Positions 1-64,000 of a stretch of DNA of 64,000 nt are shown in pieces. Origin of the DNA: Thioalkalivibrio nitratireducens DSM 14787 (GTDB lineage Bacteria > Pseudomonadota > Gammaproteobacteria > Ectothiorhodospirales > Ectothiorhodospiraceae); assembly GCF_000321415.2 (NCBI RefSeq), contig NC_019902.2:248001-312000 (forward strand), given 5' to 3'. Position 1 is the first letter of the stretch; every line of letters starts with the position of its first letter. Position numbers and translations under genes: made by a program. A model generated the notes under the pieces. The model was given only the letters and a program-made list of their open reading frames with translations, had not been told where the DNA came from and did no database searches.

Positions 1-309
1 CGGCAGACCGCCGGTGAAGTTGGTGGTGCCGTCGAGCGGATCGAGCAGCCAGAACGGGCCGTCGCCGTTCAACACTTCCTGCTGGTGCTCGCGGGTCTGT
101 TCCTCGCTCAGCACCGGAATACCGGGAAACCGGGCTGCAAGTACTGCCCGCATGCGTTCGTCGACCGCGTGGTCGGCACTGGTGACCAGGCTGCCATCGG
201 CCTTGCGGGTTACCGCCAGTCGGCCCTCGAAGCGGGACAGCAGTTCTTGCCTCGCGACGTCGCGCAGGGCTATCAGCAGGGAATCGATCGTATCGGGTGT
301 CGGGATCAT
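1..309 (-). CDS. Inositol monophosphatase family protein (SuhB-like), partial
   Basis: The minus strand is open from an ATG at 309 down to base 1, so 103 codons of the N-terminus are present and the rest lies outside the window. The reading frame ends in LLDPLDGTTNFTGGLP, the metal-binding DPxDGTxN motif of the inositol monophosphatase/FBPase-like superfamily, and carries the preceding LSEE motif (VLSEEQTRE), both of which bind Mg2+ in this family. Members dephosphorylate inositol-1-phosphate or related sugar and nucleotide phosphates. SuhB is the usual gammaproteobacterial member, but the CysQ-like gene at 37.2 kb shares these motifs, so the exact substrate cannot be fixed from this fragment. 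The gene diverges from the DUF3301-oxyR pair, with about 100 bp between the two starts. Confidence 0.85.
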   Translation of the reverse strand, partial: MIPTPDTIDSLLIALRDVARQELLSRFEGRLAVTRKADGSLVTSADHAVDERMRAVLAARFPGIPVLSEEQTREHQQEVLNGDGPFWLLDPLDGTTNFTGGLP

Positions 310-407
310 CTCGGGACCACAAAAAATGGGCGGGGCGGACGGCGGAGCCGGCTGCGGGGCACGCCGGGGGTGAGAGCCGTGGAGCCTTGCGCGTATCATA
401 CCCGTTC

Positions 408-764
408 ATGACTGGACTCTTCGTGATTCTTGCGCTCGTGCTGGCCGCCGTCTACTTCAACGATGCCTGGCGCAGTATCGAACGGGCGCGCAAGGTGGCG
501 CGCGATGTGTGCGCCCGTGCCGGGGTTCAGTTCCTGGACGGGAGTGTGGTGGCGGCAGGGGTGCGCCCGGAATGGAGCGACGGTCGCCTCGGTCTGGTGC
601 GGCGCTACCGGTTCGAGTTCGCCACCGACGGCAACGCGCGCTACGTGGGCGAACTGTCGCTGCGGGGGCGCCGTGTCCGGGTCGTCAGCATGGACCTCCC
701 GGAAGGAGGGCGCCTGCTCGACCCGGACTCGACCGGTTCGGAATCCGGCCGCGAACGCCCATGA
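408..764 (+). CDS. DUF3301 family small membrane-anchored protein
   Basis: A 118-residue protein starts at ATG 408. Residues 1-16 form one hydrophobic segment (TGLFVILALVLAAVYF), followed by a charged helix and a small soluble domain with the family pattern CARAGVQFLDGSV, RLGLVRRYRFEF and G-x-L-x-L-x-G-x-x-V. This layout matches the DUF3301 proteins of gammaproteobacteria, whose function is unknown. Its stop codon (TGA at 762-764) overlaps the ATG of oxyR at 761, so the two are probably translated from one message. No catalytic residues are evident. Confidence 0.75.
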   Translation: MTGLFVILALVLAAVYFNDAWRSIERARKVARDVCARAGVQFLDGSVVAAGVRPEWSDGRLGLVRRYRFEFATDGNARYVGELSLRGRRVRVVSMDLPEGGRLLDPDSTGSESGRERP

Positions 765-1765
765 CCCTGAACGAACTGCGCTATGCGGTGGCGGTGGCCC
801 GGGAACGGCATTTCGGCCGCGCAGCCGAAGCCTGCCACATCAGCCAGCCGTCGCTGTCGGTCGCCGTGCGCAAGCTGGAGGAGGAACTCGGGATCACCCT
901 GTTCGAGCGCGGGCACGGCGAAGTCACGGTCACACCGGCAGGTGAAGCGCTGATCCGTCAGGCGCGACGGGTGCTGGACGAGGCGGGTGCGTTGAAGGAG
1001 ATGGCGGCGCGGCAACAGGATCAACTGTCGGGTCCGCTGCGGCTCGGAGCCATCTACACGGTCGCCCCGTACCTGCTGCCCGAACTGATCCCGGTGCTGC
1101 ATGAACGGGCCCCCGGGATGCCGCTGGTGATCGAGGAAAACTTTACCGCGGTGCTGCGTGATCGGCTCAAGGAAGGGGAACTCGACGCGATTGTGGTGTC
1201 CCTGCCATTCGACGAGCCAGGCGTGGTGACCCTGCCGCTGTACGACGAGCCGTTCGTCGCGGTCCTGCCGGCCTCGCATCCGCTGAACAGTCGCGAACCC
1301 CTGACGATGGACCGGCTCGCCGAGGCGACCCTGCTGCTGCTCGGAGCCGGACATTGCTTCCGCGACCAGGTGCTCGAGGTATGCCCCGGATGCCTGCATC
1401 AGGCCCGCGCGGCGGGCAGCCCGTCCAGCAATCTAGAAGGTTCTTCGCTGGAAACCATTCGGCACATGGTTGCCTCGGGAATGGGGGTGACGATCCTGCC
1501 CTGCACCGCCGCCGGGGCCGATCGTTATGCCCAGCGGTTGCTCGCAGTTCGGCGTTTTGCCGAACCGATACCCAGCCGGCGGGTCGCGCTTGCCTGGCGA
1601 ACGAGCTTCCCCCGGCCCCAGGCGATCGAGGCGCTGCGCCGGGCGGTGCTCGACACCGGCCTGAGCTGCGTACGCTTCATCCGGCCGGGCGAGCGTTCCG
1701 ACCAAGATCGCGGCGCGACGGTCGGCGCGGGCGGCGGAAGCCGCACCCCTCGGGGATCGCCGTGA
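761..1765 (+). CDS. oxyR: OxyR-type LysR-family peroxide-sensing regulator
   Basis: A 334-residue LysR-type regulator. The N-terminal helix-turn-helix (about residues 1-60, with AAEACHISQPSLSVAVRKLE) is followed by a substrate-binding-like domain. The redox pair is intact: GHCFRDQVLEVC places cysteines at residues 199 and 208, the same numbers as the peroxide-sensing Cys199 and Cys208 of E. coli OxyR. Family knowledge: a disulfide between these residues switches on catalase, peroxidase and thiol-repair genes. The start is ATG 761 and overlaps the DUF3301 stop. The last 25 or so residues (after FIRPGERSDQD) are low-complexity and probably a disordered tail. No catalase or alkyl hydroperoxidase gene lies nearby, so its targets must be elsewhere. 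Confidence 0.93.
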   Translation: MTLNELRYAVAVARERHFGRAAEACHISQPSLSVAVRKLEEELGITLFERGHGEVTVTPAGEALIRQARRVLDEAGALKEMAARQQDQLSGPLRLGAIYTVAPYLLPELIPVLHERAPGMPLVIEENFTAVLRDRLKEGELDAIVVSLPFDEPGVVTLPLYDEPFVAVLPASHPLNSREPLTMDRLAEATLLLLGAGHCFRDQVLEVCPGCLHQARAAGSPSSNLEGSSLETIRHMVASGMGVTILPCTAAGADRYAQRLLAVRRFAEPIPSRRVALAWRTSFPRPQAIEALRRAVLDTGLSCVRFIRPGERSDQDRGATVGAGGGSRTPRGSP

Positions 1766-1768
1766 TCG

Positions 1769-2644
1769 TCAGTCCGCTGCGGCCTGGCGCGCGGCGATCC
1801 GCTCCAGGATCAGGCGTGCATCCCGGGCCTCCAGGCCGTGTTCGAGGGGACTGGGGATCACGGTGGCACGGCCGCGCAGTGCCGGAACCTGGTTCAGATC
1901 CTGGCTGAAGGCCGGAACCAGGATATCCCCGCCCATCCGGAAATCGGTGTTGCGGACTACCGCGTCATAGGTGATGTCGGGGTGTTCCTGCGTGTTCAGC
2001 CACCCCAGCAGGTTGCCCGGCGCGGGCGGGGTCAGGTCGACCAGCGCGGCCCGTGAATTCCGGATCGCATTGTAGTTGCCGCCGACGACCTGGCGCGTGA
2101 CGATCTGCCGGAACGGTCCGAACAGGCCCCGGTTGTCGGTGGCCTCGAGCGCCTGGATCGCGCGGGAGGTGCCGAGATGCGGGCTGGCGATGGTGATCAG
2201 GTGTTCGACCGAACCGGCACCCCAGCGCACCAGCGCGAGCCGGGCGACTACGCCGCCCGCAGAATGTCCGACGAGCGTCAGTTGCTCGCCGGGGTGGTGC
2301 CGCTCGATCGCCCGACGCATCGCGTTGAGCCAGTCCGCCTGCACGGCGAGCGGTGCGCTGGCCGGCAGGGTCACCGTGTACACGGCCGGTTCCTGGTACA
2401 CGGCCGGTTCCTGCGGCCCGGTGGTCCCGGCGAGCTGCGGCTTGCCATCGGCAGTCGGGCGCCAGTCGCCTCGGTAAGGCCAACCGGAGGTCTGCAGCAC
2501 GTCGATCACGCCGGCGCGCTGGAAGCTCTCGCCGTCGCCGAGGTAGCCGTGTACCAGCACCAATACCCCGGCCGAAGCCATCGGGCTCCAGAGCAGAAGT
2601 ACCAGCAATGCCGCGAGCAGGCGGCCGATCGTGGGTCGTTTCAT
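1769..2644 (-). CDS. Secreted alpha/beta hydrolase, lipase-like
   Basis: A 291-residue protein with an N-terminal signal peptide (KRPTIGRLLAALLVLLLW, cleavage near ASA-G at residues 23-26). The mature part begins with the oxyanion-hole strand VLVLVHGYLGDG and carries the nucleophile elbow GHSAGG near residue 127. Further motifs typical of triacylglycerol-lipase or PGAP1-like esterases are ITIASPHLGTSRA and a late Asp/His pair (GGDILVPAFSQ and LEHGLEARD). It probably hydrolyses ester bonds in the periplasm or outside the cell; the substrate is unknown. It is convergent with oxyR, only 3 bp from its stop. An in-frame 18-bp duplication gives a repeated QEPAVY at about residues 78-89. Confidence 0.8.
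   Translation of the reverse strand: MKRPTIGRLLAALLVLLLWSPMASAGVLVLVHGYLGDGESFQRAGVIDVLQTSGWPYRGDWRPTADGKPQLAGTTGPQEPAVYQEPAVYTVTLPASAPLAVQADWLNAMRRAIERHHPGEQLTLVGHSAGGVVARLALVRWGAGSVEHLITIASPHLGTSRAIQALEATDNRGLFGPFRQIVTRQVVGGNYNAIRNSRAALVDLTPPAPGNLLGWLNTQEHPDITYDAVVRNTDFRMGGDILVPAFSQDLNQVPALRGRATVIPSPLEHGLEARDARLILERIAARQAAAD
2378..2413. repeat. 18-bp perfect tandem duplication inside the lipase-like gene
   Basis: Two adjacent copies of gtacacggccggttcctg occupy 2378-2395 and 2396-2413. They stay in frame and duplicate six residues (QEPAVY) in a loop before the third strand of the hydrolase. This looks like a recent slippage event. Confidence 0.9.
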
Positions 2645-2815
2645 GGTTGTGTCCTCGCTGTTCCCGGCGCCGACCGGGGTTGCGGTCGTGCCATCGCCTG
2701 ACTACCCGGTATATTAGCAAAGACTAATCAGATATTGCTGGCAACGGCGGGCGTTCGGACGCGACGGTTGTGCCCCGATTCGCCGGGGCGCGGTGCAGGC
2801 ACTACACTGACGCGC

Positions 2816-4717
2816 ATGATTCGGTTCGACGACATGGAGTTACGCCGCGGCGGCCAGGTGCTGATCGGCGGCGCGAGTTTCGGAATTCATCCGGGATGGC
2901 GGGTGGGCCTGACCGGGGCCAACGGCTGCGGCAAGAGCAGTCTGCTCGCCGCGCTGCGCGGCGAGCTTGCGCCGGACGCGGGTCGCATCGAGATGCCGCG
3001 GGGCTGGGTGTGTGCGCACCTACCGCAGGAAGTGGAAGCGAGTCCGCGTCGCGCGGTCGATTACGTGCTTGACGGAGATGCTGCTCTGCGGGCGCTGCAG
3101 GAGCGCCTGGAGCACTGCCAGGACGGCACCGAGCGCGGGCGGTTGTATGCCGAGATCGACGCGATCGACGGCTGGAGCGCCGAGGCCCGGGCCCGGCAGC
3201 TGCTGGCGGGTCTCGGCTTCGCGCCGGGCGATCCCGATCGCACGGTAGCGGAGTTCTCCGGCGGCTGGCGTATGCGCCTGGGGCTGGCCCGAACGCTGAT
3301 GACGCGTTCGGACCTGCTGCTGCTCGACGAGCCCACGAACCATCTCGACTTCGAGGCGATCCTGTGGCTGGAGGGGTGGCTTATGCGTTATTCCGGCACC
3401 CTGATCGTAATCGCGCACGACCGGCGTTTCCTCGACTCGGTGGTCAGCCACATCGCTCATATCGAGCACCGGCAGATCCAGCTGTACACCGGTAACTACA
3501 GTGCGGCCGAACGCAGGCGGGCCGAGGCCGTGGCCCAGACCGAGGCCGCCGCCCGGCGCGTGGCCGAGGAGCGCGCGCATCTCGAACGCTTCATCGCGAG
3601 GTTCCGGGCCAAGGCGACCAAGGCCCGGCAGGCGCAGAGCCGGCTGAAACGCCTGGAGAAGCTGGACGAGGTCGCGCTGATCCGGGCGGCGCGGCCGATG
3701 CACCTGCGCATTCCGGTACCGGACCGGCTGCCGGACCCGCTGCTGCGCCTCGATCACGCCGGCGTTACGGTGGAAGGCCGGGTGCGGCTGCACCCGACGA
3801 CGCTGCGCCTGCGCCCGGACGACCGTATCGGCGTCCTCGGCGCGAACGGCGCCGGTAAGTCGACCCTGCTGGCCGTGCTCGCGGGGCTGCTCCCGCTGAC
3901 CGAGGGTGGCCGTGCGGTCGAGCCAGGGCTGAGGGTCGGCTATTTCGCCCAGCACCAGCGTGAACAGCTCGACGATGCGGCGAGCCCGCTGCTGCACTTG
4001 CAGCGGCTCGGCGGCGACAGTACCGAGCAGGAACTGCGCAATCTCCTCGGCGGGTTCGGCTTTTCGGGAACCCGTGTCGACCTGCCGGTGGCCGGCCTGT
4101 CCGGCGGCGAGCGCGTGCGGCTGGTATTGGCGATGCTGGTCTGCCAGGGCCCGTCGGTGCTGCTGCTGGACGAGCCCACGAACCACCTGGACCTCGACAT
4201 GCGCGAGGCCTTGGCGGAGGCCCTGGAGGAGTATGCGGGGGCGCTGGTCGTGGTCTCGCACGACCGGGATCTGCTGGCGCGGGCCTGCGACCGGTTCTGG
4301 CGCGTAAGGGATGGCCGGGTGGAGGACTACGACGGCGATCTCGACGACTACGCCCGTGAACTGACCCGGGGGGCGCCTGCCAGCGAGATTGCGGCGAGCG
4401 ACGGTGCACGCACCGGGGATGCAGGGGAACGCGAGGGTGGTCGCGAGCGGCGGCAACAGGCGGCGCGGCAGCGCGAAGCACTGAAGCCGCTGCGCAACGC
4501 GGCGGAACGCGAGGAGGCACGCTGCACCCGGTTGCAGGGGGAACTCGATGCGCTCGAGGAGGCGCTGGCGGACCCGGGCCTCTATGACCAGGGTGACGGC
4601 GGACAGCTGGAATCGCTGCTGCAGCGCCAGGGTCAGCTACGTGCGGAACTCAAGGCCGCGGAGGCCGCGTGGCTCGAAGTGCTGGAGGCCCTGGAAAACG
4701 CCCGGATGGAGGCCTGA
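2816..4717 (+). CDS. yheS: ABC-F family ATPase, YheS-type
   Basis: A 633-residue protein with two tandem ABC ATPase domains and no membrane segments. Walker A motifs are GANGCGKS (about residue 40) and GANGAGKS (about 345). The signature sequences are FSGGWRMRLGLAR and LSGGERVRLVLA, and each domain has the LLLLDEPTNHLD Walker B and H-loop typical of ABC-F proteins. Between them lies an arginine- and alanine-rich linker with coiled-coil character, and the C-terminus is a second coiled coil (about 555-633). Length and order match E. coli YheS (637 aa). ABC-F proteins bind the ribosomal E site and help translation of difficult sequences. The start at ATG 2816 follows an AT-rich divergent promoter region shared with the lipase-like gene. 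Confidence 0.9.
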   Translation: MIRFDDMELRRGGQVLIGGASFGIHPGWRVGLTGANGCGKSSLLAALRGELAPDAGRIEMPRGWVCAHLPQEVEASPRRAVDYVLDGDAALRALQERLEHCQDGTERGRLYAEIDAIDGWSAEARARQLLAGLGFAPGDPDRTVAEFSGGWRMRLGLARTLMTRSDLLLLDEPTNHLDFEAILWLEGWLMRYSGTLIVIAHDRRFLDSVVSHIAHIEHRQIQLYTGNYSAAERRRAEAVAQTEAAARRVAEERAHLERFIARFRAKATKARQAQSRLKRLEKLDEVALIRAARPMHLRIPVPDRLPDPLLRLDHAGVTVEGRVRLHPTTLRLRPDDRIGVLGANGAGKSTLLAVLAGLLPLTEGGRAVEPGLRVGYFAQHQREQLDDAASPLLHLQRLGGDSTEQELRNLLGGFGFSGTRVDLPVAGLSGGERVRLVLAMLVCQGPSVLLLDEPTNHLDLDMREALAEALEEYAGALVVVSHDRDLLARACDRFWRVRDGRVEDYDGDLDDYARELTRGAPASEIAASDGARTGDAGEREGGRERRQQAARQREALKPLRNAAEREEARCTRLQGELDALEEALADPGLYDQGDGGQLESLLQRQGQLRAELKAAEAAWLEVLEALENARMEA

Positions 4718-4804
4718 AGCCCGCGTTGGTCTGGGACGCCCGCGCGACGCCCCGGGCGGTCCTTGCGCGCGGCCGAAGCCGGTTGCCGCGCGAACGAGAA
4801 ACCC

Positions 4805-4827
4805 GCGGCCGCCCGAGAGGCGGCCGC
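4805..4827. terminator. GC-rich hairpin between convergent yheS and fccB
   Basis: A perfect 9-bp stem (gcggccgcc, loop cgaga, ggcggccgc) sits between the ends of the convergent yheS and fccB genes. There is no clear T-run on either side, so it may act as a bidirectional termination or RNA-stabilising hairpin rather than a classical intrinsic terminator. Confidence 0.55.
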
Positions 4828-4845
4828 AGTGCGCGAGGGCTGGCG

Positions 4846-6141
4846 TCAGCCGAAGCCCTGGTCGGTCAGGTTGTCGTACCAGCTGGCTGCATAACGCGCC
4901 TCGCGGCCCTGGAAGCGGTCGTCGGCGCCGGCTGGCGACACCGCGACCGAGTCTCCCACCGGGACGATCGCCTGCTCGCCGTCATCGGTCTCGCCCGCCT
5001 CGTAGACGCCGGAGACCGAGATGCTGTGCTCGGGCGTCAGTAGGCTGTAGCAGGTGTTGAAGTACGCCGGAGCGCCGGGCTCGCGGCCGTTGATGTGGTC
5101 GACTACGGCGAGTGCCGCCACTTTCGCGGTCGAGGCCGCGATGTACCCGGATTTCGGCAGTGCGCTGCTGACCATCGCGTCGCCGATCACGTGCACGTTC
5201 TGCGCGATCGTCGACTGCAGGTCACGGTAATCGACAGGACACCAGCCGGAGTCGTCGGTCAGGCCCGAGTCGACCGCGATGCGTCCAGCGGTCTGCGGCG
5301 GGATCACGTTGATCACATCCGCCTCGAGGTCGTCGAACTCGGTGTGCAGCGTCTTCGCGGCAGGGTCCACCCGCCGGACGCCACCAGCGGTTTCGAAGCC
5401 ACCGACCCACTCGATCATGCCCGGGTAATGGCGTTCCCAACCGGCCTGGAACAGGCCCTGCTTGGAGAAAGCGTCCTTGGCATCGTAGATCACGATTTTC
5501 GCATTCGGCTTGTGCCGCGTGCAGTAGTTCGCGATCAGCGCTGCGCGCTCGTAGGGTCCGGGCGGGCAGCGGAACGGGTTCGGCGGAGCGACGATTGCGA
5601 CCACGCCGTTCTCGGGCATCGCCGCGACCTGGTCGCGCAACAGCTGCGTCTGCGGCCCTGCCTTCCATGCATGGGGCAGCACCTGTGAAGCCGCCTCGTC
5701 GTAGCCCTCGATCGCATCCCATTGGAAATCGATGCCGGGTGCTACGATCAGGCGATCGTAGGGCAGGCTCTGCCCACCGGCGGTCAGGACCTTCTGCCCT
5801 TCGGTATCGATTCGGGTGGCGGTGTCGATCACGACATTGATGCCGCGCGCCTTCACGTTGTCGTAGCCATGCGTGAGGCTGTCGAGGTCGCGCATCTCGG
5901 CCAGCACCCAGTTGCTCATGTAGCAGGTGATGTATTCCGGATTGGCCTCGACGATGGTCACGTCGATCGCCGGGTCCAGCGCCTTCACGTAGCGGGCCGC
6001 GATCGCCCCGCCGGTGCCGCCGCCGACGATTATGACGCGGGCCTTGGCCTGACTGCCCCAGGCCGTGCCGAACGGCAGCGTTGCCGCGAGGCCGCCCAGG
6101 CCCGCAGCCTGAATGAATCTCCTTCGAGTGAAATTCGCCAT
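4846..6141 (-). CDS. fccB: Flavocytochrome c sulfide dehydrogenase, flavoprotein subunit
   Basis: A 431-residue FAD-binding oxidoreductase. The N-terminus carries a Tat-type export signal (TRRRFIQAAGLGGLAATLPF) cleaved near the AWG-S region. This is followed by the dinucleotide-binding fold VIIVGGGTGGAIAARY and an ADP-ribose Glu (TIVEANP). The motif EYITCYMSNWVL and the later PFRCPPGPYERAALI and CYSLLTPE segments are those of FCSD/SQR-family enzymes, where cysteines form the redox-active disulfide that attacks sulfide. With FccA it oxidises sulfide to sulfur or polysulfide in the periplasm and passes electrons to cytochrome c. It is translated downstream of fccA, 15 bp after its stop, with a good ribosome site (caggaga). 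The C-terminal segment of about 80 residues is the FCSD-specific dimer and subunit-binding domain. Confidence 0.95.
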   Translation of the reverse strand: MANFTRRRFIQAAGLGGLAATLPFGTAWGSQAKARVIIVGGGTGGAIAARYVKALDPAIDVTIVEANPEYITCYMSNWVLAEMRDLDSLTHGYDNVKARGINVVIDTATRIDTEGQKVLTAGGQSLPYDRLIVAPGIDFQWDAIEGYDEAASQVLPHAWKAGPQTQLLRDQVAAMPENGVVAIVAPPNPFRCPPGPYERAALIANYCTRHKPNAKIVIYDAKDAFSKQGLFQAGWERHYPGMIEWVGGFETAGGVRRVDPAAKTLHTEFDDLEADVINVIPPQTAGRIAVDSGLTDDSGWCPVDYRDLQSTIAQNVHVIGDAMVSSALPKSGYIAASTAKVAALAVVDHINGREPGAPAYFNTCYSLLTPEHSISVSGVYEAGETDDGEQAIVPVGDSVAVSPAGADDRFQGREARYAASWYDNLTDQGFG

Positions 6142-6156
6142 CTGTCCGTCTCCTGA

Positions 6157-6759
6157 TCAGTCAAACACGTAGGCCGCGGGATCCTGCTGGCTGCCGTAGT
6201 AGTGAACCAGCGCTTCCAGATCGTCGACCGAAAGCAGCCGCCGCTCCATGCCCCTTGGCTGCCAGCGTCCGTGCTCGCGGAAGTCCTCGAAGGAGTCGCG
6301 CAGGTACGGCATCCACTGTCCCGCGATCGGTGCCGTGTCCGGCTCCGGATACCGGCCGCCCTCGGAATGGCAGGTATTGCAGTGCTCGTCGTGAATTGCG
6401 GCACCGCGCTCGGCGAGTTCGGGATCGAAGTCCTGCTGCGCCGGCAGGTAGGGCTGGGCGGCGAAGAACTCGGCCATCGCCTCGAACTGTTCCTCGGTAT
6501 AGCCGATCGCTACGCGGTCCATGATGGTTGCGTACCGGCTGCCGTCCTTGTACCCCATCATCGAGTCCACGAAGTATTCTTGCGGGAACCCGGCAAGCGA
6601 CGGCGTCGCCGGCCCAACGCTGTGGCCGTTGTAACCGTGACAGCCGGCGCACTGGAACGCGAGCATCTCGCCCGACAGCGGCGTGTTGTCTGCAACCGCT
6701 GCCGAACCGGCCGTCAGCAGGCCGGCGACTACGATCGCCTTCAGTCTGTTTCGTCTCAT
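6157..6759 (-). CDS. fccA: Flavocytochrome c sulfide dehydrogenase, dihaem cytochrome subunit
   Basis: A 200-residue exported cytochrome with two haem c sites, CAGCH (about residue 37) and CNTCH (about residue 132), each followed by a class I cytochrome fold. The signal peptide is RRNRLKAIVVAGLLTAGSAAVA with cleavage before DNTPL. Two adjacent ATGs (6762 and 6759) are possible; 6759 gives the better spacing from aggag. It accepts electrons from the FAD of FccB and hands them on to periplasmic cytochromes. It is the first gene of an fccA-fccB unit and is divergent from the octahaem nitrite reductase gene, with a long intergenic region between them. Some Thioalkalivibrio FccA-type subunits have been described with one rather than two haems; this one clearly shows two CXXCH motifs. 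Confidence 0.93.
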   Translation of the reverse strand: MRRNRLKAIVVAGLLTAGSAAVADNTPLSGEMLAFQCAGCHGYNGHSVGPATPSLAGFPQEYFVDSMMGYKDGSRYATIMDRVAIGYTEEQFEAMAEFFAAQPYLPAQQDFDPELAERGAAIHDEHCNTCHSEGGRYPEPDTAPIAGQWMPYLRDSFEDFREHGRWQPRGMERRLLSVDDLEALVHYYGSQQDPAAYVFD

Positions 6760-7111
6760 CATTTCTCCTTCGCCCCTTGGGCTGATCAAAGAATCGTGCT
6801 GGGCGTCTTCGTGCGCCCTCTGGATGCCATGGATATTGTTTTCCGGCGTCGCGCCCGGCAACGGGCTCTGGCCGGAGAAGCGATGCGGACCCATGAGTCG
6901 ATTCGTGCTTTGCGTATTAGCAATACGTTGTATTTTGAGACTCTCTGATTTTGGTCTGGCGCACGCTCCTTATACATTACATCATTCCCGAGAAATTGCT
7001 CGAGCGGCTGCGCGGATCGCCGCAACCCAAGACAAATACTGGAAAATCAATTATATATATAGGTTTTTGTGGTGTGTCGCGAGGTAGAGATCCTATGAGG
7101 GTAGTGATTTG

Positions 7112-7127
7112 TACCCATACGGAGGTA
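7112..7127 (+). promoter_or_regulatory. Candidate NarL/NarP 7-2-7 binding site
   Basis: TACCCAT-AC-GGAGGTA fits the NarL/NarP inverted-heptamer consensus (TACYYMT, 2-bp spacer, AKRRGTA) with a single mismatch. A second TACCCAT heptamer lies at 7135-7141, and the two GGTA/TACC half-sites in between form a perfect palindrome. The site is about 460 bp upstream of the octahaem nitrite reductase start and lies in the same island as a NarX/NarL pair, so a regulatory role is plausible but not shown. Confidence 0.45.
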
Positions 7128-7385
7128 GCCATGCTACCCATGCCGCGGGTGGCTGCCATTGGTAATGTTGAAACCATCGTGGGGAGGTGGTGTGATTTCT
7201 TGCGTATGGCGAGGTCGGTGGGCAAGGGGATGTGCTATATAGTGTCCGGTAAGGATGCGAGCAAAACCTGATGGTGACGTCGCAGTTGAAGTCATCCGTC
7301 ACGATCGATCGGGCATGGGAATGAGTGCCCAGGGAGCAGCAGAGGAAGGCAGCACCCGGATCATCGCATCCGACCTCTCGGAAAA

Positions 7386-7414
7386 CAGGGGCGCGGCTTG
7401 TAACCGCGCCCCTG
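7386..7414. promoter_or_regulatory. Strong 11-bp hairpin in the nitrite reductase leader region
   Basis: The arms caggggcgcgg (7386-7396) and ccgcgcccctg (7404-7414) are perfectly complementary around a 7-nt loop. No T-run follows. It lies about 175 bp before the reductase start, so it could be a leader-RNA structure, a rho-dependent or inefficient terminator of an upstream transcript, or an RNA-stabilising element. Confidence 0.4.
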
Positions 7415-7588
7415 CTTGCCTGAGGGGGCCGAGGGCGGCGCCAGGTTCGGGGCTTCGTCCGCACCCGGATCCGGGGGTGCTACAGGGGTGGGGCTTTCGA
7501 AGGGATGTCCCGCATAGACCGTAAAGGCAGACAAACGGCTCGAAGGGCTGCGGACAAGCCCGGGGGGCCGAGGAGAGGAGAACCTGTT

Positions 7589-9250
7589 ATGAATGATCTC
7601 AACAGACTCGGCCGTGTGGGCCGATGGATTGCGGGGGCAGCCTGTCTGTTCCTTGCCTCTGCCGCTCACGCGGAACCGGGGGAGAACCTCAAACCCGTGG
7701 ATGCGATGCAGTGCTTCGACTGCCACACGCAGATCGAGGACATGCACACAGTTGGCAAGCACGCCACCGTGAACTGTGTCCACTGTCACGATGCTACCGA
7801 GCACGTCGAAACGGCCAGCAGCCGCCGCATGGGCGAACGGCCCGTTACACGCATGGATCTGGAGGCCTGCGCTACCTGCCATACCGCACAGTTCAATTCC
7901 TTCGTTGAAGTGCGCCACGAGTCGCACCCGCGCTTGGAGAAGGCGACGCCGACGAGTCGGTCGCCGATGTTCGACAAGCTGATCGCCGGTCACGGTTTCG
8001 CGTTCGAGCACGCCGAACCGCGCAGTCACGCGTTCATGCTGGTCGATCACTTTGTCGTCGACCGCGCTTATGGCGGCCGCTTCCAGTTCAAGAACTGGCA
8101 GAAGGTCACCGACGGCATGGGGGCGGTTCGCGGCGCCTGGACAGTGCTGACCGATGCCGACCCCGAGAGCTCGGACCAGCGCCGGTTCCTGTCGCAGACG
8201 GCCACCGCCGCAAACCCGGTGTGCCTGAACTGCAAGACGCAGGACCATATCCTTGACTGGGCCTACATGGGTGACGAGCACGAAGCGGCCAAGTGGAGCC
8301 GGACCTCGGAGGTGGTCGAGTTCGCGCGTGACTTGAACCATCCGCTGAACTGCTTCATGTGCCATGACCCGCATTCGGCCGGTCCGCGCGTCGTGCGTGA
8401 CGGCCTGATCAATGCGGTTGTCGACCGCGGGCTCGGGACCTACCCGCATGACCCGGTGAAAAGCGAACAGCAGGGCATGACCAAGGTCACGTTCCAGCGC
8501 GGCCGCGAGGACTTCCGGGCGATCGGCCTGCTCGATACGGCGGATTCCAACGTGATGTGCGCCCAGTGCCACGTGGAGTACAACTGCAACCCGGGTTACC
8601 AGTTGAGTGACGGGTCGCGGGTCGGCATGGACGATCGTCGCGCCAACCACTTCTTCTGGGCCAACGTGTTCGACTACAAGGAAGCCGCGCAGGAGATCGA
8701 CTTCTTCGATTTCCGGCATGCCACCACCGGAGCGGCGCTGCCGAAGCTGCAGCATCCGGAGGCCGAGACGTTCTGGGGCTCTGTCCACGAGCGCAACGGC
8801 GTCGCCTGCGCCGACTGCCACATGCCCAAGGTTCAGCTGGAAAACGGCAAGGTCTACACCAGCCACAGCCAGCGCACGCCGCGTGACATGATGGGCCAGG
8901 CGTGTCTGAACTGCCATGCGGAGTGGACCGAGGATCAGGCCCTGTACGCGATCGACTACATCAAGAACTACACTCACGGCAAGATCGTCAAATCCGAGTA
9001 CTGGCTTGCCAAGATGATCGACCTGTTCCCGGTCGCGAAGCGGGCTGGCGTGTCGGAGGATGTTCTGAACCAGGCGCGTGAGCTGCACTACGACGCACAC
9101 CTGTACTGGGAGTGGTGGACCGCGGAAAACTCCGTCGGTTTCCACAACCCCGATCAGGCGCGTGAGTCGCTGATGACCTCGATCAGCAAGAGCAAGGAAG
9201 CCGTTAGCCTGCTGAATGACGCAATCGACGCCCAGGTGGCTTCGAGATAA
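7589..9250 (+). CDS. Octahaem cytochrome c nitrite reductase (TvNiR type)
   Basis: A 553-residue periplasmic cytochrome that reduces nitrite to ammonia (six electrons); the family also acts on sulfite and hydroxylamine. A 28-residue signal peptide ends AHA-EPGE, leaving 525 residues. Eight haem sites occur in order: CFDCH, CVHCH, CATCH, CLNCK, CFMCH, CAQCH, CADCH, CLNCH. The fourth, CLNCK at residues 212-216, places the Lys ligand of the catalytic haem at mature position 188. Tyr331 and Cys333 (YNC) become mature 303 and 305, the pair that forms the Tyr-Cys cross-link reported in Thioalkalivibrio TvNiR. As far as I recall, the protein is nearly identical to the T. nitratireducens/T. paradoxus enzyme. 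ATG 7589 follows aggagaggag. It has its own terminator and is followed by a haem-ligation cluster. Confidence 0.96.
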
Positions 9251-9271
9251 GCTGAAGTTCGACAGCCTGGA

Positions 9272-9302
9272 GGAGCCGGTGCTGGTCACCGGCTCCTTTT
9301 TT
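9272..9302 (+). terminator. Intrinsic terminator of the octahaem nitrite reductase gene
   Basis: A 10-bp perfect stem (ggagccggtg / caccggctcc) with a 5-nt loop is followed directly by six T residues at 9297-9302, 21 bp after the reductase stop. It separates the reductase transcript from the haem-ligation genes, which therefore probably have their own promoter between 9303 and 9466. Confidence 0.9.
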
Positions 9303-9466
9303 CACGGTTTCCTGCGGTAGATGTTGATGTCACGTGTTTCTGACTCCCGAGGCAATCGGGTGTGTATCGATTTCCCCAGCACCGACGGGCCGGCGTCACA
9401 GGTTCGACCCGCCGGTGCATTCCAAACGCGCAATTCGGCGGCTCCGGATTCCAAAGGCGGTGAGGC

Positions 9467-11467
9467 ATGATCCCGGAACTGGGTCAGTTCTTGATCGTTC
9501 TGGCGCTGGTGCTTGCGCTGGTTCAGGGAATCGGGCCGCTGGTCGGCGCGCATCGCGGCCACGCCAGCCTGATGGCCATTGGCCGACCGTTGGCGCAGGC
9601 ACAGTTCGTGCTGCTGCTGGCGGCATTCGCGGCGCTTGCGTGGTCCTTCCTCGCGCACGATTTCTCGGTGAAGAACGTCGCGCAGAATTCGTTCTCGCAG
9701 CTTCCTGCCGTGTACCGGTTCACCGCTACCTGGGGGTCCCACGAAGGTTCGCTGCTGCTTTGGACGGTGATTCTCGCGGGCTGGTCGGCGGCCGTCGCGG
9801 CATTCTCGAAGCAGCTGCCCGAGGAAATGGTGGCCCGTGTACTGGGTGTGATGGGTCTGATCAGTGTCGGTTTTCTGGCCCTGCTGATCTTCACTTCCAA
9901 TCCGTTCGAGCGCCTGTTCCCGATTCCGGCCGACGGACGCGACCTGAATCCGCTGCTCCAGGACGTCGGGATGATCTCGCACCCCCCGTTGCTCTACATG
10001 GGATACGTGGGGTTCTCGGTCGCGTTCGCGTTCGCGATCGCCGCGCTGCTGGCCGGCAAGCTCGACGCCGCGTGGGCGCGCTGGTCGCGTCCGTGGACCA
10101 CGACCGCCTGGACGTTCCTCACGCTGGGTGTGGCGCTCGGGAGCTGGTGGGCCTACCGTGAGCTGGGGTGGGGTGGGTGGTGGTTCTGGGATCCGACCGA
10201 GAACGCCTCGCTGATGCCCTGGCTGGCCGGCACCGCGCTGATTCACGCGCTGGCGGCTACCGAGAAGCGGGGCGTGTTCAGCAACTGGTCCGTGCTGCTG
10301 GCGATCGCGACGTTCTCGTTGTCCCTGCTCGGCACCTTCCTGGTGCGTTCCGGTGTATTGTCGTCGGTGCATGCCTTCGCAACCGACCCGGCCCGGGGCC
10401 TGTTCATCCTGGCGTTTCTGGGCCTGGTGATCGGCGGCTCGATGGCGCTGTACGCGCTGCGTGCGCCGCGCATCGTGTCGGGCGGTTCCTTCCACTGGTT
10501 CTCGCGCGAATCGCTGTTGCTGGCCAACAACGTGTTCCTGGTGGCCGCCCTCGGCGCGGTCCTGCTGGGTACGCTGTATCCGCTGTTCCTCGATGCGCTT
10601 GGGCTGGGCAAGATCTCGGTGGGGCCACCGTATTTCAACGCGGTCTTCGTGCCGTTGGTCGCCCCGGCGCTGTTCCTGGCCGGTCTCGGACCGCTGGCGC
10701 GCTGGAAGCAGGCCGATCTTCCGGATCTGATGTGGCGTCTGAAATGGGCGTTTGGGGTGGCACTGGCGACGGCGGCATTGCTGCCGCTGACGCTCAAGGG
10801 CATGAACCTGCAGGTGACGCTGGGTATCTTCCTCGCGCTCTGGATTCTGTTCACCGTGGCGAAGGGTTTTGCGTTGCGCCTGCGCAGTACCCGCAAGGGA
10901 CGCCTGCAGCAGTTGGCGGGAATGCCGAGGGCGTTCTGGGGAATGCAGATCGCGCATGCCGGACTGGCCCTGCTGGTGGTGGGAGTGACCGTCGTCTCCA
11001 ACTACGAAACCGAGCGCGACGTGCGCATGCCGATCGGCAGCCACGTCGAGCTGGCCGGATACCGCTTCCAGTTCCAGGGCGTAGAGGAGCTTCCGGGGCC
11101 GAATTACGTCGCCGGTCGGGGCACGATGGAGGTCACGAGTCCCTGGGGGCGAAATTTCGTGCTTTATCCCGAAAAGCGCAACTACAATGCGTCGGGCATG
11201 ATCATGACCCAGGCGGCGGTGAACTACGGGCCGTTCCGCGACGTGTACGTCTCGCTGGGCGAACCGCTGGGCGACGGCGTCTGGACCGTGCGCGTCTACC
11301 ACAAGCCTTTCGTCGGCTGGCTTTGGGCCGGCGCCCTGCTGCTCGCGATCGGCGGCGTGCTGGCGGCCGCCGACAGGCGTTACCGCGTCGTAGTCCGGCG
11401 CCGCGAGCGGTCGTCGGGAGCGGTGGCACCCGCCGCAGCCGTGCCCCGCGAGGAAGCCGCGACATGA
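9467..11467 (+). CDS. ccmF: Cytochrome c haem lyase, CcmF/NrfE family (first copy)
   Basis: A 666-residue polytopic membrane protein that joins haem from CcmE to apocytochrome c at the periplasmic face. It shows about 14 hydrophobic segments, the WWD-type haem-handling motif WGGWWFWDPTENAS (about residue 235), the conserved LYMGYVGFSVAFAFAIAAL segment before it, and ATEKRGVFSNW with the conserved His region after it. The start ATG 9467 follows an aaggcggtgagg ribosome site. It is the first gene after the octahaem nitrite reductase and overlaps ccmG by 4 bp. Because CXXCK haem sites need dedicated lyases in Nrf systems (NrfE with NrfF and NrfG), this copy is the likely NrfE equivalent; sequence alone cannot separate CcmF from NrfE. 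A second CcmF lies at 15332. Confidence 0.92.
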   Translation: MIPELGQFLIVLALVLALVQGIGPLVGAHRGHASLMAIGRPLAQAQFVLLLAAFAALAWSFLAHDFSVKNVAQNSFSQLPAVYRFTATWGSHEGSLLLWTVILAGWSAAVAAFSKQLPEEMVARVLGVMGLISVGFLALLIFTSNPFERLFPIPADGRDLNPLLQDVGMISHPPLLYMGYVGFSVAFAFAIAALLAGKLDAAWARWSRPWTTTAWTFLTLGVALGSWWAYRELGWGGWWFWDPTENASLMPWLAGTALIHALAATEKRGVFSNWSVLLAIATFSLSLLGTFLVRSGVLSSVHAFATDPARGLFILAFLGLVIGGSMALYALRAPRIVSGGSFHWFSRESLLLANNVFLVAALGAVLLGTLYPLFLDALGLGKISVGPPYFNAVFVPLVAPALFLAGLGPLARWKQADLPDLMWRLKWAFGVALATAALLPLTLKGMNLQVTLGIFLALWILFTVAKGFALRLRSTRKGRLQQLAGMPRAFWGMQIAHAGLALLVVGVTVVSNYETERDVRMPIGSHVELAGYRFQFQGVEELPGPNYVAGRGTMEVTSPWGRNFVLYPEKRNYNASGMIMTQAAVNYGPFRDVYVSLGEPLGDGVWTVRVYHKPFVGWLWAGALLLAIGGVLAAADRRYRVVVRRRERSSGAVAPAAAVPREEAAT

Positions 11468-11982
11468 GGCGCTGGATCCCGCTGCTGCTGGTGATGGCAC
11501 TCGGGGTATTCCTCTACCTCGGGCTGTACCTGAATCCCAAAGAGGTGCCGTCGCCTCTGGTTGGGCGCCCTGCACCGGACTTTACGCTGCCCGTGGTCGG
11601 CCGCCCGGGAGAGACCTTCTCGCCGTCCGAGGTGCGCGGCCAGGTGTGGTTGCTGAATATCTGGGCCCCCTGGTGCAGCACCTGCCTCGAGGAGCATCGC
11701 CACCTGCCGCGGATGGTCGCCGGGCGAGTACCGATCTACGGGCTGACCTGGAAGGATCTCGACCGCGAGGCGGCCCCGCTGCTCGCGCGCAACGGCAGCC
11801 CCTATGTGGCCGCGGTGGACGACCACGACGGACGCATCGCGATCCGTTACGGCGTAACCGTGACCCCGGAGACCTTCGTGATCGACCGCGACGGCATCAT
11901 CCGCATGAAACACGTAGGGCCGATCACCCCGGTGGTGTGGGAGCAGAAATTCGCACCGCTGCTCGCGGAGCTCAGGGTATGA
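11464..11982 (+). CDS. ccmG: CcmG/DsbE-type thiol:disulfide oxidoreductase (first copy)
   Basis: A 172-residue membrane-anchored thioredoxin-fold protein. One N-terminal transmembrane helix (RRWIPLLLVMALGVFLYLGL) is followed by a domain with the active site WAPWCSTC (about residue 67-71) and the cis-Pro segment GVTVTPETFVIDRDG. CcmG proteins reduce the cysteines of apocytochrome haem sites before ligation. Unlike many CcmG sequences the dipeptide between the cysteines is Ser-Thr. The gene overlaps the preceding ccmF and the following ccmH by 4 bp each, so it is translationally coupled. Confidence 0.9.
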   Translation: MRRWIPLLLVMALGVFLYLGLYLNPKEVPSPLVGRPAPDFTLPVVGRPGETFSPSEVRGQVWLLNIWAPWCSTCLEEHRHLPRMVAGRVPIYGLTWKDLDREAAPLLARNGSPYVAAVDDHDGRIAIRYGVTVTPETFVIDRDGIIRMKHVGPITPVVWEQKFAPLLAELRV

Positions 11983-12518
11983 CCAGGATGGCGCTGCTGC
12001 TCGCGGTCACGCTGATGCTGTCGCTGGTGCCATTGCTCGCCCCGGCGAGCCCGCCTGCCCTGCCGAATGCCGATGACCCGGCGCTCGAGGCGCGGCTGAA
12101 CATCCTCGCGGAAGATCTGCGCTGCGTGGTCTGTCAGAACGAGTCGCTGGCCGAGTCACGGGCGTCGCTGGCGCTGGATCTGCGCGAAGAGATTCGCGAG
12201 ATGATGCGCGCCGGGATGAGCGATGGCGAGGTCGTCGAGTCGCTGGTGGCGCGCTACGGAGATTTCGTGCTCTACCGGCCGCCGGTGAAACCGCTGACCT
12301 ACGCCCTTTGGGGCGGCCCGCTGCTGTTCCTCCTCGTGGGCGCGGGCCTGGCCGCCGGCACGCTGTATCGCCGCCGGTCGCTGCCGCCGGCACCCAACGT
12401 GAGCCGCGAGGCACTTCGGGAGGCTGCAGCCCTGCTCGATTCCGACGAACCGCTTCCACCACGAGCCCCATCCGTTTCCGGGCCGGTCTCCCGGTCCTCG
12501 TTGCAAGAAGAGAGGTAA
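11979..12518 (+). CDS. ccmH: CcmH/NrfF-type cytochrome c maturation thiol protein
   Basis: A 179-residue protein with a signal peptide (residues 1-23), a short three-helix domain carrying the defining LRCVVCQNESLAESRA motif (redox cysteines at about residues 49 and 52), and a C-terminal transmembrane helix (about 107-127, ALWGGPLLFLLVGAGLAAG) followed by a proline-rich tail. CcmH/NrfF presents the reduced apocytochrome to CcmF. This is the only LRCxxCQ protein in the window, although two CcmF and two CcmG are present. It overlaps ccmG by 4 bp. Confidence 0.92.
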   Translation: MTRMALLLAVTLMLSLVPLLAPASPPALPNADDPALEARLNILAEDLRCVVCQNESLAESRASLALDLREEIREMMRAGMSDGEVVESLVARYGDFVLYRPPVKPLTYALWGGPLLFLLVGAGLAAGTLYRRRSLPPAPNVSREALREAAALLDSDEPLPPRAPSVSGPVSRSSLQEER

Positions 12519-12523
12519 GACCC

Positions 12524-13789
12524 TTGAATTCGATCGTATCCGTAGCCGCGTTCTGGAGCATTGCCCTGCTGATTCTGGCCCTGGTCCTGCTTTGGGTCCT
12601 TCCGCCGCTGTTTCGGCGCCCCGCGACCGGCAAGACCCTGAACCGGCGGGAACTGAACATTGCCGTCTACCGCGACCAGTATCGGGAACTCGAGTCCGAT
12701 CACCGCAACGGGCTGCTCAGTGACGCGCAGCTGGAGGCTGCTCGCTCCGAACTGGAGGCGCGCCTGGCCCAGGACGCGCTGACCCGAACACCGACGCCGG
12801 CTGCGGCCACCGAGGGGGGGCGCGGTCTCGCGGCTGCGCTGCTGGCGGTCGTCCCCGCGCTCGCGCTGGGCGGCTACCTGGTCGTCGGCGACCCCGGATT
12901 CATCATGAAGGCGGCAGCGGCCGAACAGGCCGAACAGGAACGTCAGCGCAAGGTCGACGAGGCACTGGCGCGCCTGGAGGAACAGGTAGACGAGGCGCTG
13001 GCCAGCCTGGAGGAAGCGGTACGTGAGGATCCCGACGACGGCCTCAGCTGGACCTTCCTGGCCAACGCCTACATCGCCCGGGATCGGTGGGACGACGCCG
13101 AGGCCGCGTACGAGCGTGCCTACGAACTCCTTCCGGATACGGCAGTGGTCGTATCCGGCTACGCGGAGGCGCTGGCGGTGAACGCGGACCGGGACCTTCG
13201 GGGCAGGCCAATGGAACTGGTACGCGATGCGCTGGCGCTCGACCCTGAGGATCCGAAGGGTCTCGAGATGGCGGGCCTCCATGCCTATCAGAATCAGGAG
13301 TATGGCACCGCCGCCTATTACTGGAACCAGCTGTTGCGCCAGATGCCCGAGGGATCGCCAGCGCATGGCGAGCTCACCGCCATGGTCCGTCAGGCACGCG
13401 GGCTGTCGCGGGCGGAGGCTTTCGGCGAAGAGGCGGTGGGATCGACCGCAAGCATCACGGGCCGCGTCGAGCTCGCACCCGATCTGGCCGGAAGCGCTGA
13501 TCCGGGCGACACGGTCTACCTGTTCGCGCGCACCATCACTGGAAGCACCGCGCCGCTGGCGGCATTGCGCACGAGCCTGGATCAGTTGCCGGTGACCTTC
13601 ACCCTGGATGACAGCCTCGCGATGACTCCCGACCACGTTCTCTCCAATCACGAGAGTATTACGCTGGTGGCGCGCGTCTCCCGCCACGGTGACGCCCAGG
13701 CCCGTCCCGGCGACTTGGAAGGTGTGCTGGAATCGGTCGAGGTCGGTGCCGAAGACGTGCGTCTGGTGATCGACACCGTCCGACCCTGA
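12524..13789 (+). CDS. ccmI: CcmI/NrfG-type TPR protein of cytochrome c maturation (first copy)
   Basis: A 421-residue protein starting at TTG 12524, 5 bp after the ccmH stop with an agaggtaaga ribosome site. It has an N-terminal transmembrane helix (about 8-28), the CcmI-1 signature NIAVYRDQYRELESDHRNGLL, a second helix (about 103-125), an alanine/glutamate coiled coil, TPR repeats (about 165-300: DGLSWTFLANAYIARDRWDDAEAAYERAYEL and neighbours), and a C-terminal beta domain (about 310-421) that is typical of the CcmI/CycH family. CcmI chaperones the apocytochrome C-terminus. It closes the first cluster. Confidence 0.88.
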   Translation: MNSIVSVAAFWSIALLILALVLLWVLPPLFRRPATGKTLNRRELNIAVYRDQYRELESDHRNGLLSDAQLEAARSELEARLAQDALTRTPTPAAATEGGRGLAAALLAVVPALALGGYLVVGDPGFIMKAAAAEQAEQERQRKVDEALARLEEQVDEALASLEEAVREDPDDGLSWTFLANAYIARDRWDDAEAAYERAYELLPDTAVVVSGYAEALAVNADRDLRGRPMELVRDALALDPEDPKGLEMAGLHAYQNQEYGTAAYYWNQLLRQMPEGSPAHGELTAMVRQARGLSRAEAFGEEAVGSTASITGRVELAPDLAGSADPGDTVYLFARTITGSTAPLAALRTSLDQLPVTFTLDDSLAMTPDHVLSNHESITLVARVSRHGDAQARPGDLEGVLESVEVGAEDVRLVIDTVRP

Positions 13790-13872
13790 CTCAGCGTGCC
13801 GCGCCCGGGCGCGCCGGATCGGCGCCCGGGGCGGTGGCGCGCGAGACACGCTCAAATTCGGAGGAACGCACG

Positions 13873-14643
13873 ATGTCGCAGCGTGGCACGGTGGTGGTGG
13901 ACCGGGGTATCCAGTGGTTCCGGTTCACGGCGCCGGCGAATTTTTACGATCTGGCGGGGCGGATGATTCCGTGGTTTGCCGGGCTGACGGTGATTCTGTT
14001 CGTGATCGGGCTGTACCTGGGGCTGGTGGTGGCGCCGCCGGATTACCAGCAGGGGGACAGTTACCGGATCATTTACATTCACGTGCCGGCGGCGTGGATG
14101 TCGATGTTTCTGTACGTATTGATGGCCGTGTATGCCGGGATCGGGCTGGTGTGGCGGATCAAGATGGCGGAGGTGATGGCGAAGGCGATTGCGCCGACGG
14201 GGGCACTGTTCACGTTCCTGGCGTTGTGGACCGGGGCGTTGTGGGGGCGGCCGACCTGGGGGGTGTACTGGGTTTGGGATGCGCGCCTGACGTCGGAACT
14301 TATTCTGCTGTTTCTGTATCTGGGCTACATGGCGTTGCACGCGGCGATCGACGATCGGCAGCGGGCGGCGAACGCGAGTGCGGTGTTGGCGCTGGTGGGT
14401 GTGGTGAACGTGCCGATCATTTATTTTTCGGTGCAGTGGTGGAACACCTTGCACCAGGGGGCGTCGATCACGGTGACCGAGGCGCCGACGATGGCGACGA
14501 TCATGTTCGTGACCTTGCTGATCATGACGCTGGCATGCTGGATGTATTCGATTGCGGTGGTGCTGGCGCGGGCGCGGATCGAGGTGCTCGAGCGCGAGCG
14601 CCGGGCGCGCTGGGTACGGGAACGGCTGGAGGGTGAGACATGA
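13873..14643 (+). CDS. ccmC: Haem export/handling protein CcmC
   Basis: A 256-residue protein with six hydrophobic segments. The WWD-type motif reads WGRPTWGVYWVWDARLTSELIL, flanked by the two conserved His regions (YIHVPAAWMSM and WWNTLHQGASI), which together load haem onto CcmE. The start ATG 13873 follows ggaggaa. It begins the second maturation cluster, 83 bp after ccmI. ccmA and ccmB, which normally precede it, are absent here. Its codon choice (many codons ending in G) differs from that of the upstream cluster. Confidence 0.93.
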   Translation: MSQRGTVVVDRGIQWFRFTAPANFYDLAGRMIPWFAGLTVILFVIGLYLGLVVAPPDYQQGDSYRIIYIHVPAAWMSMFLYVLMAVYAGIGLVWRIKMAEVMAKAIAPTGALFTFLALWTGALWGRPTWGVYWVWDARLTSELILLFLYLGYMALHAAIDDRQRAANASAVLALVGVVNVPIIYFSVQWWNTLHQGASITVTEAPTMATIMFVTLLIMTLACWMYSIAVVLARARIEVLERERRARWVRERLEGET

Positions 14644-14810
14644 TGGAGTTTCTGGCGATGGGCGGGTATGCGCCCTATGTCTGGGGCTCGTATTTGGTGA
14701 TGGCTGGGCTGTTACTGGTGGAGTTGGTGCAGTTGCGCTATCGCCGGCGCAGTCTGATGGGCTGGCTCAAGCGCATGGCCCGGTTGAACGAGCAGGAGGG
14801 TACGCGATGA
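14643..14810 (+). CDS. ccmD: Haem exporter subunit CcmD
   Basis: A 55-residue single-span protein (MEFLAMGGYAPYVWGSYLVM, then an LLLVELVQL helix end and a basic RYRRRS tail). The GGYAxYVW pattern is the CcmD hallmark. CcmD helps release holo-CcmE from CcmC. An in-frame ATG also exists one codon earlier (14640). The gene overlaps the ccmC stop and its own stop overlaps the ccmE start, as expected for a tightly coupled ccmCDE unit. Confidence 0.9.
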   Translation: MEFLAMGGYAPYVWGSYLVMAGLLLVELVQLRYRRRSLMGWLKRMARLNEQEGTR

Positions 14811-15328
14811 AGACGCGACAGAAGCGGTTGTTGCTGGTGGCCGGCGGGCTGGCGAGCCTGGCGGTGGTGGCGGGGCTGGTGCTCAACGCCTTTCGGGACA
14901 ATCTGGTGTTTTTCTACACGCCGTCGGACATCGTCGCCGACATCGTGCCGATGGAGCGGACGTTCCGGATTGGCGGGCTGGTCGAGGACGGCAGCGTGCA
15001 GCGGGCCGAGGACGGGGTGACGGTGCATTTCCGGGTGACCGACACCGCGGTGGCGGTGCCGGTGGTGTATCACGGCATCCTGCCGAACCTGTTCCGCGAG
15101 GGCCAGGGCGTGGTCGCGGTGGGCAGTCTGCAGGACGGCGGGGTGTTCAAGGCCAGCCAGGTGATGGCGCGCCACGACGAAACCTACATGCCGCCGGAGG
15201 CGGCGGAGGCGATCGAGCGCGCGCAGCGCGAGCAGGCGCGCACGGTCGGTGCGGCCGACGCTGCGGTGGGCGGCCATCCCGGCGGCACGCCCGGCGGCTA
15301 TTCCGGCGGTTATTCCGGGGGGTACTGA
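14807..15328 (+). CDS. ccmE: Haem chaperone CcmE
   Basis: A 173-residue protein with an N-terminal membrane anchor (about 9-29) and an OB-fold domain. The haem-binding motif HDETYMPPE is present at about residues 124-132, with the covalent His and the axial Tyr. CcmE carries haem from CcmC to CcmF. The C-terminus ends in an unusual Gly/Tyr-rich tail (GGTPGGYSGGYSGGY) made from short repeated codons. It overlaps ccmD by 4 bp and is 3 bp from ccmF. Confidence 0.94.
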   Translation: MKTRQKRLLLVAGGLASLAVVAGLVLNAFRDNLVFFYTPSDIVADIVPMERTFRIGGLVEDGSVQRAEDGVTVHFRVTDTAVAVPVVYHGILPNLFREGQGVVAVGSLQDGGVFKASQVMARHDETYMPPEAAEAIERAQREQARTVGAADAAVGGHPGGTPGGYSGGYSGGY

Positions 15329-15331
15329 GGC

Positions 15332-17353
15332 ATGATTGCCGAGCTTGGACTGTTTGCGCTGATCCTGGCGCTGCTGTTGGCGATCGCCCAGGGCACGCTG
15401 CCGCTGATCGGCGCCGCACGCGGCGACGTCGCGCTGATGGCGGTGGGGCGCAGCGCCGCGTTCGGGCAGCTGTTCTTCGTCGCGCTGGCGTACGCGGCGC
15501 TGACCTGGGCCTTTGTCACCGACGACTTCTCGCTGCGCTATGTCGCGACCCACTCCAACTCGCTGCTGCCGACCCAGTACAAGATCTCCGGGGTCTGGGG
15601 CGGACACGAGGGCTCGCTGCTGCTGTGGGTGTTGATCCTGAGCCTGTGGAGCGCGGCGGTCGCGACCTTCAGCCGCAGCCTGCCGCGCGAGGTGCTGGCG
15701 CGGGTGCTGGGCGTGATGGGCCTGGTCGCGATCGGCTTCATCGGCTTCACCTTGTTCACCTCGAGCCCGTTCGAGCGCCTGCTGCCGGCGGCGATGGAAG
15801 GGCGCGATCTCAACCCGATGCTGCAGGACCCGGGGCTGATCTTCCACCCGCCGATGCTGTACATGGGCTATGTCGGCTTCTCGGTCGCGTTCGCGTTCGC
15901 GATCGCCGCGCTGATCGGCGGCCGGCTCGATGCGGCCTGGGCGCGCTGGTCGCGGCCCTGGACCGCGGTCGCCTGGGCGTTTCTGACGCTCGGCATCGCG
16001 CTCGGGAGTTGGTGGGCGTACTACGTGCTCGGCTGGGGCGGCTGGTGGTTCTGGGATCCGGTCGAGAACGCGTCGTTCCTGCCCTGGCTGATGGGTACCG
16101 CGCTGCTGCATTCGCTGGCGGTGACCGAGAAGCGCGGCGGGTTCAAGAACTGGACCGTGATGCTCGCGATCCTGACCTTCTCGCTGGTGCTGCTGGGCGC
16201 GTTCCTGGTGCGTTCCGGGGTGCTGACCTCGGTGCACGCGTTCGCGGTCGACCCCGACCGCGGGCTGTACCTGCTCGGCTTCATGGCGGTGGTCGTCGCC
16301 GGCTCGCTGACGCTGTTCGCCTGGCGCGCGGGCAAGGTCGGTCTCGGCGGCAGCTTCGGGCTGGTCTCGCGCGAGTCGGCGCTGCTGACCAACAACGTGC
16401 TGCTGGCGGTGTCCGCAGCGGCGGTGCTGCTGGGCACGCTGTACCCCTTGTTCCTCGACGCGTTCGGTCTGGGCAAGATCTCGGTCGGCCCGCCGTACTT
16501 CGAGGCGGTGTTCCTGCCGTTGATGCTGCCGCTGTTGCTGCTGCTCGGGTTCGGCCCGCGGCTGCGCTGGAAGCAGGACAGCCCGACCGAGCAGCTGTGG
16601 CGGCTGCGCTGGATCCTCGGGTTCAGCCTGGTGTTCGGGATGCTCTGGCCGCTGGCGGTCGGCAGCTGGTCGCTGCTTGCCGGAATGGGCACCTTCCTCG
16701 GGCTGTGGATCATCGGCTCGGCACTGAAGGACCTGGTCGAGCGCCTGCGCCGGCGCCCGGGCAGCACGCAGGGCTTCGGCACCCGGGTCAAGCGGCTCGG
16801 GCGCAGCTACGCCGGCATGCAGATCGCGCACATCGGCGTCGCACTGCTGGTGATCGGCGTCACCTTCGTGCTCGGCTACGACGACGAGCGCGACGTGCGC
16901 ATGGCGGTGGGCGAGACGGTCGAGGTCGGCGGCTACGCGTTCCGGCTCGATGCGCTGGAACACATCGACGGGCCGAACTACAGCGCCGAACAGGCGACGG
17001 TCGCGGTGTACCGCGACGACGGCCGGCGCCTGGCGACGCTGCGCCCGCAGATGCGCGACTACTTCAGCCAGGACATGCCGATGGCACACACCTCGCTGCA
17101 CCGGGGGCTGTTCCGGGACCTGTACGTGAACATGGGAGAGCCGCTGGGCGGGGATGCCTGGGTGATGCGCGTCTACTACAAGCCGTACATGAACTGGATC
17201 TGGACCGGCGCGGTGCTGATGGGCCTGGGCGGCTTCCTGGCCGCCACCGACCGCCGCTACCGCGTGCGCGTGCGCCGCGAGGAGGATCTGCCCGACGACG
17301 ACACCGACACCGCCGCCAGGCCCCCGGGCAAGCCGTCGGCTGCGTCGGCCTGA
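15332..17353 (+). CDS. ccmF: Cytochrome c haem lyase CcmF (second copy)
   Basis: A 673-residue polytopic protein with the haem-handling motif WGGWWFWDPVENASFLPW (about residues 234-251) and the same segment order as the copy at 9467 (FHPPMLYMGYVGFSVAF, TEKRGGFKNW, LTSVHAF). It follows ccmE closely and is therefore the general-purpose lyase for CXXCH sites. The two copies are clearly paralogous; the differences are spread over the whole length. It starts at ATG 15332 behind a weak ribosome site in the ccmE tail. Confidence 0.94.
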   Translation: MIAELGLFALILALLLAIAQGTLPLIGAARGDVALMAVGRSAAFGQLFFVALAYAALTWAFVTDDFSLRYVATHSNSLLPTQYKISGVWGGHEGSLLLWVLILSLWSAAVATFSRSLPREVLARVLGVMGLVAIGFIGFTLFTSSPFERLLPAAMEGRDLNPMLQDPGLIFHPPMLYMGYVGFSVAFAFAIAALIGGRLDAAWARWSRPWTAVAWAFLTLGIALGSWWAYYVLGWGGWWFWDPVENASFLPWLMGTALLHSLAVTEKRGGFKNWTVMLAILTFSLVLLGAFLVRSGVLTSVHAFAVDPDRGLYLLGFMAVVVAGSLTLFAWRAGKVGLGGSFGLVSRESALLTNNVLLAVSAAAVLLGTLYPLFLDAFGLGKISVGPPYFEAVFLPLMLPLLLLLGFGPRLRWKQDSPTEQLWRLRWILGFSLVFGMLWPLAVGSWSLLAGMGTFLGLWIIGSALKDLVERLRRRPGSTQGFGTRVKRLGRSYAGMQIAHIGVALLVIGVTFVLGYDDERDVRMAVGETVEVGGYAFRLDALEHIDGPNYSAEQATVAVYRDDGRRLATLRPQMRDYFSQDMPMAHTSLHRGLFRDLYVNMGEPLGGDAWVMRVYYKPYMNWIWTGAVLMGLGGFLAATDRRYRVRVRREEDLPDDDTDTAARPPGKPSAASA

Positions 17354-17362
17354 GGCCCGGGC

Positions 17363-17902
17363 ATGCGTTCGCGTTCGCTGCTTCCCTTCCTGCCCGTTCT
17401 GATTCTGATCGGGCTGGTCGGGGCGCTGGCCGGTGCACTGGTCTGGAATATAATGAACGTTCCGGAGCCACTGGTGGGCCGCGACGCACCGGCGTTCGAT
17501 CTGCCGGAATTGCGGAACCCGGAGGCCCGGTTCGCCAGCACCGACATGCTCGGACAGCCGGCGCTGCTGAACGTCTGGGCGTCGTGGTGCGTGACCTGCC
17601 GCCAGGAGCACCAGACATTGGTGAGCCTCGAGCGCATGGGTATCCCGGTATTCGGCCTGAACTTCCGCGACAGCCGCGAGCAGGCGGTGAATTACCTGAG
17701 CCGGGGAGGAGACCCGTTCTCCGCGATCGGATTCGACCCGAACGGGCGGGTCAGTGCGGATTGGGGCGTGCATGCGACGCCGGTGACGTTCCTGGTCGAC
17801 CGTCATGGGCAGGTCCGGTTCAAGCATGTCGGCCCGCTGCGCGCGGAACTCGTGCGGCGCGAATTGATCCCGCTCTATCGCCAGCTCGAGGCCGAGTCAT
17901 GA
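17363..17902 (+). CDS. ccmG: CcmG/DsbE thiol:disulfide oxidoreductase (second copy)
   Basis: A 179-residue protein with one N-terminal transmembrane helix (about 7-28) and a thioredoxin-like domain with WASWCVTCRQEH (about residues 72-83), the CcmG-type acidic loop after it, and the cis-Pro segment HATPVTFLVDRHG. It reduces apocytochrome cysteines. It lies 9 bp after ccmF. Confidence 0.93.
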   Translation: MRSRSLLPFLPVLILIGLVGALAGALVWNIMNVPEPLVGRDAPAFDLPELRNPEARFASTDMLGQPALLNVWASWCVTCRQEHQTLVSLERMGIPVFGLNFRDSREQAVNYLSRGGDPFSAIGFDPNGRVSADWGVHATPVTFLVDRHGQVRFKHVGPLRAELVRRELIPLYRQLEAES

Positions 17903-17986
17903 CGGCCCCCGCGGGCCGGATTCCGTTCGGTTCGCGGAGCCCGGGGTTGGTGCCCCGGCGGCAAACCCTGTATTTCGGAGAAGTGA

Positions 17987-18874
17987 ATGACCCTGTTCTG
18001 GATTCTTGCGATCGCGCTCTTGGCGATCTCCTTGCTGTTCGTGTTCGTGCCGTTGTGGCGTGCCCGGACGGTGGTCGACACCACCGGCGCCCGGAGAGGC
18101 GCAACCGGTACCGGCTTGTCGATCTATCGCAGTCAGATGGCGGAACTCGACGCCGACCACCAGGCCGGTGCATTGTCCGAGGCGCAGTATCAGGCCGCAA
18201 AAGTGGACCTGCAGCGCAGCCTGCTCGAGATGTCCGAATCGGCAAAGGGTTCGAACCGCACGCCGTCGCACTCCTGGCGCTGGGCCGCCGGCGGCGCAGC
18301 GCTGATGCTGGTCCCGGTGCTGGCTGTGGGCATCTACCAGGGATTCGGCGGCGGTCCGCTGGCCTTTGATCCGCCGCGGCAGCCCGATCCGTCCGAGACC
18401 GTCGCCAGTGCCGGGAACGGCCCCGACGAGATCGTCGAGGCACTGCGTGAACGCCTGGACCAGAGCCCGGACGACCCGATCGCCTGGGCATTGCTGGGTA
18501 AGGTCTACCACGCGATGGGGCTGACGCGGCAGGCCGCGCAAGCCTACGCCGAGTCGCTCGAGTACGGCGGAAACCACGACGCCGACATCTTGGTGGACTA
18601 CGCCGATGTCCTCGGTACAATTCAGAACGGCAACCTCGAGGGGCGGCCGCGCGAACTGGTCCGGCGTGCTCTTGCGATCGAGCCTGATCACGTCACCGGC
18701 TTGTGGCTCGCGGGTACCGCGGCCTTCCGCGCGGGCGACTACGCCGACGCTCGCGAGCACTGGCAGCGGCTTGCGCGCCGCCTGCCGGAGGACTCGCAGA
18801 ACGGCGCGGTCATCCGCGCGAACCTCGACGAGCTGGAGGCGCGCCTGGCCCGGGCGGGCGACGTGAACCCCTGA
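17987..18874 (+). CDS. ccmI: CcmI-type TPR protein (second copy)
   Basis: A 295-residue protein with an N-terminal helix (TLFWILAIALLAISLLFVFV), the CcmI-1 pattern LSIYRSQMAELDADHQAGAL, a second helix (about 99-115) and TPR units (DPIAWALLGKVYHAMGLTRQAAQAYAESLEY and following). It is shorter than the copy at 12524 because it lacks the C-terminal beta domain. No LRCxxCQ protein (CcmH) lies between it and ccmG, where one would normally be. ATG 17987 follows cggag at 17976-17980. Confidence 0.85.
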   Translation: MTLFWILAIALLAISLLFVFVPLWRARTVVDTTGARRGATGTGLSIYRSQMAELDADHQAGALSEAQYQAAKVDLQRSLLEMSESAKGSNRTPSHSWRWAAGGAALMLVPVLAVGIYQGFGGGPLAFDPPRQPDPSETVASAGNGPDEIVEALRERLDQSPDDPIAWALLGKVYHAMGLTRQAAQAYAESLEYGGNHDADILVDYADVLGTIQNGNLEGRPRELVRRALAIEPDHVTGLWLAGTAAFRAGDYADAREHWQRLARRLPEDSQNGAVIRANLDELEARLARAGDVNP

Positions 18875-18946
18875 CGCCTGCGCCGACCCGCCGCCCGGCG
18901 GTGCCGTTGCCACCCCGTGCGTGGTCCCCATGGCCTGCGGGAACCA

Positions 18947-18975
18947 TCTATGATCATGGGTGCAGTCATCATAGA
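18947..18975. promoter_or_regulatory. Dyad upstream of the NarX-like kinase gene
   Basis: Perfect 8-bp arms tctatgat (18947-18954) and atcataga (18968-18975) are separated by 13 bp, 53 bp before the kinase start. The spacing suits a dimeric regulator or an RNA hairpin. The bound factor cannot be named from sequence. Confidence 0.4.
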
Positions 18976-19028
18976 GGGGGTACCGGCCGACCGCCTGCCG
19001 CGGGTGCGGCGCCGCCCCGGGGATCCGC

Positions 19029-20945
19029 ATGCTACGTCGTATCCATCGCTCGCTGCTCGTGCAATTGGGTTTCGCGCTGTCGCTGATGGCCACCATGGCC
19101 CTGTTCGGTATCGTGACCTCGGTGATCATTGCCGAGCAGTTGCGCGGTGCGGCAACGGCGATCAATCATGCCGGCACCCTGCGCTACTCGACCTACGCCG
19201 CGAGCACCACGGCGCTGCGGCCGGAAGTCGAGGACGCGGCGCGGCACCGGGCGGATCTGGAGGCCGCGCTGGAGCGGTTCGAACGGCATTACCGGAGTGA
19301 GGCTCTTCAGCGGCTGGTGCCAAGCGAAGCGTCGCACCCGGCGCGGCGATCCTACGACGAGGTCGGGCGGATCTGGGACGCCGAAATGCGGCCGTTGATC
19401 CTCGGGTTCTCTGCTGTGCACCCGGATGGCGCAGGCTACCGGAATCTGCGTGTGGCGGTCGACGATTTCGTGGAGTTGGTCGACCGGATGGTGCTGCAGC
19501 TCGAACAGCGTACGGAGGCCTTCGTGCAGGTTCTGCGCGGCGTGCAGGCGGCCTGCCTGCTGATGACGGTGCTGGTGATGCTCTACACCGTCGGGTTTCT
19601 GCGGCGGCAGGTGATGCGCCCGCTGCGCGAACTGCTCGCCGGTGCCGAGGAGGTGCGCCACGGCGACTTTACCCGTCATGTTGCCCATACCGGGCGCGAC
19701 GAACTGGGACAGCTGGGTGCGGCGTTCAACCGGATGACCCGGGACCTGTCACGCCTCTACGGCGATCTCGAGGAGCGCGTGCGCGAGAAGACGCGGGCGC
19801 TCGAGTACAGCAACCGGTCGCTGGAACTGATGTACCGCTCGCTGAGCCATCTGCACGATGGCTCCCTGAACCGGGCGACCTACACCGACACCCTGCGCGA
19901 GATGGAGCAGGTGCTCGGCCTGGGGCACGGCAGCCTCTGCCTGCTCGAGCAGGACGGTCGCAAGGGTTTCCAGCTGGCCAACTCGGGAACCAGCGACGAC
20001 TCGACCGGACCTCTGTGTGACCGCTTGACGTGTGCGGCCTGCATCGACGATGCCCGCGAGGGTCCACAGCTGAAGACGGGACCCGACGGCCACCGGGTGG
20101 TATCCGTGCCGCTGTTCGACGGCGGGGAACTGCACGCGCTGCTGCAGATGACGGTACCCGGGGAAACCCGGCCCGAGCCGTGGCAGCTGCAATTGGTCGC
20201 GGCGATCGGCCGGCACCTCGGGGTCGCGATCGCGAGTCAGCGTCGTGCCCTTCAGGGCCGGCGCCTGGCGCTGCTGGAGGAGCGGGCGACGATTGCTCGG
20301 GAATTGCACGACTCGCTGGCCCAGGCGCTCAGCTACCTGAAGATCCAGGTCAGCCGCCTGCGCGCGGCGCTGCGCGGTTCACGCCGCAATGAGGAGGTGG
20401 AAGCGGCGCTGCAGGAACTCCACCATGGGCTGAACGACGCCTATGGGCAACTGCGCGAACTGCTGACGACGTTCCGGATCGGCCGAGGTGGAGAGGGATT
20501 GGGACGCACGCTCGAGGAGACGGCCGCCGGTATCGCGGCGCGCGGGCCCATCGAGATCACACTCGAGAACCGGCTCGCCGACGGGGAGCTCAATATCAAC
20601 GAGGAGATCCACGTGCTGCAGATCGTTCGGGAGGCGCTGTGCAACGTCCTGCGGCATGCCCGCGCCTCGCACGCCTGGGTGCGGCTGGAGTGGGCACCGG
20701 AGGGGGTTCTGCTGACGATCCGCGACGACGGCATCGGCATCGGCATCGGCATCGGCATTGGCGCCGGGGCCCGCGACAAATCGGATCACTACGGACTCTC
20801 GATCATGCGCGAGCGCGCACGGCAGTTGCATGGGACGATCTCAGTCGAGCCTGTTCGCGACGGCGGCACCTGCGTGGAACTGAGGTTCCGACCCGCGCCG
20901 GCCCCGGTTCCGCAACCGGCCGAAGCCGCGCGCTGGGCGGTCTGA
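19029..20945 (+). CDS. narX: NarX/NarQ-type nitrate/nitrite sensor histidine kinase
   Basis: A 638-residue membrane kinase. The order is: transmembrane helix 1 (about 12-36); a periplasmic domain with a P-box-like INHAGTLRYSTYAAS (about 45-60), the nitrate-binding helix of NarX/NarQ; transmembrane helix 2 (about 173-195); HAMP; a signalling helix; a GAF-like domain with a cysteine cluster (C304, C330, C335, C338); HisKA_3 with the phosphoacceptor His427 in ARELHDSLAQ; and HATPase with NIxxEIxxLQIVREALxNxxxHA and DDGIGIG. The G1 box is stretched by a repeat. It phosphorylates the regulator that starts 1 bp after its stop. Its closeness to the nitrite reductase island points to nitrite or nitrate sensing. 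ATG 19029 has no strong ribosome site. Confidence 0.88.
   Translation: MLRRIHRSLLVQLGFALSLMATMALFGIVTSVIIAEQLRGAATAINHAGTLRYSTYAASTTALRPEVEDAARHRADLEAALERFERHYRSEALQRLVPSEASHPARRSYDEVGRIWDAEMRPLILGFSAVHPDGAGYRNLRVAVDDFVELVDRMVLQLEQRTEAFVQVLRGVQAACLLMTVLVMLYTVGFLRRQVMRPLRELLAGAEEVRHGDFTRHVAHTGRDELGQLGAAFNRMTRDLSRLYGDLEERVREKTRALEYSNRSLELMYRSLSHLHDGSLNRATYTDTLREMEQVLGLGHGSLCLLEQDGRKGFQLANSGTSDDSTGPLCDRLTCAACIDDAREGPQLKTGPDGHRVVSVPLFDGGELHALLQMTVPGETRPEPWQLQLVAAIGRHLGVAIASQRRALQGRRLALLEERATIARELHDSLAQALSYLKIQVSRLRAALRGSRRNEEVEAALQELHHGLNDAYGQLRELLTTFRIGRGGEGLGRTLEETAAGIAARGPIEITLENRLADGELNINEEIHVLQIVREALCNVLRHARASHAWVRLEWAPEGVLLTIRDDGIGIGIGIGIGAGARDKSDHYGLSIMRERARQLHGTISVEPVRDGGTCVELRFRPAPAPVPQPAEAARWAV
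20730..20765 (+). repeat. Hexanucleotide repeat in the ATP-binding G1 box of the NarX-like kinase
   Basis: Four perfect ggcatc units (20730-20753) plus two diverged units (ggcatt, ggcgcc) encode alternating Gly-Ile. They lengthen the DxGxGI box of the kinase to DDGIGIGIGIGIGAGA. Copy-number changes would keep the frame. Confidence 0.9.
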
Positions 20946-20946
20946 C

Positions 20947-21582
20947 ATGACGGCAACGGTCCGCGTGCTGGTGATCGACGACCACCCCCTGTTCCGGCGG
21001 GGGGCGCGTCATCTGATGGATATCGATGGCGGGTTCGAGGTCGTCGGCGAGGCCAGTTCCGGGCGCGAGGGCCTCGATCTGGCGCTGAGCCTGCGGCCCG
21101 ACCTGGTGCTGCTGGACCTGAACATGAGCGACATGGACGGCACCGAGACCCTCGGCGCGCTGCGCGAGGCCGGGATCGACGCCCGCGTGGTCATGCTCAC
21201 CGTGTCCGACGAGGAGGAGGATCTGGTGGCCGCGCTGCGGGCCGGTGCCGATGGCTACCTGTTGAAGCATACCGAGCCCGAGGATCTGCTGCGCCAGTTG
21301 CGGCAGGTGCTCTCGGGCCGCCTCATCCTGACCGACGAACTCACCGAACGCCTGGCCGAGGCGATGCGCCGCCAGCCGGCCCCCGGGGAGCGCGTTGTGC
21401 TGACGCGCCGCGAACAGGAGGTGCTCGACCAGATCGCCGCCGGCCTGAGCAACAAGCAGATCGCGCGGGAACTGGGGCTGAGCGAAGGCACGGTCAAGGT
21501 GCATGTGAAGCACCTGCTGAAGAAGCTCGGGATGCACTCCCGCCTCGAGGCGGCCCTGTGGGTGGTGGAACAGCAGAAATAG
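20947..21582 (+). CDS. narL: NarL-family response regulator
   Basis: A 211-residue two-domain regulator. The receiver domain shows the acidic pair D11-D12, phosphoacceptor D57 (VLLDLNM), a Thr/Ser switch (MLTVSD) and Lys (YLLKHTEPEDLL, as in NarL). The C-terminal LuxR/GerE helix-turn-helix reads LTRREQEVLDQIAAGLSNKQIARELGLSEGTVKVHVKHLLKKL, here given as separate parts: LTRREQEVL, SNKQIARELGLSEGTVKVHV, KHLLKKLG. It is the partner of the kinase immediately upstream. Its likely targets include the 7-2-7 site at 7112. Confidence 0.92.
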   Translation: MTATVRVLVIDDHPLFRRGARHLMDIDGGFEVVGEASSGREGLDLALSLRPDLVLLDLNMSDMDGTETLGALREAGIDARVVMLTVSDEEEDLVAALRAGADGYLLKHTEPEDLLRQLRQVLSGRLILTDELTERLAEAMRRQPAPGERVVLTRREQEVLDQIAAGLSNKQIARELGLSEGTVKVHVKHLLKKLGMHSRLEAALWVVEQQK

Positions 21583-21678
21583 GGGCCGGCCTCGGTGCCA
21601 CGTTCCTCACGGCGATCCAGCGCGGTCCGCACCAACGCGTTCGGGTCGGTGATGGCTTCGGGCCGGACGCCCGCGGGC

Positions 21679-22485
21679 TCAGGATGGCCCCTCCGGCAGG
21701 TCGGTCTCGATCTCCGGAGCGCGCAGATGCGGCTGTTGCCCGAAATAGTCGGCGAGTTGTGCATAAACTCCGGGAAACACTTCGCGCAGGTATCCGGGCG
21801 AGAAGAAGAAGTACTCACTGGCGACCGCCAGGAATTCGGCCGGGTCGGTGGCTGCGTAGGGGTCGATCAGCGGATCTTCGCCGCGCTCGATGCCATCGTT
21901 CAGACGCTCGAAGGCCGCGCTGAAGGTGTCGGTCCAGGCTTTTGCGGGCATCCGCGCGGGCAGCGGCGGGAAACCGTTCACGTCGCCGTTCGCGGCGTCC
22001 AGCGTGTGCGTCATTTCGTGCACGATCACCGCGCCGTCGGTGGCGATGTCGTTCCAGGACAGAACGACCGGGCCGCGTTCCCAGGCCTCCCCGGCCTGCG
22101 GCACCACCGCCCGGTGATGCACTCCGGCGTCGTCGACCCATTCCTGTTCGGGGGCGAACGTGTCCGGGTAGACGATCACGGTCTTCCATTCCCGGTAGGC
22201 GCGGGTACCGAGATGGAGCACCGGTAAGCTGGCATAGGCCGCGATCACATGTCGCTGCCAGAGCTGGAGATCCACGCCGATCGCGACGAAATGCTTGGCC
22301 GCCAGAAATTCGCCGATGCGTTCCCGCAGAACCGCGACGTCTTCCGGTGACAGGGCGGCCAGGAACGGAACCCGCGACTGCAGTGCGGCCCACTGGTCCT
22401 CATCCAGCACGACCGGATCCGGCCCGGTCAGGCGCAGGCGCCTGCCGAGGCCATCGAACAGGGTTCTCAGGTCATTTGGCATCAT
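21679..22485 (-). CDS. mtfA: MtfA-type zinc peptidase
   Basis: A 268-residue soluble protein of the M90 family. The zinc motif is VIVHEMTHTLDAANG (about residues 152-166), with the family pattern GDVNGFPPL after it and a third ligand region ASEYFFFSPGYL near 226. E. coli MtfA binds the repressor Mlc and has aminopeptidase activity. It is divergent from gshA. Two Met codons start the frame; ATG 22485 is used here. Confidence 0.88.
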   Translation of the reverse strand: MMPNDLRTLFDGLGRRLRLTGPDPVVLDEDQWAALQSRVPFLAALSPEDVAVLRERIGEFLAAKHFVAIGVDLQLWQRHVIAAYASLPVLHLGTRAYREWKTVIVYPDTFAPEQEWVDDAGVHHRAVVPQAGEAWERGPVVLSWNDIATDGAVIVHEMTHTLDAANGDVNGFPPLPARMPAKAWTDTFSAAFERLNDGIERGEDPLIDPYAATDPAEFLAVASEYFFFSPGYLREVFPGVYAQLADYFGQQPHLRAPEIETDLPEGPS

Positions 22486-22510
22486 CGGATCATTATCCCA
22501 CGGACACCAA

Positions 22511-22540
22511 TGTGACCGCGCGTGGTCATTACGGTATGTT
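22511..22540 (+). promoter_or_regulatory. Possible gshA promoter with a small dyad
   Basis: TGTGAC (22511-22516) and TATGTT (22535-22540) with 18-bp spacing resemble -35 and -10 boxes, 37 bp before the GTG start of gshA. The 5-bp dyad tgacc-N6-ggtca at 22513-22528 overlaps the -35 region and could be an operator. Confidence 0.35.
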
Positions 22541-22576
22541 CCCCGCCTTCGTCGGTCCAGACAAAGGAAAAAGTCC

Positions 22577-24187
22577 GTGGGTATTCCCGAAAGCGATCTT
22601 CATCAACTGATGCTGCGTCTGGGCGACCGGCTTGCGCCGACCGTGCTACGCGGCCGGATCGGTCTGGAGAAGGAGACGCTACGGGTACAGGCGGCCGGTT
22701 CGATCGCGCAGACACCGCACCCGGCCGGGCTGGGGTCGGCACTGACCCATCCCTACATCACCACGGACTACTCAGAGGCGTTGCTGGAACTGGTCACACC
22801 GCCGTTCGACGACGTGCGCGAAACTCTGGGATTCTTGCAGGATCTGCAGGCCTTCGCGGCGGCCCGTGTCGGCGACGAGATCCTCTGGGCCACCAGCATG
22901 CCCTGCGCGGTCAGTGGCGAGGATTCGATCCCCGTGGCGCAGTACGGCCATTCGAACGCAGGCCGCATGAAGACCGTCTATCGCATCGGGTTGGGGCATC
23001 GCTACGGGCGGCTGATGCAGGTGATCGCCGGTGTTCACTTCAACTATTCACCGCAACCCGCACTCTGGCCGGTGCTCGCCGATCTTCGCGGCGCGACCGA
23101 CGACCGCGAATTCCGCGACCAGTGCATGATGGGGATGATCCGCAATCTCCTGCGCTTTGGCTGGCTGGTGCCGTACCTGTTCGGTGCGTCTCCCGCGGTC
23201 TGCAACACCTTCCTCGACGGGCGCGGGGCGAAGCTCGAGGACTTCGACGACGACAGCAGCTACTTGCCGCTGGCGACGAGTCTGCGCATGGGGGATATCG
23301 GCTACAACAACCGCAAGGAGGCGGACACCGGGATCAAGGCCAACTACAACTCGCTGGCCGAGTACGTCGACAGCCTGCGTTGTGCGATCACCACGGAGAG
23401 CTCGGAATGGGCGCGCATCGGGGTCAAGGTGAACGGCGACTACCGGCAGCTGAACGCGAACATTCTGCAGATCGAGAACGAGTACTACAGTTCGGTGCGG
23501 CCCAAGCAGCCGCTGGAACGATTCGAGAAACCGACCGATGCGCTGGAGTCACGGGGGATCGCCTATGTCGAGCTGCGCTCGGTCGACGTGAACGCCCAGC
23601 ACCCGCTTGGGGTGGACGAAAGCCAGCTGCGCTTCCTCGAGGCTTTCTGTCTCACGGCGCTGCTGATTCCCAGCGCCCCGCTCAGCGAATCGGCGATGGC
23701 CGATATCGACGCGAACCTGCTCGCCGTGGCCCATTACGGCCGCAAGCCGGGGCTGATGCTGCGCTGCGAGCGCGGTCCCGCGGCACTGCAGGATCTCGGG
23801 CGCGAGATCCTGACCCTGATGCGTCCGGTTGCGGCCATGCTCGACCAGGGATTGCCCGGAGACCCGTATCGCCGTTCACTGAGCGAGCAATGGGGCAAGG
23901 TGGAGCAGGCAGCGCTGACCCCGTCGGCGCGGATGCTGGAGGACATGATGGCTCGCGAGGAGGGGTTCTACCGCTATGCGCGGCGGCTCTCGGACCAGCA
24001 CCGCGAGGCTTTCCGCAGCAACTGCCCGCTGCCTCGCGAGGCCGAACTGGTCGAACTAGCCCAGCATTCGCTGACCGAGCAGACCGCGATGGAGGCCAGC
24101 GACCGGTACGACTTCGACAGCTTTCTGCAGCGCTATTTCGACGGTAGCCTGGTGGGAATGTCCGCCGCTCGATCGTTCATCCGCTAA
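22577..24187 (+). CDS. gshA: Glutamate-cysteine ligase
   Basis: A 536-residue ATP-dependent ligase that makes gamma-glutamylcysteine, the first step of glutathione synthesis. GTG 22577 is chosen because acaaaggaaa lies 7-14 bp upstream and the product matches the usual length of the proteobacterial family (about 520 aa). Family motifs are the early IGLEKETLRV, TDYSEALLELVTPP, the substrate segment MQVIAGVHFNYS and the late AYVELRSVDVN. The frame opens further upstream, but that part has no family features. gshB, the second step, is at 55.2 kb. In these alkaliphiles glutathione-type thiols also take part in sulfur oxidation. Confidence 0.94.
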   Translation: MGIPESDLHQLMLRLGDRLAPTVLRGRIGLEKETLRVQAAGSIAQTPHPAGLGSALTHPYITTDYSEALLELVTPPFDDVRETLGFLQDLQAFAAARVGDEILWATSMPCAVSGEDSIPVAQYGHSNAGRMKTVYRIGLGHRYGRLMQVIAGVHFNYSPQPALWPVLADLRGATDDREFRDQCMMGMIRNLLRFGWLVPYLFGASPAVCNTFLDGRGAKLEDFDDDSSYLPLATSLRMGDIGYNNRKEADTGIKANYNSLAEYVDSLRCAITTESSEWARIGVKVNGDYRQLNANILQIENEYYSSVRPKQPLERFEKPTDALESRGIAYVELRSVDVNAQHPLGVDESQLRFLEAFCLTALLIPSAPLSESAMADIDANLLAVAHYGRKPGLMLRCERGPAALQDLGREILTLMRPVAAMLDQGLPGDPYRRSLSEQWGKVEQAALTPSARMLEDMMAREEGFYRYARRLSDQHREAFRSNCPLPREAELVELAQHSLTEQTAMEASDRYDFDSFLQRYFDGSLVGMSAARSFIR

Positions 24188-24570
24188 GGTGCATCCTCGT
24201 GCGGGACGGTGACTGCCGACAGGGCGTTGCTCGCGGAGATCAGGTCGCAGAGACGTTCGGCGGTAAGGGTCATCTTCATGCCGGCCCGCTCGCGCATTTC
24301 GCCGGTCAGTTCGAAACCCCGCGCGTTGAGCCCTCCCTTAAGCAGCAGGGTGCATCGGTTGATCGTTCCGCCGAAGGCCGAATCCCGCGGTCCGCGGTAG
24401 TAGGTAACCTCGATCATGGCCACCATGGTTCCGCGGTGGATCCGGTATACCCCCCGATAGTAGTAGCCTGTGTCGCCGCCATGGAGGCGGCCATCGTCCA
24501 GAACGATGACTCCGAGCCCCAAACCTCCGACGATCGACTTGAACTTGATGAAATAGACTCCCGAGGCCAT
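24184..24570 (-). CDS. GrlR-like small protein
   Basis: A 128-residue protein convergent with gshA; the two stops overlap by 4 bp. The pattern MASGVYFIKFKS, GLGVIVLDDGRLHGGDTGYYYRG, then alternating strands ending RGFELTGEM matches the beta-barrel GrlR fold (PF16518), known from the LEE type III secretion regulator but widespread in environmental bacteria with unknown roles. The C-terminal 30 residues form a predicted helix (LTAERLCDLISAS). No secretion genes are nearby. It may be a ligand-binding or protein-binding lipocalin-like module. Confidence 0.6.
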   Translation of the reverse strand: MASGVYFIKFKSIVGGLGLGVIVLDDGRLHGGDTGYYYRGVYRIHRGTMVAMIEVTYYRGPRDSAFGGTINRCTLLLKGGLNARGFELTGEMRERAGMKMTLTAERLCDLISASNALSAVTVPHEDAP

Positions 24571-24825
24571 CGTTCTCGCTTCTCCATCGGTCGGGGCCGC
24601 GTGCGTACGGCCGTGAGTTCCGTCCGAGCGCCCGCAGATCGTGTCTGCCGGCCGTGTCCAGACGGGATCGTCCGGAGGTTCCCTGCGGTCAGGACCATCC
24701 TGCGGCCCGAACGTTGTGCGCAGTCGTGCTCAAACGAATGTAATGATAGCGCCCAGCGCGCGGAGGATGGATCCTTCCTTGGGGGAGGGTGCGATGCGGC
24801 CCTGGCCGGCGCCGGAGATCGAGGC

Positions 24826-24989
24826 CTAGTGGGCCATGCGGAAAGTTCATCAACCGGTCGCTTCGCCAGACACGCCGGCGCTGCGTTGGGCAAGTTTGAA
24901 ATAGGTCGGCTATTCCTACACTTGCCCGCCTTGCTCCAGCGCGCTCGGCTGTGCTCCTTAGGCGCCGAACTTCCCGCATGGCCCACTAG
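24826..24989. repeat. MITE-like element with 23-bp terminal inverted repeats (copy A)
   Basis: Left end 24826-24848 (begins ctagtgggccatgcgg) and right end 24967-24989 (ends ccgcatggcccactag) are inverted copies with one mismatch in 23. The 164-bp element has no coding capacity and contains a second, inner imperfect palindrome centred near aaataggtcggctattcc (about 24899-24916), flanked by gggcaagt / acttgccc. Its left half is repeated at 29395. The sequence from 24571 to 24825 and from 24990 to 25191 shows no gene. Confidence 0.75.
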
Positions 24990-25191
24990 CTTGGTCTCGG
25001 GCGGAATCTAGGCGTGTTGTTGCAGTCCACAAGATGGGGTGGTTCGGCGCGATGACGTCGCCAGCTCGGAACGTGCATCGCGGCGCCGGCTCGTTCGATT
25101 GAAACTGCCTGAGCCATCGTACCCTTGCTTGGAGGTCTGCTATGTCCCGAACCCTGGTCGCTGTTGTCCGCTGTGTCCGGAGGGCATTGCG

Positions 25192-26265
25192 TTGAAGACC
25201 TTTGTTGGTGTGCTGGTCGTCGCCATTCTGGGAGGGATCGGATTGTGGTACTGGTCGCTTCATGACGACGGTGCGGGCAATGCCAGCCCCGCCGCCGGCA
25301 ATGCGGCCCTGGACCGCCGGGTCCCGGTACGCCTAGCCGTGGTCGAGCCGCTGCGTTTCGAGACCGTGCTGGAGTCGCTGGGTACGGCGCAGGCAAATGA
25401 ATCGGTGACGCTGACTGCGACCGTGACCGCCAATGTGGCCGCGATTGGGTTCCGGGATGGCGACGAAGTCGAGGCCGGGCAGGTGCTGGTGCGGCTGGCT
25501 TCGGCCGAGGAGCTCGCCGAACAGCGGGAGGCCCAGGTGACGCTGACCGAACAGCGCAGGGAACTGAACCGCATTCGAGGTCTGGCGGCGGACGGCATCG
25601 TGCCGCGGCAGCAGGTCGACCAGCAACGCTCGCGCGTGGAAGAGGCGGAGGCCCGGCTTGCTGCGGTCGAAGCGCGGCTCTCCGATCGCGTGATCCGCGC
25701 GCCGTTCAGCGGCGTGCTGGGACTGCGGCGCGTCAGCACTGGCTCGCTGGTCACTCCGGGTACTGCTGTCGCCGAACTCGACGACATCTCGTTGATCAAG
25801 GTCGACTTCACCATACCCGAACGCTTCCTGGGTGTGGTGAGGCGCGGCATGCCGATCGAGGCCCGTAGCGTCGCGTTCCGGGACCGCGTGTTCGAAGGCG
25901 TGGTCACCGCAATCAGCACCCGCGTCGATGTTGCGACCCGTACCTTCACCGTGCGCGCGGAGATCGACAACCCTGACCGCGAGCTACGTCCGGGCATGCT
26001 GCTGACGACACGGCTGGCGCTGGACCCTGCCGACCGCCTGGCGATTCCGGAAGGCGCAGTGCTGGCCACTGCCGATCAGCATTTTGTGTTCGTGCTGGCC
26101 GAGGACGGCACGGTGCAGCGCCGACAGATCCGCATCGGCCGGCGTCAGCCGGGCTGGGTTGAGGTGCTGGATGGGCTCGCCAACGGTGACCGCGTGGTTC
26201 ACGAAGGCATCCTGCGCGTACGCGAGGGCAGCGAGGTGCGGGTGCTGGGCGAGGAAGCGGTATGA
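25192..26265 (+). CDS. RND efflux periplasmic adaptor (membrane fusion protein)
   Basis: A 357-residue protein of the HlyD/MexE-like family. TTG 25192 is the likely start: ccggaggg lies 8 bp upstream and the next residues form the export/anchor helix (KTFVGVLVVAILGGIGLWYW). The lipoyl half-motifs (VAAIGFRDGDEVEAGQVLVRL and RVIRAPFSGVLGLRRVSTGSLV) flank a short coiled-coil hairpin, followed by beta-barrel and membrane-proximal domains (PGMLLTTRLAL, IPEGAVL). It has no lipobox Cys. It overlaps the pump gene by 4 bp and links it to an outer-membrane channel, which is not encoded in the window. Confidence 0.92.
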   Translation: MKTFVGVLVVAILGGIGLWYWSLHDDGAGNASPAAGNAALDRRVPVRLAVVEPLRFETVLESLGTAQANESVTLTATVTANVAAIGFRDGDEVEAGQVLVRLASAEELAEQREAQVTLTEQRRELNRIRGLAADGIVPRQQVDQQRSRVEEAEARLAAVEARLSDRVIRAPFSGVLGLRRVSTGSLVTPGTAVAELDDISLIKVDFTIPERFLGVVRRGMPIEARSVAFRDRVFEGVVTAISTRVDVATRTFTVRAEIDNPDRELRPGMLLTTRLALDPADRLAIPEGAVLATADQHFVFVLAEDGTVQRRQIRIGRRQPGWVEVLDGLANGDRVVHEGILRVREGSEVRVLGEEAV

Positions 26266-29200
26266 TCATCTCCGACATCGCGAACCGACGGCCGGTGCTG
26301 GCAGTGGTGTTCAACCTGCTGCTGGTGACCTTCGGCCTGATCGCCTACCAGCAGCTGCCGCTGCGCGAATACCCGGACGTCGATGCGCCGGTCGTCACGG
26401 TGCAGACTGGCTACCCCGGAGCGAGCGCCGAAATCATCGAGCGCGAGGTGACCCAGCGCCTCGAGGACCGGATCGCTGGGATCGAGGGGATCCGCTACAT
26501 CGAGTCGTCGAGCCGCGACGGTCGCTCGTCGATCACCATCGAGTTCAACCTGAATCGCGACATCGACGGCGCCGCCAACGACATCCGCGAAGCGGTGTCC
26601 CGCGTGATCCGTTTCCTTCCCGACGAGGTCGACCCGCCGCAGGTGACCAAGGCGGATGCGGATGCCAGCCCGATCCTGTGGCTCAATCTGTCCAGCACGA
26701 CGATGGATGGTCTGGAGCTCGCCGACTACGCGCGCCGTTACCTGGTCGACCGGCTGTCCGTGGTCGACGGCGTCGCGCTGATCCGGCTTGGTGGCGCGAA
26801 ACGCTATGCGATGCGCATCTGGGTGGACCGCGAGGCGCTGGCCGCCCGCGGACTGACCGTTGCCGACATCGAGGACGCGCTGCGCCGCGAGAACGTCGAG
26901 CTCCCCGCTGGCCGGATCGACTCGCTCGACCGCGAGTTCAAGGTGCGGGTCGACCGGATGTACCGCACCGCGGAGGACTTCGCGGGCCTGGTGATCCAGC
27001 GTGCCGACAACCAGCACCTGGTGCGCCTGGGCGAAGTGGCCGAGGTCGCCGTGGGCTCGGATTCCGAGCGCACCGAGTTCCGCGGCAACGGCGAGGACAT
27101 GGTCGGTCTCGGCATCATCCGCCAGGCCAATGCCAACGTGCTCGACGTCGCGAACGGGGCCAAGCGGGTCGCCGCGGAACTGCAGGAGCAGTTGCCCGAC
27201 GGCACCTCGCTGGTGGTTACTTACGACAGCTCGGTGTTCATCGAAGGCGCGATCCGCGAGGTCTACATCACGCTGGCGATCGCGACCGCGGCGGTGGTAC
27301 TGGTGATCTACCTGTTCCTCGGCAGTTGGCGCGCGACCTTGATCCCGGGGGTGACCGTGCCAGTCGCGATCACCGCCGCGTTCATCGGGATCAGCCTGCT
27401 CGGATTCTCGGTCAACCTGCTGACACTGCTGGCACTGGTGCTCGCGATCGGCCTGGTGGTCGACGACGCGATCGTGATGCTGGAGAACATCCACCGGCGC
27501 ATCGAGCGCGGCGAGCCAGGACTGCTCGCCGCCTATCGCGGTGCGCGCCAGGTCGGTTTCGCGATCGTAGCGACTACCTCCGTGCTGGTCGCGGTGTTCG
27601 TGCCGCTGGCCTTTCTCAGTGGCACGGTCGGGCGGCTGTTTACCGAGTTCGCGCTGGCGATCGCGATCGCGGTGGTCTTCTCCAGCCTGGTTGCGCTGAC
27701 CCTGGCTCCGGTGCTGTCGGGCCGGCTGATGCACAAGGGTGACGATGAAACCGGAATGGCCCGGATCATCGGACGCGGCTTCGGAGCACTGGAGCGCGGC
27801 TATGCGCGGCTTCTGCAGCGCAGCCTGCCCTACTCCTGGGGCGTGGTGCCGATCCTGCTGCTGAGCCTGGGTGGGGCCTGGTGGCTGCTGAACGAGATCC
27901 CGGACGAGTTCGCCCCCCGCGAGGACCGGGGTGCGTTCTTCGTGCTGGTCAACGGACCCGAGGGCGCGAGTTTCGAATACATGCGCGAACAGATGGCCGA
28001 AGTCGAGCGGCGCATGCTGCCGCTGACCGAGCAGGGCGAGGTGCGCCGGATCCTGGTTCGCACCCCGCGCGCTTTCGGCAATACCGAGGTGGTCAACAAC
28101 GGCTTCGTGATCGTGATCATGCACCACTGGAACGACCGCGAGCGTTTGTCCTGGGAGGTGATGGAGGACATTAACGCATCGCTTGCCGAGATCCCGGGGA
28201 TCCAGTCCCGGCTGGTGATGCGCCAGGGGCTTTCCCGTGGGCGAATCGGCCAGCCGGTGCAGTTCGTGATCACCGGGCCCGACTACGACGAACTGGCCGA
28301 GTGGGGCCAGACCCTACTGGAACGGGCCGAGGAAATTCCCGGGCTCGCGCGCCTGGATCTCGATTACAAGCCGACCCAGCCGCAGGTGACCGTCCGCATC
28401 GACCGTGACCGCGCGGCCGACCTCGGGGTGTCGCTGGCCACGGTCGGCCGAACGCTCGACGTGATGCTGGGCGGCCGCGCGGTGACCACCTACATCGATC
28501 GCGGCGAGGAGTACGACGTGATCATCGAGGGCCGTTCGGACCAGCGCCGCACGCCGGGCGACATCTCCAACCTCTACGTGCGTTCGGACAGCGGGGAACT
28601 GATCCCGCTGTCGAGCCTGGTGAGCTACCAGGAGGTTGCCGGGGCCGGCTCGCTGGAGCGCTACAACCGCGCCCGTTCGGTCACGCTCTCGGCGGCGGTG
28701 CAGGAGGGCTATACTCTCGGCCAGGTGCTGGCGGCGCTGGACGCCGCCGCCGACGAGGTGCTGCCGCCGGAGGCGCGGATCGACTACAAGGGCGAGTCGC
28801 TGGATCTGCGCGAGGGCAGCCAGGCGGTGTTTTTTACCTTTGTGCTTGCGCTGGTGATCGTCTACCTCGTGCTCGCGGCTCAGTTTGAGAGCTTCGTGCA
28901 CCCGTTCGTGATCATGCTGACGGTGCCATTGGCAGTGGTCGGCGCATTGCTCGGGCTCTACCTCACCGGGCAGACGATCAACATCTACAGCCAGATCGGG
29001 ATGGTGATGCTGATCGGGCTTGCGGCGAAGAACGGCATCCTGATCGTCGAGTTCGCCAACCAGCTGCGCGACCACGGGCGCGAGTTCAGCCATGCCGTGG
29101 TCGAGGCGGCTAGCATGCGCCTGCGCCCGGTGCTGATGACCGCGCTGACCACGGTGGCCGGCTCGATCCCGCTGATCCTGGCCACCGGCCCGGGTGCCGA

Positions 29201-29396
29201 AACGCGCTTCGTGATCGGCATCGCGGTGTTCTCCGGCGTCCTCTTCGCGACCCTGTTCACGCTGTTCGTGATCCCCGCCTCCTACGGGTTGCTCGCGCGC
29301 CAAACGACGTCCCCTAAGGCGATGACCCGACGCATCGAGCAACTCGACTCGCGCATCGACGATGTCGACCGCGGCCGCGAGGGCGGAGTCGCCTAG
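26262..29396 (+). CDS. RND-family multidrug/solvent efflux pump
   Basis: A 1044-residue inner-membrane transporter of the AcrB/MexF (HAE1) type with 12 transmembrane helices and two large periplasmic loops. The proton-relay residues are present: the Asp pair in LVVDDAIVMLENI (helix 4) and the Lys in GLAAKNGILIVEFANQLRD (helix 10). It begins SDIANRRPVLAVVFNLLL, as is common for the environmental HAE1 subgroup. It works with the adaptor encoded just upstream. Substrates cannot be inferred. Its stop codon TAG (29394-29396) lies inside the start of a repeat copy. Confidence 0.95.
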   Translation: MIISDIANRRPVLAVVFNLLLVTFGLIAYQQLPLREYPDVDAPVVTVQTGYPGASAEIIEREVTQRLEDRIAGIEGIRYIESSSRDGRSSITIEFNLNRDIDGAANDIREAVSRVIRFLPDEVDPPQVTKADADASPILWLNLSSTTMDGLELADYARRYLVDRLSVVDGVALIRLGGAKRYAMRIWVDREALAARGLTVADIEDALRRENVELPAGRIDSLDREFKVRVDRMYRTAEDFAGLVIQRADNQHLVRLGEVAEVAVGSDSERTEFRGNGEDMVGLGIIRQANANVLDVANGAKRVAAELQEQLPDGTSLVVTYDSSVFIEGAIREVYITLAIATAAVVLVIYLFLGSWRATLIPGVTVPVAITAAFIGISLLGFSVNLLTLLALVLAIGLVVDDAIVMLENIHRRIERGEPGLLAAYRGARQVGFAIVATTSVLVAVFVPLAFLSGTVGRLFTEFALAIAIAVVFSSLVALTLAPVLSGRLMHKGDDETGMARIIGRGFGALERGYARLLQRSLPYSWGVVPILLLSLGGAWWLLNEIPDEFAPREDRGAFFVLVNGPEGASFEYMREQMAEVERRMLPLTEQGEVRRILVRTPRAFGNTEVVNNGFVIVIMHHWNDRERLSWEVMEDINASLAEIPGIQSRLVMRQGLSRGRIGQPVQFVITGPDYDELAEWGQTLLERAEEIPGLARLDLDYKPTQPQVTVRIDRDRAADLGVSLATVGRTLDVMLGGRAVTTYIDRGEEYDVIIEGRSDQRRTPGDISNLYVRSDSGELIPLSSLVSYQEVAGAGSLERYNRARSVTLSAAVQEGYTLGQVLAALDAAADEVLPPEARIDYKGESLDLREGSQAVFFTFVLALVIVYLVLAAQFESFVHPFVIMLTVPLAVVGALLGLYLTGQTINIYSQIGMVMLIGLAAKNGILIVEFANQLRDHGREFSHAVVEAASMRLRPVLMTALTTVAGSIPLILATGPGAETRFVIGIAVFSGVLFATLFTLFVIPASYGLLARQTTSPKAMTRRIEQLDSRIDDVDRGREGGVA

Positions 29397-29460
29397 TGGG
29401 GCACGCGGGAAGTCCGTATCGCTTCACCGGACGCGCCGGCGCTGCGCCGGCTCACGTCCG
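29394..29460. repeat. Partial copy B of the MITE-like element
   Basis: From ctagtggggcacgcgggaag onward the sequence matches the left end and adjoining part of the element at 24826 (shared blocks: ctagtggg, cgcttc, cgccggcgctgcg). It provides the stop codon of the RND pump gene and ends at the msrB stop region. The right half is not evident. Confidence 0.6.
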
Positions 29461-29871
29461 GCCGCCGGCCCCGGACGGGCTCCTCTCGAACTGCAGCACT
29501 GAGGAGTTGATGCAGTAACGCAGACCGGTCGGCGCCGGGCCGTCGGGAAACACGTGCCCGAGATGCGCCTGGCAGCGGCCGCAGCGCACCTCGGTACGGA
29601 GCATCCCGTGACTCATATCGCGGTGTTCGGATACCGCGTCGCGGCTGGCCGGCGCGGTGAAACTCGGCCAGCCGGAACCCGAATTATACTTGTCGGTGGA
29701 ACGGAACAGTTCGGCCCCGCAGCCGACGCAGTGATAGCGTCCCGGTGCCTTGTGATCGTGGTATTGGCCGGTGAAGGCCGGTTCGGTGCCGCCTTCGCGC
29801 GCGATGCGGTACTGCTCCGGGGTCAGCCGTTGCCGCCACTCGGCATCGGAAAGCTCGTCGAATCGGGACAT
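29452..29871 (-). CDS. msrB: Peptide-methionine (R)-S-oxide reductase
   Basis: A 139-residue enzyme that repairs methionine-R-sulfoxide in proteins. It shows the SelR fold with two zinc CxxC pairs (CVGC and CGRC), the WPSF motif in [17 protein letters not shown], and the catalytic Cys in [14 protein letters not shown] 29871 is chosen for fit with the family N-terminus ([20 protein letters not shown]); the frame extends upstream but without family features. It is convergent with the RND pump. Confidence 0.95.
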
Positions 29872-30100
29872 CAGGGGGCTCCTCGGGAACGGGCTGTGTC
29901 GCGGGCGGGGCGCAAGCTTGGCCGGTTCACCGGCATTGTGTATGGTTACGGGCTGTGTGCGGCTCATCCGGAGCCGCGGGCCGCCCCGGGGGCCGGCAGG
30001 TACATCGCGCCGGTTACGCCTCCCCCGAAAGAGCCTGCCCGAGAGTCTAGCCGGCGCCGCTAGGCCTCTGAAGGATCCCACCCAAGCCGCGAGGAGAAAC

Positions 30101-32317
30101 GTGAAGAAAACCCAGAGCAAGGCGCGGGCCGGCGAGGGCCTCTACCTCGTGCTGATCAGTGTGCACGGCCTGATCCGGGGCAGCAATCTGGAACTGGGTC
30201 GCGATGCCGACACCGGCGGCCAGACGCTCTACGTGGTGGAACTCGCGCGCGCGCTGGCGCGGCACTCGGAGGTGGGACGCGTCGACCTGGTGACCCGGCA
30301 CGTGGAGGACAGCCGCGTGGCCAACGACTACGCGGTGCCCGAGGAGGACCTCGGGCACGGTGCCCGCATCGTCCGCGTCGAGTGCGGTTCCCGGCGCTAC
30401 CTGCGCAAGGAGAAGCTCTGGCCGCACCTCGACTGCTTCGCCGACAACCTGCTGGACCACATCCGCAAGGTCGGGTTGCGCCCGGACGTGGTGCACGGAC
30501 ACTACGCGGATGCCGGCTACGTGGCCACGCGGATCTCCAACCTGCTCGGCGTTCCGATGCTGCAGACCGGGCACTCGCTGGGCCGCGTCAAGCGCGAGCG
30601 CCTGCTGGCCCACGGAGTGAAGGAGGAGGACATCGAGGCGCGCTACAACATCTCCGCGCGCATCCAGGCCGAGGAGGAGGCGCTGGCCCATGCCCACCGG
30701 GTGATCGCCAGCACCCGGCAGGAGGTTGAGGAGCAGTACGCGACCTACGACAATTACCACCCGTCGCGGATGACGGTCATCCCGCCGGGTACCGACCTGT
30801 CCCGTTTCCACCCGCCGAAGCGCGGCCAGCGCAAACCCCGCATCTGGCGCGAAATCACCCGCTTCCTCGAGAAATCCGAGCGCCCGCTGATCATGGCGCT
30901 GTCCCGGGCCGACGAGCGCAAGAACATCCGTGCACTGGTCGACGCCTACGCCCAGAGCGACTGGCTGCGTGAACACGCCAACCTGCTGATCGTGGCCGGC
31001 AACCGCGACGATATCAGCCAGATGGACAAGGGTGCGCGCGAGGTGTTGACCGACCTGCTGTTGCGCATCGATCGCCACGACCTGTACGGCAAGGTGGCGT
31101 ATCCGAAGCACCACGGGGGCGACGACGTTCCCGACCTGTATCGGCTGGTGGCCTCCAGCCGCGGCGTGTTCGTGAACCCCGCATTGACCGAGCCGTTCGG
31201 TCTGACCCTGATCGAGGCCGCCGCCAGCGGTGCCCCGATCGTGGCCACCAACGACGGCGGCCCGCAGGAGATCATCTCGCGCTGCCACAACGGCGTGCTG
31301 GTCGATCCCTTGGATCCCCCCGGGATCACCACGGCCATCGAGTCGATACTCTCCGACCGCACCCTCTGGCGCCGCTTCTCCGAACAGGGTCTGAAGGGCG
31401 TGCGTGAACACTACTCCTGGGACGGCCATGCGGCGCGCTATGTGAAGCTGATCAAGGAACTGAACCGCGAGGTCCGGCGCAGCCGCCGCGAACAGCGTTC
31501 GGTGTCCGGCCGGCTGGTGGATGCCGACCGCGCGGTGCTGACCGATATCGACAACACCCTGATCGGCGACCCTGCGGCGCTGAAGGCCTTCCTAGCCTGG
31601 TTGCGCCGGCACCGAGGCAAGGTCGTGTTCGGAGTGGCCACCGGGCGGCGCCTGGATTCCGCGCAGGAGGTGCTGGCCCGGCACGGGGTTCCGGCGCCTG
31701 ACCTGTGGATCACTTCGGTGGGTTCGGAAATCTACTACGGTGCGGAGGCGACGCCCGACAAGGGCTGGGCTCGCCACATCAGCCACCGCTGGCAACCGGA
31801 CCGGCTGCGCGAACTGCTGTCGGAACAGCCGGGGCTCGAGCTGCAGCCCGAGGTGGACCAGCGACCGTTCAAGCTGAGCTATTTCGTGGATGCCGAAAAG
31901 TTCGAGGGCGCACCTGCGATCGACCGGCTGCTGTACCAGGCGGATCTGCATGCCCGCGTCGTCTACTCGCACGACATGTTCCTGGATCTCCTGCCGGTGC
32001 GGGCATCCAAGGGGCTGGCCGTGCGCTACGTCGCTCACAAGTGGGGTATCCCGCTGGAGCAGGTGCTGGTGGCCGGTGATTCCGGCAACGACGAGGACAT
32101 GCTGCGCGGGCGGCTGCTCGGCGTCGTGGTCGGCAACCATCACCCGGAACTGGAAAAGCTGCGGGGGTTTACGCGCATCTATTTCGCCGAGGCTGCGCAT
32201 GCCCGCGGCATCCTGGAAGCGGTGGAACATTTCGACCTGCTGAGCCGTTGCGACATCCCGCTGGAAGCCGCGTGCGGTCAGGCGGAGGCTGCATCGCCAG
32301 GGGCGCAGCCGGCCTGA
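30101..32317 (+). CDS. Sucrose-phosphate synthase fused to a HAD phosphatase-like domain
   Basis: A 738-residue bifunctional-type protein starting at GTG 30101 behind gaggaga. Residues 1-460 form a GT-B glycosyltransferase: [20 protein letters not shown], the conserved [10 protein letters not shown], and [20 protein letters not shown]. Residues 485-710 form a HAD-IIB domain of the sucrose-phosphatase kind: [20 protein letters not shown], and [13 protein letters not shown]. The first domain transfers glucose to fructose-6-phosphate; whether the second is an active phosphatase is uncertain, since the usual DxDGT is DIDNT. Sucrose is a known secondary compatible solute in haloalkaliphilic sulfur oxidisers. 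No separate sucrose phosphatase is in the window. Confidence 0.9.
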
Positions 32318-32519
32318 CCGCAGCTGCCTGAATGCGGCCCGGGAGCCTGCATCACCCGACGGTTTTTCCGGTACCGCGCGATCGCGTGTCGGCAATTTTC
32401 GCTGCATCCGGGTGAATTCGTGTTGAAGGGCCGGGTGGGCCGTCCTATGATCAACCACGGTGGCTGCCGGCGCGCAGCTCCGTTGTCAATATCGCTGGCA
32501 AGCTCTAGGGGGCTGCATC

Positions 32520-32879
32520 ATGGCAAAACAACCGAAGAAAGGCGTAACCCAGTCCGAGGCCGCGGCAGCGGTGTCCGAACCCGCGGCGACCGTAGCGGCG
32601 AAGCCGAAGCAACCGGCGCGCGCAAGCAAGAAGGCCGCACCGACTGAGAAGAAGCCCGCCGCGCGCAAGGCAGCACCGCGCAAGGCAACGAACGGTAGCG
32701 GAGCGCGGGCACGGAACACGGCGACGGCCAACGGTGCGGATGTCAGTCCCGAGCAGCGCTACCGCATGATTCAGGATGCCGCGTATTTCATCGCCGAGCG
32801 CAACGGGTTCACCGGTGACCATCATGCTCACTGGCTGGAGGCCGAACAGGCCATCGACGCCCAGCTCGGCGGGCGCTGA
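32520..32879 (+). CDS. DUF2934 family protein with a basic N-terminal tail
   Basis: A 119-residue protein. Residues 1-75 are rich in Lys, Ala and Pro (KKAAPTEKKPAARKAAPRKA), like histone-H1-type or nucleic-acid-binding tails. Residues 78-115 carry the DUF2934 pattern YRMIQDAAYFIAERNG followed by HWLEAEQAI. Function unknown. ATG 32520 follows the purine-rich aggggg. The preceding 200 bp after the sucrose-phosphate synthase hold no other gene. Confidence 0.75.
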   Translation: MAKQPKKGVTQSEAAAAVSEPAATVAAKPKQPARASKKAAPTEKKPAARKAAPRKATNGSGARARNTATANGADVSPEQRYRMIQDAAYFIAERNGFTGDHHAHWLEAEQAIDAQLGGR

Positions 32880-32909
32880 CGGCACGCCGGGGCGGGTGGG
32901 GGTCGGGCA

Positions 32910-33437
32910 ATGCCTGCGGGCGAACGTTGGGAGGATCCGGGCCGCGTCCATCCGTGGATCCGACTCTGGGCGCGAGCCTTCGATGTATTGCTGGTCGCGG
33001 TGCCACTGGGGCTGGCCCAGTGGCACTGGTTCCGGCCGGCGGAGCCAGGCTGGTTCGACCTGATGCTGTTCGGCATGCTCGCGCTGTTCGTTTGGCTGCT
33101 GCTCGAACCCATCCTGATCAGCCGTCTGGCTACGAGCCCCGGCAAGTGGGTGTTCTCGATCCGGATCCTGAACCGGGATGGTTCCCGGCTCAGCTACTCG
33201 CAGGCGCTGCGCCGCTCGGACATGGTCTGGGCCAAGGGGCTCGGCGCGGGCACGCCGCTGATCGGCCAGTTCCTGATGGCTGCCCAGCATTACCAACTGT
33301 CGCGCGACGCCACCACCTTCTGGGATGACGAGGGCGGTTTCGACGTCCGCCACGGCGAGATCCGGGCTCCCCGTGTAATTGCCGCGGCCGCGATCGTAGC
33401 CTTTGCCGTTATCGCCCTGGCTGCAGGGGCTTACTGA
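32910..33437 (+). CDS. RDD family membrane protein
   Basis: A 175-residue protein with an RDD-type pattern: R-x-x-ARAFDVLLVAVPLGLAQW (helix 1 with Arg-Asp), a second helix (LFGMLALFVWLLLEPILI), then SPGKWVFSIRILNRDGSRLSYSQALRR, which is the conserved GK-x-x-x-x-I-x-V turn, and a C-terminal helix (VIAAAAIVAFAVIALAAGAY). Function unknown; some RDD proteins are Na+/H+ antiporters, which would suit a haloalkaliphile, but nothing here proves that. It starts 30 bp after the DUF2934 stop. Confidence 0.75.
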   Translation: MPAGERWEDPGRVHPWIRLWARAFDVLLVAVPLGLAQWHWFRPAEPGWFDLMLFGMLALFVWLLLEPILISRLATSPGKWVFSIRILNRDGSRLSYSQALRRSDMVWAKGLGAGTPLIGQFLMAAQHYQLSRDATTFWDDEGGFDVRHGEIRAPRVIAAAAIVAFAVIALAAGAY

Positions 33438-33519
33438 CGGCGATCCGGCGGAGGTCGGTCGCTCGATATCCGGCGCATTGGCTTGCGTGCTCCGCGCGTA
33501 CCTTTCAGGAGTCTTTGTA

Positions 33520-35040
33520 CATGCCGCCGTCTGCCAGGGACCGCGTTGCCCTCCCGTTCTGCTCGCGTTCGGCGTGATGCTGGTGCTCGCCGTTCACCAC
33601 GGGTCGATGCTTCACGTCGGGGCGATCGGCCATTGGGACGAGTACTTCACGCTTGTGAACGATCGCCCGGTTTTTCGCTGCACGGCGACTGGTTCACGGT
33701 CTACACCAATCACCGGCCGAGCTTCTTCAAGCCACCGCTGCCGTACCGACTGCCGGTGTCCTGGCGCATTTCGATGATCTCGAGTTCGCCCTGAGGCTCT
33801 GGCCCTTTCTGTTCGGGCTCGCGCTGCTCGCCGCCACGGGGCTGCTCGCCTATGCACTCGTGCCGGGATACCCCTACGCGAGTCCGGCCGCGATCCTGAT
33901 CTTTCCCGCTTCTTCGTCGTTATAGCGCCACAGCACCTCCGCGCTGCTGGACACGGGGGCGGCATTCTTCCTGACCCTCGCCATCGCTGCCTTCATTCTG
34001 GCGATGCGCCAGCCGAGATGGTGGTACGTGGTGGCGTTGGCGGCAGGGCTCGGCGCATTGCAGAAGGTTCCGGCGGCGATGGTGGCAATCCCGGCCTTTC
34101 TTGCGCTGATTCCATTGACCGCGCGGTTTCACGACGTATCTCTGCGCGCAATCGGGCGGAGTATCCATTTCCGGATTTCGCTGCTGCTCGGGGCGGCAAT
34201 CTTTCTCTGGTGGCCGATCCTGCAGACGATGCTGTATGGCCCCGGGTCGTCAGGGCCGCGTACGGTCGCGGGCTCGTGGGCCGGTTTGCTCCGAACGGGG
34301 ATCATGCGGATGTTCAGATGCAGTGGTGGCAGTGGATCCTGCGGGACGGCGCCGGTCTCTGGCTCCCGGCGATCGCCGCGCTGTTTCTGCTGCCCTTCAT
34401 CGTTCGCCGGCCGGAGGCGTTTTTTCTACCGCTGGCGGCGGCCGGATTCGCGTTGATGCTTACGCTGGCTTCGGGGATGACCTACGATCGGTGCATCCTG
34501 CTGGTACTGCCGATCCTGGCAGCAAGCCTCGCCGCAATCCTGGCGCGGCTGATTCCATGGCGGGGACTGGTCGTCCCCGTCGCACTGTTGCTGGCGTTCT
34601 GGGGCGGTATGCCGTTGCAGTCGGTCAAATCGCTGAGGCTGACGAACCCCGCTCAGAGCCAGTATCGGCCCCTGCTCGAGGATTTCGCCCGGGTGCTGCG
34701 AGATGACGAGAGCCCGGTCTACTGCAACTGGTCCCGGCAGCTCCGTATCGTCCCTGGCGCCTATTCATTCCACGCCAGCAATGGCAGAAGCTTCACACGG
34801 CTGCGCAGTCCCAACGACCTGGTCGTGCGGGCGCGTCAACGCGGTGCGGCAGGGCCGCTGTATCGCGGACTCTGCGACGGGGCGGAACTCGACGATCTGC
34901 GCCCGTATCTCGACGATCTGCGCCCGTATCTCGACGATCTGCGCCCGTATCTCGACGATCTGCGCCCGTATCTCGACGATCTGGAAGTGATCGCGGAACT
35001 GAATGGGCTCTTGCACTGGAAGGGCAGGGTCGCTCGATAG
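33520..35040 (+). pseudogene. Decayed membrane glycosyltransferase (GT39/ArnT-like)
   Basis: A chain of fragments in changing frames reads as one polytopic glycosyltransferase. They are, in order: FGVMLVLAVHHGSM...GHWDEYFTLVNDRP (about 33570-33670), LHGDWFTVYTNHRPSFFKPP (about 33680-33740), and AGVLAHFDDLEFALRLWP onward from 33752. This third frame is broken by an amber codon at 33923-33925, continues through LRQPRWW-type helices, and shifts again near 34300-34325 to the final frame ending at 35040. The Trp-Asp-Glu in the first loop resembles the catalytic acidic pair of PMT/ArnT-type enzymes. At least three frame changes and one stop make a functional product unlikely. The 3' end carries a 21-bp tandem repeat. 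Confidence 0.75.
34888..34983 (+). repeat. 21-bp tandem repeat, about 4.6 copies
   Basis: Four perfect copies of a 21-bp unit starting ctcgacgatctgcgcccg (34888-34971) plus a 12-bp partial copy (to 34983). It encodes LDDLRPY repeated in the last frame of the decayed glycosyltransferase. Identity between the copies indicates recent expansion. Confidence 0.95.
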
Positions 35041-35282
35041 GCCGTGCGGCCCTGTGCCCTGCGTGCGCGCCGGGCAGCAGTGCCGGCCGCACGGCATGCC
35101 CTCCGAATTCGGCCGGCGGTGGCCCGTTGCGGTCACCGCTGCGCGTTGCTGTCCTGCAGCAAATCGAGTTCCTGTCCGGTAGACTGTGCGCGCATAGTGA
35201 GATCCAGCAACGTACGGCATCCGGCGCTGCTTTGCGCTGTCGCGGAATGCGGTCGTCATCACCGAAGCGGGAGGGGGTGAAA

Positions 35283-36326
35283 ATGAGTCACGGAATCTTG
35301 TCTCTTGCCATTGCATGCGTGTGCATGCTTTCGATCGCGCCGCAAGCCCATGCCTGCACGCGGGCTGTCTATCAGGGGCCCGAGGGTCTGACCATCACGG
35401 CCCGTTCGATGGACTGGAAAGATGAGATCCCCGCCAATCTGTGGCTGTTTCCCAGGGGGATGGAGCGGCACGGGGCGGTCGGTCCGAACTCGGTTACCTG
35501 GGTCTCCAGGTATGGGAGCATCGTGGCGAGCGCTTTCGATATTGCCAGCGCCGATGGAATGAACGAGAAAGGCCTGGTCGCCAACCTGCTCTGGCTCACC
35601 GAATCCCGCTATCCGGACTTCGACGGGGATCAGCAGGGCCTGAGTATCGCTGCCTGGGTGCAGTACGTGCTTGATAATTTCGCCACGGTTGAAGAAGCGG
35701 TCGACGCGCTGAGCGAGGAGCCCTTCGTGGTGGTTTCCACGAACATCCCCGGGACCGACCGTTTCGGAACGCTGCACCTGTCGATCTCCGACGTAATGGG
35801 CGACAATGCGATTTTCGAGTACGTGGATGGAGCGCTGACGATTCATCATGGAATGTCGTACACGGTGATGACGAACTCGCCGGTCTTTGAACAGCAGCTT
35901 GCGCTGAACGAATACTGGAAGCAGATCGGCGGCACCACCATGTTGCCCGGAACCAACCGGCCGGCGGATCGCTTTGTGCGGGCATCGTTCTACATGGATG
36001 CGATCCCCAGAACCAGCGACCCGCGAATTGCGGTGGCGAGCGTCTTCAGTGTCATCAGGAATGCCTCCGTTCCTTTTGGCATCTCAACGGAAGGTGAGCC
36101 CCACATCTCGTCGACGAGGTGGAGGTCGGTGTCTGACCAGAAGCATCTCGTGTATTACTTCGAGACAGCGCTGACACCGAACACGTTCTGGGTAGACCTG
36201 AACCGGGTCGATTTCGGCGCAGACAGCGCTGTCAGGCAGCTGCCGCTGGCAAAGCACGAGGTCTATTCCGGCGAAGTGTCGGATGCATTCGAAGAAGCCG
36301 AGCCGTTTGCATTTGCGGGGCTGTGA
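35283..36326 (+). CDS. Secreted linear-amide C-N hydrolase (choloylglycine hydrolase / penicillin V acylase family)
   Basis: A 347-residue Ntn hydrolase. The signal peptide (about 1-24, ending HA) is followed at once by CTRAVYQGPEG, so processing would expose the catalytic N-terminal Cys. Further family features are the TARSMDWKDEIPANLWLFPR segment with the catalytic Arg and Asp, the DGMNEKGLVANLLWL motif, the Asn of YTVMTNSPVFEQQL and the late Arg. The family cleaves amide bonds in bile salts, penicillin V or acyl-homoserine lactones. The export signal indicates a periplasmic or external role. ATG 35283 follows a gggaggggg ribosome site. The gene is less GC-rich than its neighbours. Confidence 0.88.
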   Translation: MSHGILSLAIACVCMLSIAPQAHACTRAVYQGPEGLTITARSMDWKDEIPANLWLFPRGMERHGAVGPNSVTWVSRYGSIVASAFDIASADGMNEKGLVANLLWLTESRYPDFDGDQQGLSIAAWVQYVLDNFATVEEAVDALSEEPFVVVSTNIPGTDRFGTLHLSISDVMGDNAIFEYVDGALTIHHGMSYTVMTNSPVFEQQLALNEYWKQIGGTTMLPGTNRPADRFVRASFYMDAIPRTSDPRIAVASVFSVIRNASVPFGISTEGEPHISSTRWRSVSDQKHLVYYFETALTPNTFWVDLNRVDFGADSAVRQLPLAKHEVYSGEVSDAFEEAEPFAFAGL

Positions 36327-36586
36327 AAAGCTGATGGTATCGCCGCGGGAGCGTCCGCGCTTTCGGCCAGCGCGATCCGGTGCCTCGATGTGCCGACGCC
36401 GCTCGCGCTGCCGGTGCAGGCTAACGCTCGGTGGTGCGTGTAAAACCCTGCTTTTCCAGTTGAGACGATTGACCAACGGCAGTGCAGGATCTAGGAAACT
36501 TGTTGAAGGCGGCTGAATTTACCCCTCTTTCCCTTGCAGCCCCGGGTCGAGTGGGCGCCGGGGCACCCATACAGGAGGGTACTGTG

Positions 36587-37156
36587 ATGGGAATCCGCAC
36601 CCCCGGCCGGCGGGAAGCCTATCGTCGGTGGCCACCTTTCGTGGCCTTGGTCGCCGCACTCGGCATCGTCGCATCGCTGGGCTCCACTGCCGTGGCCCAG
36701 CCCTTCAACCCACCCGGGCATGAGTTGCGTGCGCCGACGCCGGTGCAGCTCCATCTCCGGGGCGGATTCCAGGACGGCTCGATCAACTTGTTCGACAGCG
36801 GCATCGGTGTCCGGTCCTACACGGTTCCCGATGGGGCCGTGCTGCGCCTGACTTACGTCTCGTGCCGGGCCATCTCCAACGACGCGCAGCACGTCCAGAT
36901 CTTCTTCTCGACGACCGCGGAGACGCCTGGAATGATTTCGCCGCTGCGCGTGGTGGAGCTGCTGACCGAGGGGTTCATCGAGAACCAGTTGCCCCAGCGC
37001 CGCGCAGTGGTCTCCGGACCGGTGGACGCGTGGCTGGGTATCGAGACGCCGGGTGGACCGATCATCGGTTCGACCCTCACCCTGAACGCGCAACGTGACA
37101 CCAATCAGGGTACTGGGGGTGTCGAGTGTGCCGTCGCCGGTGAACTGACCGGGTAG
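36587..37156 (+). CDS. Secreted protein of unknown function
   Basis: A 189-residue protein with a signal peptide (PPFVALVAALGIVASLGSTAVA, cleavage near AVA-Q, about residue 37). The rest is rich in beta-strand and Gly/Pro (DGSINLFDSGIGVRSYTVPDG, LRLTYVSCRAISNDAQ) with two cysteines (about residues 90 and 181) that could form a disulfide. I recognise no family. ATG 36587 lies 8 bp after aggagg. The 260 bp before it show no gene. Confidence 0.7.
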   Translation: MGIRTPGRREAYRRWPPFVALVAALGIVASLGSTAVAQPFNPPGHELRAPTPVQLHLRGGFQDGSINLFDSGIGVRSYTVPDGAVLRLTYVSCRAISNDAQHVQIFFSTTAETPGMISPLRVVELLTEGFIENQLPQRRAVVSGPVDAWLGIETPGGPIIGSTLTLNAQRDTNQGTGGVECAVAGELTG

Positions 37157-37202
37157 GCGCCTCGCGCGCGCCGGCGCCGAGCGCAGGTGCACCGATTCGG
37201 GT

Positions 37203-38033
37203 TCAGGCGGTGGGGCTGTCCAGGCCCAGGCGCGACAGCCAGTCGCGAGGGTCTTCGGCGCAGACCAGGAATTCGGGGTTGAGCAGCGACTCCCGGGTGT
37301 TGTAGCGCAGCTCGGCTCCGGTCAGATCCACGACGCGCCCACCCGCAGCGTCGACTACCGCATGTGCCGCGGCGGTGTCCCACTCGCTGGTGGGTCCGAG
37401 GCGGGGGTACAGGTCGGCGGCGCCCTCGGCGACTAGGCAGAGCTTCAGGGAGCTGCCCATCGGGACGAGTTCATGCGGGCCGAGCTTCTCCAGCGCGGCG
37501 CGCAGCCGGTCGTTGCCGTGGGAACGGCTGCCGACCACGCGCGGCCTGTGTCCGGGTGTGGGCGGCCGCACCCGGATCGGTACCCGCGACGCCGCGGAGG
37601 TTTCCCGGAACGCGCCGAGGCCGCGAGCGCCCGAGTAGAGGGTGCCGAGCACCGGGCTCCAGACGACACCGAGCAGCGGGTCGTGGCGCTCGATCAAAGC
37701 GATGTTCACGGTGAACTCGCCGTTGCGTTTCACGAATTCGCGCGTGCCGTCCAGCGGATCGATCAGCCAGTACGATTCCCAGTGCCGGCGCTCGGTGAAC
37801 GGGACGTCACGTCCCTCTTCGGACAGCAGCGGGAGTTCCGGGGTCAGTTCCCTGAGACGCGCGCTGATGATGCGGTGTGCCGCGAGGTCGGCTTCGGTCA
37901 GCGGCGACCGGTCGTCCTTCTCCATCGTCGCGAAACGCGTCTCGTAGACGTCGAGAATCGCATCCCCGGCCTCGCGGGCGATGTTCCGGGCCTCGTTCAG
38001 CAGCACCTCGACCGGCAGCGAAAGCCCGCTCAT
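37203..38033 (-). CDS. cysQ: 3'(2'),5'-bisphosphate nucleotidase
   Basis: A 276-residue member of the inositol monophosphatase superfamily. Metal-binding motifs are DRSPLTEADLAAHR, LPLLSEEG, WLIDPLDGTREFVKR and TSEWDTAAAHAV. The DPLDGTREF variant is typical of CysQ, which hydrolyses PAP to AMP and so recycles the by-product of PAPS-dependent sulfate assimilation. The start overlaps the nudE stop by 4 bp; cysQ-nudE-yrfG neighbourhoods are common in gammaproteobacteria. Confidence 0.93.
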   Translation of the reverse strand: MSGLSLPVEVLLNEARNIAREAGDAILDVYETRFATMEKDDRSPLTEADLAAHRIISARLRELTPELPLLSEEGRDVPFTERRHWESYWLIDPLDGTREFVKRNGEFTVNIALIERHDPLLGVVWSPVLGTLYSGARGLGAFRETSAASRVPIRVRPPTPGHRPRVVGSRSHGNDRLRAALEKLGPHELVPMGSSLKLCLVAEGAADLYPRLGPTSEWDTAAAHAVVDAAGGRVVDLTGAELRYNTRESLLNPEFLVCAEDPRDWLSRLGLDSPTA

Positions 38034-38590
38034 GACGCGGCTGCCAGCAGTCGTTCGCGCACCATGAACAATGCGGCGATGGAGCGGGCTTCGGAGCAGT
38101 CCTCGCGCTCCAGCAGGCGACCCAGGTCGGCCAGCCGCCAGGGGAGCACCTCGATCTCCTCGGGTTCGTCGCCCGGAACCCGGTGCTCGTACAGATCCTG
38201 CGCCAGGACGAGATGCGAGGTATGGGACATGTAACCGGGAGCGAGCGAGAACGATCCGAGGTGGCTCAGGCGCCGGCTGCCAAAGCCGATCTCCTCCATG
38301 ATCTCGCGGTCGGCTGCGGCCAGGATGTCCTCGTCCGCCTCGATTCGCCCCTTCGGCAGGCCCAGCTCGTAGCGGTGGGTGCCCGCCGCGTACTCGCGGA
38401 TCAGCAGCACGGTCTCCGCGTCTAGCATCGGCGCGATCACCACCGCGCCGCGGCCGCTGCTGAGCAGCCGTTCGTAGCGGGCATGCACTCCATTGCTGAA
38501 CTCCAGATGCATCTCCTCGACCTCGAACAGACGGCTGCGGGCCACCGTGCGGCGATGATGGACGGCGGGCTTGGTGCGCTGCATGGGCAT
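38030..38590 (-). CDS. nudE: ADP compounds hydrolase NudE
   Basis: A 186-residue Nudix hydrolase. The Nudix box GRIEADEDILAAADREIMEE (about 99-118) is complete and preceded by RYELGLPK. NudE enzymes hydrolyse ADP-ribose, Ap3A and NADH. Two Met codons begin the frame (38590 and 38584). The upstream gene's stop overlaps the first ATG, and cysQ follows with a 4-bp overlap. Confidence 0.9.
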   Translation of the reverse strand: MPMQRTKPAVHHRRTVARSRLFEVEEMHLEFSNGVHARYERLLSSGRGAVVIAPMLDAETVLLIREYAAGTHRYELGLPKGRIEADEDILAAADREIMEEIGFGSRRLSHLGSFSLAPGYMSHTSHLVLAQDLYEHRVPGDEPEEIEVLPWRLADLGRLLEREDCSEARSIAALFMVRERLLAAAS

Positions 38591-39300
38591 CAGTCGGTCG
38601 TGTCCGCGCCCCGTGAGCCGTTCACGAACCGCAGCACGGTGTTCAGGCGCCCCTCGAAGGTGGCGTCGATGATCACCCCGTGCCGCGACTCGGTGACATC
38701 GAAACCCGGTTGGGCGTCCGGCGTGGTGTCCGTCAGTGACAGGTCGAGATCGCCCCAGTTGATCGCGACGGTCACCCGCATCGGATAATAGCCATCGAGG
38801 AAACGCCGCATGAACGGCCCGTTTTCCAGCACGTAACTGCCGTCGTCCAGCACTCGGAGCATCTGGGAGCGCGCACGCACGCAGAGTTCGGCGTCCGGTT
38901 GGACACGGCGCAACTGCACCGAGGCCCCGTCGACCCAGGTTTCCTCGATATTGTTCTGCGATTCGATCTCGATGTCCCGTGTTGTGGCATCATTATAGAG
39001 AATCTGTGCCCGGGGGACCCGGTCGATGTCGCGATGACACTGGCGCAGCGTAACCCAGCCGTCATCCAGGCTGCTTGCAGCCAGCGTGATCTGGTTCTCG
39101 TGGTGGTGCATCGGCTGCTCCGGCCGTTCACTGAGAAACTGCAGTGCGCCCCGATTGGTTTCCGGTCGGGGCGGTTCCCATAGGCTGTCGTCGTCGAACG
39201 GGTCGACCGGCTCGGCGGCACCCAGCGGCAGCGCCAGCACGGCCAGCGCGGCGAATCGCAGACTGCGGCGGGACAGGCGCGGATACAATGTGCCAGGCAT
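38590..39300 (-). CDS. Secreted protein of unknown function upstream of nudE
   Basis: A 236-residue protein with a signal sequence (RRSLRFAALAVLALPLGAAEP) and a mature part with a beta-rich pattern (WVTLRQCHRDIDRVPRAQI, VQLRRVQPDAELCVRARS). Two cysteines, in RQCHR and ELCVR, may pair. Its gene overlaps nudE, so it is part of the same minus-strand unit with cysQ. I recognise no named domain. It diverges from yrfG, with 36 bp between the starts. Confidence 0.7.
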   Translation of the reverse strand: MPGTLYPRLSRRSLRFAALAVLALPLGAAEPVDPFDDDSLWEPPRPETNRGALQFLSERPEQPMHHHENQITLAASSLDDGWVTLRQCHRDIDRVPRAQILYNDATTRDIEIESQNNIEETWVDGASVQLRRVQPDAELCVRARSQMLRVLDDGSYVLENGPFMRRFLDGYYPMRVTVAINWGDLDLSLTDTTPDAQPGFDVTESRHGVIIDATFEGRLNTVLRFVNGSRGADTTD

Positions 39301-39336
39301 GATGAACGCCTCTCTGTTTCTCTCCGGATATTAAGC

Positions 39337-40077
39337 ATGGACACTGCGACTGCGTCAAAAAATCCTCCGGCGTTTTCCACGGCAGATCGCCGCCTGCCGT
39401 GGGCGGAGATCGACACGGTGCTGTTCGACATGGATGGGACGCTTCTGGACCTGCATTTCGACAACCGCTACTGGCGCGAATTGATTCCCGACGAGTATGC
39501 CCGACTGCATGGCCATGAACCGGAATTGGCGCGCCAGCGCCTGCTGGCGGAGATGGAGCGGACCCACGGCCAGTTGCAGTGGTACTGCCTGGACCACTGG
39601 GTCCGTTTCACCGGGCTCGATCTGTTGGCGCTGAAGGCGCGGCTGGAGCGATACATCGCGTTTCATCCCTACGCGCTGGACGTGCTCGACACGCTGCGGG
39701 TGCAGGGCAAGCGCCTGCTGCTGGTCACCAATGCACATCCCGAGGTGTTCGCGTTCAAGCATTCCCGCACCGGTCTCGGAGATCATCTGCACCGCGTCGT
39801 GTCCGCGCACGCGCTCGATTGCGCGAAGGAGGAGGGCTGCTTTTGGGAACGGCTGCAGACGGTGGAACGCTACGACCCGCAGCGCACCCTGCTCGTGGAC
39901 GACAACCTGGCCGCGCTCGCGAGTGCGCGTGCGGCCGGTGTGCAGCACCTGCGCGGCGTGCGTTATCCGGATTCGCGCGGACCCGCAATGCAGTCGGCGG
40001 ATTTCCACCTGCTGGAGAACCTGGCGGAACTGTTGCCCGACCGCCTGCTCCACGCCTATGGTTCGGCCCCGGTGTGA
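39337..40077 (+). CDS. yrfG: HAD-family purine nucleotidase (YrfG-like)
   Basis: A 246-residue HAD phosphatase. Motif I LFDMDGTLLDL (about 30-40), motif II VTNAH, the Lys of motif III (DCAKEEGCF) and motif IV LLVDDNLAALASA are all present. The segment HFDNRYWRELIPDEYARLHG is typical of YrfG, a GMP/IMP nucleotidase. It is divergent from the nudE-cysQ unit, as in many relatives. Confidence 0.88.
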   Translation: MDTATASKNPPAFSTADRRLPWAEIDTVLFDMDGTLLDLHFDNRYWRELIPDEYARLHGHEPELARQRLLAEMERTHGQLQWYCLDHWVRFTGLDLLALKARLERYIAFHPYALDVLDTLRVQGKRLLLVTNAHPEVFAFKHSRTGLGDHLHRVVSAHALDCAKEEGCFWERLQTVERYDPQRTLLVDDNLAALASARAAGVQHLRGVRYPDSRGPAMQSADFHLLENLAELLPDRLLHAYGSAPV

Positions 40078-40194
40078 CGGCCATTCCGGCGTTCGCGCGC
40101 GGGACGCCAATGGACCTGAATCAATGAGGTTGAACTGGAAGTTCGCACGAATGCCCAAACTGTACAGGTAGGTGAATTCGGAAGCGAGGAGCTT

Positions 40195-40506
40195 ATGCGT
40201 CACGCAGCGTTTGCAATCGGGCAGATCATCCATTTTCGGGATGGGAATGCGCGTGGGGTCGTGGTCGACGTCGACGAGAGCTTCCGTGCGCCGGTGGAAT
40301 TGCCCGAACAGGTGCGCGCCGGTTTGCCGAGCCCCGAACAGCCCTGGTATTACGTGCTGGTCGACGGTACCGATGACCGCGTGTATGTGGCCGAGGAGAG
40401 CGTGCAGGCCGATCTCGACCGTTCCCCGGTCGAGCATCCCGGCATCGACCAGTTTTTCCGCCGTTTCGGCAATGGCCGTTACCAGCCCCAGTACTCGCTG
40501 AACTGA
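40195..40506 (+). CDS. hspQ: Heat shock protein HspQ
   Basis: A 103-residue protein with the HspQ/YccV pattern: FAIGQIIHFRDGNARGVVVDVD, PWYYVLVDGTDDRVYVAEE and HPGIDQFF. In enterobacteria HspQ binds hemimethylated DNA and acts as a specificity factor for the Lon protease. ATG 40195 follows ggaagcgaggag. It stands alone between yrfG and the SafE-like gene. Confidence 0.9.
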   Translation: MRHAAFAIGQIIHFRDGNARGVVVDVDESFRAPVELPEQVRAGLPSPEQPWYYVLVDGTDDRVYVAEESVQADLDRSPVEHPGIDQFFRRFGNGRYQPQYSLN

Positions 40507-40637
40507 GTCGTTGTCCCTGCGCATGAGATCACGCGGGTGATGCTGCGCGGTTTTCGGGTGCGAGCCGTCGCTCCGGCTCGGCTGGCGGTGCCGTCTGCTG
40601 CGCGAGCCAGGGGCGCCGCGGATCCCGGGAGCCGTTG

Positions 40638-41300
40638 ATGGAACCGGGGACTCTGGTTGCGGCATTCGCGGTCGGCGTGCTGGGCGGAGTCCACTGCCTC
40701 GGCATGTGCGGCGGGATTGTCGGGGCGATCTCCCTGAGCCACGGACCGGGCGCCGCGCCTGCGTGGTCCCGCCTGCTTGCGTACAACCTGGGGCGGATGA
40801 CGAGCTACGTCGTCGCTGGCGCACTCGCGGGGCTGCTCGGCGCGGTACTCCTCGGCGGTCTGCCGCAGGGGCAGCGGGTGCTCGAATTCCTGGCCGCGGT
40901 GTTCCTGGTATTGCTGGGCCTGTATCTGGCCGGCTGGTGGCCGGTCCTGGCCCGGCTGGAGCGCGTCGGAGGGCGGGTATGGCGGCGGATCGAGCCGCTG
41001 GGGCGGCGCTTCATCCCTGTGCAGCATGCCGGGCAGGCGTTCGCGGTCGGTGGGATCTGGGGCTGGCTGCCCTGTGGCCTGGTCTACAGCGTGCTGGTCT
41101 GGACGCTATCGGCGGGCAGCGCCACCGACGGCGCGCTACTGATGGCTGCGTTCGCCCTTGGTACGCTCCCCAACCTGATGCTGATGGGCATTTTTGCCGC
41201 CCGGCTGGCGCGGGTCGTACGTAATGACTGGCTGCGCAAGGGTGCCGGTACGCTGCTGATCGTCTATGGCGCGTGGCGGCTGGCGGGTGCGCTGGTCTGA
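40638..41300 (+). CDS. SafE/DsbD_2-type membrane protein
   Basis: A 220-residue polytopic membrane protein with about six helices. It carries two paired motifs typical of the DsbD_2/TauE-SafE-like family: GGVHCLGMCGGIVGAISL near the N-terminus and GGIWGWLPCGLVYSVL in the second half, each with a buried Cys. Such proteins occur with cytochrome oxidase and copper-handling genes and may move thiols, sulfite or metals across the membrane. No cco genes are next to it here, so its role stays open. Confidence 0.75.
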   Translation: MEPGTLVAAFAVGVLGGVHCLGMCGGIVGAISLSHGPGAAPAWSRLLAYNLGRMTSYVVAGALAGLLGAVLLGGLPQGQRVLEFLAAVFLVLLGLYLAGWWPVLARLERVGGRVWRRIEPLGRRFIPVQHAGQAFAVGGIWGWLPCGLVYSVLVWTLSAGSATDGALLMAAFALGTLPNLMLMGIFAARLARVVRNDWLRKGAGTLLIVYGAWRLAGALV

Positions 41301-41311
41301 CACGCTCGCCT

Positions 41312-41764
41312 TCAGTGAGCGAACACGGCCTGCCGGAAATTCAAGAGCATGGGCTGGGCGGCGCCTGCTGCGCGGATCTGGACGCTGAAGTCCAGGACTT
41401 CGGCCGGGCGCACCCGGACCTCCGCGAGGTGGTAGATCGCGTCGCCTTCGTGGACTTCGCGGAATTCCAGTGAGCGGACCTGCTGGCTCAGGTTTACGGT
41501 CCGTCCGCTCAGGGATACGGATACCGGATGCAGGTCGTCCCCGTCCCGTTCCATCACCACGATGTTCACCAGCGCACGTCCGCGGCTGCGACGAACGTCG
41601 TAGGCGCGGGCGACCTCGGGCGAAAGAAAAGTGGTGTTGACCACGCTGTAGTGCACGACATGGCTGTCGAAGTCGACCTCCTCCGCGTGGGCAGAGCCGA
41701 CGCCGAGGAAGGTCCCCAGAACGATGCCCAGTAACGCCACGAATGTTGGCTGCACGATCGTCAT
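41312..41764 (-). CDS. DUF4426 secreted protein
   Basis: A 150-residue protein with a signal peptide (about 1-27, ending AHA). The mature pattern DSHVVHYSVVNTTFLSPEVARAYDVRRSRGRALVNIVV is given here in two parts: VVHYSVVNTTFLSPEVARAY and SRGRALVNIVV. The family is a DUF4426 domain, found in gammaproteobacteria near yggT and proC. ATG 41764 gives better spacing to ggaga than the in-frame GTG at 41770. It is convergent with the SafE-like gene. Confidence 0.8.
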   Translation of the reverse strand: MTIVQPTFVALLGIVLGTFLGVGSAHAEEVDFDSHVVHYSVVNTTFLSPEVARAYDVRRSRGRALVNIVVMERDGDDLHPVSVSLSGRTVNLSQQVRSLEFREVHEGDAIYHLAEVRVRPAEVLDFSVQIRAAGAAQPMLLNFRQAVFAH

Positions 41765-42067
41765 TCCCACTTCTCCTCTCTCGATGTTCGGGGATGTCCG
41801 CGCGCACCCGTGCTGCAGTCGTTGCAGGGCGGTTCAGCGCGCGGCGGCTCATTCCAAGTCTAGTTGGAAATTCCGGGACCGCGACCGTGGGTAACCCCGT
41901 ATTGTCGCCCGCCCGCGCCCGGTCGTGTTGCTGGCGGGCCGGTTGCACGCGCTTGGGTTGCGCCGGGAGAGCCCGGGAGCCCCGGCTTTCTTGCGTGGGA
42001 ACGGCGGCTGACGGCCTTCGGCCGCGCACGCCCTGCGCATGTTTCTTCGCCCGGGTATGCCTTGATC

Positions 42068-42525
42068 GTTAGCGTGAAAATACGCCGCCCTAGAATCGTA
42101 TGTCTCTGATTTATAATCGTAGTTTCATCCTTCGGGGTGCCTCGCGGCCGAGGGCATGACAGTTAGCGTGAAAATACGCCGCCCGAGAATCGTATGTCTC
42201 TGATTCATAATCGTAGTTTCATCCTTCGGGGTGCCTCGCGGCCGAGGGCATGAAAGTTAGCGTGAGAATCCAGCCACAGACGAGCACGGAAATCATGGAA
42301 GATGAAACGGATCAAACCTTTTTTCCGTGTCTGTCCGTGGCTCGCCTTTTCATGTTGCGGGGTGACCGCTGGCCATGGAAGTTGGCGTGAAAAAACAGCC
42401 ACGAACAAACACGGAAGTGATCACTACGGATACGCACAATCCTTTCTGTGCGTTTCTGTGCGTTTCTGTGTTTTTCCGTGGCTCGTTCTCATCCTTCGGG
42501 ACGCCTTGCCTGCGGGCATCACAGG
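42068..42525. repeat. Array of four diverged repeat modules between DUF4426 and yggT
   Basis: Module starts (gttagcgtgaaaa or gttggcgtga) are at 42068, 42162, 42256 and 42381. The first two modules are 94 bp long and almost identical, each ending tttcatccttcggggtgcct and a ggcatga. Modules 3 and 4 keep these ends but hold a different core with inverted repeats: 42272-42290 with 42324-42342 (15 of 19) and 42397-42415 with 42465-42483 (16 of 19), all based on agccacg...cacgga. A 10-bp direct repeat (cgtttctgtg) sits at 42451-42470. No coding signal is seen. The stretch 41765-42067 also shows no gene. Confidence 0.8.
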
Positions 42526-43083
42526 TTAGATCGAGCGTGCCAGGATCAGCAGGATGTAGAGCCCGATCAATGCAACCATCGGCGAGAAATCGATCGCTCC
42601 GGTGCTCGGCAGATTGCGCCGCAGAGGGGCGAGGATCGGGCGATTGACGTCCGCGACCAAGCGTGCCACCGGGTTGCCGCGCATGTCGCCGCCGCCCGCC
42701 TGGACCCAGCTCAGTACGACCTCGACGATCAGGCTGACGATGAGAATCCAGATGGTGGTGACCAGCACGGCCGAGATCGCGGCCAGCATGATCGTGCCGA
42801 AACCGGGCTGGATACCCATCAGCGCCGTGCGCAGCCAGAGTTCGACGACCTTGAGCAGCAGGATCAGTACCACCGCAGCCAGGTCCAGCCGCCCCAGCGG
42901 CGGAATGAAGCGCCGCATCAGCACCAACGGCGGATTGGTGAGCTGAACGATGGTCTGCGAGATCGGATTGAAAAAATCGGCCCGCACCAGTCCGAAGATC
43001 AGGCGCAGCAGCAGCAGGATGATGTAGATCCCGAACAGGGTGCTGATCAGGAAATCGAGGATCTGGTCGACAGGGCCTTGCAT
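42526..43083 (-). CDS. yggT: YggT family membrane protein
   Basis: A 185-residue protein with two YggT units, each with two helices: FLISTLFGIYIILLLLRLIF with PISQTIVQLTNPPLVLMRRFIPP, and a second one with VLSWVQAGGGDMRGNPVARL and RPILAPLRRNLP. YggT proteins are linked to osmotic or ion stress and membrane potential. It follows proC in the same direction, 136 bp downstream. ATG 43083 is preferred over the TTG two codons upstream. Confidence 0.9.
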   Translation of the reverse strand: MQGPVDQILDFLISTLFGIYIILLLLRLIFGLVRADFFNPISQTIVQLTNPPLVLMRRFIPPLGRLDLAAVVLILLLKVVELWLRTALMGIQPGFGTIMLAAISAVLVTTIWILIVSLIVEVVLSWVQAGGGDMRGNPVARLVADVNRPILAPLRRNLPSTGAIDFSPMVALIGLYILLILARSI

Positions 43084-43219
43084 TGTCAACTCCGGAGTCG
43101 TGGGTCAGGTTGCGACGGGTCGGCCGTCTGCGTTGCGCCGCCCGGCCCGCGAGCTGCGGGATCGGCGCCCGATCGCGGAAGTGGCGGACCGGGCAACGGA
43201 ACTGTCGCGGTGACGACCG

Positions 43220-44038
43220 TCATTCGCCGAGTTCGCGGCTGCGCATCGCGGCGGATTGTAGCGCCCGGTCCACCAGACCCGCGAAGTCTCCATCCTGGAA
43301 GGTGTCGATCGCACGCTCGGTGGTGCCGCCCGGAGAGGTGACTCGGACCCTGAGCTGGGTGGGACTTTCCGGACTTTCGGCGGCCAGCCGGGCGGCCCCG
43401 CTGACGGTGGCCAGCGTCAGGCGATGCGCGGTGAGCGGATCGAGGCCGAGCCGGGTCGCGGCTGCTTCCATGGCCTCGATCAGCAGAAAGACGTAGGCCG
43501 GTCCGCTGCCCGATGTCGCCGTGACCGCGTGCATCAGGTCTTCGTGTTCGACCCAGATCGTTTCCCCGACCGATCCAAGCAGCCGTTCCGCGGCCTGCCG
43601 GTCCGGCGCGGTCGCGCGCGGGTTCGCGTACAGGCCGGCGATGCCTGCCCCGACCAGCGCGGGGGTGTTGGGCATCGCGCGGATAATGCGGGTGTCCGGC
43701 CCGAGCCAGCCCGCGAGTCGGGTGGTGGTGATCCCCGCGGCGATCGAAACGACCAGTGGCTCGGCCCGAGTGATTTCGGGCGCGAGGTCCGGAGCGGCGT
43801 GGGGCAATACTTGCGGTTTGACAGCCAGCACCAGCGTGCGGACGGTTCCGGCGAGTTCCCCGGCGTCCAGCAGCACAAGGCCGGGGAAGCGTTGCAGCAG
43901 GTCGCGGGCCCGCGCCGAATCGGGCTCGGCGATGCCGATGTTGCTGGCGTCCATGCCCGCCCGAATCAGACCCGCGATCAGGGCCTGCCCCATGTTTCCG
44001 GCGCCGATGAAGCCGGTTTCGAGTGTGCTTTCGCTCAT
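43220..44038 (-). CDS. proC: Pyrroline-5-carboxylate reductase
   Basis: A 272-residue NAD(P)H-dependent reductase for the last step of proline synthesis. It shows the Rossmann motif FIGAGNMGQALIAGLI, VKPQVLP, the signature RIIRAMPNTPALVGAGIAGL and the C-terminal SGSGPAYVFLLIEAM, followed by VTSPGGTTERAI. ATG 44038 overlaps the yggS stop by 4 bp. The frame extends upstream over yggS, but only from 44038 does family similarity begin. Confidence 0.95.
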   Translation of the reverse strand: MSESTLETGFIGAGNMGQALIAGLIRAGMDASNIGIAEPDSARARDLLQRFPGLVLLDAGELAGTVRTLVLAVKPQVLPHAAPDLAPEITRAEPLVVSIAAGITTTRLAGWLGPDTRIIRAMPNTPALVGAGIAGLYANPRATAPDRQAAERLLGSVGETIWVEHEDLMHAVTATSGSGPAYVFLLIEAMEAAATRLGLDPLTAHRLTLATVSGAARLAAESPESPTQLRVRVTSPGGTTERAIDTFQDGDFAGLVDRALQSAAMRSRELGE

Positions 44039-44748
44039 GCCTGTGTCACCTGCGCATTGCGTGGGCCAAAGAGTGCGGTTCCGACCCGGACCAAGGTGGC
44101 GCCTTCGAGGATCGCCGCCTCCAGGTCGCCCGACATGCCCATCGACAGAGTGTCGAGTCGATGCCCTCTGGCGTTCAGCCGGTCGAGCAGCTCCCGCAGG
44201 CGGCGAAACGGTCGCCGCTGTTCGGTCGGGTCGGTGCTGGGGGGTGGCAGCGCCATCAGGCCCCGCAGCCGGAGGCCGGGGAGTTCCGCGGTGGCCGCCG
44301 CCAGTGGCTCCAGATCGGCCTCGGCGATTCCCGCCTTGCCGGGTTCGCCACTCAGGTCGACCTGCAGGCAGACCTGTAGCGCGGGGCGATCGGCCGGTCG
44401 CTGGTCCGACAGGCGCTGGGCGATCTTCAGGCGGTCGATGCTGTGGACCCAGTCGGCGCGTTCCGCCACCGCCCTTGTCTTGTTGCGCTGCAGCGCGCCG
44501 ATGAAATGCCATTCCAACGGTGGCACCACGGCTCGGGGGGTGAGCGCCTCCCATTTTGCAACGAACTCTTGCACGTAGTTCTCCCCGAAGCGCGCTTGCC
44601 CGAGTGCATGCAATGCCAGGATTTCCCGGGCCGTGCGCGTCTTGCTCACCGCAATCAGCTGCACGGAGTCGGGGTCACGTCCTGCCAGCCGGCAGGCCGA
44701 TTCGATCCGCTGGTGCACCTGGATCCAGCACGTTTCCAGTTGTGTCAT
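44035..44748 (-). CDS. yggS: PLP homeostasis protein YggS
   Basis: A 237-residue alanine-racemase-like barrel protein that binds pyridoxal phosphate through Lys in LIAVSKTRT (about residue 36). Other family motifs are GQARFGENYVQEFVAKW, EWHFIGALQRNKTRAVAE, and LSMGMSGDLEAAILEGATLVRVGTALFG, here split as LSMGMSGDLEAAI and VRVGTALFG. It has no known catalytic activity and controls PLP and amino-acid pools. It is the first gene of the yggS-proC-yggT unit and diverges from pilT. Confidence 0.95.
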   Translation of the reverse strand: MTQLETCWIQVHQRIESACRLAGRDPDSVQLIAVSKTRTAREILALHALGQARFGENYVQEFVAKWEALTPRAVVPPLEWHFIGALQRNKTRAVAERADWVHSIDRLKIAQRLSDQRPADRPALQVCLQVDLSGEPGKAGIAEADLEPLAAATAELPGLRLRGLMALPPPSTDPTEQRRPFRRLRELLDRLNARGHRLDTLSMGMSGDLEAAILEGATLVRVGTALFGPRNAQVTQA

Positions 44749-44855
44749 GGGGCTATGATATATTCGCCGGAAGGGTGATGTGGGGGCGGGTCACGACGCC
44801 CGGCCTGCATCGCGTGGCGCTGTGGCCCGCACGCCTCGGGATCAGGAGGGACTCG

Positions 44856-45890
44856 ATGGACATTACCCAGTTGCTTTCCTTTGCGGTCAAGAACGGCGCG
44901 TCGGACCTGCATATCTCGGCGGGCATGCCCCCGCTGGTCCGCATCGATGGCGACATGCGTCGCGTGAATGTGCCGGCAATGGACCACAAACAGATCCAGG
45001 CGCTGATCTATGACATCATGAACGATCGTCAGCGCAAGGACTACGAGGAGTTCTGGGAAACCGACTTCTCGTTCGAGCTGAAGGGGCTTGCGCGGTTTCG
45101 CGTCAATGCCTTCAACCAGGATCGGGGCGCGGCAGCGGTGTTCCGTACGATCCCGTCCAAGGTGCTGACGCTGGACGATCTGGGCGCGCCCCGGGTGTTC
45201 GAGAAGATCTCCGACTATCCGCGCGGCATCGTGCTGGTGACGGGGCCGACGGGGTCCGGCAAGTCGACCACGCTCGCGGCGATGGTCAACCACAAGAACG
45301 ACAACGAGTACGGCCACATCCTCACCATCGAGGATCCCATCGAGTTCGTGCACGAATCGAAGAAGTGCCTGGTGAACCAGCGCGAGGTACACCGGGACAC
45401 GCACGGGTTCAGCGAGGCCCTGCGCTCGGCGCTGCGCGAGGATCCGGACACGATCCTGGTCGGCGAGCTGCGCGACCTCGAAACGATTCGGCTGGCGTTG
45501 ACCGCGGCGGAAACCGGGCACCTGGTGTTCGGCACGCTGCACACCAGTTCCGCGGCCAAGACCATCGACCGGGTCGTCGACGTGTTCCCGGCGGCGGAGA
45601 AGGACATGGTGCGGGCGATGCTGTCGGAATCCCTGCGCGCGGTGATCTCGCAAACGCTGCTGAAGCGCGTGGGCGGCGGCCGGATCGCTGCGCACGAGAT
45701 CATGCTGGGGACGCCGGCGATCCGCAACCTGATTCGCGAGAATAAGATCGCGCAAATGTATTCGACCATCCAGACGAGTGCCAACCTGGGCATGCAGACG
45801 CTCGACCAATGTCTGAAGGACATGCTTGCGGAAGGCACGATAACGCGCGACGATGCAAGGCGTCGGGCGGTCAATCCCGACGCCCTCTGA
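44856..45890 (+). CDS. pilT: Type IV pilus retraction ATPase PilT
   Basis: A 344-residue hexameric ATPase that disassembles the pilus for twitching motility. ATG 44856 follows atcaggaggg and gives the standard PilT length. Motifs: Walker A GPTGSGKST (residues 130-138), Asp box LTIEDPIEFVHES, Walker B ILVGELRDLETI, His box GHLVFGTLHTSSA, and the PilT-specific AIRNLIRENKIAQMYSTIQT. It shares the divergent region with yggS. Confidence 0.96.
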   Translation: MDITQLLSFAVKNGASDLHISAGMPPLVRIDGDMRRVNVPAMDHKQIQALIYDIMNDRQRKDYEEFWETDFSFELKGLARFRVNAFNQDRGAAAVFRTIPSKVLTLDDLGAPRVFEKISDYPRGIVLVTGPTGSGKSTTLAAMVNHKNDNEYGHILTIEDPIEFVHESKKCLVNQREVHRDTHGFSEALRSALREDPDTILVGELRDLETIRLALTAAETGHLVFGTLHTSSAAKTIDRVVDVFPAAEKDMVRAMLSESLRAVISQTLLKRVGGGRIAAHEIMLGTPAIRNLIRENKIAQMYSTIQTSANLGMQTLDQCLKDMLAEGTITRDDARRRAVNPDAL

Positions 45891-45951
45891 GTGATCGCGA
45901 TGCATCGCCGGGGTCGTCGCTTCAACCAGCAGCGCAGGCGCAAGCGAAGCC

Positions 45952-47124
45952 ATGGATCGTGACAAGGCCATACGTTACATGCACGACCTGCTGCGGACGA
46001 TGGTGGGCCGCGGCGGGTCGGATCTGTTCATCACGGTGGGCATGCCGCCGGCGGCCAAGATCAATGGCCTGGTGCAGCCGATGACCGACCAGAAGCTGAC
46101 CTCGGCCCATACGCAGGTGCTGGTGCGTTCGATGATGAACGACAAGCAGTCCGCCGAGTTCGACCGCACGCACGAGTGCAACTTCGCGATCGCGCTCGAG
46201 GGGGTATCGCGCTTCCGCGTCAGTGCTTTTACCCAGCGCGGGAGCGTCGGCATGGTGCTGCGCACGATCCAGGGCAAGATCCCGAGTTTCGAAGAGATCA
46301 ACATGCCGCCGCAGCTCAAGGATATCGCGATGACCCGGCGCGGGCTCGTGATCTTCGTCGGGGCGACCTCGTCCGGCAAGTCGACCTCGCTGGCCGCGAT
46401 GATCGGCTACCGCAACCGTCATGCGGCCGATCACATCATCACCATCGAGGATCCGATCGAGTTCGTGCATCCGCACGACAAGAGCATCGTGACCCAGCGC
46501 GAGGTCGGGGTGGATACCGAAAGCTACGAGGTTGCGCTGAAAAACACGCTGCGCCAGGCGCCCGACGTGATCCTGATCGGCGAGATCCGCGACCGGGCCA
46601 CGATGGACTACGGCATCGCTTTCGCCGAAACCGGCCACCTGTGCCTGTCCACGCTACACGCGAACAACACCAACCAGGCGCTGGATCGGATCATCAACTT
46701 CTTCCCGGAGGAGCGCCGGCCGCAGTTGCTGATGGACCTGTCGCTGAATCTGAAGGCCGTTGTGTCGCAGCGCCTGATCCGGACACAGGATGGCGAAGGG
46801 CGGGTGCCGGCGGTGGAGATCATGATCAACACGCCGCTGATGTCCGACCTGATTCTGAAGGGGGCGGTGCACGAGATGAAGGACCTGATCGCCCGCTCGC
46901 GCGAGCAGGGCATGCAGACCTTCGACCAGGCGCTGTTCGACCTCTACGAGACGGGCAAGATCAGTTACCAGGAAGCGATCCGCAACGCGGATTCGATGAA
47001 CGATCTGCGTCTGCGGGTGAAGCTGGACAGCAAGCGGGCGCAGCGCGAGGAGGAACCCGACGTAATGGACGACCTCTCCGGCCTGTCGGTTGCCGACAAG
47101 GCCGACGATTTCGTCGCGCGCTGA
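45952..47124 (+). CDS. pilU: PilU-type retraction ATPase
   Basis: A 390-residue PilT paralogue. Walker A is GATSSGKSTS (typical for PilU), the Asp box is ITIEDPIEFVHPHDKSIV, Walker B ILIGEIRDRATM and the His box GHLCLSTLHANNTNQALDR. PilU aids PilT during high-force retraction. It starts 61 bp after the pilT stop. The extra C-terminal tail (about 350-390, acidic and Lys/Arg-rich) is longer than in PilT. Confidence 0.94.
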   Translation: MDRDKAIRYMHDLLRTMVGRGGSDLFITVGMPPAAKINGLVQPMTDQKLTSAHTQVLVRSMMNDKQSAEFDRTHECNFAIALEGVSRFRVSAFTQRGSVGMVLRTIQGKIPSFEEINMPPQLKDIAMTRRGLVIFVGATSSGKSTSLAAMIGYRNRHAADHIITIEDPIEFVHPHDKSIVTQREVGVDTESYEVALKNTLRQAPDVILIGEIRDRATMDYGIAFAETGHLCLSTLHANNTNQALDRIINFFPEERRPQLLMDLSLNLKAVVSQRLIRTQDGEGRVPAVEIMINTPLMSDLILKGAVHEMKDLIARSREQGMQTFDQALFDLYETGKISYQEAIRNADSMNDLRLRVKLDSKRAQREEEPDVMDDLSGLSVADKADDFVAR

Positions 47125-47131
47125 GCCGGTC

Positions 47132-48262
47132 ATGAGTGCCCCTCAGATCGAGCCCTACCTGAAGCTGATGGCCCAGAAGGGCGCGTCGGATCTGTTTTTC
47201 ATTACCGGGGCGCCGATCAGTATCAAGGTCGACGGGCGGGTGCAGCCGCTCTCCCAGACGCCGTTGGAGCCGGGGCAGGTGGAGAAGATCGCGCGCGAGA
47301 TCATGACCGCGACCCAGCAGGAACAGCTGGACACGCAGCATTCCTCGAACTTCGGTGTGTCGCGTACCGGACTCGGTCGCTACCGCATCAACGTCTACCG
47401 CCAGCGGGGCGAGGTCGCGATGGTTATCCGCTTCATCCGGCTGGTCATTCCGACGATGGAGGAACTCGGTCTGCCCGCTGTGCTGAAGACCTTCTCGATG
47501 CACCGCAACGGTCTGGTGCTGATCGTCGGGGCTACGGGTACCGGCAAGTCGACCACGCTGGCCACAATGATCGACCACCGGGCGCGGCAGGAAACCGGGC
47601 ACATTCTCACGGTCGAGGATCCAATTGAGTTCCTGTTCTCGCACCGCAAGTCACTCGTCGGCCAGCGCGAGGTCGGGATCGACACGCCCAGCTACGAGCT
47701 CGCGCTGCAGGACGGGATGCGCGAGGCTCCGGACGTGATCATGGTCGGCGAGGCCCGCAGCCGCGAGACGATGCGCGCGGCGCTGACGTATGCGGATACC
47801 GGGCACCTGGTGCTGACGACCCTGCACGCCACCAGCGCCAACCAAGCGATGGATCGGCTGATCAACATGTTCCCGGAGGACTTCCGCGGCCAGATCCTGG
47901 CCGACCTGTCGCTGAACCTGCGCGCGATCGTCGCGCAGCGGTTACTGCAGACCCCCCGGGGTACGCGGGTCGCGGCACTCGAAGTACTGGTGAATACGCC
48001 CTACGTGTCCGAGTTGATTCGCGAGGACAAGATCGGCGAGATCAAGGAGGCGATGACGAAGGGCGCCAAGGATGGTATGCAGACCTTCGACCAGGCACTG
48101 TTCCGTCTCTACAAGGCGGGCCAGGTCGAGCTGGAGGAGGCGCTGTCGAAGGCCGATTCCCGGGCCGATCTCGAATGGCGTCTCAATTTTGGCGGCGGTG
48201 TCGGCACCCTCGAGGGCGAGGTCGAGGAGGAGTTCAGGATGCCGGAGGACACGCAGCGCTGA
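47132..48262 (+). CDS. Second PilU-like ATPase
   Basis: A 376-residue third member of the PilT/PilU family, starting 7 bp after the pilU stop. Motifs: Walker A GATGTGKSTT, Asp box LTVEDPIEFLFSHRKSL, Walker B-like VIMVGEARSRETM, His box GHLVLTTLHATSANQAMDR. It is closer to PilU than to PilT in its N-terminal PAS-like domain (GASDLFFITGAPISIKVDGR) and its acidic tail. Because the Asp/His boxes and the Walker sites are complete, it is probably an active ATPase. A triple tandem is unusual; it may serve a second pilus, a variant retraction mode or a regulatory heterohexamer. Confidence 0.9.
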   Translation: MSAPQIEPYLKLMAQKGASDLFFITGAPISIKVDGRVQPLSQTPLEPGQVEKIAREIMTATQQEQLDTQHSSNFGVSRTGLGRYRINVYRQRGEVAMVIRFIRLVIPTMEELGLPAVLKTFSMHRNGLVLIVGATGTGKSTTLATMIDHRARQETGHILTVEDPIEFLFSHRKSLVGQREVGIDTPSYELALQDGMREAPDVIMVGEARSRETMRAALTYADTGHLVLTTLHATSANQAMDRLINMFPEDFRGQILADLSLNLRAIVAQRLLQTPRGTRVAALEVLVNTPYVSELIREDKIGEIKEAMTKGAKDGMQTFDQALFRLYKAGQVELEEALSKADSRADLEWRLNFGGGVGTLEGEVEEEFRMPEDTQR

Positions 48263-48352
48263 CATTCGCCGGCCCGAAACCCGGCGTGCTCCGGAGCCCG
48301 GGCGTGCCGCAGGACGATGCCATCTCGAGCAGATTCCGGGGGATGTGCACGC

Positions 48353-49645
48353 TCAGGCCGCGTCGTCGACCGGCGTGGTCCAGGCCGGGCGTCCCGACAC
48401 CCAGGTTTCGACCACCCGCCCGGAAAACGACCAGCCGAAGAACGGCGTGTTGGCACCCGCGCTGAGCCAGGTCTCCGGGCGGATGTGCGTCACTCCATCG
48501 GGATCGAACAGCACGAAGTCTGCAGGGCTGCCGGCCGCCAGCCGACCCGACGCGCCGCCCAGAATCGCAGCTGGCCCGACGGTGACCCGAGCCAGCGCGT
48601 CGGATAGTTCCAGGAGGCCTTCCTCCGCCAGGCGCAGGGTCAGTGGCAGCAGCGTTTCCAGTGCGCTGATGCCCGGTCGGGTCTCGGCGAACGGACCGAG
48701 CTTGCTGTCGCTCTCGTGCGGCTGATGATCGGAGCAGATTGCGGCGATGTCACCGCGCGCGACCGCCTCGCGCAGGGCCGTGCGGTCACGCTGGGTCCGC
48801 AGCGGAGGATTCACGTGGCACAGTGGGTTGAAGTCGGCCGCGTCGATCTCGGTCAGGAACAACTGGTGGGCAGCGACATCCGCCGACACCGGGAGGCCGT
48901 CGGTACGTGCCTTGGCGATCATCTCCGCTGCGCGCCGTGTCGACAGTCGGTTGATGTGCACGCGCGCGCCGGTCTGTTCCACCAGTGCGAGGATCGTCCC
49001 CAGCGCGGCGGTCTCGGCAGCCTCGGGGATGCCGGGCAGGCCCAGCCGCGTGGACACCGCGCCCTCGTGGACGCAGCCGGATCCGGCCAGCGCCGCGTCC
49101 TGGGCCGACAACGCGACCATCAGGTCGAAGGTCGCGGCATATTCCAGTGCCCGACGCAGTACCAGCGGGCTGGACAGCGGGCGCCCGGCGTTGCTGACGG
49201 CGACCACGCCGGCCCGCTTCAGTGCAGCCATCTCGGCGAGCTGTTCGCCCCGCAGGCTCCGGGTCAACGCCCCCGTGGTCAGCACGCGCACGCCGCAGGC
49301 CTGCTCGGCGCGCCGGGAGATCAGCTCGACTTCCGCGGGCGAGTCCACCGGCGGGTCGGTGTCGGGCGGCACCACCAGGGTGGTGATCCCGCCATGCGCG
49401 GCCGCGAGGGTCTCGCTGGCAATGGTTGCCTTCTGCTCCTCGCCGGGCTCGCGCAGGTGGGCGGCCAGGTCCACCAGGCCCGGGAACAGCCAGCGGCCCC
49501 GCGCGTCGATCCGGCGCCGGGGTTCGAAGCCCCCCGGGATCGTGCCGACGGCCAGTATCTCGCTGCCCTGCACGCACAGCGGGGCCACCGAGTCGAAGCC
49601 GCTGGCCGGGTCGAGAATCCGGGCATGCTCGATCAGGACGCTCAT
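48353..49645 (-). CDS. pyrX: Dihydroorotase-like protein, probably inactive (PyrC')
   Basis: A 430-residue amidohydrolase-fold protein. The start overlaps the pyrB stop by 4 bp. In active dihydroorotases the first metal site reads DxHxHLREPG; here it is [10 protein letters not shown], so the first His is missing. The later sites are also changed (ALSAQDAAL instead of H-x-[13 protein letters not shown] where a second His is expected), while [11 protein letters not shown] keeps its Asp. Such non-catalytic PyrC' proteins pair with the long form of PyrB in pseudomonads and are needed for ATCase assembly. An active PyrC must be elsewhere. Confidence 0.85.
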
Positions 49646-50649
49646 GCGCTGCGGACCCCCATCACCATCGACATTACCGCCATGCGCACCGCGATCCCGA
49701 ATGTGACCTGCTGCAGGATCACCGACTGGGCGCCGTCTGCCACCGCGGAATCGATCTCGACGCCCCGGTTCGCGGGTCCCGGGTGCATCACCAGGCAGCC
49801 GGGCGTCGCAAGGTGCAGTCGCCGGCGTGTCAGCCCGAACAGCTGGAAGTACTCGTGCTCGGAAGGCAGGTGCGCATGTTCCATGCGCTCGCGCTGAAGG
49901 CGCAGCATGATCACCACGTCGACGTCGCGCAGGCCCTGTTCCAGGTTGTGGAACACATGCACCCCCAGGTCTTCGACATGGGCCGGGAGCAGCGAGCGCG
50001 GCGCGATCACCCGTACCTCGCCCGTCTGTAGGATGTTCAGTGCGTGAATCTGGGAGCGAGCGACCCGCGAGTGCAGGATGTCGCCGACGATCGCGACCTT
50101 GAGCCGGGTGAAATCGCCCTTGAAGCGGCGGATCGTGAACATGTCCAGCAGGGCCTGGGTCGGGTGCGCGTGGCGGCCGTCGCCGGCGTTCAGCACGCTG
50201 ATGCCCGGCTCCACGTGGCGGGCCATGAAATGGGCCGCACCGCTTTGCTGGTGCCGGACCACGAACATGTCCACGTTCATCGCCTCGAGGTTGCGCAGCG
50301 TGTCCAGCAGGCTCTCGCCCTTGACGGCCGACGAAGTGCTGACGTTGATGTTCAGCACGTCCGCCGAGAGCCGTTTCGCCGCGAGCTCGAAGGTGGTGCG
50401 GGTGCGGGTGCTGGCTTCGAAGAACAGGTTGACGATGGTCTTCCCGCGCAGCAGGGGCACCTTCTTGACCGCCTTCTCGTTCATGTTCGCGAACGACTCG
50501 GCATTGTCGAGGATTTCGGTGAGCAGTTCCCGGCTCAACCCCTCCACGGTCAGCAGGTGACGCAGCTTCCCATCGGTGGTGAGCTGCAGCGAGTTGGGCA
50601 GCGGGCCGGGTTGCGGCAGGTGGTCGGCCGGGGCGACGGCTGGGTTCAA
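49642..50649 (-). CDS. pyrB: Aspartate carbamoyltransferase, catalytic subunit
   Basis: A 335-residue enzyme that makes N-carbamoyl-aspartate in pyrimidine synthesis. Carbamoyl-phosphate site: [12 protein letters not shown]; others: HPTQALLD and [11 protein letters not shown]. The N-terminus has about 25 extra residues ([20 protein letters not shown]) compared with E. coli PyrB, as seen in class A ATCases of pseudomonads that bind PyrC'. It overlaps pyrR and pyrC' by 4 bp each. Confidence 0.95.
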
Positions 50650-51152
50650 CGCGGTTCCTCCAGCCGCACGCGTTCCAGGCGCAAGGGATCGGGACCGCGC
50701 AGCTTGACCTGTTCTTCCGACCCGAGTTCGAGGTGGGCCCCGACGATCGCCGCCTCGACCGGCAGCTCGCGACCGTCGCGCTCGACCAGTACCGCGAGCG
50801 TGACGGAGGCCGGGCGGCCGTAGTCGAACAGTTCGTTCAGAGCCGCCCGAATTGTGCGGCCGGTGAACAGCACGTCGTCGACCAACAGGATGTGCTCGTT
50901 GTCGAGTTCCTCCGGGAGCTCCGAGGGCCGCACCTGTGGGTGCATACCGATCCGGGAGAAATCGTCCCGGTAGAAGCTGATGTCGAGCTTGCCCATCGGG
51001 CGGGTGTAGCCCAGGCGCCGGCGCAAAGCTTCCGCGATCCAGACACCGCCGGTGTGGATGCCGACCACGATGGGTTCCTCGATGCCGCGCTGCTCGAAAT
51101 GCCGGCGGGCCTGTTCGGCCATGATATCCAGAAGGGATGCGATCTCAGGCAT
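50646..51152 (-). CDS. pyrR: Bifunctional pyr operon regulator / uracil phosphoribosyltransferase
   Basis: A 168-residue PRPP-dependent protein of the type I PRTase fold. PRPP loop: [20 protein letters not shown]; earlier [15 protein letters not shown]. Residues [16 protein letters not shown] are typical of PyrR. In firmicutes PyrR attenuates pyr transcription; in gammaproteobacteria it may act mainly as a uracil phosphoribosyltransferase. It overlaps ruvX by 8 bp. Confidence 0.92.
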
Positions 51153-51546
51153 TGCGCGTGTTCTCCGTTAGCCAGCCTTCGAGTATGACCGCTGCCGCGT
51201 GGGCGTCGAGACCGGGATCACGCCCCCGCCGCCGGATCCGCTCGCGTCCCAGGTGCGAGCTCAGCCGTTCGTCGGCCCAGTATACCGGCAGCCCGAATTC
51301 CCGGCCGAGCGCTTCCCCGAATCCGCGGATGGCCGGGCCCAGCGCGGTGGGTTGCCCGTCGTCCCGGGTCGGCCAGCCGACCACAAAGGCCTCCGGGCGC
51401 CACTCCGCAACCAGCACGCGCAGGCGTTCCTGCAGCCCAGGGTGGTTCGTTGCCAGCGTCACCAGGCCGCGCGCGCGCCCGGTCAGACCGTCGCCCACCG
51501 CGATCCCGATGCGGCGACGGCCATAGTCGAAGGCCATCAGGCGCAC
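51145..51546 (-). CDS. ruvX: Holliday-junction resolvase-like protein YqgF/RuvX
   Basis: A 133-residue RNase H-fold protein. Metal-binding Asp in [16 protein letters not shown], the middle [11 protein letters not shown], and WADERLSS and [14 protein letters not shown] with the further acidic residues. Known functions of the family include anti-termination and 16S rRNA processing. It starts 2 bp after algH and overlaps pyrR. Confidence 0.93.
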
Positions 51547-51548
51547 GG

Positions 51549-52127
51549 TCAGGCGTGTCCGGTCACCTGGCTGATCAGGTTCATGTCGATGCCGATCGAC
51601 CGGGCCGCCGCGGCCCAGCGGTCTCCGGGCGCCAGCGAGAACACGATCGCGGGGCTGACCGGGGCAACCAGCCAGGCATTTTCCGCCAGCTCGCCTTCGA
51701 GCTGCCCCGGGCCCCAGCCCGCGTAGCCGAGCGCAACCAGTGCCTGGGCCGGACCCTTGCCCAGCGCCATCGCCTCGAGCACGTCGCGCGAGGTGGTCAG
51801 GGTCAGCCCGCTGCCGAGCGTCCGGCTCCCCGTCCAGCTTTGTTCCGAGCTGTGCAGCACGAAGCCATGCTCCGGGTGCACCGGACCGCCCCGGAACACG
51901 GGTTGTTCCGGGGCACCCGCCACCGGTTCGAGATCCACCTGCCGCAGCAACTGATGCAGGCTCAAGTCGATCGGCTGGTTGATCACCAGCCCCATCGCAC
52001 CCTCGTCATTGTGCTCGCAGAGATACGTGACGGTATGCGCAAAGTAACCGTCCTGCAGACTCGGCATCGCGATCAGGAAATGATCGCGCAGCCCCTCGGT
52101 GTTCGACCTGGACATGCTCGCGGACAT
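51549..52127 (-). CDS. algH: AlgH/YqgE (DUF179) family protein
   Basis: A 192-residue protein with family motifs DHFLIAMPSLQDGYFAHTVTYLCEHN, given here in parts (DHFLIAMPSLQDGYFAHTV, YLCEH), GAMGLVINQP, FRGGPVHPEHGFVLHS and LGYAGWGPGQLEGEL. Function is unknown; it was linked to alginate regulation in Pseudomonas. Start ATG 52127 gives a length near the usual 187; ATG 52115 is possible. The open frame upstream to 52307 is basic, unconserved sequence. It lies next to ruvX as in most gammaproteobacteria. Confidence 0.9.
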   Translation of the reverse strand: MSASMSRSNTEGLRDHFLIAMPSLQDGYFAHTVTYLCEHNDEGAMGLVINQPIDLSLHQLLRQVDLEPVAGAPEQPVFRGGPVHPEHGFVLHSSEQSWTGSRTLGSGLTLTTSRDVLEAMALGKGPAQALVALGYAGWGPGQLEGELAENAWLVAPVSPAIVFSLAPGDRWAAAARSIGIDMNLISQVTGHA

Positions 52128-52330
52128 GGACAAAGTATCGAACGGCTGGGCCGGGTCCGCAAGCACCCCGGTCGCGGGGTCGGGCGTTGCGTCGTAGTTT
52201 TCGGGCCTGGCGGGGGGTGAGCCCGCAGTTCCCCGGCAAGCCGCAGCGGGCGCAAGATCGCGTGCGACGCGGGCTTCCGGCCGCGCGTTCGTGTGCGGCC
52301 ACAGCATGCAGGCGGGGCGTTCTAGAGCGC

Positions 52331-53242
52331 TCAGCGCACCCGCTCCACCCGGTCCCGACGAAACGCCCAGGTTCGGGTGATGACCAGCTGGTCGTACGAT
52401 TCGCGCATGCTTTCCGTGAACGGCGCGAATGGCTGGGCGAGTTCGACGATGCGGATTGCGGCCTGGTCGAGGATCGATTCGCCCGAACTCTGCGCGACCG
52501 CGACATCGAGTACCTGCCCCCCGGCATCCAACCGCACCGACAGCACCAGCGTCCCGGAGAGACCGCGGCGGCGCGCCTCGTCGGGATAGTTCAGGTTGCC
52601 GATGCGCTCGACCTTGCGGATCCAGGCCTCGAGATAGGCCGCCTCCGGGGCACCGCGGGCGGCCAGCGTATCCAGGTAACGCGTCCGGGTGGCGCGCGAC
52701 AGCAGTGTCTGTTCGGTCTCGGCGGGCATCGCACGCGCTGCCTCGAGCCCGCGGGCCATCAACAGCGCTGCCGAAGGCTGTTCGGGTGCTTGCGACGTGT
52801 CCGTTGGCGACGGCTCCTCCGGCGCCGGCGCCGGGGGCACTTCGGGCGCGCGGGTCACGACCGGATCGGGTGGGCGTTCCGGGGCCGGGTCGAAGGGTTC
52901 CAGCTGCGTCTCGATCGGTTCCGGTATCAGGCCGGAGTCGCCCGCCGGAGCGGGATCGGCCGGCCGCTCGCCGACGGGTTCCGGGGTCCGGGCCATCCGC
53001 TCCTGATCGGCGGCGCCGCTTGCGTCCTGTGCCTGGGGGGCGAGGTGCTCCGCGTGTTCCGGCGCCGGCGCAGGTGCGTCGACCCAGGTGACGTCCAGCG
53101 TGACCTGGGCGGGCGTTTCCTCGGGCAGCATCTCGAAACCGACGCCGAGGATGACCAGCGCGTGCAGCACCAACGCCAGGAACAGCGGCAGCGTCAGCCG
53201 GCTCGACTCATCTGGCACGGATTGGAAGAGGGAGGCGGACAT
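52331..53242 (-). CDS. tonB: TonB-family energy transducer
   Basis: A 303-residue protein with one N-terminal helix (LTLPLFLALVLHALVILGVGF), a long Pro/Ala/Glu-rich spacer (about 50-165), and a C-terminal TonB domain (about 205-300) with the conserved YPDEARRRGLSGTLVLSVRL and DQAAIRIVELAQPFAPF. It should couple the proton or sodium potential to outer-membrane transport. The start overlaps the end of the Gx gene by 35 bp. The gshB-tonB-algH-ruvX neighbourhood is common; here three genes stand between gshB and tonB. Confidence 0.88.
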   Translation of the reverse strand: MSASLFQSVPDESSRLTLPLFLALVLHALVILGVGFEMLPEETPAQVTLDVTWVDAPAPAPEHAEHLAPQAQDASGAADQERMARTPEPVGERPADPAPAGDSGLIPEPIETQLEPFDPAPERPPDPVVTRAPEVPPAPAPEEPSPTDTSQAPEQPSAALLMARGLEAARAMPAETEQTLLSRATRTRYLDTLAARGAPEAAYLEAWIRKVERIGNLNYPDEARRRGLSGTLVLSVRLDAGGQVLDVAVAQSSGESILDQAAIRIVELAQPFAPFTESMRESYDQLVITRTWAFRRDRVERVR

Positions 53243-53750
53243 GTCGTTGGATGCGTGGATCGGCCAGCACCGAGACCGTCAGTATACCCGTGATCAGCCC
53301 CGTGATCAGTGCCGCGAGCAGCAGCGGTGGCAGCAGCAACGGCAGCTTGGGGTGCGGGACGATCACGGCCCAGGCCAGCAGAAACTGCCCGAGGGTATGT
53401 GCCATTGCGGCCGGGATTGCCAGGCCCAGCGCGCTGAGCCTGCGCGGGTGCAGCGGGGCGAGGAGCACAAGCACCCCCAGTGCCGTGAGGCCGCCGGTCA
53501 GTGACAGCCAGAAGGCCGGTCCGAGCAGCGTGCCGAGCAGCAGGCTGGCGCCCACGATCCTGACCAGCGTCACCGCCAGCGCCGCCCGCCAGCCCAGCGC
53601 CAGCAGCGCGACCAGCGTGACCACGTTCGCGAGCCCGGGTTTGATCCCCGGTACCGGGCTCGGGATCGCTGCTTCGATTATCTGGAGCCCGATCGCCAGC
53701 GCGGCGAGCGCAGCGATGCGATGGTCCGAGACGTCGGGAGTGCCGGTCAT
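53208..53750 (-). CDS. Gx transporter family membrane protein
   Basis: A 180-residue polytopic protein (about five helices) with the family start IAALAALAIGLQIIEAAIP and the PVPGIKPGLANVVTL motif, which identifies the heptaprenyl diphosphate synthase component I-like / Gx family, an ECF-type membrane fold. Such proteins travel with NusG-domain-II and ApbE genes, as here, and are thought to move a substrate linked to flavinylated electron-transfer proteins. It starts 9 bp after the NusG-II gene. Confidence 0.85.
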   Translation of the reverse strand: MTGTPDVSDHRIAALAALAIGLQIIEAAIPSPVPGIKPGLANVVTLVALLALGWRAALAVTLVRIVGASLLLGTLLGPAFWLSLTGGLTALGVLVLLAPLHPRRLSALGLAIPAAMAHTLGQFLLAWAVIVPHPKLPLLLPPLLLAALITGLITGILTVSVLADPRIQRHVRLPLPIRAR

Positions 53751-53759
53751 CGCGGCCGC

Positions 53760-54143
53760 TCAGTAGTGCATGCTGTCGAACGCCGGGCGCGAGCCCGCGA
53801 CCTGCAGCACCAGCCGGTTCGGAAGGCTAACCGCGAGGTCGCCCGGGCGCTCCAGCCAGCCGGCGCCCTCGCAGATGCCCTGGCTCCCCGGGGAACGCAG
53901 GCAGCGGGCGCGACCGGCGCGGATCTCGACCTCGGTGACACCCGCCACGCCTTCGATGCGGATCCCGCGATCCCGGTCCAGCGGGTACTGCCGTTCCGGG
54001 ACACCCGCCTGGGTGACCACCAGCGCTACCGGGCCGGTTTGTGCCGGGTCCACTGGGGAATAGACCAGCAGGAAGCTGGCCGTGACCCCGGCCGTGGCCA
54101 GCGCGATCATCAGCCCGTCTCCCCAGCGCAGGCCCCATTTCAT
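53760..54143 (-). CDS. NusG domain II-containing protein
   Basis: A 127-residue membrane-anchored protein: helix at about 12-28 (LMIALATAGVTASFLLVY), then a beta domain. The pattern YPLDRDRGIRIEGVAGVTEVEI followed by ARCLRSPGSQGIC and LPNRLVLQV is that of the stand-alone NusG-II proteins that accompany Gx and ApbE genes. The two Cys residues could bind a cofactor or pair. It overlaps apbE by 4 bp. Confidence 0.85.
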   Translation of the reverse strand: MKWGLRWGDGLMIALATAGVTASFLLVYSPVDPAQTGPVALVVTQAGVPERQYPLDRDRGIRIEGVAGVTEVEIRAGRARCLRSPGSQGICEGAGWLERPGDLAVSLPNRLVLQVAGSRPAFDSMHY

Positions 54144-55228
54144 CGCGTCAGTCCGGCCCCTGCGGCTTCCGCCGTGCGGATCCGCGAAGTCACCTCGCGC
54201 TGGAACTCGACCCTGGAGGCGATCGCCGGGGTCAGTTCGACCGTGCCGTCCGGCAGCGTGACCAGCGCCAGCTCCGCACCCAGGCGCCGCGCGTACCGGG
54301 GCCAGGCATCGGGGCCGGCGATCATCAGGGTGGTGGCGGCAGCATCGGCCAGCACGGGATCATCGTGCAGCACGGTCGCCGACGTGAGCCCTCGGGCGGG
54401 GCGACCGCTGCGGGGATCGATCACATGATGCATACGCTCGCCCTCCCATTCGTAGCCGCGTTCGTAGTCCCCGGAAGTGAACAGCGCTTCGCCGGATCCG
54501 AGTTCCACGCTGGCCAGCACCTGGGCAGCCCGCGGATCCCGGATTCCGATCCGCCAGGCCCGGTGTGCCGGGCGCCCCATGGTCATCAGGTCGCCGCCGG
54601 CATTCACGATCGCGTGTTCCACCCCGAGTTCGGCCAGCCGTTCGAGGCTGCGTGCGATCGCCAACCCCTTCGCGAGCCCGCCGAAATCTAGCTGCAGCTC
54701 CGGATGCCGTCCGCGCAGCCGGGTACCTTCCCGCTCGATGTCGGCCATGCGCGGAGGGTCTTCCAGCAACGCCGCGAGTGTCGCCGGCGTGGGCGGCGGC
54801 CCCGCCGCTTCATTCTGATGGAAACCCCAGGCCGCAACGAGGCGGCCGAGTGCGGGATTGAACAGCCCGCCGGTCAGGGCGTCGAGTTCCTGTGCGCGTT
54901 CGACCAGCGTCAGGATCGACGGCGGAGCGCTGAACGCCTCGCCTGCTGCGAGCAGGTCGTTGGTTCGAACCAGCGGACCCGGTTCCCAGGCATGCCACAA
55001 GTCGTGCATGGCTTCGAGGTCGGCACCCAGTTCGGACTCGATCCGCAACAGGTCGTGCACGCCGGCCGGATACAGCGTAACGTCGACTATCGTCCCGAAG
55101 GCATAGAAGGTCAGGCGGTCGGTGTCGGGCTCCGGCGCGTCGGTACAGCCCGCCAGCCACAGCGCCCCCAGCAGCAGGAGCCAGAAACCAGGGCCCGCGT
55201 GGCCAGGGGCGGCCGGGGGGGCGGTCAT
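54140..55228 (-). CDS. apbE: ApbE-type FAD:protein FMN transferase lipoprotein
   Basis: A 362-residue periplasmic lipoprotein (lipobox LWLAGC, about residues 24-29). The ApbE fold shows YAFGTIVDVTLY, LQLDFGGLAKGLAIARSLE, NAGGDLMTMG and the metal-binding Asp in AAATTLMI with DPRSGRP before it. ApbE attaches FMN to threonines of target proteins, such as Rnf or Nqr subunits and FMN-binding domains. Its target is not in the window. It is coupled (4-bp overlap) to gshB and the NusG-II gene. Confidence 0.93.
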   Translation of the reverse strand: MTAPPAAPGHAGPGFWLLLLGALWLAGCTDAPEPDTDRLTFYAFGTIVDVTLYPAGVHDLLRIESELGADLEAMHDLWHAWEPGPLVRTNDLLAAGEAFSAPPSILTLVERAQELDALTGGLFNPALGRLVAAWGFHQNEAAGPPPTPATLAALLEDPPRMADIEREGTRLRGRHPELQLDFGGLAKGLAIARSLERLAELGVEHAIVNAGGDLMTMGRPAHRAWRIGIRDPRAAQVLASVELGSGEALFTSGDYERGYEWEGERMHHVIDPRSGRPARGLTSATVLHDDPVLADAAATTLMIAGPDAWPRYARRLGAELALVTLPDGTVELTPAIASRVEFQREVTSRIRTAEAAGAGLTR

Positions 55229-56178
55229 GCCGTGCCGGTGTCCAGGAAGCGGATGAACATGCCCGCGATGTCCAGCCCGCGCGCCCGATCGAGCTCGCGG
55301 ACGCCGGTGGGGCTGGTCACGTTGATCTCGGTGAGGTAGTCGCCGATCACGTCCAGGCCGACGAAATCGAGCCCGCGGGCACGCAACTCCGGCGCCAGCT
55401 GCGCGCAGATCCAGCGGTCGCGCTCGGTCAGGGGCACCGCCTCGCCGCGCCCGCCAGCGGCCAGGTTGGCGCGGGATTCGCCCTGCGCGGGAATGCGTGC
55501 CAGCGCGTACTCGACCGGCTCGCCGTGGATCAGGATGATGCGCTTGTCGCCCTGGCGATACTCGGGCAGGAAACGCTGGGCGATCACGGTGCGCCGGTCG
55601 AAGCGGGTGATCGTCTCCAGGATCACCGATACGTTCGGGTCGCCCTGGTCCAGGCGGAATACCGAGGCTCCGCCCATGCCGTCCATCGGTTTGACCACGA
55701 TCCGCTGCTGCTCGGCGAGGAAGTCCCGGATGCGCGCGCGGTCCCGGGTGATCAGCGTCGGCGGGCAGCACTGGGGAAAGTGCGCAGTGAATGCCTTCTC
55801 GTTCACGTCGCGCAGGGACCGGGGGCGGTTCACCACGCGTACGCCGGCGTTCTCGGCAATCTCCAGCAGGTAGGTCGCGTAGATGTACTCGAGGTCGAAC
55901 GGGGGATCCTTGCGCATCAGCAGGATGTCGAAGCGGTCGACCGGGCCTTCGACCGGATCCCCGAGTCGGTGGTAGTCGTGCGCCTGGTCGCGCACGGTGA
56001 CCGGCCGGCTGCGGGCCAGAACCGCCCCGTCCCGCAGCCAGAGATCGGAGAGCTCGAGATAGTGCGCGCGATGGCCACGCCGGGCCATCGCCAGTAGCAT
56101 CGCGAAGGTCGAATCCTTGGCCGGCTTGATGGCCTGGATCGGGTCCATGACCACGCCGATGGAAAGCTGCTCGGGCAT
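55225..56178 (-). CDS. gshB: Glutathione synthetase
   Basis: A 317-residue ATP-grasp ligase that adds glycine to gamma-glutamylcysteine. Motifs: GVVMDPIQAIKPAKDSTFAML, LLMRKDPPFDLEYIYATYLL, VVKPMDGMGGASVFRL and the late LDFVGLDVIGDYLTEINVTSPTG, quoted as LDFVGLDVIG and EINVTSPTG. It heads a ten-gene minus-strand run down to pyrC'. In pseudomonads gshB is followed by the pilG-chpA chemosensory genes; here the ChpA-like gene is placed divergently. Confidence 0.95.
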   Translation of the reverse strand: MPEQLSIGVVMDPIQAIKPAKDSTFAMLLAMARRGHRAHYLELSDLWLRDGAVLARSRPVTVRDQAHDYHRLGDPVEGPVDRFDILLMRKDPPFDLEYIYATYLLEIAENAGVRVVNRPRSLRDVNEKAFTAHFPQCCPPTLITRDRARIRDFLAEQQRIVVKPMDGMGGASVFRLDQGDPNVSVILETITRFDRRTVIAQRFLPEYRQGDKRIILIHGEPVEYALARIPAQGESRANLAAGGRGEAVPLTERDRWICAQLAPELRARGLDFVGLDVIGDYLTEINVTSPTGVRELDRARGLDIAGMFIRFLDTGTA

Positions 56179-56377
56179 GTCTCGTATCGCCTCCTGTGTC
56201 GTGCCAGTATGCCACGATCAACGCACGCGCCGAGCCCTCGGGCAGGATCCCGCCGGCTGCGCGCCGTGGCCGCTTTGTGGCACAGTCCCCCCGGCTGCCG
56301 GCCCGGGCGGCAGGAGTTCCTGCTCCAGACGGCAATCCGGGCCGCGCCGGCCGCTCACCGACCATGCGAACGGGCAC

Positions 56378-58357
56378 ATGACGATCGAAACCGGCACCTG
56401 GGACCGAGGCGAGCTCGGCGACCTGTTCTTCTGGGTCCAGCGGGCGTTGCAGAAATACGTCGAGAACGCCGCCTGCCGCGAATGCATCCGCCTCGCGCGC
56501 GAAGGACTGGAACAGATCCAGGCGAGCCTCGAAGGGGTGGGGCGGGACGATGTCGAGGGCCTCTGCACGGAGATGCTCAGGGTCATCGCCGGCCTCGAGT
56601 CGGGCGACATCTCCGGCCATGCAGGCGCGGGCGACGCGTTGCTGCGCGCGGCACTGCGGATGCCGGGCCAGCTCGACACGGTCGACGCCACCGCGGAACA
56701 CCTGGCGCGCGCGGTGTCGCCGCTGGTCAACGAACTGCGTGCGCTGCGCGGCGCGGCCCCGCTGATCGCCGCGCCGGTGCTGTTCACCCCCCGGCTGGTG
56801 GACTCCGGGGCTCCGCCGCCCCCGGCGGTCGATCCGGCGCTGCAGGAGTCCCGCCGCCGGTTCCAGCAGGCACTGCTGGACCTGCTGCGGGACCGGGAAC
56901 CGCCGGTGACCCTCGGGCGGCTGGCCGACGCCGCGGCCGGCATCGCGCAGTCGCTCCCCGACGGTGCCGGGCGGGAACTGTTTGGCGTTACCGCCGAATT
57001 TGCGGCGGCGCTGGCCCGGAATCCCGAATTCCTGTCCCCGCCGCACAAGCGCCTGCTGGGGCGGGTGGATCGCGAACTGGGCCAGTGGCTGCGCTGGATC
57101 GAGCAGGCCGGCGACGAGGGGCGGGATTTCCAGCTCGGCGGTCTCGTCGCCGCGCCGGGCCTGGTCGAGCTGGCCCGGGAGGCGCTGCTCCGGGTGACTG
57201 GTCCGGGGGCTGGGGGGATGCCGGCAGGGCCGGGGGTTGCGCCGGAGCCTGCAGATTCCCTTGGGGGCGGCTTGGCGCCCGCTCCGCGTACCGACTCATC
57301 CGGTTCGCCCGGGAGTTCCGGCGGTGGCCCGGTGCCCGCTGCCGCCAGCGAAGCCCCGTTCACCGCTGCGCGGCGGGGCACCGGGCCCCCGGGGGAGATG
57401 GGCCGAGAGCCGGTACCCGATGGCGCGCAGGACTTCGACGAGCGGCGGCTGCTCGGACCGGTGCGTGACGGGCAGGATCCGGTGCCCGTTGCGGCACTGG
57501 AGCGCCTGGTCCGGGTCATCCGTGGACTGGAAGGGGCGTTCGGCGGGTGGAAAACCCACCCGTCGGACCTGGACGCGATCCGCGCCGTGGCCGTTCTGGT
57601 ACGGTCCGTGCGTGAGGATGCCCGGGCTGCGGGCGCCCCCCGCCTCGGGGAGTTCGCCTCGTTGCTGGAATCCTTCCTCGACCGGCTCGCCGCGGCCGGC
57701 GGCTGCGCCGGCACGGAACTGCTGCAGGTGGTCGAGGATGCGGTGAGCGTGCTGCCCGAGCTGCTCGCGGAGATCCGCGACGATCTCCCGGGTGACACGC
57801 CGGTGATGGACATCGTGCTCAGGATCCGGGCCATGCGGGACGAGCCGCTGCCCGGCGACGACGCCGAGGAGGCGCCGGAAACGGTCCCGGAACAGGATCT
57901 GGGCCGGATCCGCCAGAAGGGCGCCCAGGACATGGCGCGGCTGGCGGCCGCTTTCGCCGCCCTGGATGGCGAGGACGGTGGCGGGCAGCGGGACCAGGAC
58001 GCCGGGGCGGCCGCCGGCCTGCCCGGCGCGGCCGTTCAGGCGGCCCGGTCGAAGCTGTCCGAGGTGGTGTCGTGGCACCAGCACGTGGTCGAGGCGCTGA
58101 CCGGGGCCGCGGGCCAGTTGCGGGAGCTCGAGGACCTGCTCGCGCGGCTCCGGCAAACAATGGAGATGGAAGCGGCGTATCGGGTGCCCCCGGAGGCTGG
58201 TAATGACCCGGGGCTGTCGGAATGCCTCGACGCGATCGAGCAGACGCGGCTGGGCCTGGCCGGAGCCATCGGCAACGCATCGGCGGCGCTGCTGCAGCAG
58301 CGCCGTGCGACCCAGGCCCTTGAGGACCGGCTCGAACCGGACGACGGCGCCGGGTGA
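56378..58357 (+). pseudogene. ChpA/PilL-like chemosensory protein, truncated
   Basis: 659 residues from ATG 56378 resemble the N-terminal two-fifths of the type IV pilus chemosensory kinase ChpA/PilL. Similar features are the N-terminal helical domain (WVQRALQKYVEN, LLRAALRMPGQLD, VSPLVNELRALRG), a long Gly/Pro/Ser linker (about 280-355), an Hpt-like helical unit near 400-450 (with Val where the phosphorylated His would be), and the last 110 residues matching the coiled P3-like region (LLLQQRRATQAL). The frame ends at 58357 in unrelated IS sequence, so the ATPase, CheW and receiver domains are missing. Calling it a pseudogene is an inference; it could still be a scaffold of the FimL kind. Confidence 0.65.
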
Positions 58358-60015
58358 TCGGTGGACGTCAGCGTGGCGGACGTTACCTGGTGGAGAGTTT
58401 TGTCGACACGGCGGCGTTCGCGGGGACCTGTTATCGGGCCTCGAACTGGGTCGAGGTGGGTTGCACGCGCGGTCGCGGTCGGCAGGACCGGGCGCATGCC
58501 GGCGGGGCGGGGGTCAAGGCGATTTATGTGTATCCGTTGGTGCACGATTTCCGTGACCGGCTGGGGGTGGTGCTGTCGGCACCGCCGCGACCCTTGGGTG
58601 CGGGCGAGGGTCTGGACTCGGCGCATTGGGCCGAGCAGGAGTTTGGCGGCGCCCCGCTGGGCGATGTCCGTCTGGGCCGGCGTCTGGTGATGAGTGCCGA
58701 GCGTCAGGCCGAGCAGCCGGGGCGGGCCTTTCCCGGGGCGGCGCAGGGGGACCGGGCCGCGACCAAGGGCTACTACCGGCTGATTGATCATCCGGATGTC
58801 GAGGCGGTGACGATGGCGGCGATTCTGGAGCCGCATCGTCAGAACACCCTGCGGCGCATGCAGGGCGAGGCGCAGGTGTTGTGCGTGGCCGACGGCACGG
58901 ATCTGGATTACACCAACCTGGCGCACTGCGAGGGTCTGGGGGCGAGCACCTGCAATCAGACCGGCGCCCAAGCGCGCAGCCTGCATCTGCATTCGACGCT
59001 GGCAATCAACGCCCAGGGCATTCCGCTGGACATCGTCGATGTGCGTTGCCGCACGCCGGAGGAACCGGCGCCCAAGAAGCCCGCCAAGTCGACCCCGATC
59101 GAGGAGAAGAAGACCTTCGACTGGATCGCGTCCTTGCAGGCCTGTGCGGCAGCAGCCCGGCAGATGCCTGAGACCCGTATCACCTGCGTGATGGACCGGG
59201 AAGCGGACTTCTGCGAACTGTTCGATGCGCAGCGCAAAGACCCGTGCGTGGACTTGCTGGTGCGCGCCCAGTTCAGCCGCAAGACCACTGCGGGCCAGCC
59301 GCTGTTCGACCAACTGCGCAGCGCCGCGGCGGGCGGGTCGCCCACCTTGATGGTCCAACGCCAAAGCGCGCGGCCCAAGCGCAGCAAGCAGAAAGCCCGG
59401 GCGGGCCGTCAAGCCCGTCGCGCCGCGTTGACGCTGCATTACGCCCCGGTCGAGTTCGCGCCTCCGGAGAATCTCAAAGGGCTCGACCCGGTCCAGCTGT
59501 GGGCCGTGCACGCGGTCGAGAACCACCCGCCCGAAGGGGGCAAGCCCATCGAATGGTTCCTGCTCACCAGCCGCCCGGTCAGCGACGCGGACTCGGCTCG
59601 GCAGTGCCTGACCGACTACGCCCTGCGCTGACGCATTGAAGACTGGCACCGGGTGATCAAATCGGGTTGCCAGATCGAAGCGCTGACCCATGACACGCTG
59701 GATCGGCTCAAGCGTGCGGTCGCCATCAAGCTGGTCATCGGCTGGCGAATCATGGTGCTGACCCTGTTGGGCCGGGAAGTGCCCGAGCTGCCGGTGGAGA
59801 TCCTGTTCACCGACCTCGAGATCGAAGTCATGACCGCATGGGCCAAGGCCCATCGGGCCAAAGTGCGCGTCACGCTGGGCGACGCCGTGCCTCTGGTCGC
59901 CTGCATCGGGGGCTATCTCGCCCACACCCGCGATCCCCCGAGCCACCAGCTCATGTGGTACGGCTACCAGTATTTGTACAACCTGTGTGTCGGTTATGAG
60001 CTCAGAGCAACGTAG
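58354..60015 (+). mobile_element. IS4-family element remnant with a DUF4338 fragment and a nonsense-interrupted transposase
   Basis: The frame from 58354 starts in the middle of a DUF4338 domain (RYLVESFVDTAAFAGTCYRA, VKAIYVYPLVHDF), then runs into an IS4-type transposase (FGGAPLGDVRLGRRL, VLCVADGTDLDYTNL with the first catalytic Asp, CVMDREADF with the second). A TGA at 59629-59631 breaks the frame inside the YREK motif: YALR-stop-RIEDWHRVIKSG, where relatives have Trp. The same frame then continues to 60015 with the catalytic Glu and Lys. The start of DUF4338 is missing, so the element is both truncated and mutated. No terminal repeats are clear. Confidence 0.85.
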
Positions 60016-60076
60016 ATCACAACGTCGTCAGTCAACTGGCCCAGCAGAATATCTGGGGCACGAGCAGGGCTAGCCC

Positions 60077-60330
60077 ATTCTGGAGTTTCCGCTGTGGCCC
60101 ATCACGAATAATTGGGCCGAACTGGCCTTGCGTCACTGGGTGCTCAGTCGTCGCATCAGTCAGGGCACCCGAACCGAGCAAGGCTCTCTGGCCTTCTCGC
60201 TCCTCGCCAGCGTGATCGAAACCTGCCGCAAGCGCCGTGTCTCGCCATGGCCCTACCTGGCTCAGGTGGTCAAGCAGCGGCGAAAAGGAGAGCCGGCACC
60301 CTTTCTGCCCGAACCCGCCCCTGCGCCATA
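60077..60330 (+). mobile_element. IS66-family transposase C-terminal remnant
   Basis: In one frame the sequence reads ILEFPLWPITNNWAELALRH, then RRISQGTRTEQGSLAFSLLA and SVIETCRKRRVSPWPYLAQV, ending at a TAA at 60328-60330. TNNxAExALRxxVxxRRIS and ETCRKRxxxPxxYL are the C-terminal signature of IS66-type transposases. The rest of the gene is absent, and it directly follows the IS4 remnant. Confidence 0.7.
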
Positions 60331-60680
60331 ACCTCTAGCCGAACGCGGCTGCAATACCGGCACTCAAGCCGGGGGGAGTGAACGCATACGGCAGAACTGG
60401 CCGGTCGCGACCGGCGGAAGCGGTGGTCTCATTCGCCGGAACACGCAATCCTGGTCAGTTGGCTCCGGCTGGGTTCTGGTGCACGTGCGTCGTTCACTCC
60501 AGTCCGGGTACGGACGTCGAGATTTCCTATACTCACAACAGGATGTCGCCGCTGTCGGGCGCACCGATCTCGGGATGGTGACGGTTTGCATGACCGGGTC
60601 AGCGACGGAGGAGACCCGGTCGAGGGCATGGAGCACATGGGGGCATCCAGCCATTCGCGGATAGAAAACGGGAGTCTGCC
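60331..60680. other. Non-coding stretch downstream of IS remnants
   Basis: About 350 bp without a recognisable gene. The first 70 bp (ending near gtgaacgcatacgg) may be the end of the IS66-type element, since a GC-rich palindrome (ccggcactcaagccgg) precedes it. The remainder should contain the promoter of the following reductase gene; tcctatactcacaa near 60525-60538 is a possible -10 region. Confidence 0.4.
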
Positions 60681-61346
60681 ATGACCCATCAAGTAACCTT
60701 GCTGATGTCCAGCTTCGTCACCCACGACGTCAAGCGATTCGTCGTGACTCGCCCTGACGGGTTCGAGTTCGAGCCCGGCCAGGGCGTGGAACTCGCAATC
60801 GATCACGCCGACTGGCGCGAGGAAGGGCGGCCTTTTACCCCGACGTCGCTCCGCGATGACCGGGTGCTGGAGTTCACCATCAAGGCCTACCCGGCGCACG
60901 AGGGTGTGACCCAGGCGCTTCACGCACTCCAGCCTGGCGCGCGACTCCTGATGTCGGAGCCATTTGGTACCATCCGCTACAAGGGGCCGGGCATGTTCAT
61001 CGCCGGAGGCGCGGGCGTCACCCCCTTCATCGCGATCTTGCGGCAGTTGGTCCGGGAGCAACGCCTGGACGGCCATAGCCTGCTGTTCTCCAACAAAGCG
61101 CCGGAGGATGTGATTGCCGAAAAGGAATTCAGGTACATGCTGCGTGAACGGTGCGTCCTCACGTGTACCGAGGCGCCGGCCCCGGGTTACGAAAACCGGC
61201 GCATCGACCGTGACTTCCTTTCGAGGCATGTCAGCGACTTCGACCAGCATTTCTATGTCTGCGGCCCTCCGGAGTTCAACGAGTCAGTGAATGGCGCACT
61301 GAAAGACATGGGCGCGAAACCCGACCTGCTGGTGTTCGAGGCATAG
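60681..61346 (+). CDS. Ferredoxin reductase-like FAD/NAD(P)-binding oxidoreductase
   Basis: A 221-residue flavoprotein of the ferredoxin-NADP reductase family without a ferredoxin domain. FAD-binding region REEGRPFTPTSLRDD, NAD(P)-binding FIAGGAGVTPFIAILRQL, and the late YVCGPPEFNESVNGALKDMG are clear. It transfers electrons between NAD(P)H and a flavin or ferredoxin-type partner that is not evident nearby. ATG 60681 follows acgggag. It lies in a region with IS remnants and a broken porin gene, so it may belong to acquired material. Confidence 0.88.
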   Translation: MTHQVTLLMSSFVTHDVKRFVVTRPDGFEFEPGQGVELAIDHADWREEGRPFTPTSLRDDRVLEFTIKAYPAHEGVTQALHALQPGARLLMSEPFGTIRYKGPGMFIAGGAGVTPFIAILRQLVREQRLDGHSLLFSNKAPEDVIAEKEFRYMLRERCVLTCTEAPAPGYENRRIDRDFLSRHVSDFDQHFYVCGPPEFNESVNGALKDMGAKPDLLVFEA

Positions 61347-61433
61347 GAGGGTGCATGGACCCGGGTACGGCACGGCTCCGGTTCTTGTCGCAATGGAGCG
61401 CAGCGTCCAACTGCGGCCGCAGCGCGACGGGGC

Positions 61434-62207
61434 GTGGCGATCCATGTCGCGTTGATTCCGATCATCAGCTATCAGCGCTTCAAGGCCGAGGGCATTGCCG
61501 CGTTTGGCGCGTTCAGCCAGGCGCCGGAGCATCTGAGCGACCGCGGCACGGACACGGCCTTCGGCTATGGGGTGCAGCTCGGTGTCCAGGCCGACTTCAG
61601 TCCCTCGCTTTCCGTGGGGGCCAATTACCGCTCGAGAATCCGCTCGGATGACCTGGATGACTAACGCGGCTTGCTGGTCGACGGTGGCAGCCTCGATATC
61701 CCCGAGACGTATGGCATTGGCATTGCCGTGGAGCTCAGCCCCCGGGTCACAGTGGCCGCCGACTATGAACGGATCAACTATTCAGGCGTCGATACCATCG
61801 GCAACCCCTTCGATCACCTGCTGGCTTCCTTTCCACCAGACTCCGACCCGGACGCCCTTCTTGGTGGCCGTCGGGGCCCCGGCTTCGGCTGGCAAGATAT
61901 GGATATCTGGAAGCTGGGGCTGCAGATCGCGGGCGACGCCGGCTGGACTTGGCGAATCGGCTACAACCGCGGCCAGAAGTCGGTGAGTTCCTCCGAGGTG
62001 CTCTTCAACACGCTGGTGCCGGCCGTAGTGAAGGATCATTACACCGCAGGATTCTCGAAGGTCCTGAGGCCCCGGTCCCATCTGCATGTTTCGGCGATGG
62101 CGACATCCAGCAACAGCGTCCGGGATCCAAACCCGCTCTCGGACCAAACGATCCGGATTCAGATGCGGCAGTACGCCCTGGAAGTCGGTTATAGCTACCG
62201 CTTCTGA
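61434..62207 (+). pseudogene. OmpP1/FadL-family outer membrane transporter, truncated and interrupted
   Basis: The reading frame from about 61434 gives LIPIISYQRFKAEGIAAFGA, then FGYGVQLGVQADFSPSLSVG and ANYRSRIR, and stops at a TAA (61662-61664) where a Tyr is expected. It resumes in the same frame with RGLLVDGGSLDIPETYGIGI, VAADYERINYSGVDTIGN and ends QYALEVGYSYRF at 62207. The pattern is the C-terminal half of a FadL-type beta-barrel (DIPExxxxGxxxxxxPxxxxxxDYxRIxY). The N-terminal half, including the signal peptide and hatch, is missing. The gene is thus broken at both the 5' end and by one nonsense codon. Confidence 0.8.
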
Positions 62208-62436
62208 AGCGGCTTGGGCTGCTCGCCGAATCAGGCTGGTGCGGGTCGGGTCTATCCCCTGATGGCACCGGAATGGGAATCTATGCGTCCACTGACAGCA
62301 GGGATACCTGATCCCGGCATGGGCTCTGAATGTTTCCCTGCGCAGGATGTCCACAACCGTAGCTGGGACGCGAGACCGGCCTGTGCGAGCGCCGGCCCCC
62401 CCACGCCCACCTGCGCGTGTGGCCTATGTTGAGAAG

Positions 62437-62679
62437 ATGACAGAAACACAGAAACATGGAGCGGAAATTGTGGCTGACAACGCCAATGGAACCGAAGAGG
62501 ACCCAACGCCACCGCGCGTTCGGTGCAGGGAATGCCTGAAGGAGATTCCGTCGTCCGAGGCCGAACAGCCCGAGGCGGAAGAGTACGCGCTTTATTTCTG
62601 CGGCCTCGAGTGCTTCCAGAAGTGGCATGAACGCGCCGAGAAAGAGATTGCGCGGCGTGAAGGCGACAACCAGGACTGA
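62437..62679 (+). CDS. Small zinc-ribbon-like protein (DUF3330 type)
   Basis: An 80-residue acidic protein. The second half reads RVRCRECLKEIPSSEA and ALYFCGLECFQKWHERAEKE: a CxxC and a CxxxC pair that could hold one zinc ion, as in DUF3330 and related small proteins. ATG 62437 is chosen because the N-terminal extension upstream is Arg/Pro-rich and unconserved. Function unknown. It precedes the aconitase gene by 47 bp and may be co-transcribed with it. Confidence 0.6.
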   Translation: MTETQKHGAEIVADNANGTEEDPTPPRVRCRECLKEIPSSEAEQPEAEEYALYFCGLECFQKWHERAEKEIARREGDNQD

Positions 62680-62726
62680 TCCACGCTGACCTGCTGAGAG
62701 GCCAATCAAACCGCACGGAGTCTGTC

Positions 62727-64000
62727 ATGCGTCGATTGAACCTGACCCGCAAGCTTTTCGAATCGCACCGGGTTTCCGGCAGCATGGAGGCGGGCGAGGA
62801 ACTGGCCCTGAAAGTCGACCATACGCTGACCCAGGATGCCACGGGAACGCTGGTCATGCTCGCCTTCGAGGCGATGGAGATCGACCGGGTGCGAACCGAA
62901 TTGTCGGCCCAGTACGTCGACCACAACCTGATCCAGCAGGATTTTCGCAATCCCGATGATCACCTGTTTCTGCAAAGCGCGTGCCGCAAGTTCGGCCTGT
63001 GGTTCAGCCCGGCCGGCAACGGCGTCAGCCATCCGCTGCACCAGGAGCGCTTCGGCATCCCAGGCAAGACGCTGGTCGGCTCGGACAGCCACACCCCGGC
63101 GGCCGGGGCGCTGGGCATGCTCGCCTTCGGGGCGGGCGGCCTCGAAGTCGCACTGGCCATGGCCGGCCGCCCGCTGTTCCTGAAGATGCCCCTCGTGGTC
63201 GGTGTGCGCCTGACCGGCCGGCTGCCCGACTGGGTCAGCGCCAAGGACGTGGTACTGGAAATGCTGCGGCGTTACGACGTCAAGGGCGGGGCGAACCGGA
63301 TCTTCGAATACCATGGCCCCGGACTCGACGGCCTGTCCGCGATGGACCGGCACGTCATTGCCAACATGGGCACCGAAATGGGTGCGACCACCAGCGTGTT
63401 TCCCTCCGACGGCGAGGTGAGGCGGTTCCTGGCCAGCCAGCAGCGCGAGGGCGACTGGGTCGAACTGCTGGCCGACGAGGATGCCGACTACGACGAGCAC
63501 GTGGAACTGGACCTCTCGTCGCTCGAGCCCCTGATCGCCTTGCCCGGCAGCCCCGGCAATGTCAGGCCCGTGCGCGAGGTGGCCGGCGAGCCGGTGTACC
63601 AGGCGTATGTCGGGTCCTCGGCTAACCCGGGCCTGCGTGACTTCGCCGTGCCCGCGATGATGGTCGAGGGGCGCCACGTACATCCGGGGGTATCGTTCGA
63701 CATCAACCCGACCTCGCGCCAGATGCTGGAAAGTCTCACCCTGGAAAGCTACCTGGGCCGGCTGATCCGGGCCGGCGCCCGAATCCACCAGGCCGGCTGC
63801 AACGGCTGCATCGGCATGGGCCAGGCGCCGGCGACCGACCGCAACAGCCTGCGCACGGTACCGCGCAATTTCCCCGGCCGCTCCGGCACCCGTGAAGACC
63901 GGGTCTTCCTGTGCAGCCCGGAGACCGCCACCGCCGCGGCGCTGACCGGAAAGATCACCGACCCGCGTGAACTGGGCATGGACTATCCTCGATTCGGCGA
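62727..64000 (+). CDS. Aconitate hydratase, partial (runs off the window)
   Basis: The frame is open from ATG 62727 to the end of the window (424 codons). It is an aconitase: HQERFGIPGKTLVGSDSHTP, GGLEVALAMAGRPLFLKMP, GGANRIFEYHGPG, TTSVFPSDGEVRRFL and the iron-sulfur cysteines in QAGCNGCIGMGQAP. The order and lengths fit the compact bacterial aconitase of about 640-650 residues rather than the 860-890-residue AcnA or AcnB. It interconverts citrate and isocitrate in the TCA cycle. The C-terminal swivelling domain lies beyond base 64000. Confidence 0.93.
   Translation, partial: MRRLNLTRKLFESHRVSGSMEAGEELALKVDHTLTQDATGTLVMLAFEAMEIDRVRTELSAQYVDHNLIQQDFRNPDDHLFLQSACRKFGLWFSPAGNGVSHPLHQERFGIPGKTLVGSDSHTPAAGALGMLAFGAGGLEVALAMAGRPLFLKMPLVVGVRLTGRLPDWVSAKDVVLEMLRRYDVKGGANRIFEYHGPGLDGLSAMDRHVIANMGTEMGATTSVFPSDGEVRRFLASQQREGDWVELLADEDADYDEHVELDLSSLEPLIALPGSPGNVRPVREVAGEPVYQAYVGSSANPGLRDFAVPAMMVEGRHVHPGVSFDINPTSRQMLESLTLESYLGRLIRAGARIHQAGCNGCIGMGQAPATDRNSLRTVPRNFPGRSGTREDRVFLCSPETATAAALTGKITDPRELGMDYPRFG

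Follow-up and report, generated by a model that had tools for sequence, protein, structure and literature searches.

A second haem-attaching gene set that travels with the octahaem nitrite reductase TvNiR in Thioalkalivibrio and probably serves it alone

The window analysed here is a 64,000-nucleotide stretch of Thioalkalivibrio nitratireducens DSM 14787 (NC_019902.2, positions 248,001 to 312,000), and within it lies an island with the gene order fccB, fccA, ONR (octahaem nitrite reductase), ccmF1-G1-H1-I1, ccmC-D-E-F2-G2-I2 and narXL. All frames are open and the extent from fccB to narL is 16.7 kb, which bears out the genes, the order and the span of less than 17 kb given in the first-pass annotation. 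The order is not a product of chance, since the same order was found in a second genome, G002 (locus L106). The start codons of fccA, ccmI1 and ccmC are our choice. The fccB gene (4846..6141, minus strand) encodes the flavoprotein subunit of flavocytochrome c sulfide dehydrogenase, with Pfam matches to FCSD_central (157.8 bits) and FCSD-flav_bind (69 bits) and PDB matches to 5n1t, 1fcd, and 3vrd; fccA (6157..6762, minus strand, start codon uncertain) encodes the dihaem cytochrome c subunit, with two CXXCH motifs and Cytochrom_C domains. The pair thus combines the FCSD flavin-binding domain and the dihaem partner of a flavocytochrome c sulfide dehydrogenase. The ONR gene (7589..9250, plus strand) encodes a protein identical to PDB 4q0t over 524/524 residues, and the reductase is therefore TvNiR, for which many structures have been solved. 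Its eight haem motifs are seven CXXCH and one CXXCK (CLNCK), the CXXCK being the fourth, which is the composition that defines octahaem nitrite reductases according to PMC5433712. The literature searched, available in part as excerpts, gave no account of how the lysine-ligated haem of TvNiR is attached.

Downstream of ONR, all on the plus strand, lie two sets of ccm genes. The first consists of ligation genes only: ccmF1 (F1, 9467..11467), a putative ONR-dedicated haem lyase assigned from TIGR00353 (736.6 bits), CcmF_C (409 bits) and trees; ccmG1 (11464..11982), a DsbE-like thioredoxin (TIGR00385, 136.3 bits); ccmH1 (11979..12518), which is NrfF/CcmH-like (PF03918, 145 bits); and ccmI1 (12524..13789), identified by domain matches as a TPR apocytochrome chaperone with an Ig_CycH domain. 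The second comprises island copies of ccmC (13873..14643; TIGR01191, 247.3 bits; duplicate at about 2.07 Mb), ccmD (14640..14810; assigned by position and reading frame, the stretch tried giving no Pfam match) and ccmE (14807..15328; PF03100, 120.5 bits), followed by ccmF2 (F2, 15332..17353), a housekeeping-type CcmF in the Thioalkalivibrio canonical clade (11 rows, starred support of 100), and by an island-specific second ccmG2 (17363..17902) and ccmI2 (17987..18874, with a TPR domain). The only ccmH of the island is ccmH1, and the genome has two CcmH in total, the other one being in a second ccm locus at about 2.07 Mb on the same chromosome. This locus has the gene content ccmABCDEFGHI, its ccmF is broken, and its CcmG and CcmI share 57.6% and 48% identity with G2 and I2, respectively. 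The tract at 13904..17323 is near-identical to it (99.88% over 3420 bp), so the view that the second set of the island is an independent system had to be given up. At the corresponding place in G023, ccmCDEF2 is absent: the order there is F1G1H1I1-G2-I2-narXL, and G2 adjoins I1. In G019, F2-G2-I2-narXL is kept and no ONR was seen. We suggest that ccmCDEF2 was copied in later from the housekeeping locus and kept alike by conversion, and that G2-I2 may belong to the same old island as F1-G1-H1-I1.

At the end of the island are a narX-like sensor kinase gene (19029..20945, plus strand), whose product matches NarX of E. coli at 30% identity (E 1e-69) and has PilJ, HAMP, GAF, HisKA_3 and HATPase_c domains, and a narL-like response regulator gene (20947..21582, plus strand; Response_reg and GerE). 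A PilJ-type sensory region, HAMP, HisKA_3 and an adjacent NarL-type regulator are what characterizes NarX/NarL. The gap between fccA and ONR contains a candidate NarL-type 7-2-7 palindrome, TACCCATACGGAGGTA (7112..7127), with one mismatch to TACYYMTNNAKRRGTA, which we take to be the NarL 7-2-7 consensus. At a stringency of at most one mismatch, 0.03 matches are expected per window; with three mismatches, the window held no excess (7 vs. 8.7 expected). The site is aligned in G002 (no mismatch) and L011 (one mismatch) and absent in L086, so that three of the four genomes compared, that of the island included, have it at one aligned position. The −10-like element TGTGCTATA (7231..7239, plus strand) of the predicted ONR promoter is likewise aligned in the window, G002 and L011, and not in L086. 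FNR-type sites with at most two mismatches numbered 20 in the window against 6.7 expected, none of them in the fccA-ONR gap. The earlier suggestion that NarXL is the switch of the island is consistent with the conserved site, through which NarXL would turn the unit on.

Among 30 genomes of the genus, F1 was present in 6/6 with ONR and in 0/24 without, and it adjoins ONR wherever the contig extends far enough; in G023, each of the two is located at the end of a contig. The co-occurrence that the first-pass annotation had put forward as a check was therefore found within the genus. Class-wide, among the matches listed for 370 genomes, an F1-type CcmF (at least 80% identity) appeared only in G000 and G295, and in G295 it adjoins ONR. 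We distinguish ONR-linked units of types A, B, and C, with F1 in type C; units of types B and C hold ligation genes only, and each of the seven full-length F1 rows of type C has an open frame. Of the type B genomes searched, 7/8 have another CcmF in addition to the ONR-adjoining one; G062, also of type B, has the ONR-linked CcmF only, and L387, a type B CcmF, sits in G280, in which no ONR was found. The linkage by itself could reflect hitch-hiking. This second haem-attaching set travels with ONR and probably serves it alone.

F1 has the Cytochrom_C_asm and CcmF_C domains of CcmF, the system I synthase, and retains the WWD motif. The four conserved histidines, which we take to be residues 173, 261, 303, and 491 of E. 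coli CcmF, are kept in all seven type C rows. Both F1 and F2 pass the broader NrfE/CcmF models TIGR00353 and NF007691 and score below the cut-off of the curated NrfE model TIGR03145 (708.5 and 747.9 bits, respectively; cut-off 927.3). For phylogeny, 157 CcmF places were collapsed to 110 rows, of which the first tree omitted eight (two L064 pieces, the near-duplicates L018 and L023, and four class rows) as well as some fragments; the enlarged tree omitted L351-L354 and L370-L372 with other groups thinned, a reduced tree used 47/106 rows, and the ONR tree left out seven ONR shorter than 440 aa. F1 nests among ordinary betaproteobacterial CcmF, beside or inside the Thiobacillaceae-type set. A clade of F1 with F2-type CcmF was rejected (AU p 8e-62), which means that F1 is no duplicate of F2. 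A group of F1 with NrfE was also rejected (AU p 0.00316), with E. coli NrfE and the nrfABCD-linked L373 as the only two NrfE references, both on long branches. Type B with NrfE was not rejected (p 0.0524), and type B with type C, a hypothesis named after tree inspection, was marginal (p 0.0402). Both AU tests left out L016, L061, L130, and L183. L228 and L241, which had served as NrfE references in the first CcmF tree, the F1-F2 test and early residue tallies, were discarded as such; the genes around each of them resemble an ordinary ccm cluster. The first-pass annotation had named two observations that would together tell against a specialised lyase: the first, F1 lying inside the general CcmF clade, was made; the second, F1 in close relatives that lack ONR, was not.

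Type C forms a single fully supported clade in the CcmF tree and in the ONR tree alike, and its nearest neighbour is type A each time: C lies beside A for ONR and, with weak support, within A for CcmF. The type B rows form one group in the CcmF tree (support 79-89) and two in the ONR tree, and L016 groups with C in the ONR tree (97, starred) and the enlarged CcmF tree and with B in the 47-row and 94-row CcmF trees. The CcmF and ONR trees agree in part only. The exclusive clade of ONR-linked CcmF in the first tree (42 rows, none from a genome known to lack ONR) was a sampling effect, since CcmF added from the Thiobacillaceae-type family brought many rows without an adjoining ONR inside it, ONR absence being judged for these from the fetched stretch around the ccm locus.

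The first-pass annotation had reasoned that a CXXCK haem needs a dedicated lyase, and several observations speak against this. A single CcmF was found in 19/19 type A ONR genomes searched (G450, found after that count, combines a type A locus with one of type B), and 11 of the 49 ONR genomes searched had no CcmF at all, the search covering 49 of 50 ONR genomes submitted, out of 80 ONR loci. Beside ONR in 31 ccm-less loci, a search for ResB/CcsA with two Thioalkalivibrio queries, which distant homologues may escape, returned ResB only at L090. G003 has an NrfA with CYNCK, and its PF01578 proteins are only CcmF, CcmC and one 269-aa protein, with no F1; in both G003 and G022, a CXXCK NrfA occurs with one CcmF of the canonical type. 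In Shewanella, CcmF serves a CXXCK NrfA, a precedent described in PMC6976685. Given the 19 type A genomes, G003 and Shewanella, a CXXCK site on its own does not seem to make a dedicated lyase necessary. In the Thiobacillaceae-type family (56 loci, eight without a readable F or ccmA), 30/36 ccm loci with an F1-like CcmF (at least 64%) had no ONR in the stretch (at least 2.5 kb before ccmA), a share that is biased because the loci were mostly drawn from genomes the ONR scan had not found. What stands of the specialised-lyase proposal is that the first set is tied to ONR in this genus and holds ligation genes only; the NrfE-type grouping and the argument from CXXCK need do not.

The island resembles NrfEFG of Escherichia coli (L091, L092) in that CcmF-, CcmH-, and CcmI-like ligation genes adjoin a CXXCK nitrite reductase besides the Ccm system. 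It differs in that F1 does not group with NrfE, the set includes a CcmG, I1 is long with an Ig_CycH domain, and the client is octahaem. SirEFG(H) of Shewanella oneidensis likewise provides a CcmF-like synthase that is dedicated to, and linked with, an octahaem reductase, but its client motif is CX12NKGCH (PMC6976685). NrfI of Wolinella succinogenes is dedicated to CXXCK, but according to PMC12285233 it is a system II CcsBA-type synthase and not the NrfEFG-type lyase supposed at first. The closest relatives of F1 are in the Thiobacillaceae-type Ccm system I, which shares the order fccAB, ONR, ccm; there, however, the full operon ccmABCDEFGHI is present and encodes the only CcmF of the genome in 19/19 searched.

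At F1 residue 249, the Phe after the WWD motif (WGGWWFWDPxENAS) is changed to Leu. Across 94 rows, Leu occupied this position in 21/22 CcmF encoded apart from ccmABCE and in 6/72 others, one of the 72 being unreadable; the comparison used 8/11 type B rows (without the long L061 and two fragments), about half of L400-L439 and eight Thiobacillaceae-set rows, without L363, and the separate status of L016 and L387 was read from short contigs. The separate units with Leu include NrfE (2/2 true NrfE), units of ONR types B and C, and a pair encoded close to an HAO-like gene; one separate unit, L389, has Phe. A first tally gave Leu in 18/18 type B and C rows and Phe in 36/37 canonical and 49/50 Thiobacillaceae-set rows, the exception in the latter being L016, which was moved to the separate class for the 94-row comparison. 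The pooled tally is 27 Leu and 133 Phe in 160 readable CcmF, with three unreadable, and 60 further places, some refetched, gave eight Leu, 51 Phe and one unreadable. Leu-249 is not an exclusive mark of CXXCK, as it also occurs in the ccm-cluster CcmF L187/L384, L383, L397, L415, L381, and L081. Among independent pairs, three on starred branches, 2.4 agreed on average (median p 0.5), which is not significant, and the association with separately encoded lyases is suggestive only. It is conceivable, though we hold this tentatively, that CcmF synthases serving single enzymes of the NrfA, ONR or HAO kind arose several times and share a Phe-to-Leu change that tunes the haem site for an unusual active-site haem.

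We lean, with moderate confidence, towards reading the island as a unit for nitrite ammonification that brings its own maturation genes, an inherited ONR-specific ligation module under a NarXL switch. F1-G1-H1-I1 would have been inherited with ONR from a Thiobacillaceae-like fccAB-ONR-ccm cluster, of which Thioalkalivibrio may have retained no more than the ligation part, because haem supply (CcmABCDE) was already present. The module would receive haem from CcmE and load it onto apo-TvNiR, the CXXCK site of haem 4 most probably being among its targets; I1, and perhaps I2, would be client-specific chaperones. A less probable alternative is that F1G1H1I1 is specific for its client and not for a motif, loading all eight haems of a TvNiR recognised whole via I1 and I2, the CXXCK being incidental. 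In the Thiobacillaceae-like L327 and L332, the slot between fccAB and ccmA is indeed occupied by an octahaem cytochrome with eight CXXCH and no ONR, so the linkage of ccm genes to octahaem enzymes does not track CXXCK, and in G374 and G439 a second CcmF unit lies close to an HAO-like octahaem gene whose haem motifs are all CXXCH; against this, the genome already has a canonical CcmF for CXXCH sites, and type B and C units consist, like NrfEFG, of ligation genes only.

It is rather unlikely that F1G1H1I1 is a passenger from a donor whose only ccm operon adjoined ONR, adding capacity and no specificity. Such an origin would suit the position of F1 inside or beside Thiobacillaceae-type CcmF, whose ONR-linked copy is the only one of the genome in 19/19 searched; yet every full-length type C F1 (seven of seven) is open while the ccmABCDE of the presumed donor was not kept, type B shows the same pattern again, and redundant copies do break, as did the ccmF at 2.07 Mb and the island ccmC in G002. 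That CcmF2 or the housekeeping CcmF ligates the CXXCK haem and the first set has another job we regard as very improbable: the canonical CcmF beside CXXCK NrfA in G003 and G022 and the Shewanella NrfA case (PMC6976685) would allow it, but within the genus no F1 turned up in a genome lacking ONR.

This work names a likely lyase for TvNiR and shows that this lyase is not NrfE. It also provides a testable contrast between two CXXCK reductases of the same genus, only one of which has an adjoining dedicated CcmF. A further handle is the one residue next to the haem-handling motif, a feature frequent among such lyases.

The window covers bases 248001–312000 of the 4.00 Mb single-contig genome of T. 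nitratireducens DSM 14787 (G000). The octahaem nitrite reductase encoded there (ONR, 7589..9250, + strand) is identical to PDB 4q0t across 524 of 524 residues and also matches the sequence of PDB 2OT4, which PMC5433712 gives as TvNiR; its haem motifs are, in order, three CXXCH, CLNCK, and four CXXCH. The genes named by the first-pass annotation, namely fccAB, ONR, a first ligation set (ccmF1-G1-H1-I1, 9467..13789), ccmC-D-E-F2-G2-I2, and narXL, are all open and lie in the order proposed. Of two CcmH genes in the genome, a single one belongs to the island, where it lies in the first set; the island's NarX shares 30% identity with its E. coli counterpart. The ONR query, which picks up NrfA in five congeners, detected none in G000; this is at odds with PMC12285233, where T. 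nitratireducens is stated to have NrfA as well. In the literature covered, which included few subscription journals, and in passages of PMC12285233, PMC4429474, PMC5433712, and PMC8840924, we came across no account of a lyase acting on ONR.

Within the genus, co-occurrence supports a link between the first set and ONR. ONR was found at 79% identity or more in 6 of 30 genus genomes (G000, G002, G016, G020, G023, and G025), and a CcmF of the first-set type (F1) accompanies it in all six; the remaining 24 have no F1. CcmF occurs in 14 of the 30; the other eight CcmF-bearing genomes have the canonical, housekeeping type, with G019 judged from two fragments only. ResB exceeded the cut-off in 14 of the 16 genomes without CcmF. 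System I (CcmF, 14 genomes) and system II (ResB above the cut-off, 16 genomes) divide the genus, with both in two genomes and neither in two incomplete ones. In a search of 370 genomes of the class, the matches listed include F1 at 80% identity or more in G000 and G295 alone; in G295 it adjoins ONR. The best further match was 64%.

Beyond the genus, one scan supplied 80 ONR loci, kept from 127 relatives found, and the motif pattern HHHKHHHH is present in 78 of the 79 read, the remaining one being cut at a contig end. Where both flanks were long enough (44 loci), an upstream fccB is combined with CcmF no more than 6 kb downstream in 17; six have CcmF only, two fccB only, and 19 neither. Three arrangements were distinguished: type A, fccAB-ONR-ccmABC(D)EFGHI; type B, in which CcmF and CcmI come after ONR, with CcmH in some; and type C, that of the window. 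The type B CcmF of four loci (L062, L324, L370, and L371) has ~800 residues, some 130 more than the others; at a contig end (L387, G280:C15) lies a type B CcmF, and an ONR search of G280 found nothing. Among 49 ONR genomes searched, 28 have one CcmF, ten have two, and 11 none. All 19 type A genomes in this set have a single CcmF, which would therefore handle CXXCH as well as CXXCK sites unless another protein does so; G450, which has one locus of each of types A and B, stands outside these 19. Two CcmF were found in seven of eight type B genomes, and one in G062.

The general premise of the first-pass annotation, that CXXCK haems need dedicated NrfEFG-type lyases as in E. coli and Wolinella, is too strong. 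Pentahaem NrfA with CYNCK or CWNCK occurs in G003, G016, G019, G022, and G025. The PF01578 proteins of G003 (99% complete) are one CcmF, of canonical type, one CcmC, and one 269-aa protein whose kind recurs in 12 of the 14 genomes searched. Queries with nrf and ccm genes from E. coli and with genes of the window matched nothing beside its NrfA in 16 kb. Within this genus, NrfA thus appears to need no more than canonical CcmF, in line with what PMC6976685 and PMC3769277 report for Shewanella. In phylogeny, grouping of F1 with NrfE was rejected (p = 0.00316), and a single clade of F1 and the F2 type was rejected as well (p = 8e-62). The F1 sequences form a fully supported clade that falls within or beside the CcmF of Thiobacillaceae-type clusters, and F2 joins the canonical CcmF known from the genus.

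With a criterion of at least 85% within types B and C and at most 10% outside, three alignment columns set these types apart from canonical CcmF. One of them, F1 residue 249, directly follows the WWD motif and alone also separates them from the Thiobacillaceae set. In a sample of 94 rows, it is Leu in 21 of 22 CcmF whose genes lie apart from ccmABCE (seven type C, eight type B, L016, EcNrfE, L373, L385, L386, and L387), the sole exception being L389 with Phe; among the 72 others, one of them unreadable, six have Leu. Changes numbered five for the separate state and nine for the residue, and the paired test was without power. A structural review (PMC10663686) suggests a role of the WWD domain in optimising the chemistry and release of haem, and a possible difference of CXXCK synthases at a histidine ligand. 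A second CcmF-CcmH unit with Leu at this site accompanies a full ccm cluster in G374 and G439 (CcmI seen in G439). It is preceded by genes for HAO-like octahaem, cytochrome c554-like, and NapC-like proteins (L440, 10798–19397; L441, 10242–19994); the HAO-like gene of L440 scores 499.8 bits with Pfam Multi-haem_cyto, and in L385 a MocR-type regulator lies between this gene group and the unit.

A second ccm locus of G000, at ~2.07 Mb, contains ccmABCDEFGHI. Its ccmC-D-E-F is 99.88% identical to window positions 13904–17323 (3420 bp), whereas G2 and I2 share just 57.6% and 48% identity with the G and I of that locus. In G002, which shares the island (L106), two ccmCDEF copies are 99.65% identical over 2564 bp; the island tracts of G000 and G002 are 95.2% identical. 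The order in G023 (L378) is F1-G1-H1-I1-G2-I2-narX-narL, with CDEF absent in between. We infer that the island received its ccmCDEF by copying, before the G000/G002 split if in one event, and that the copies have since been kept alike inside each genome. The near-identity of the copies (window 13904–17323 and L007 11175–14592, and again in G002) is a sign of gene conversion. Two single-base differences from F2 break the ccmF at 2.07 Mb, and the island ccmC of G002 is split into two frames; sequencing error is possible in both. In G019, contigs break at the repeated ccmCDEF; L376 (G019:C66) has the F2 end, G2, I2, narX, and narL, and neither ONR nor F1 was found in this genome.

For regulatory sites, we scored matches to the NarL 7-2-7 binding consensus. 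A candidate at 7112–7127, in the fccA-ONR gap, is the sole match in the window with at most one mismatch (0.03 expected); at three mismatches, the window showed no excess. The aligned site is perfect in G002, has one mismatch in L011, and is absent from those columns in L086; a conserved TGTGCTATA lies ~110 bases beyond it. FNR-like sites with at most two mismatches number 20 in the window, above the count in any of 100 shuffles (mean 6.7), with none in the fccA-ONR gap.

Type C forms one clade next to type A in the ONR tree and falls weakly inside A for CcmF. Type B is a single group in the CcmF trees (support 79–89) and two groups in the ONR tree; L016 joins C in the ONR tree (97) and B in two of the CcmF trees. 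In the Thiobacillaceae-type family, F1 was matched in 114 of 117 genomes, many by a weak match of ~30%, as CcsA would give. Among 36 loci there with an F1-like CcmF (at least 64%) and at least 2.5 kb before ccmA, mostly from genomes not given by the ONR scan, six have ONR and 30 show none. In two loci (L317 and L320), fccAB directly precedes ccmA, and in two others (L327, 10396–11871; L332, 10426–11991) the slot that ONR takes elsewhere, between fccAB and ccmA, is filled by an octahaem cytochrome with eight CXXCH. From the trees, we read ONR and its lyase as inherited mostly as one block. The only partial agreement of the CcmF and ONR trees, the single CcmF of G062, and the 30 loci without ONR weigh against our overall reading. 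Taken together, the first set is an ONR-bound system I ligation module, most likely a dedicated one, which may act on haem 4 alone, and our verdict is that this module arose apart from NrfE.
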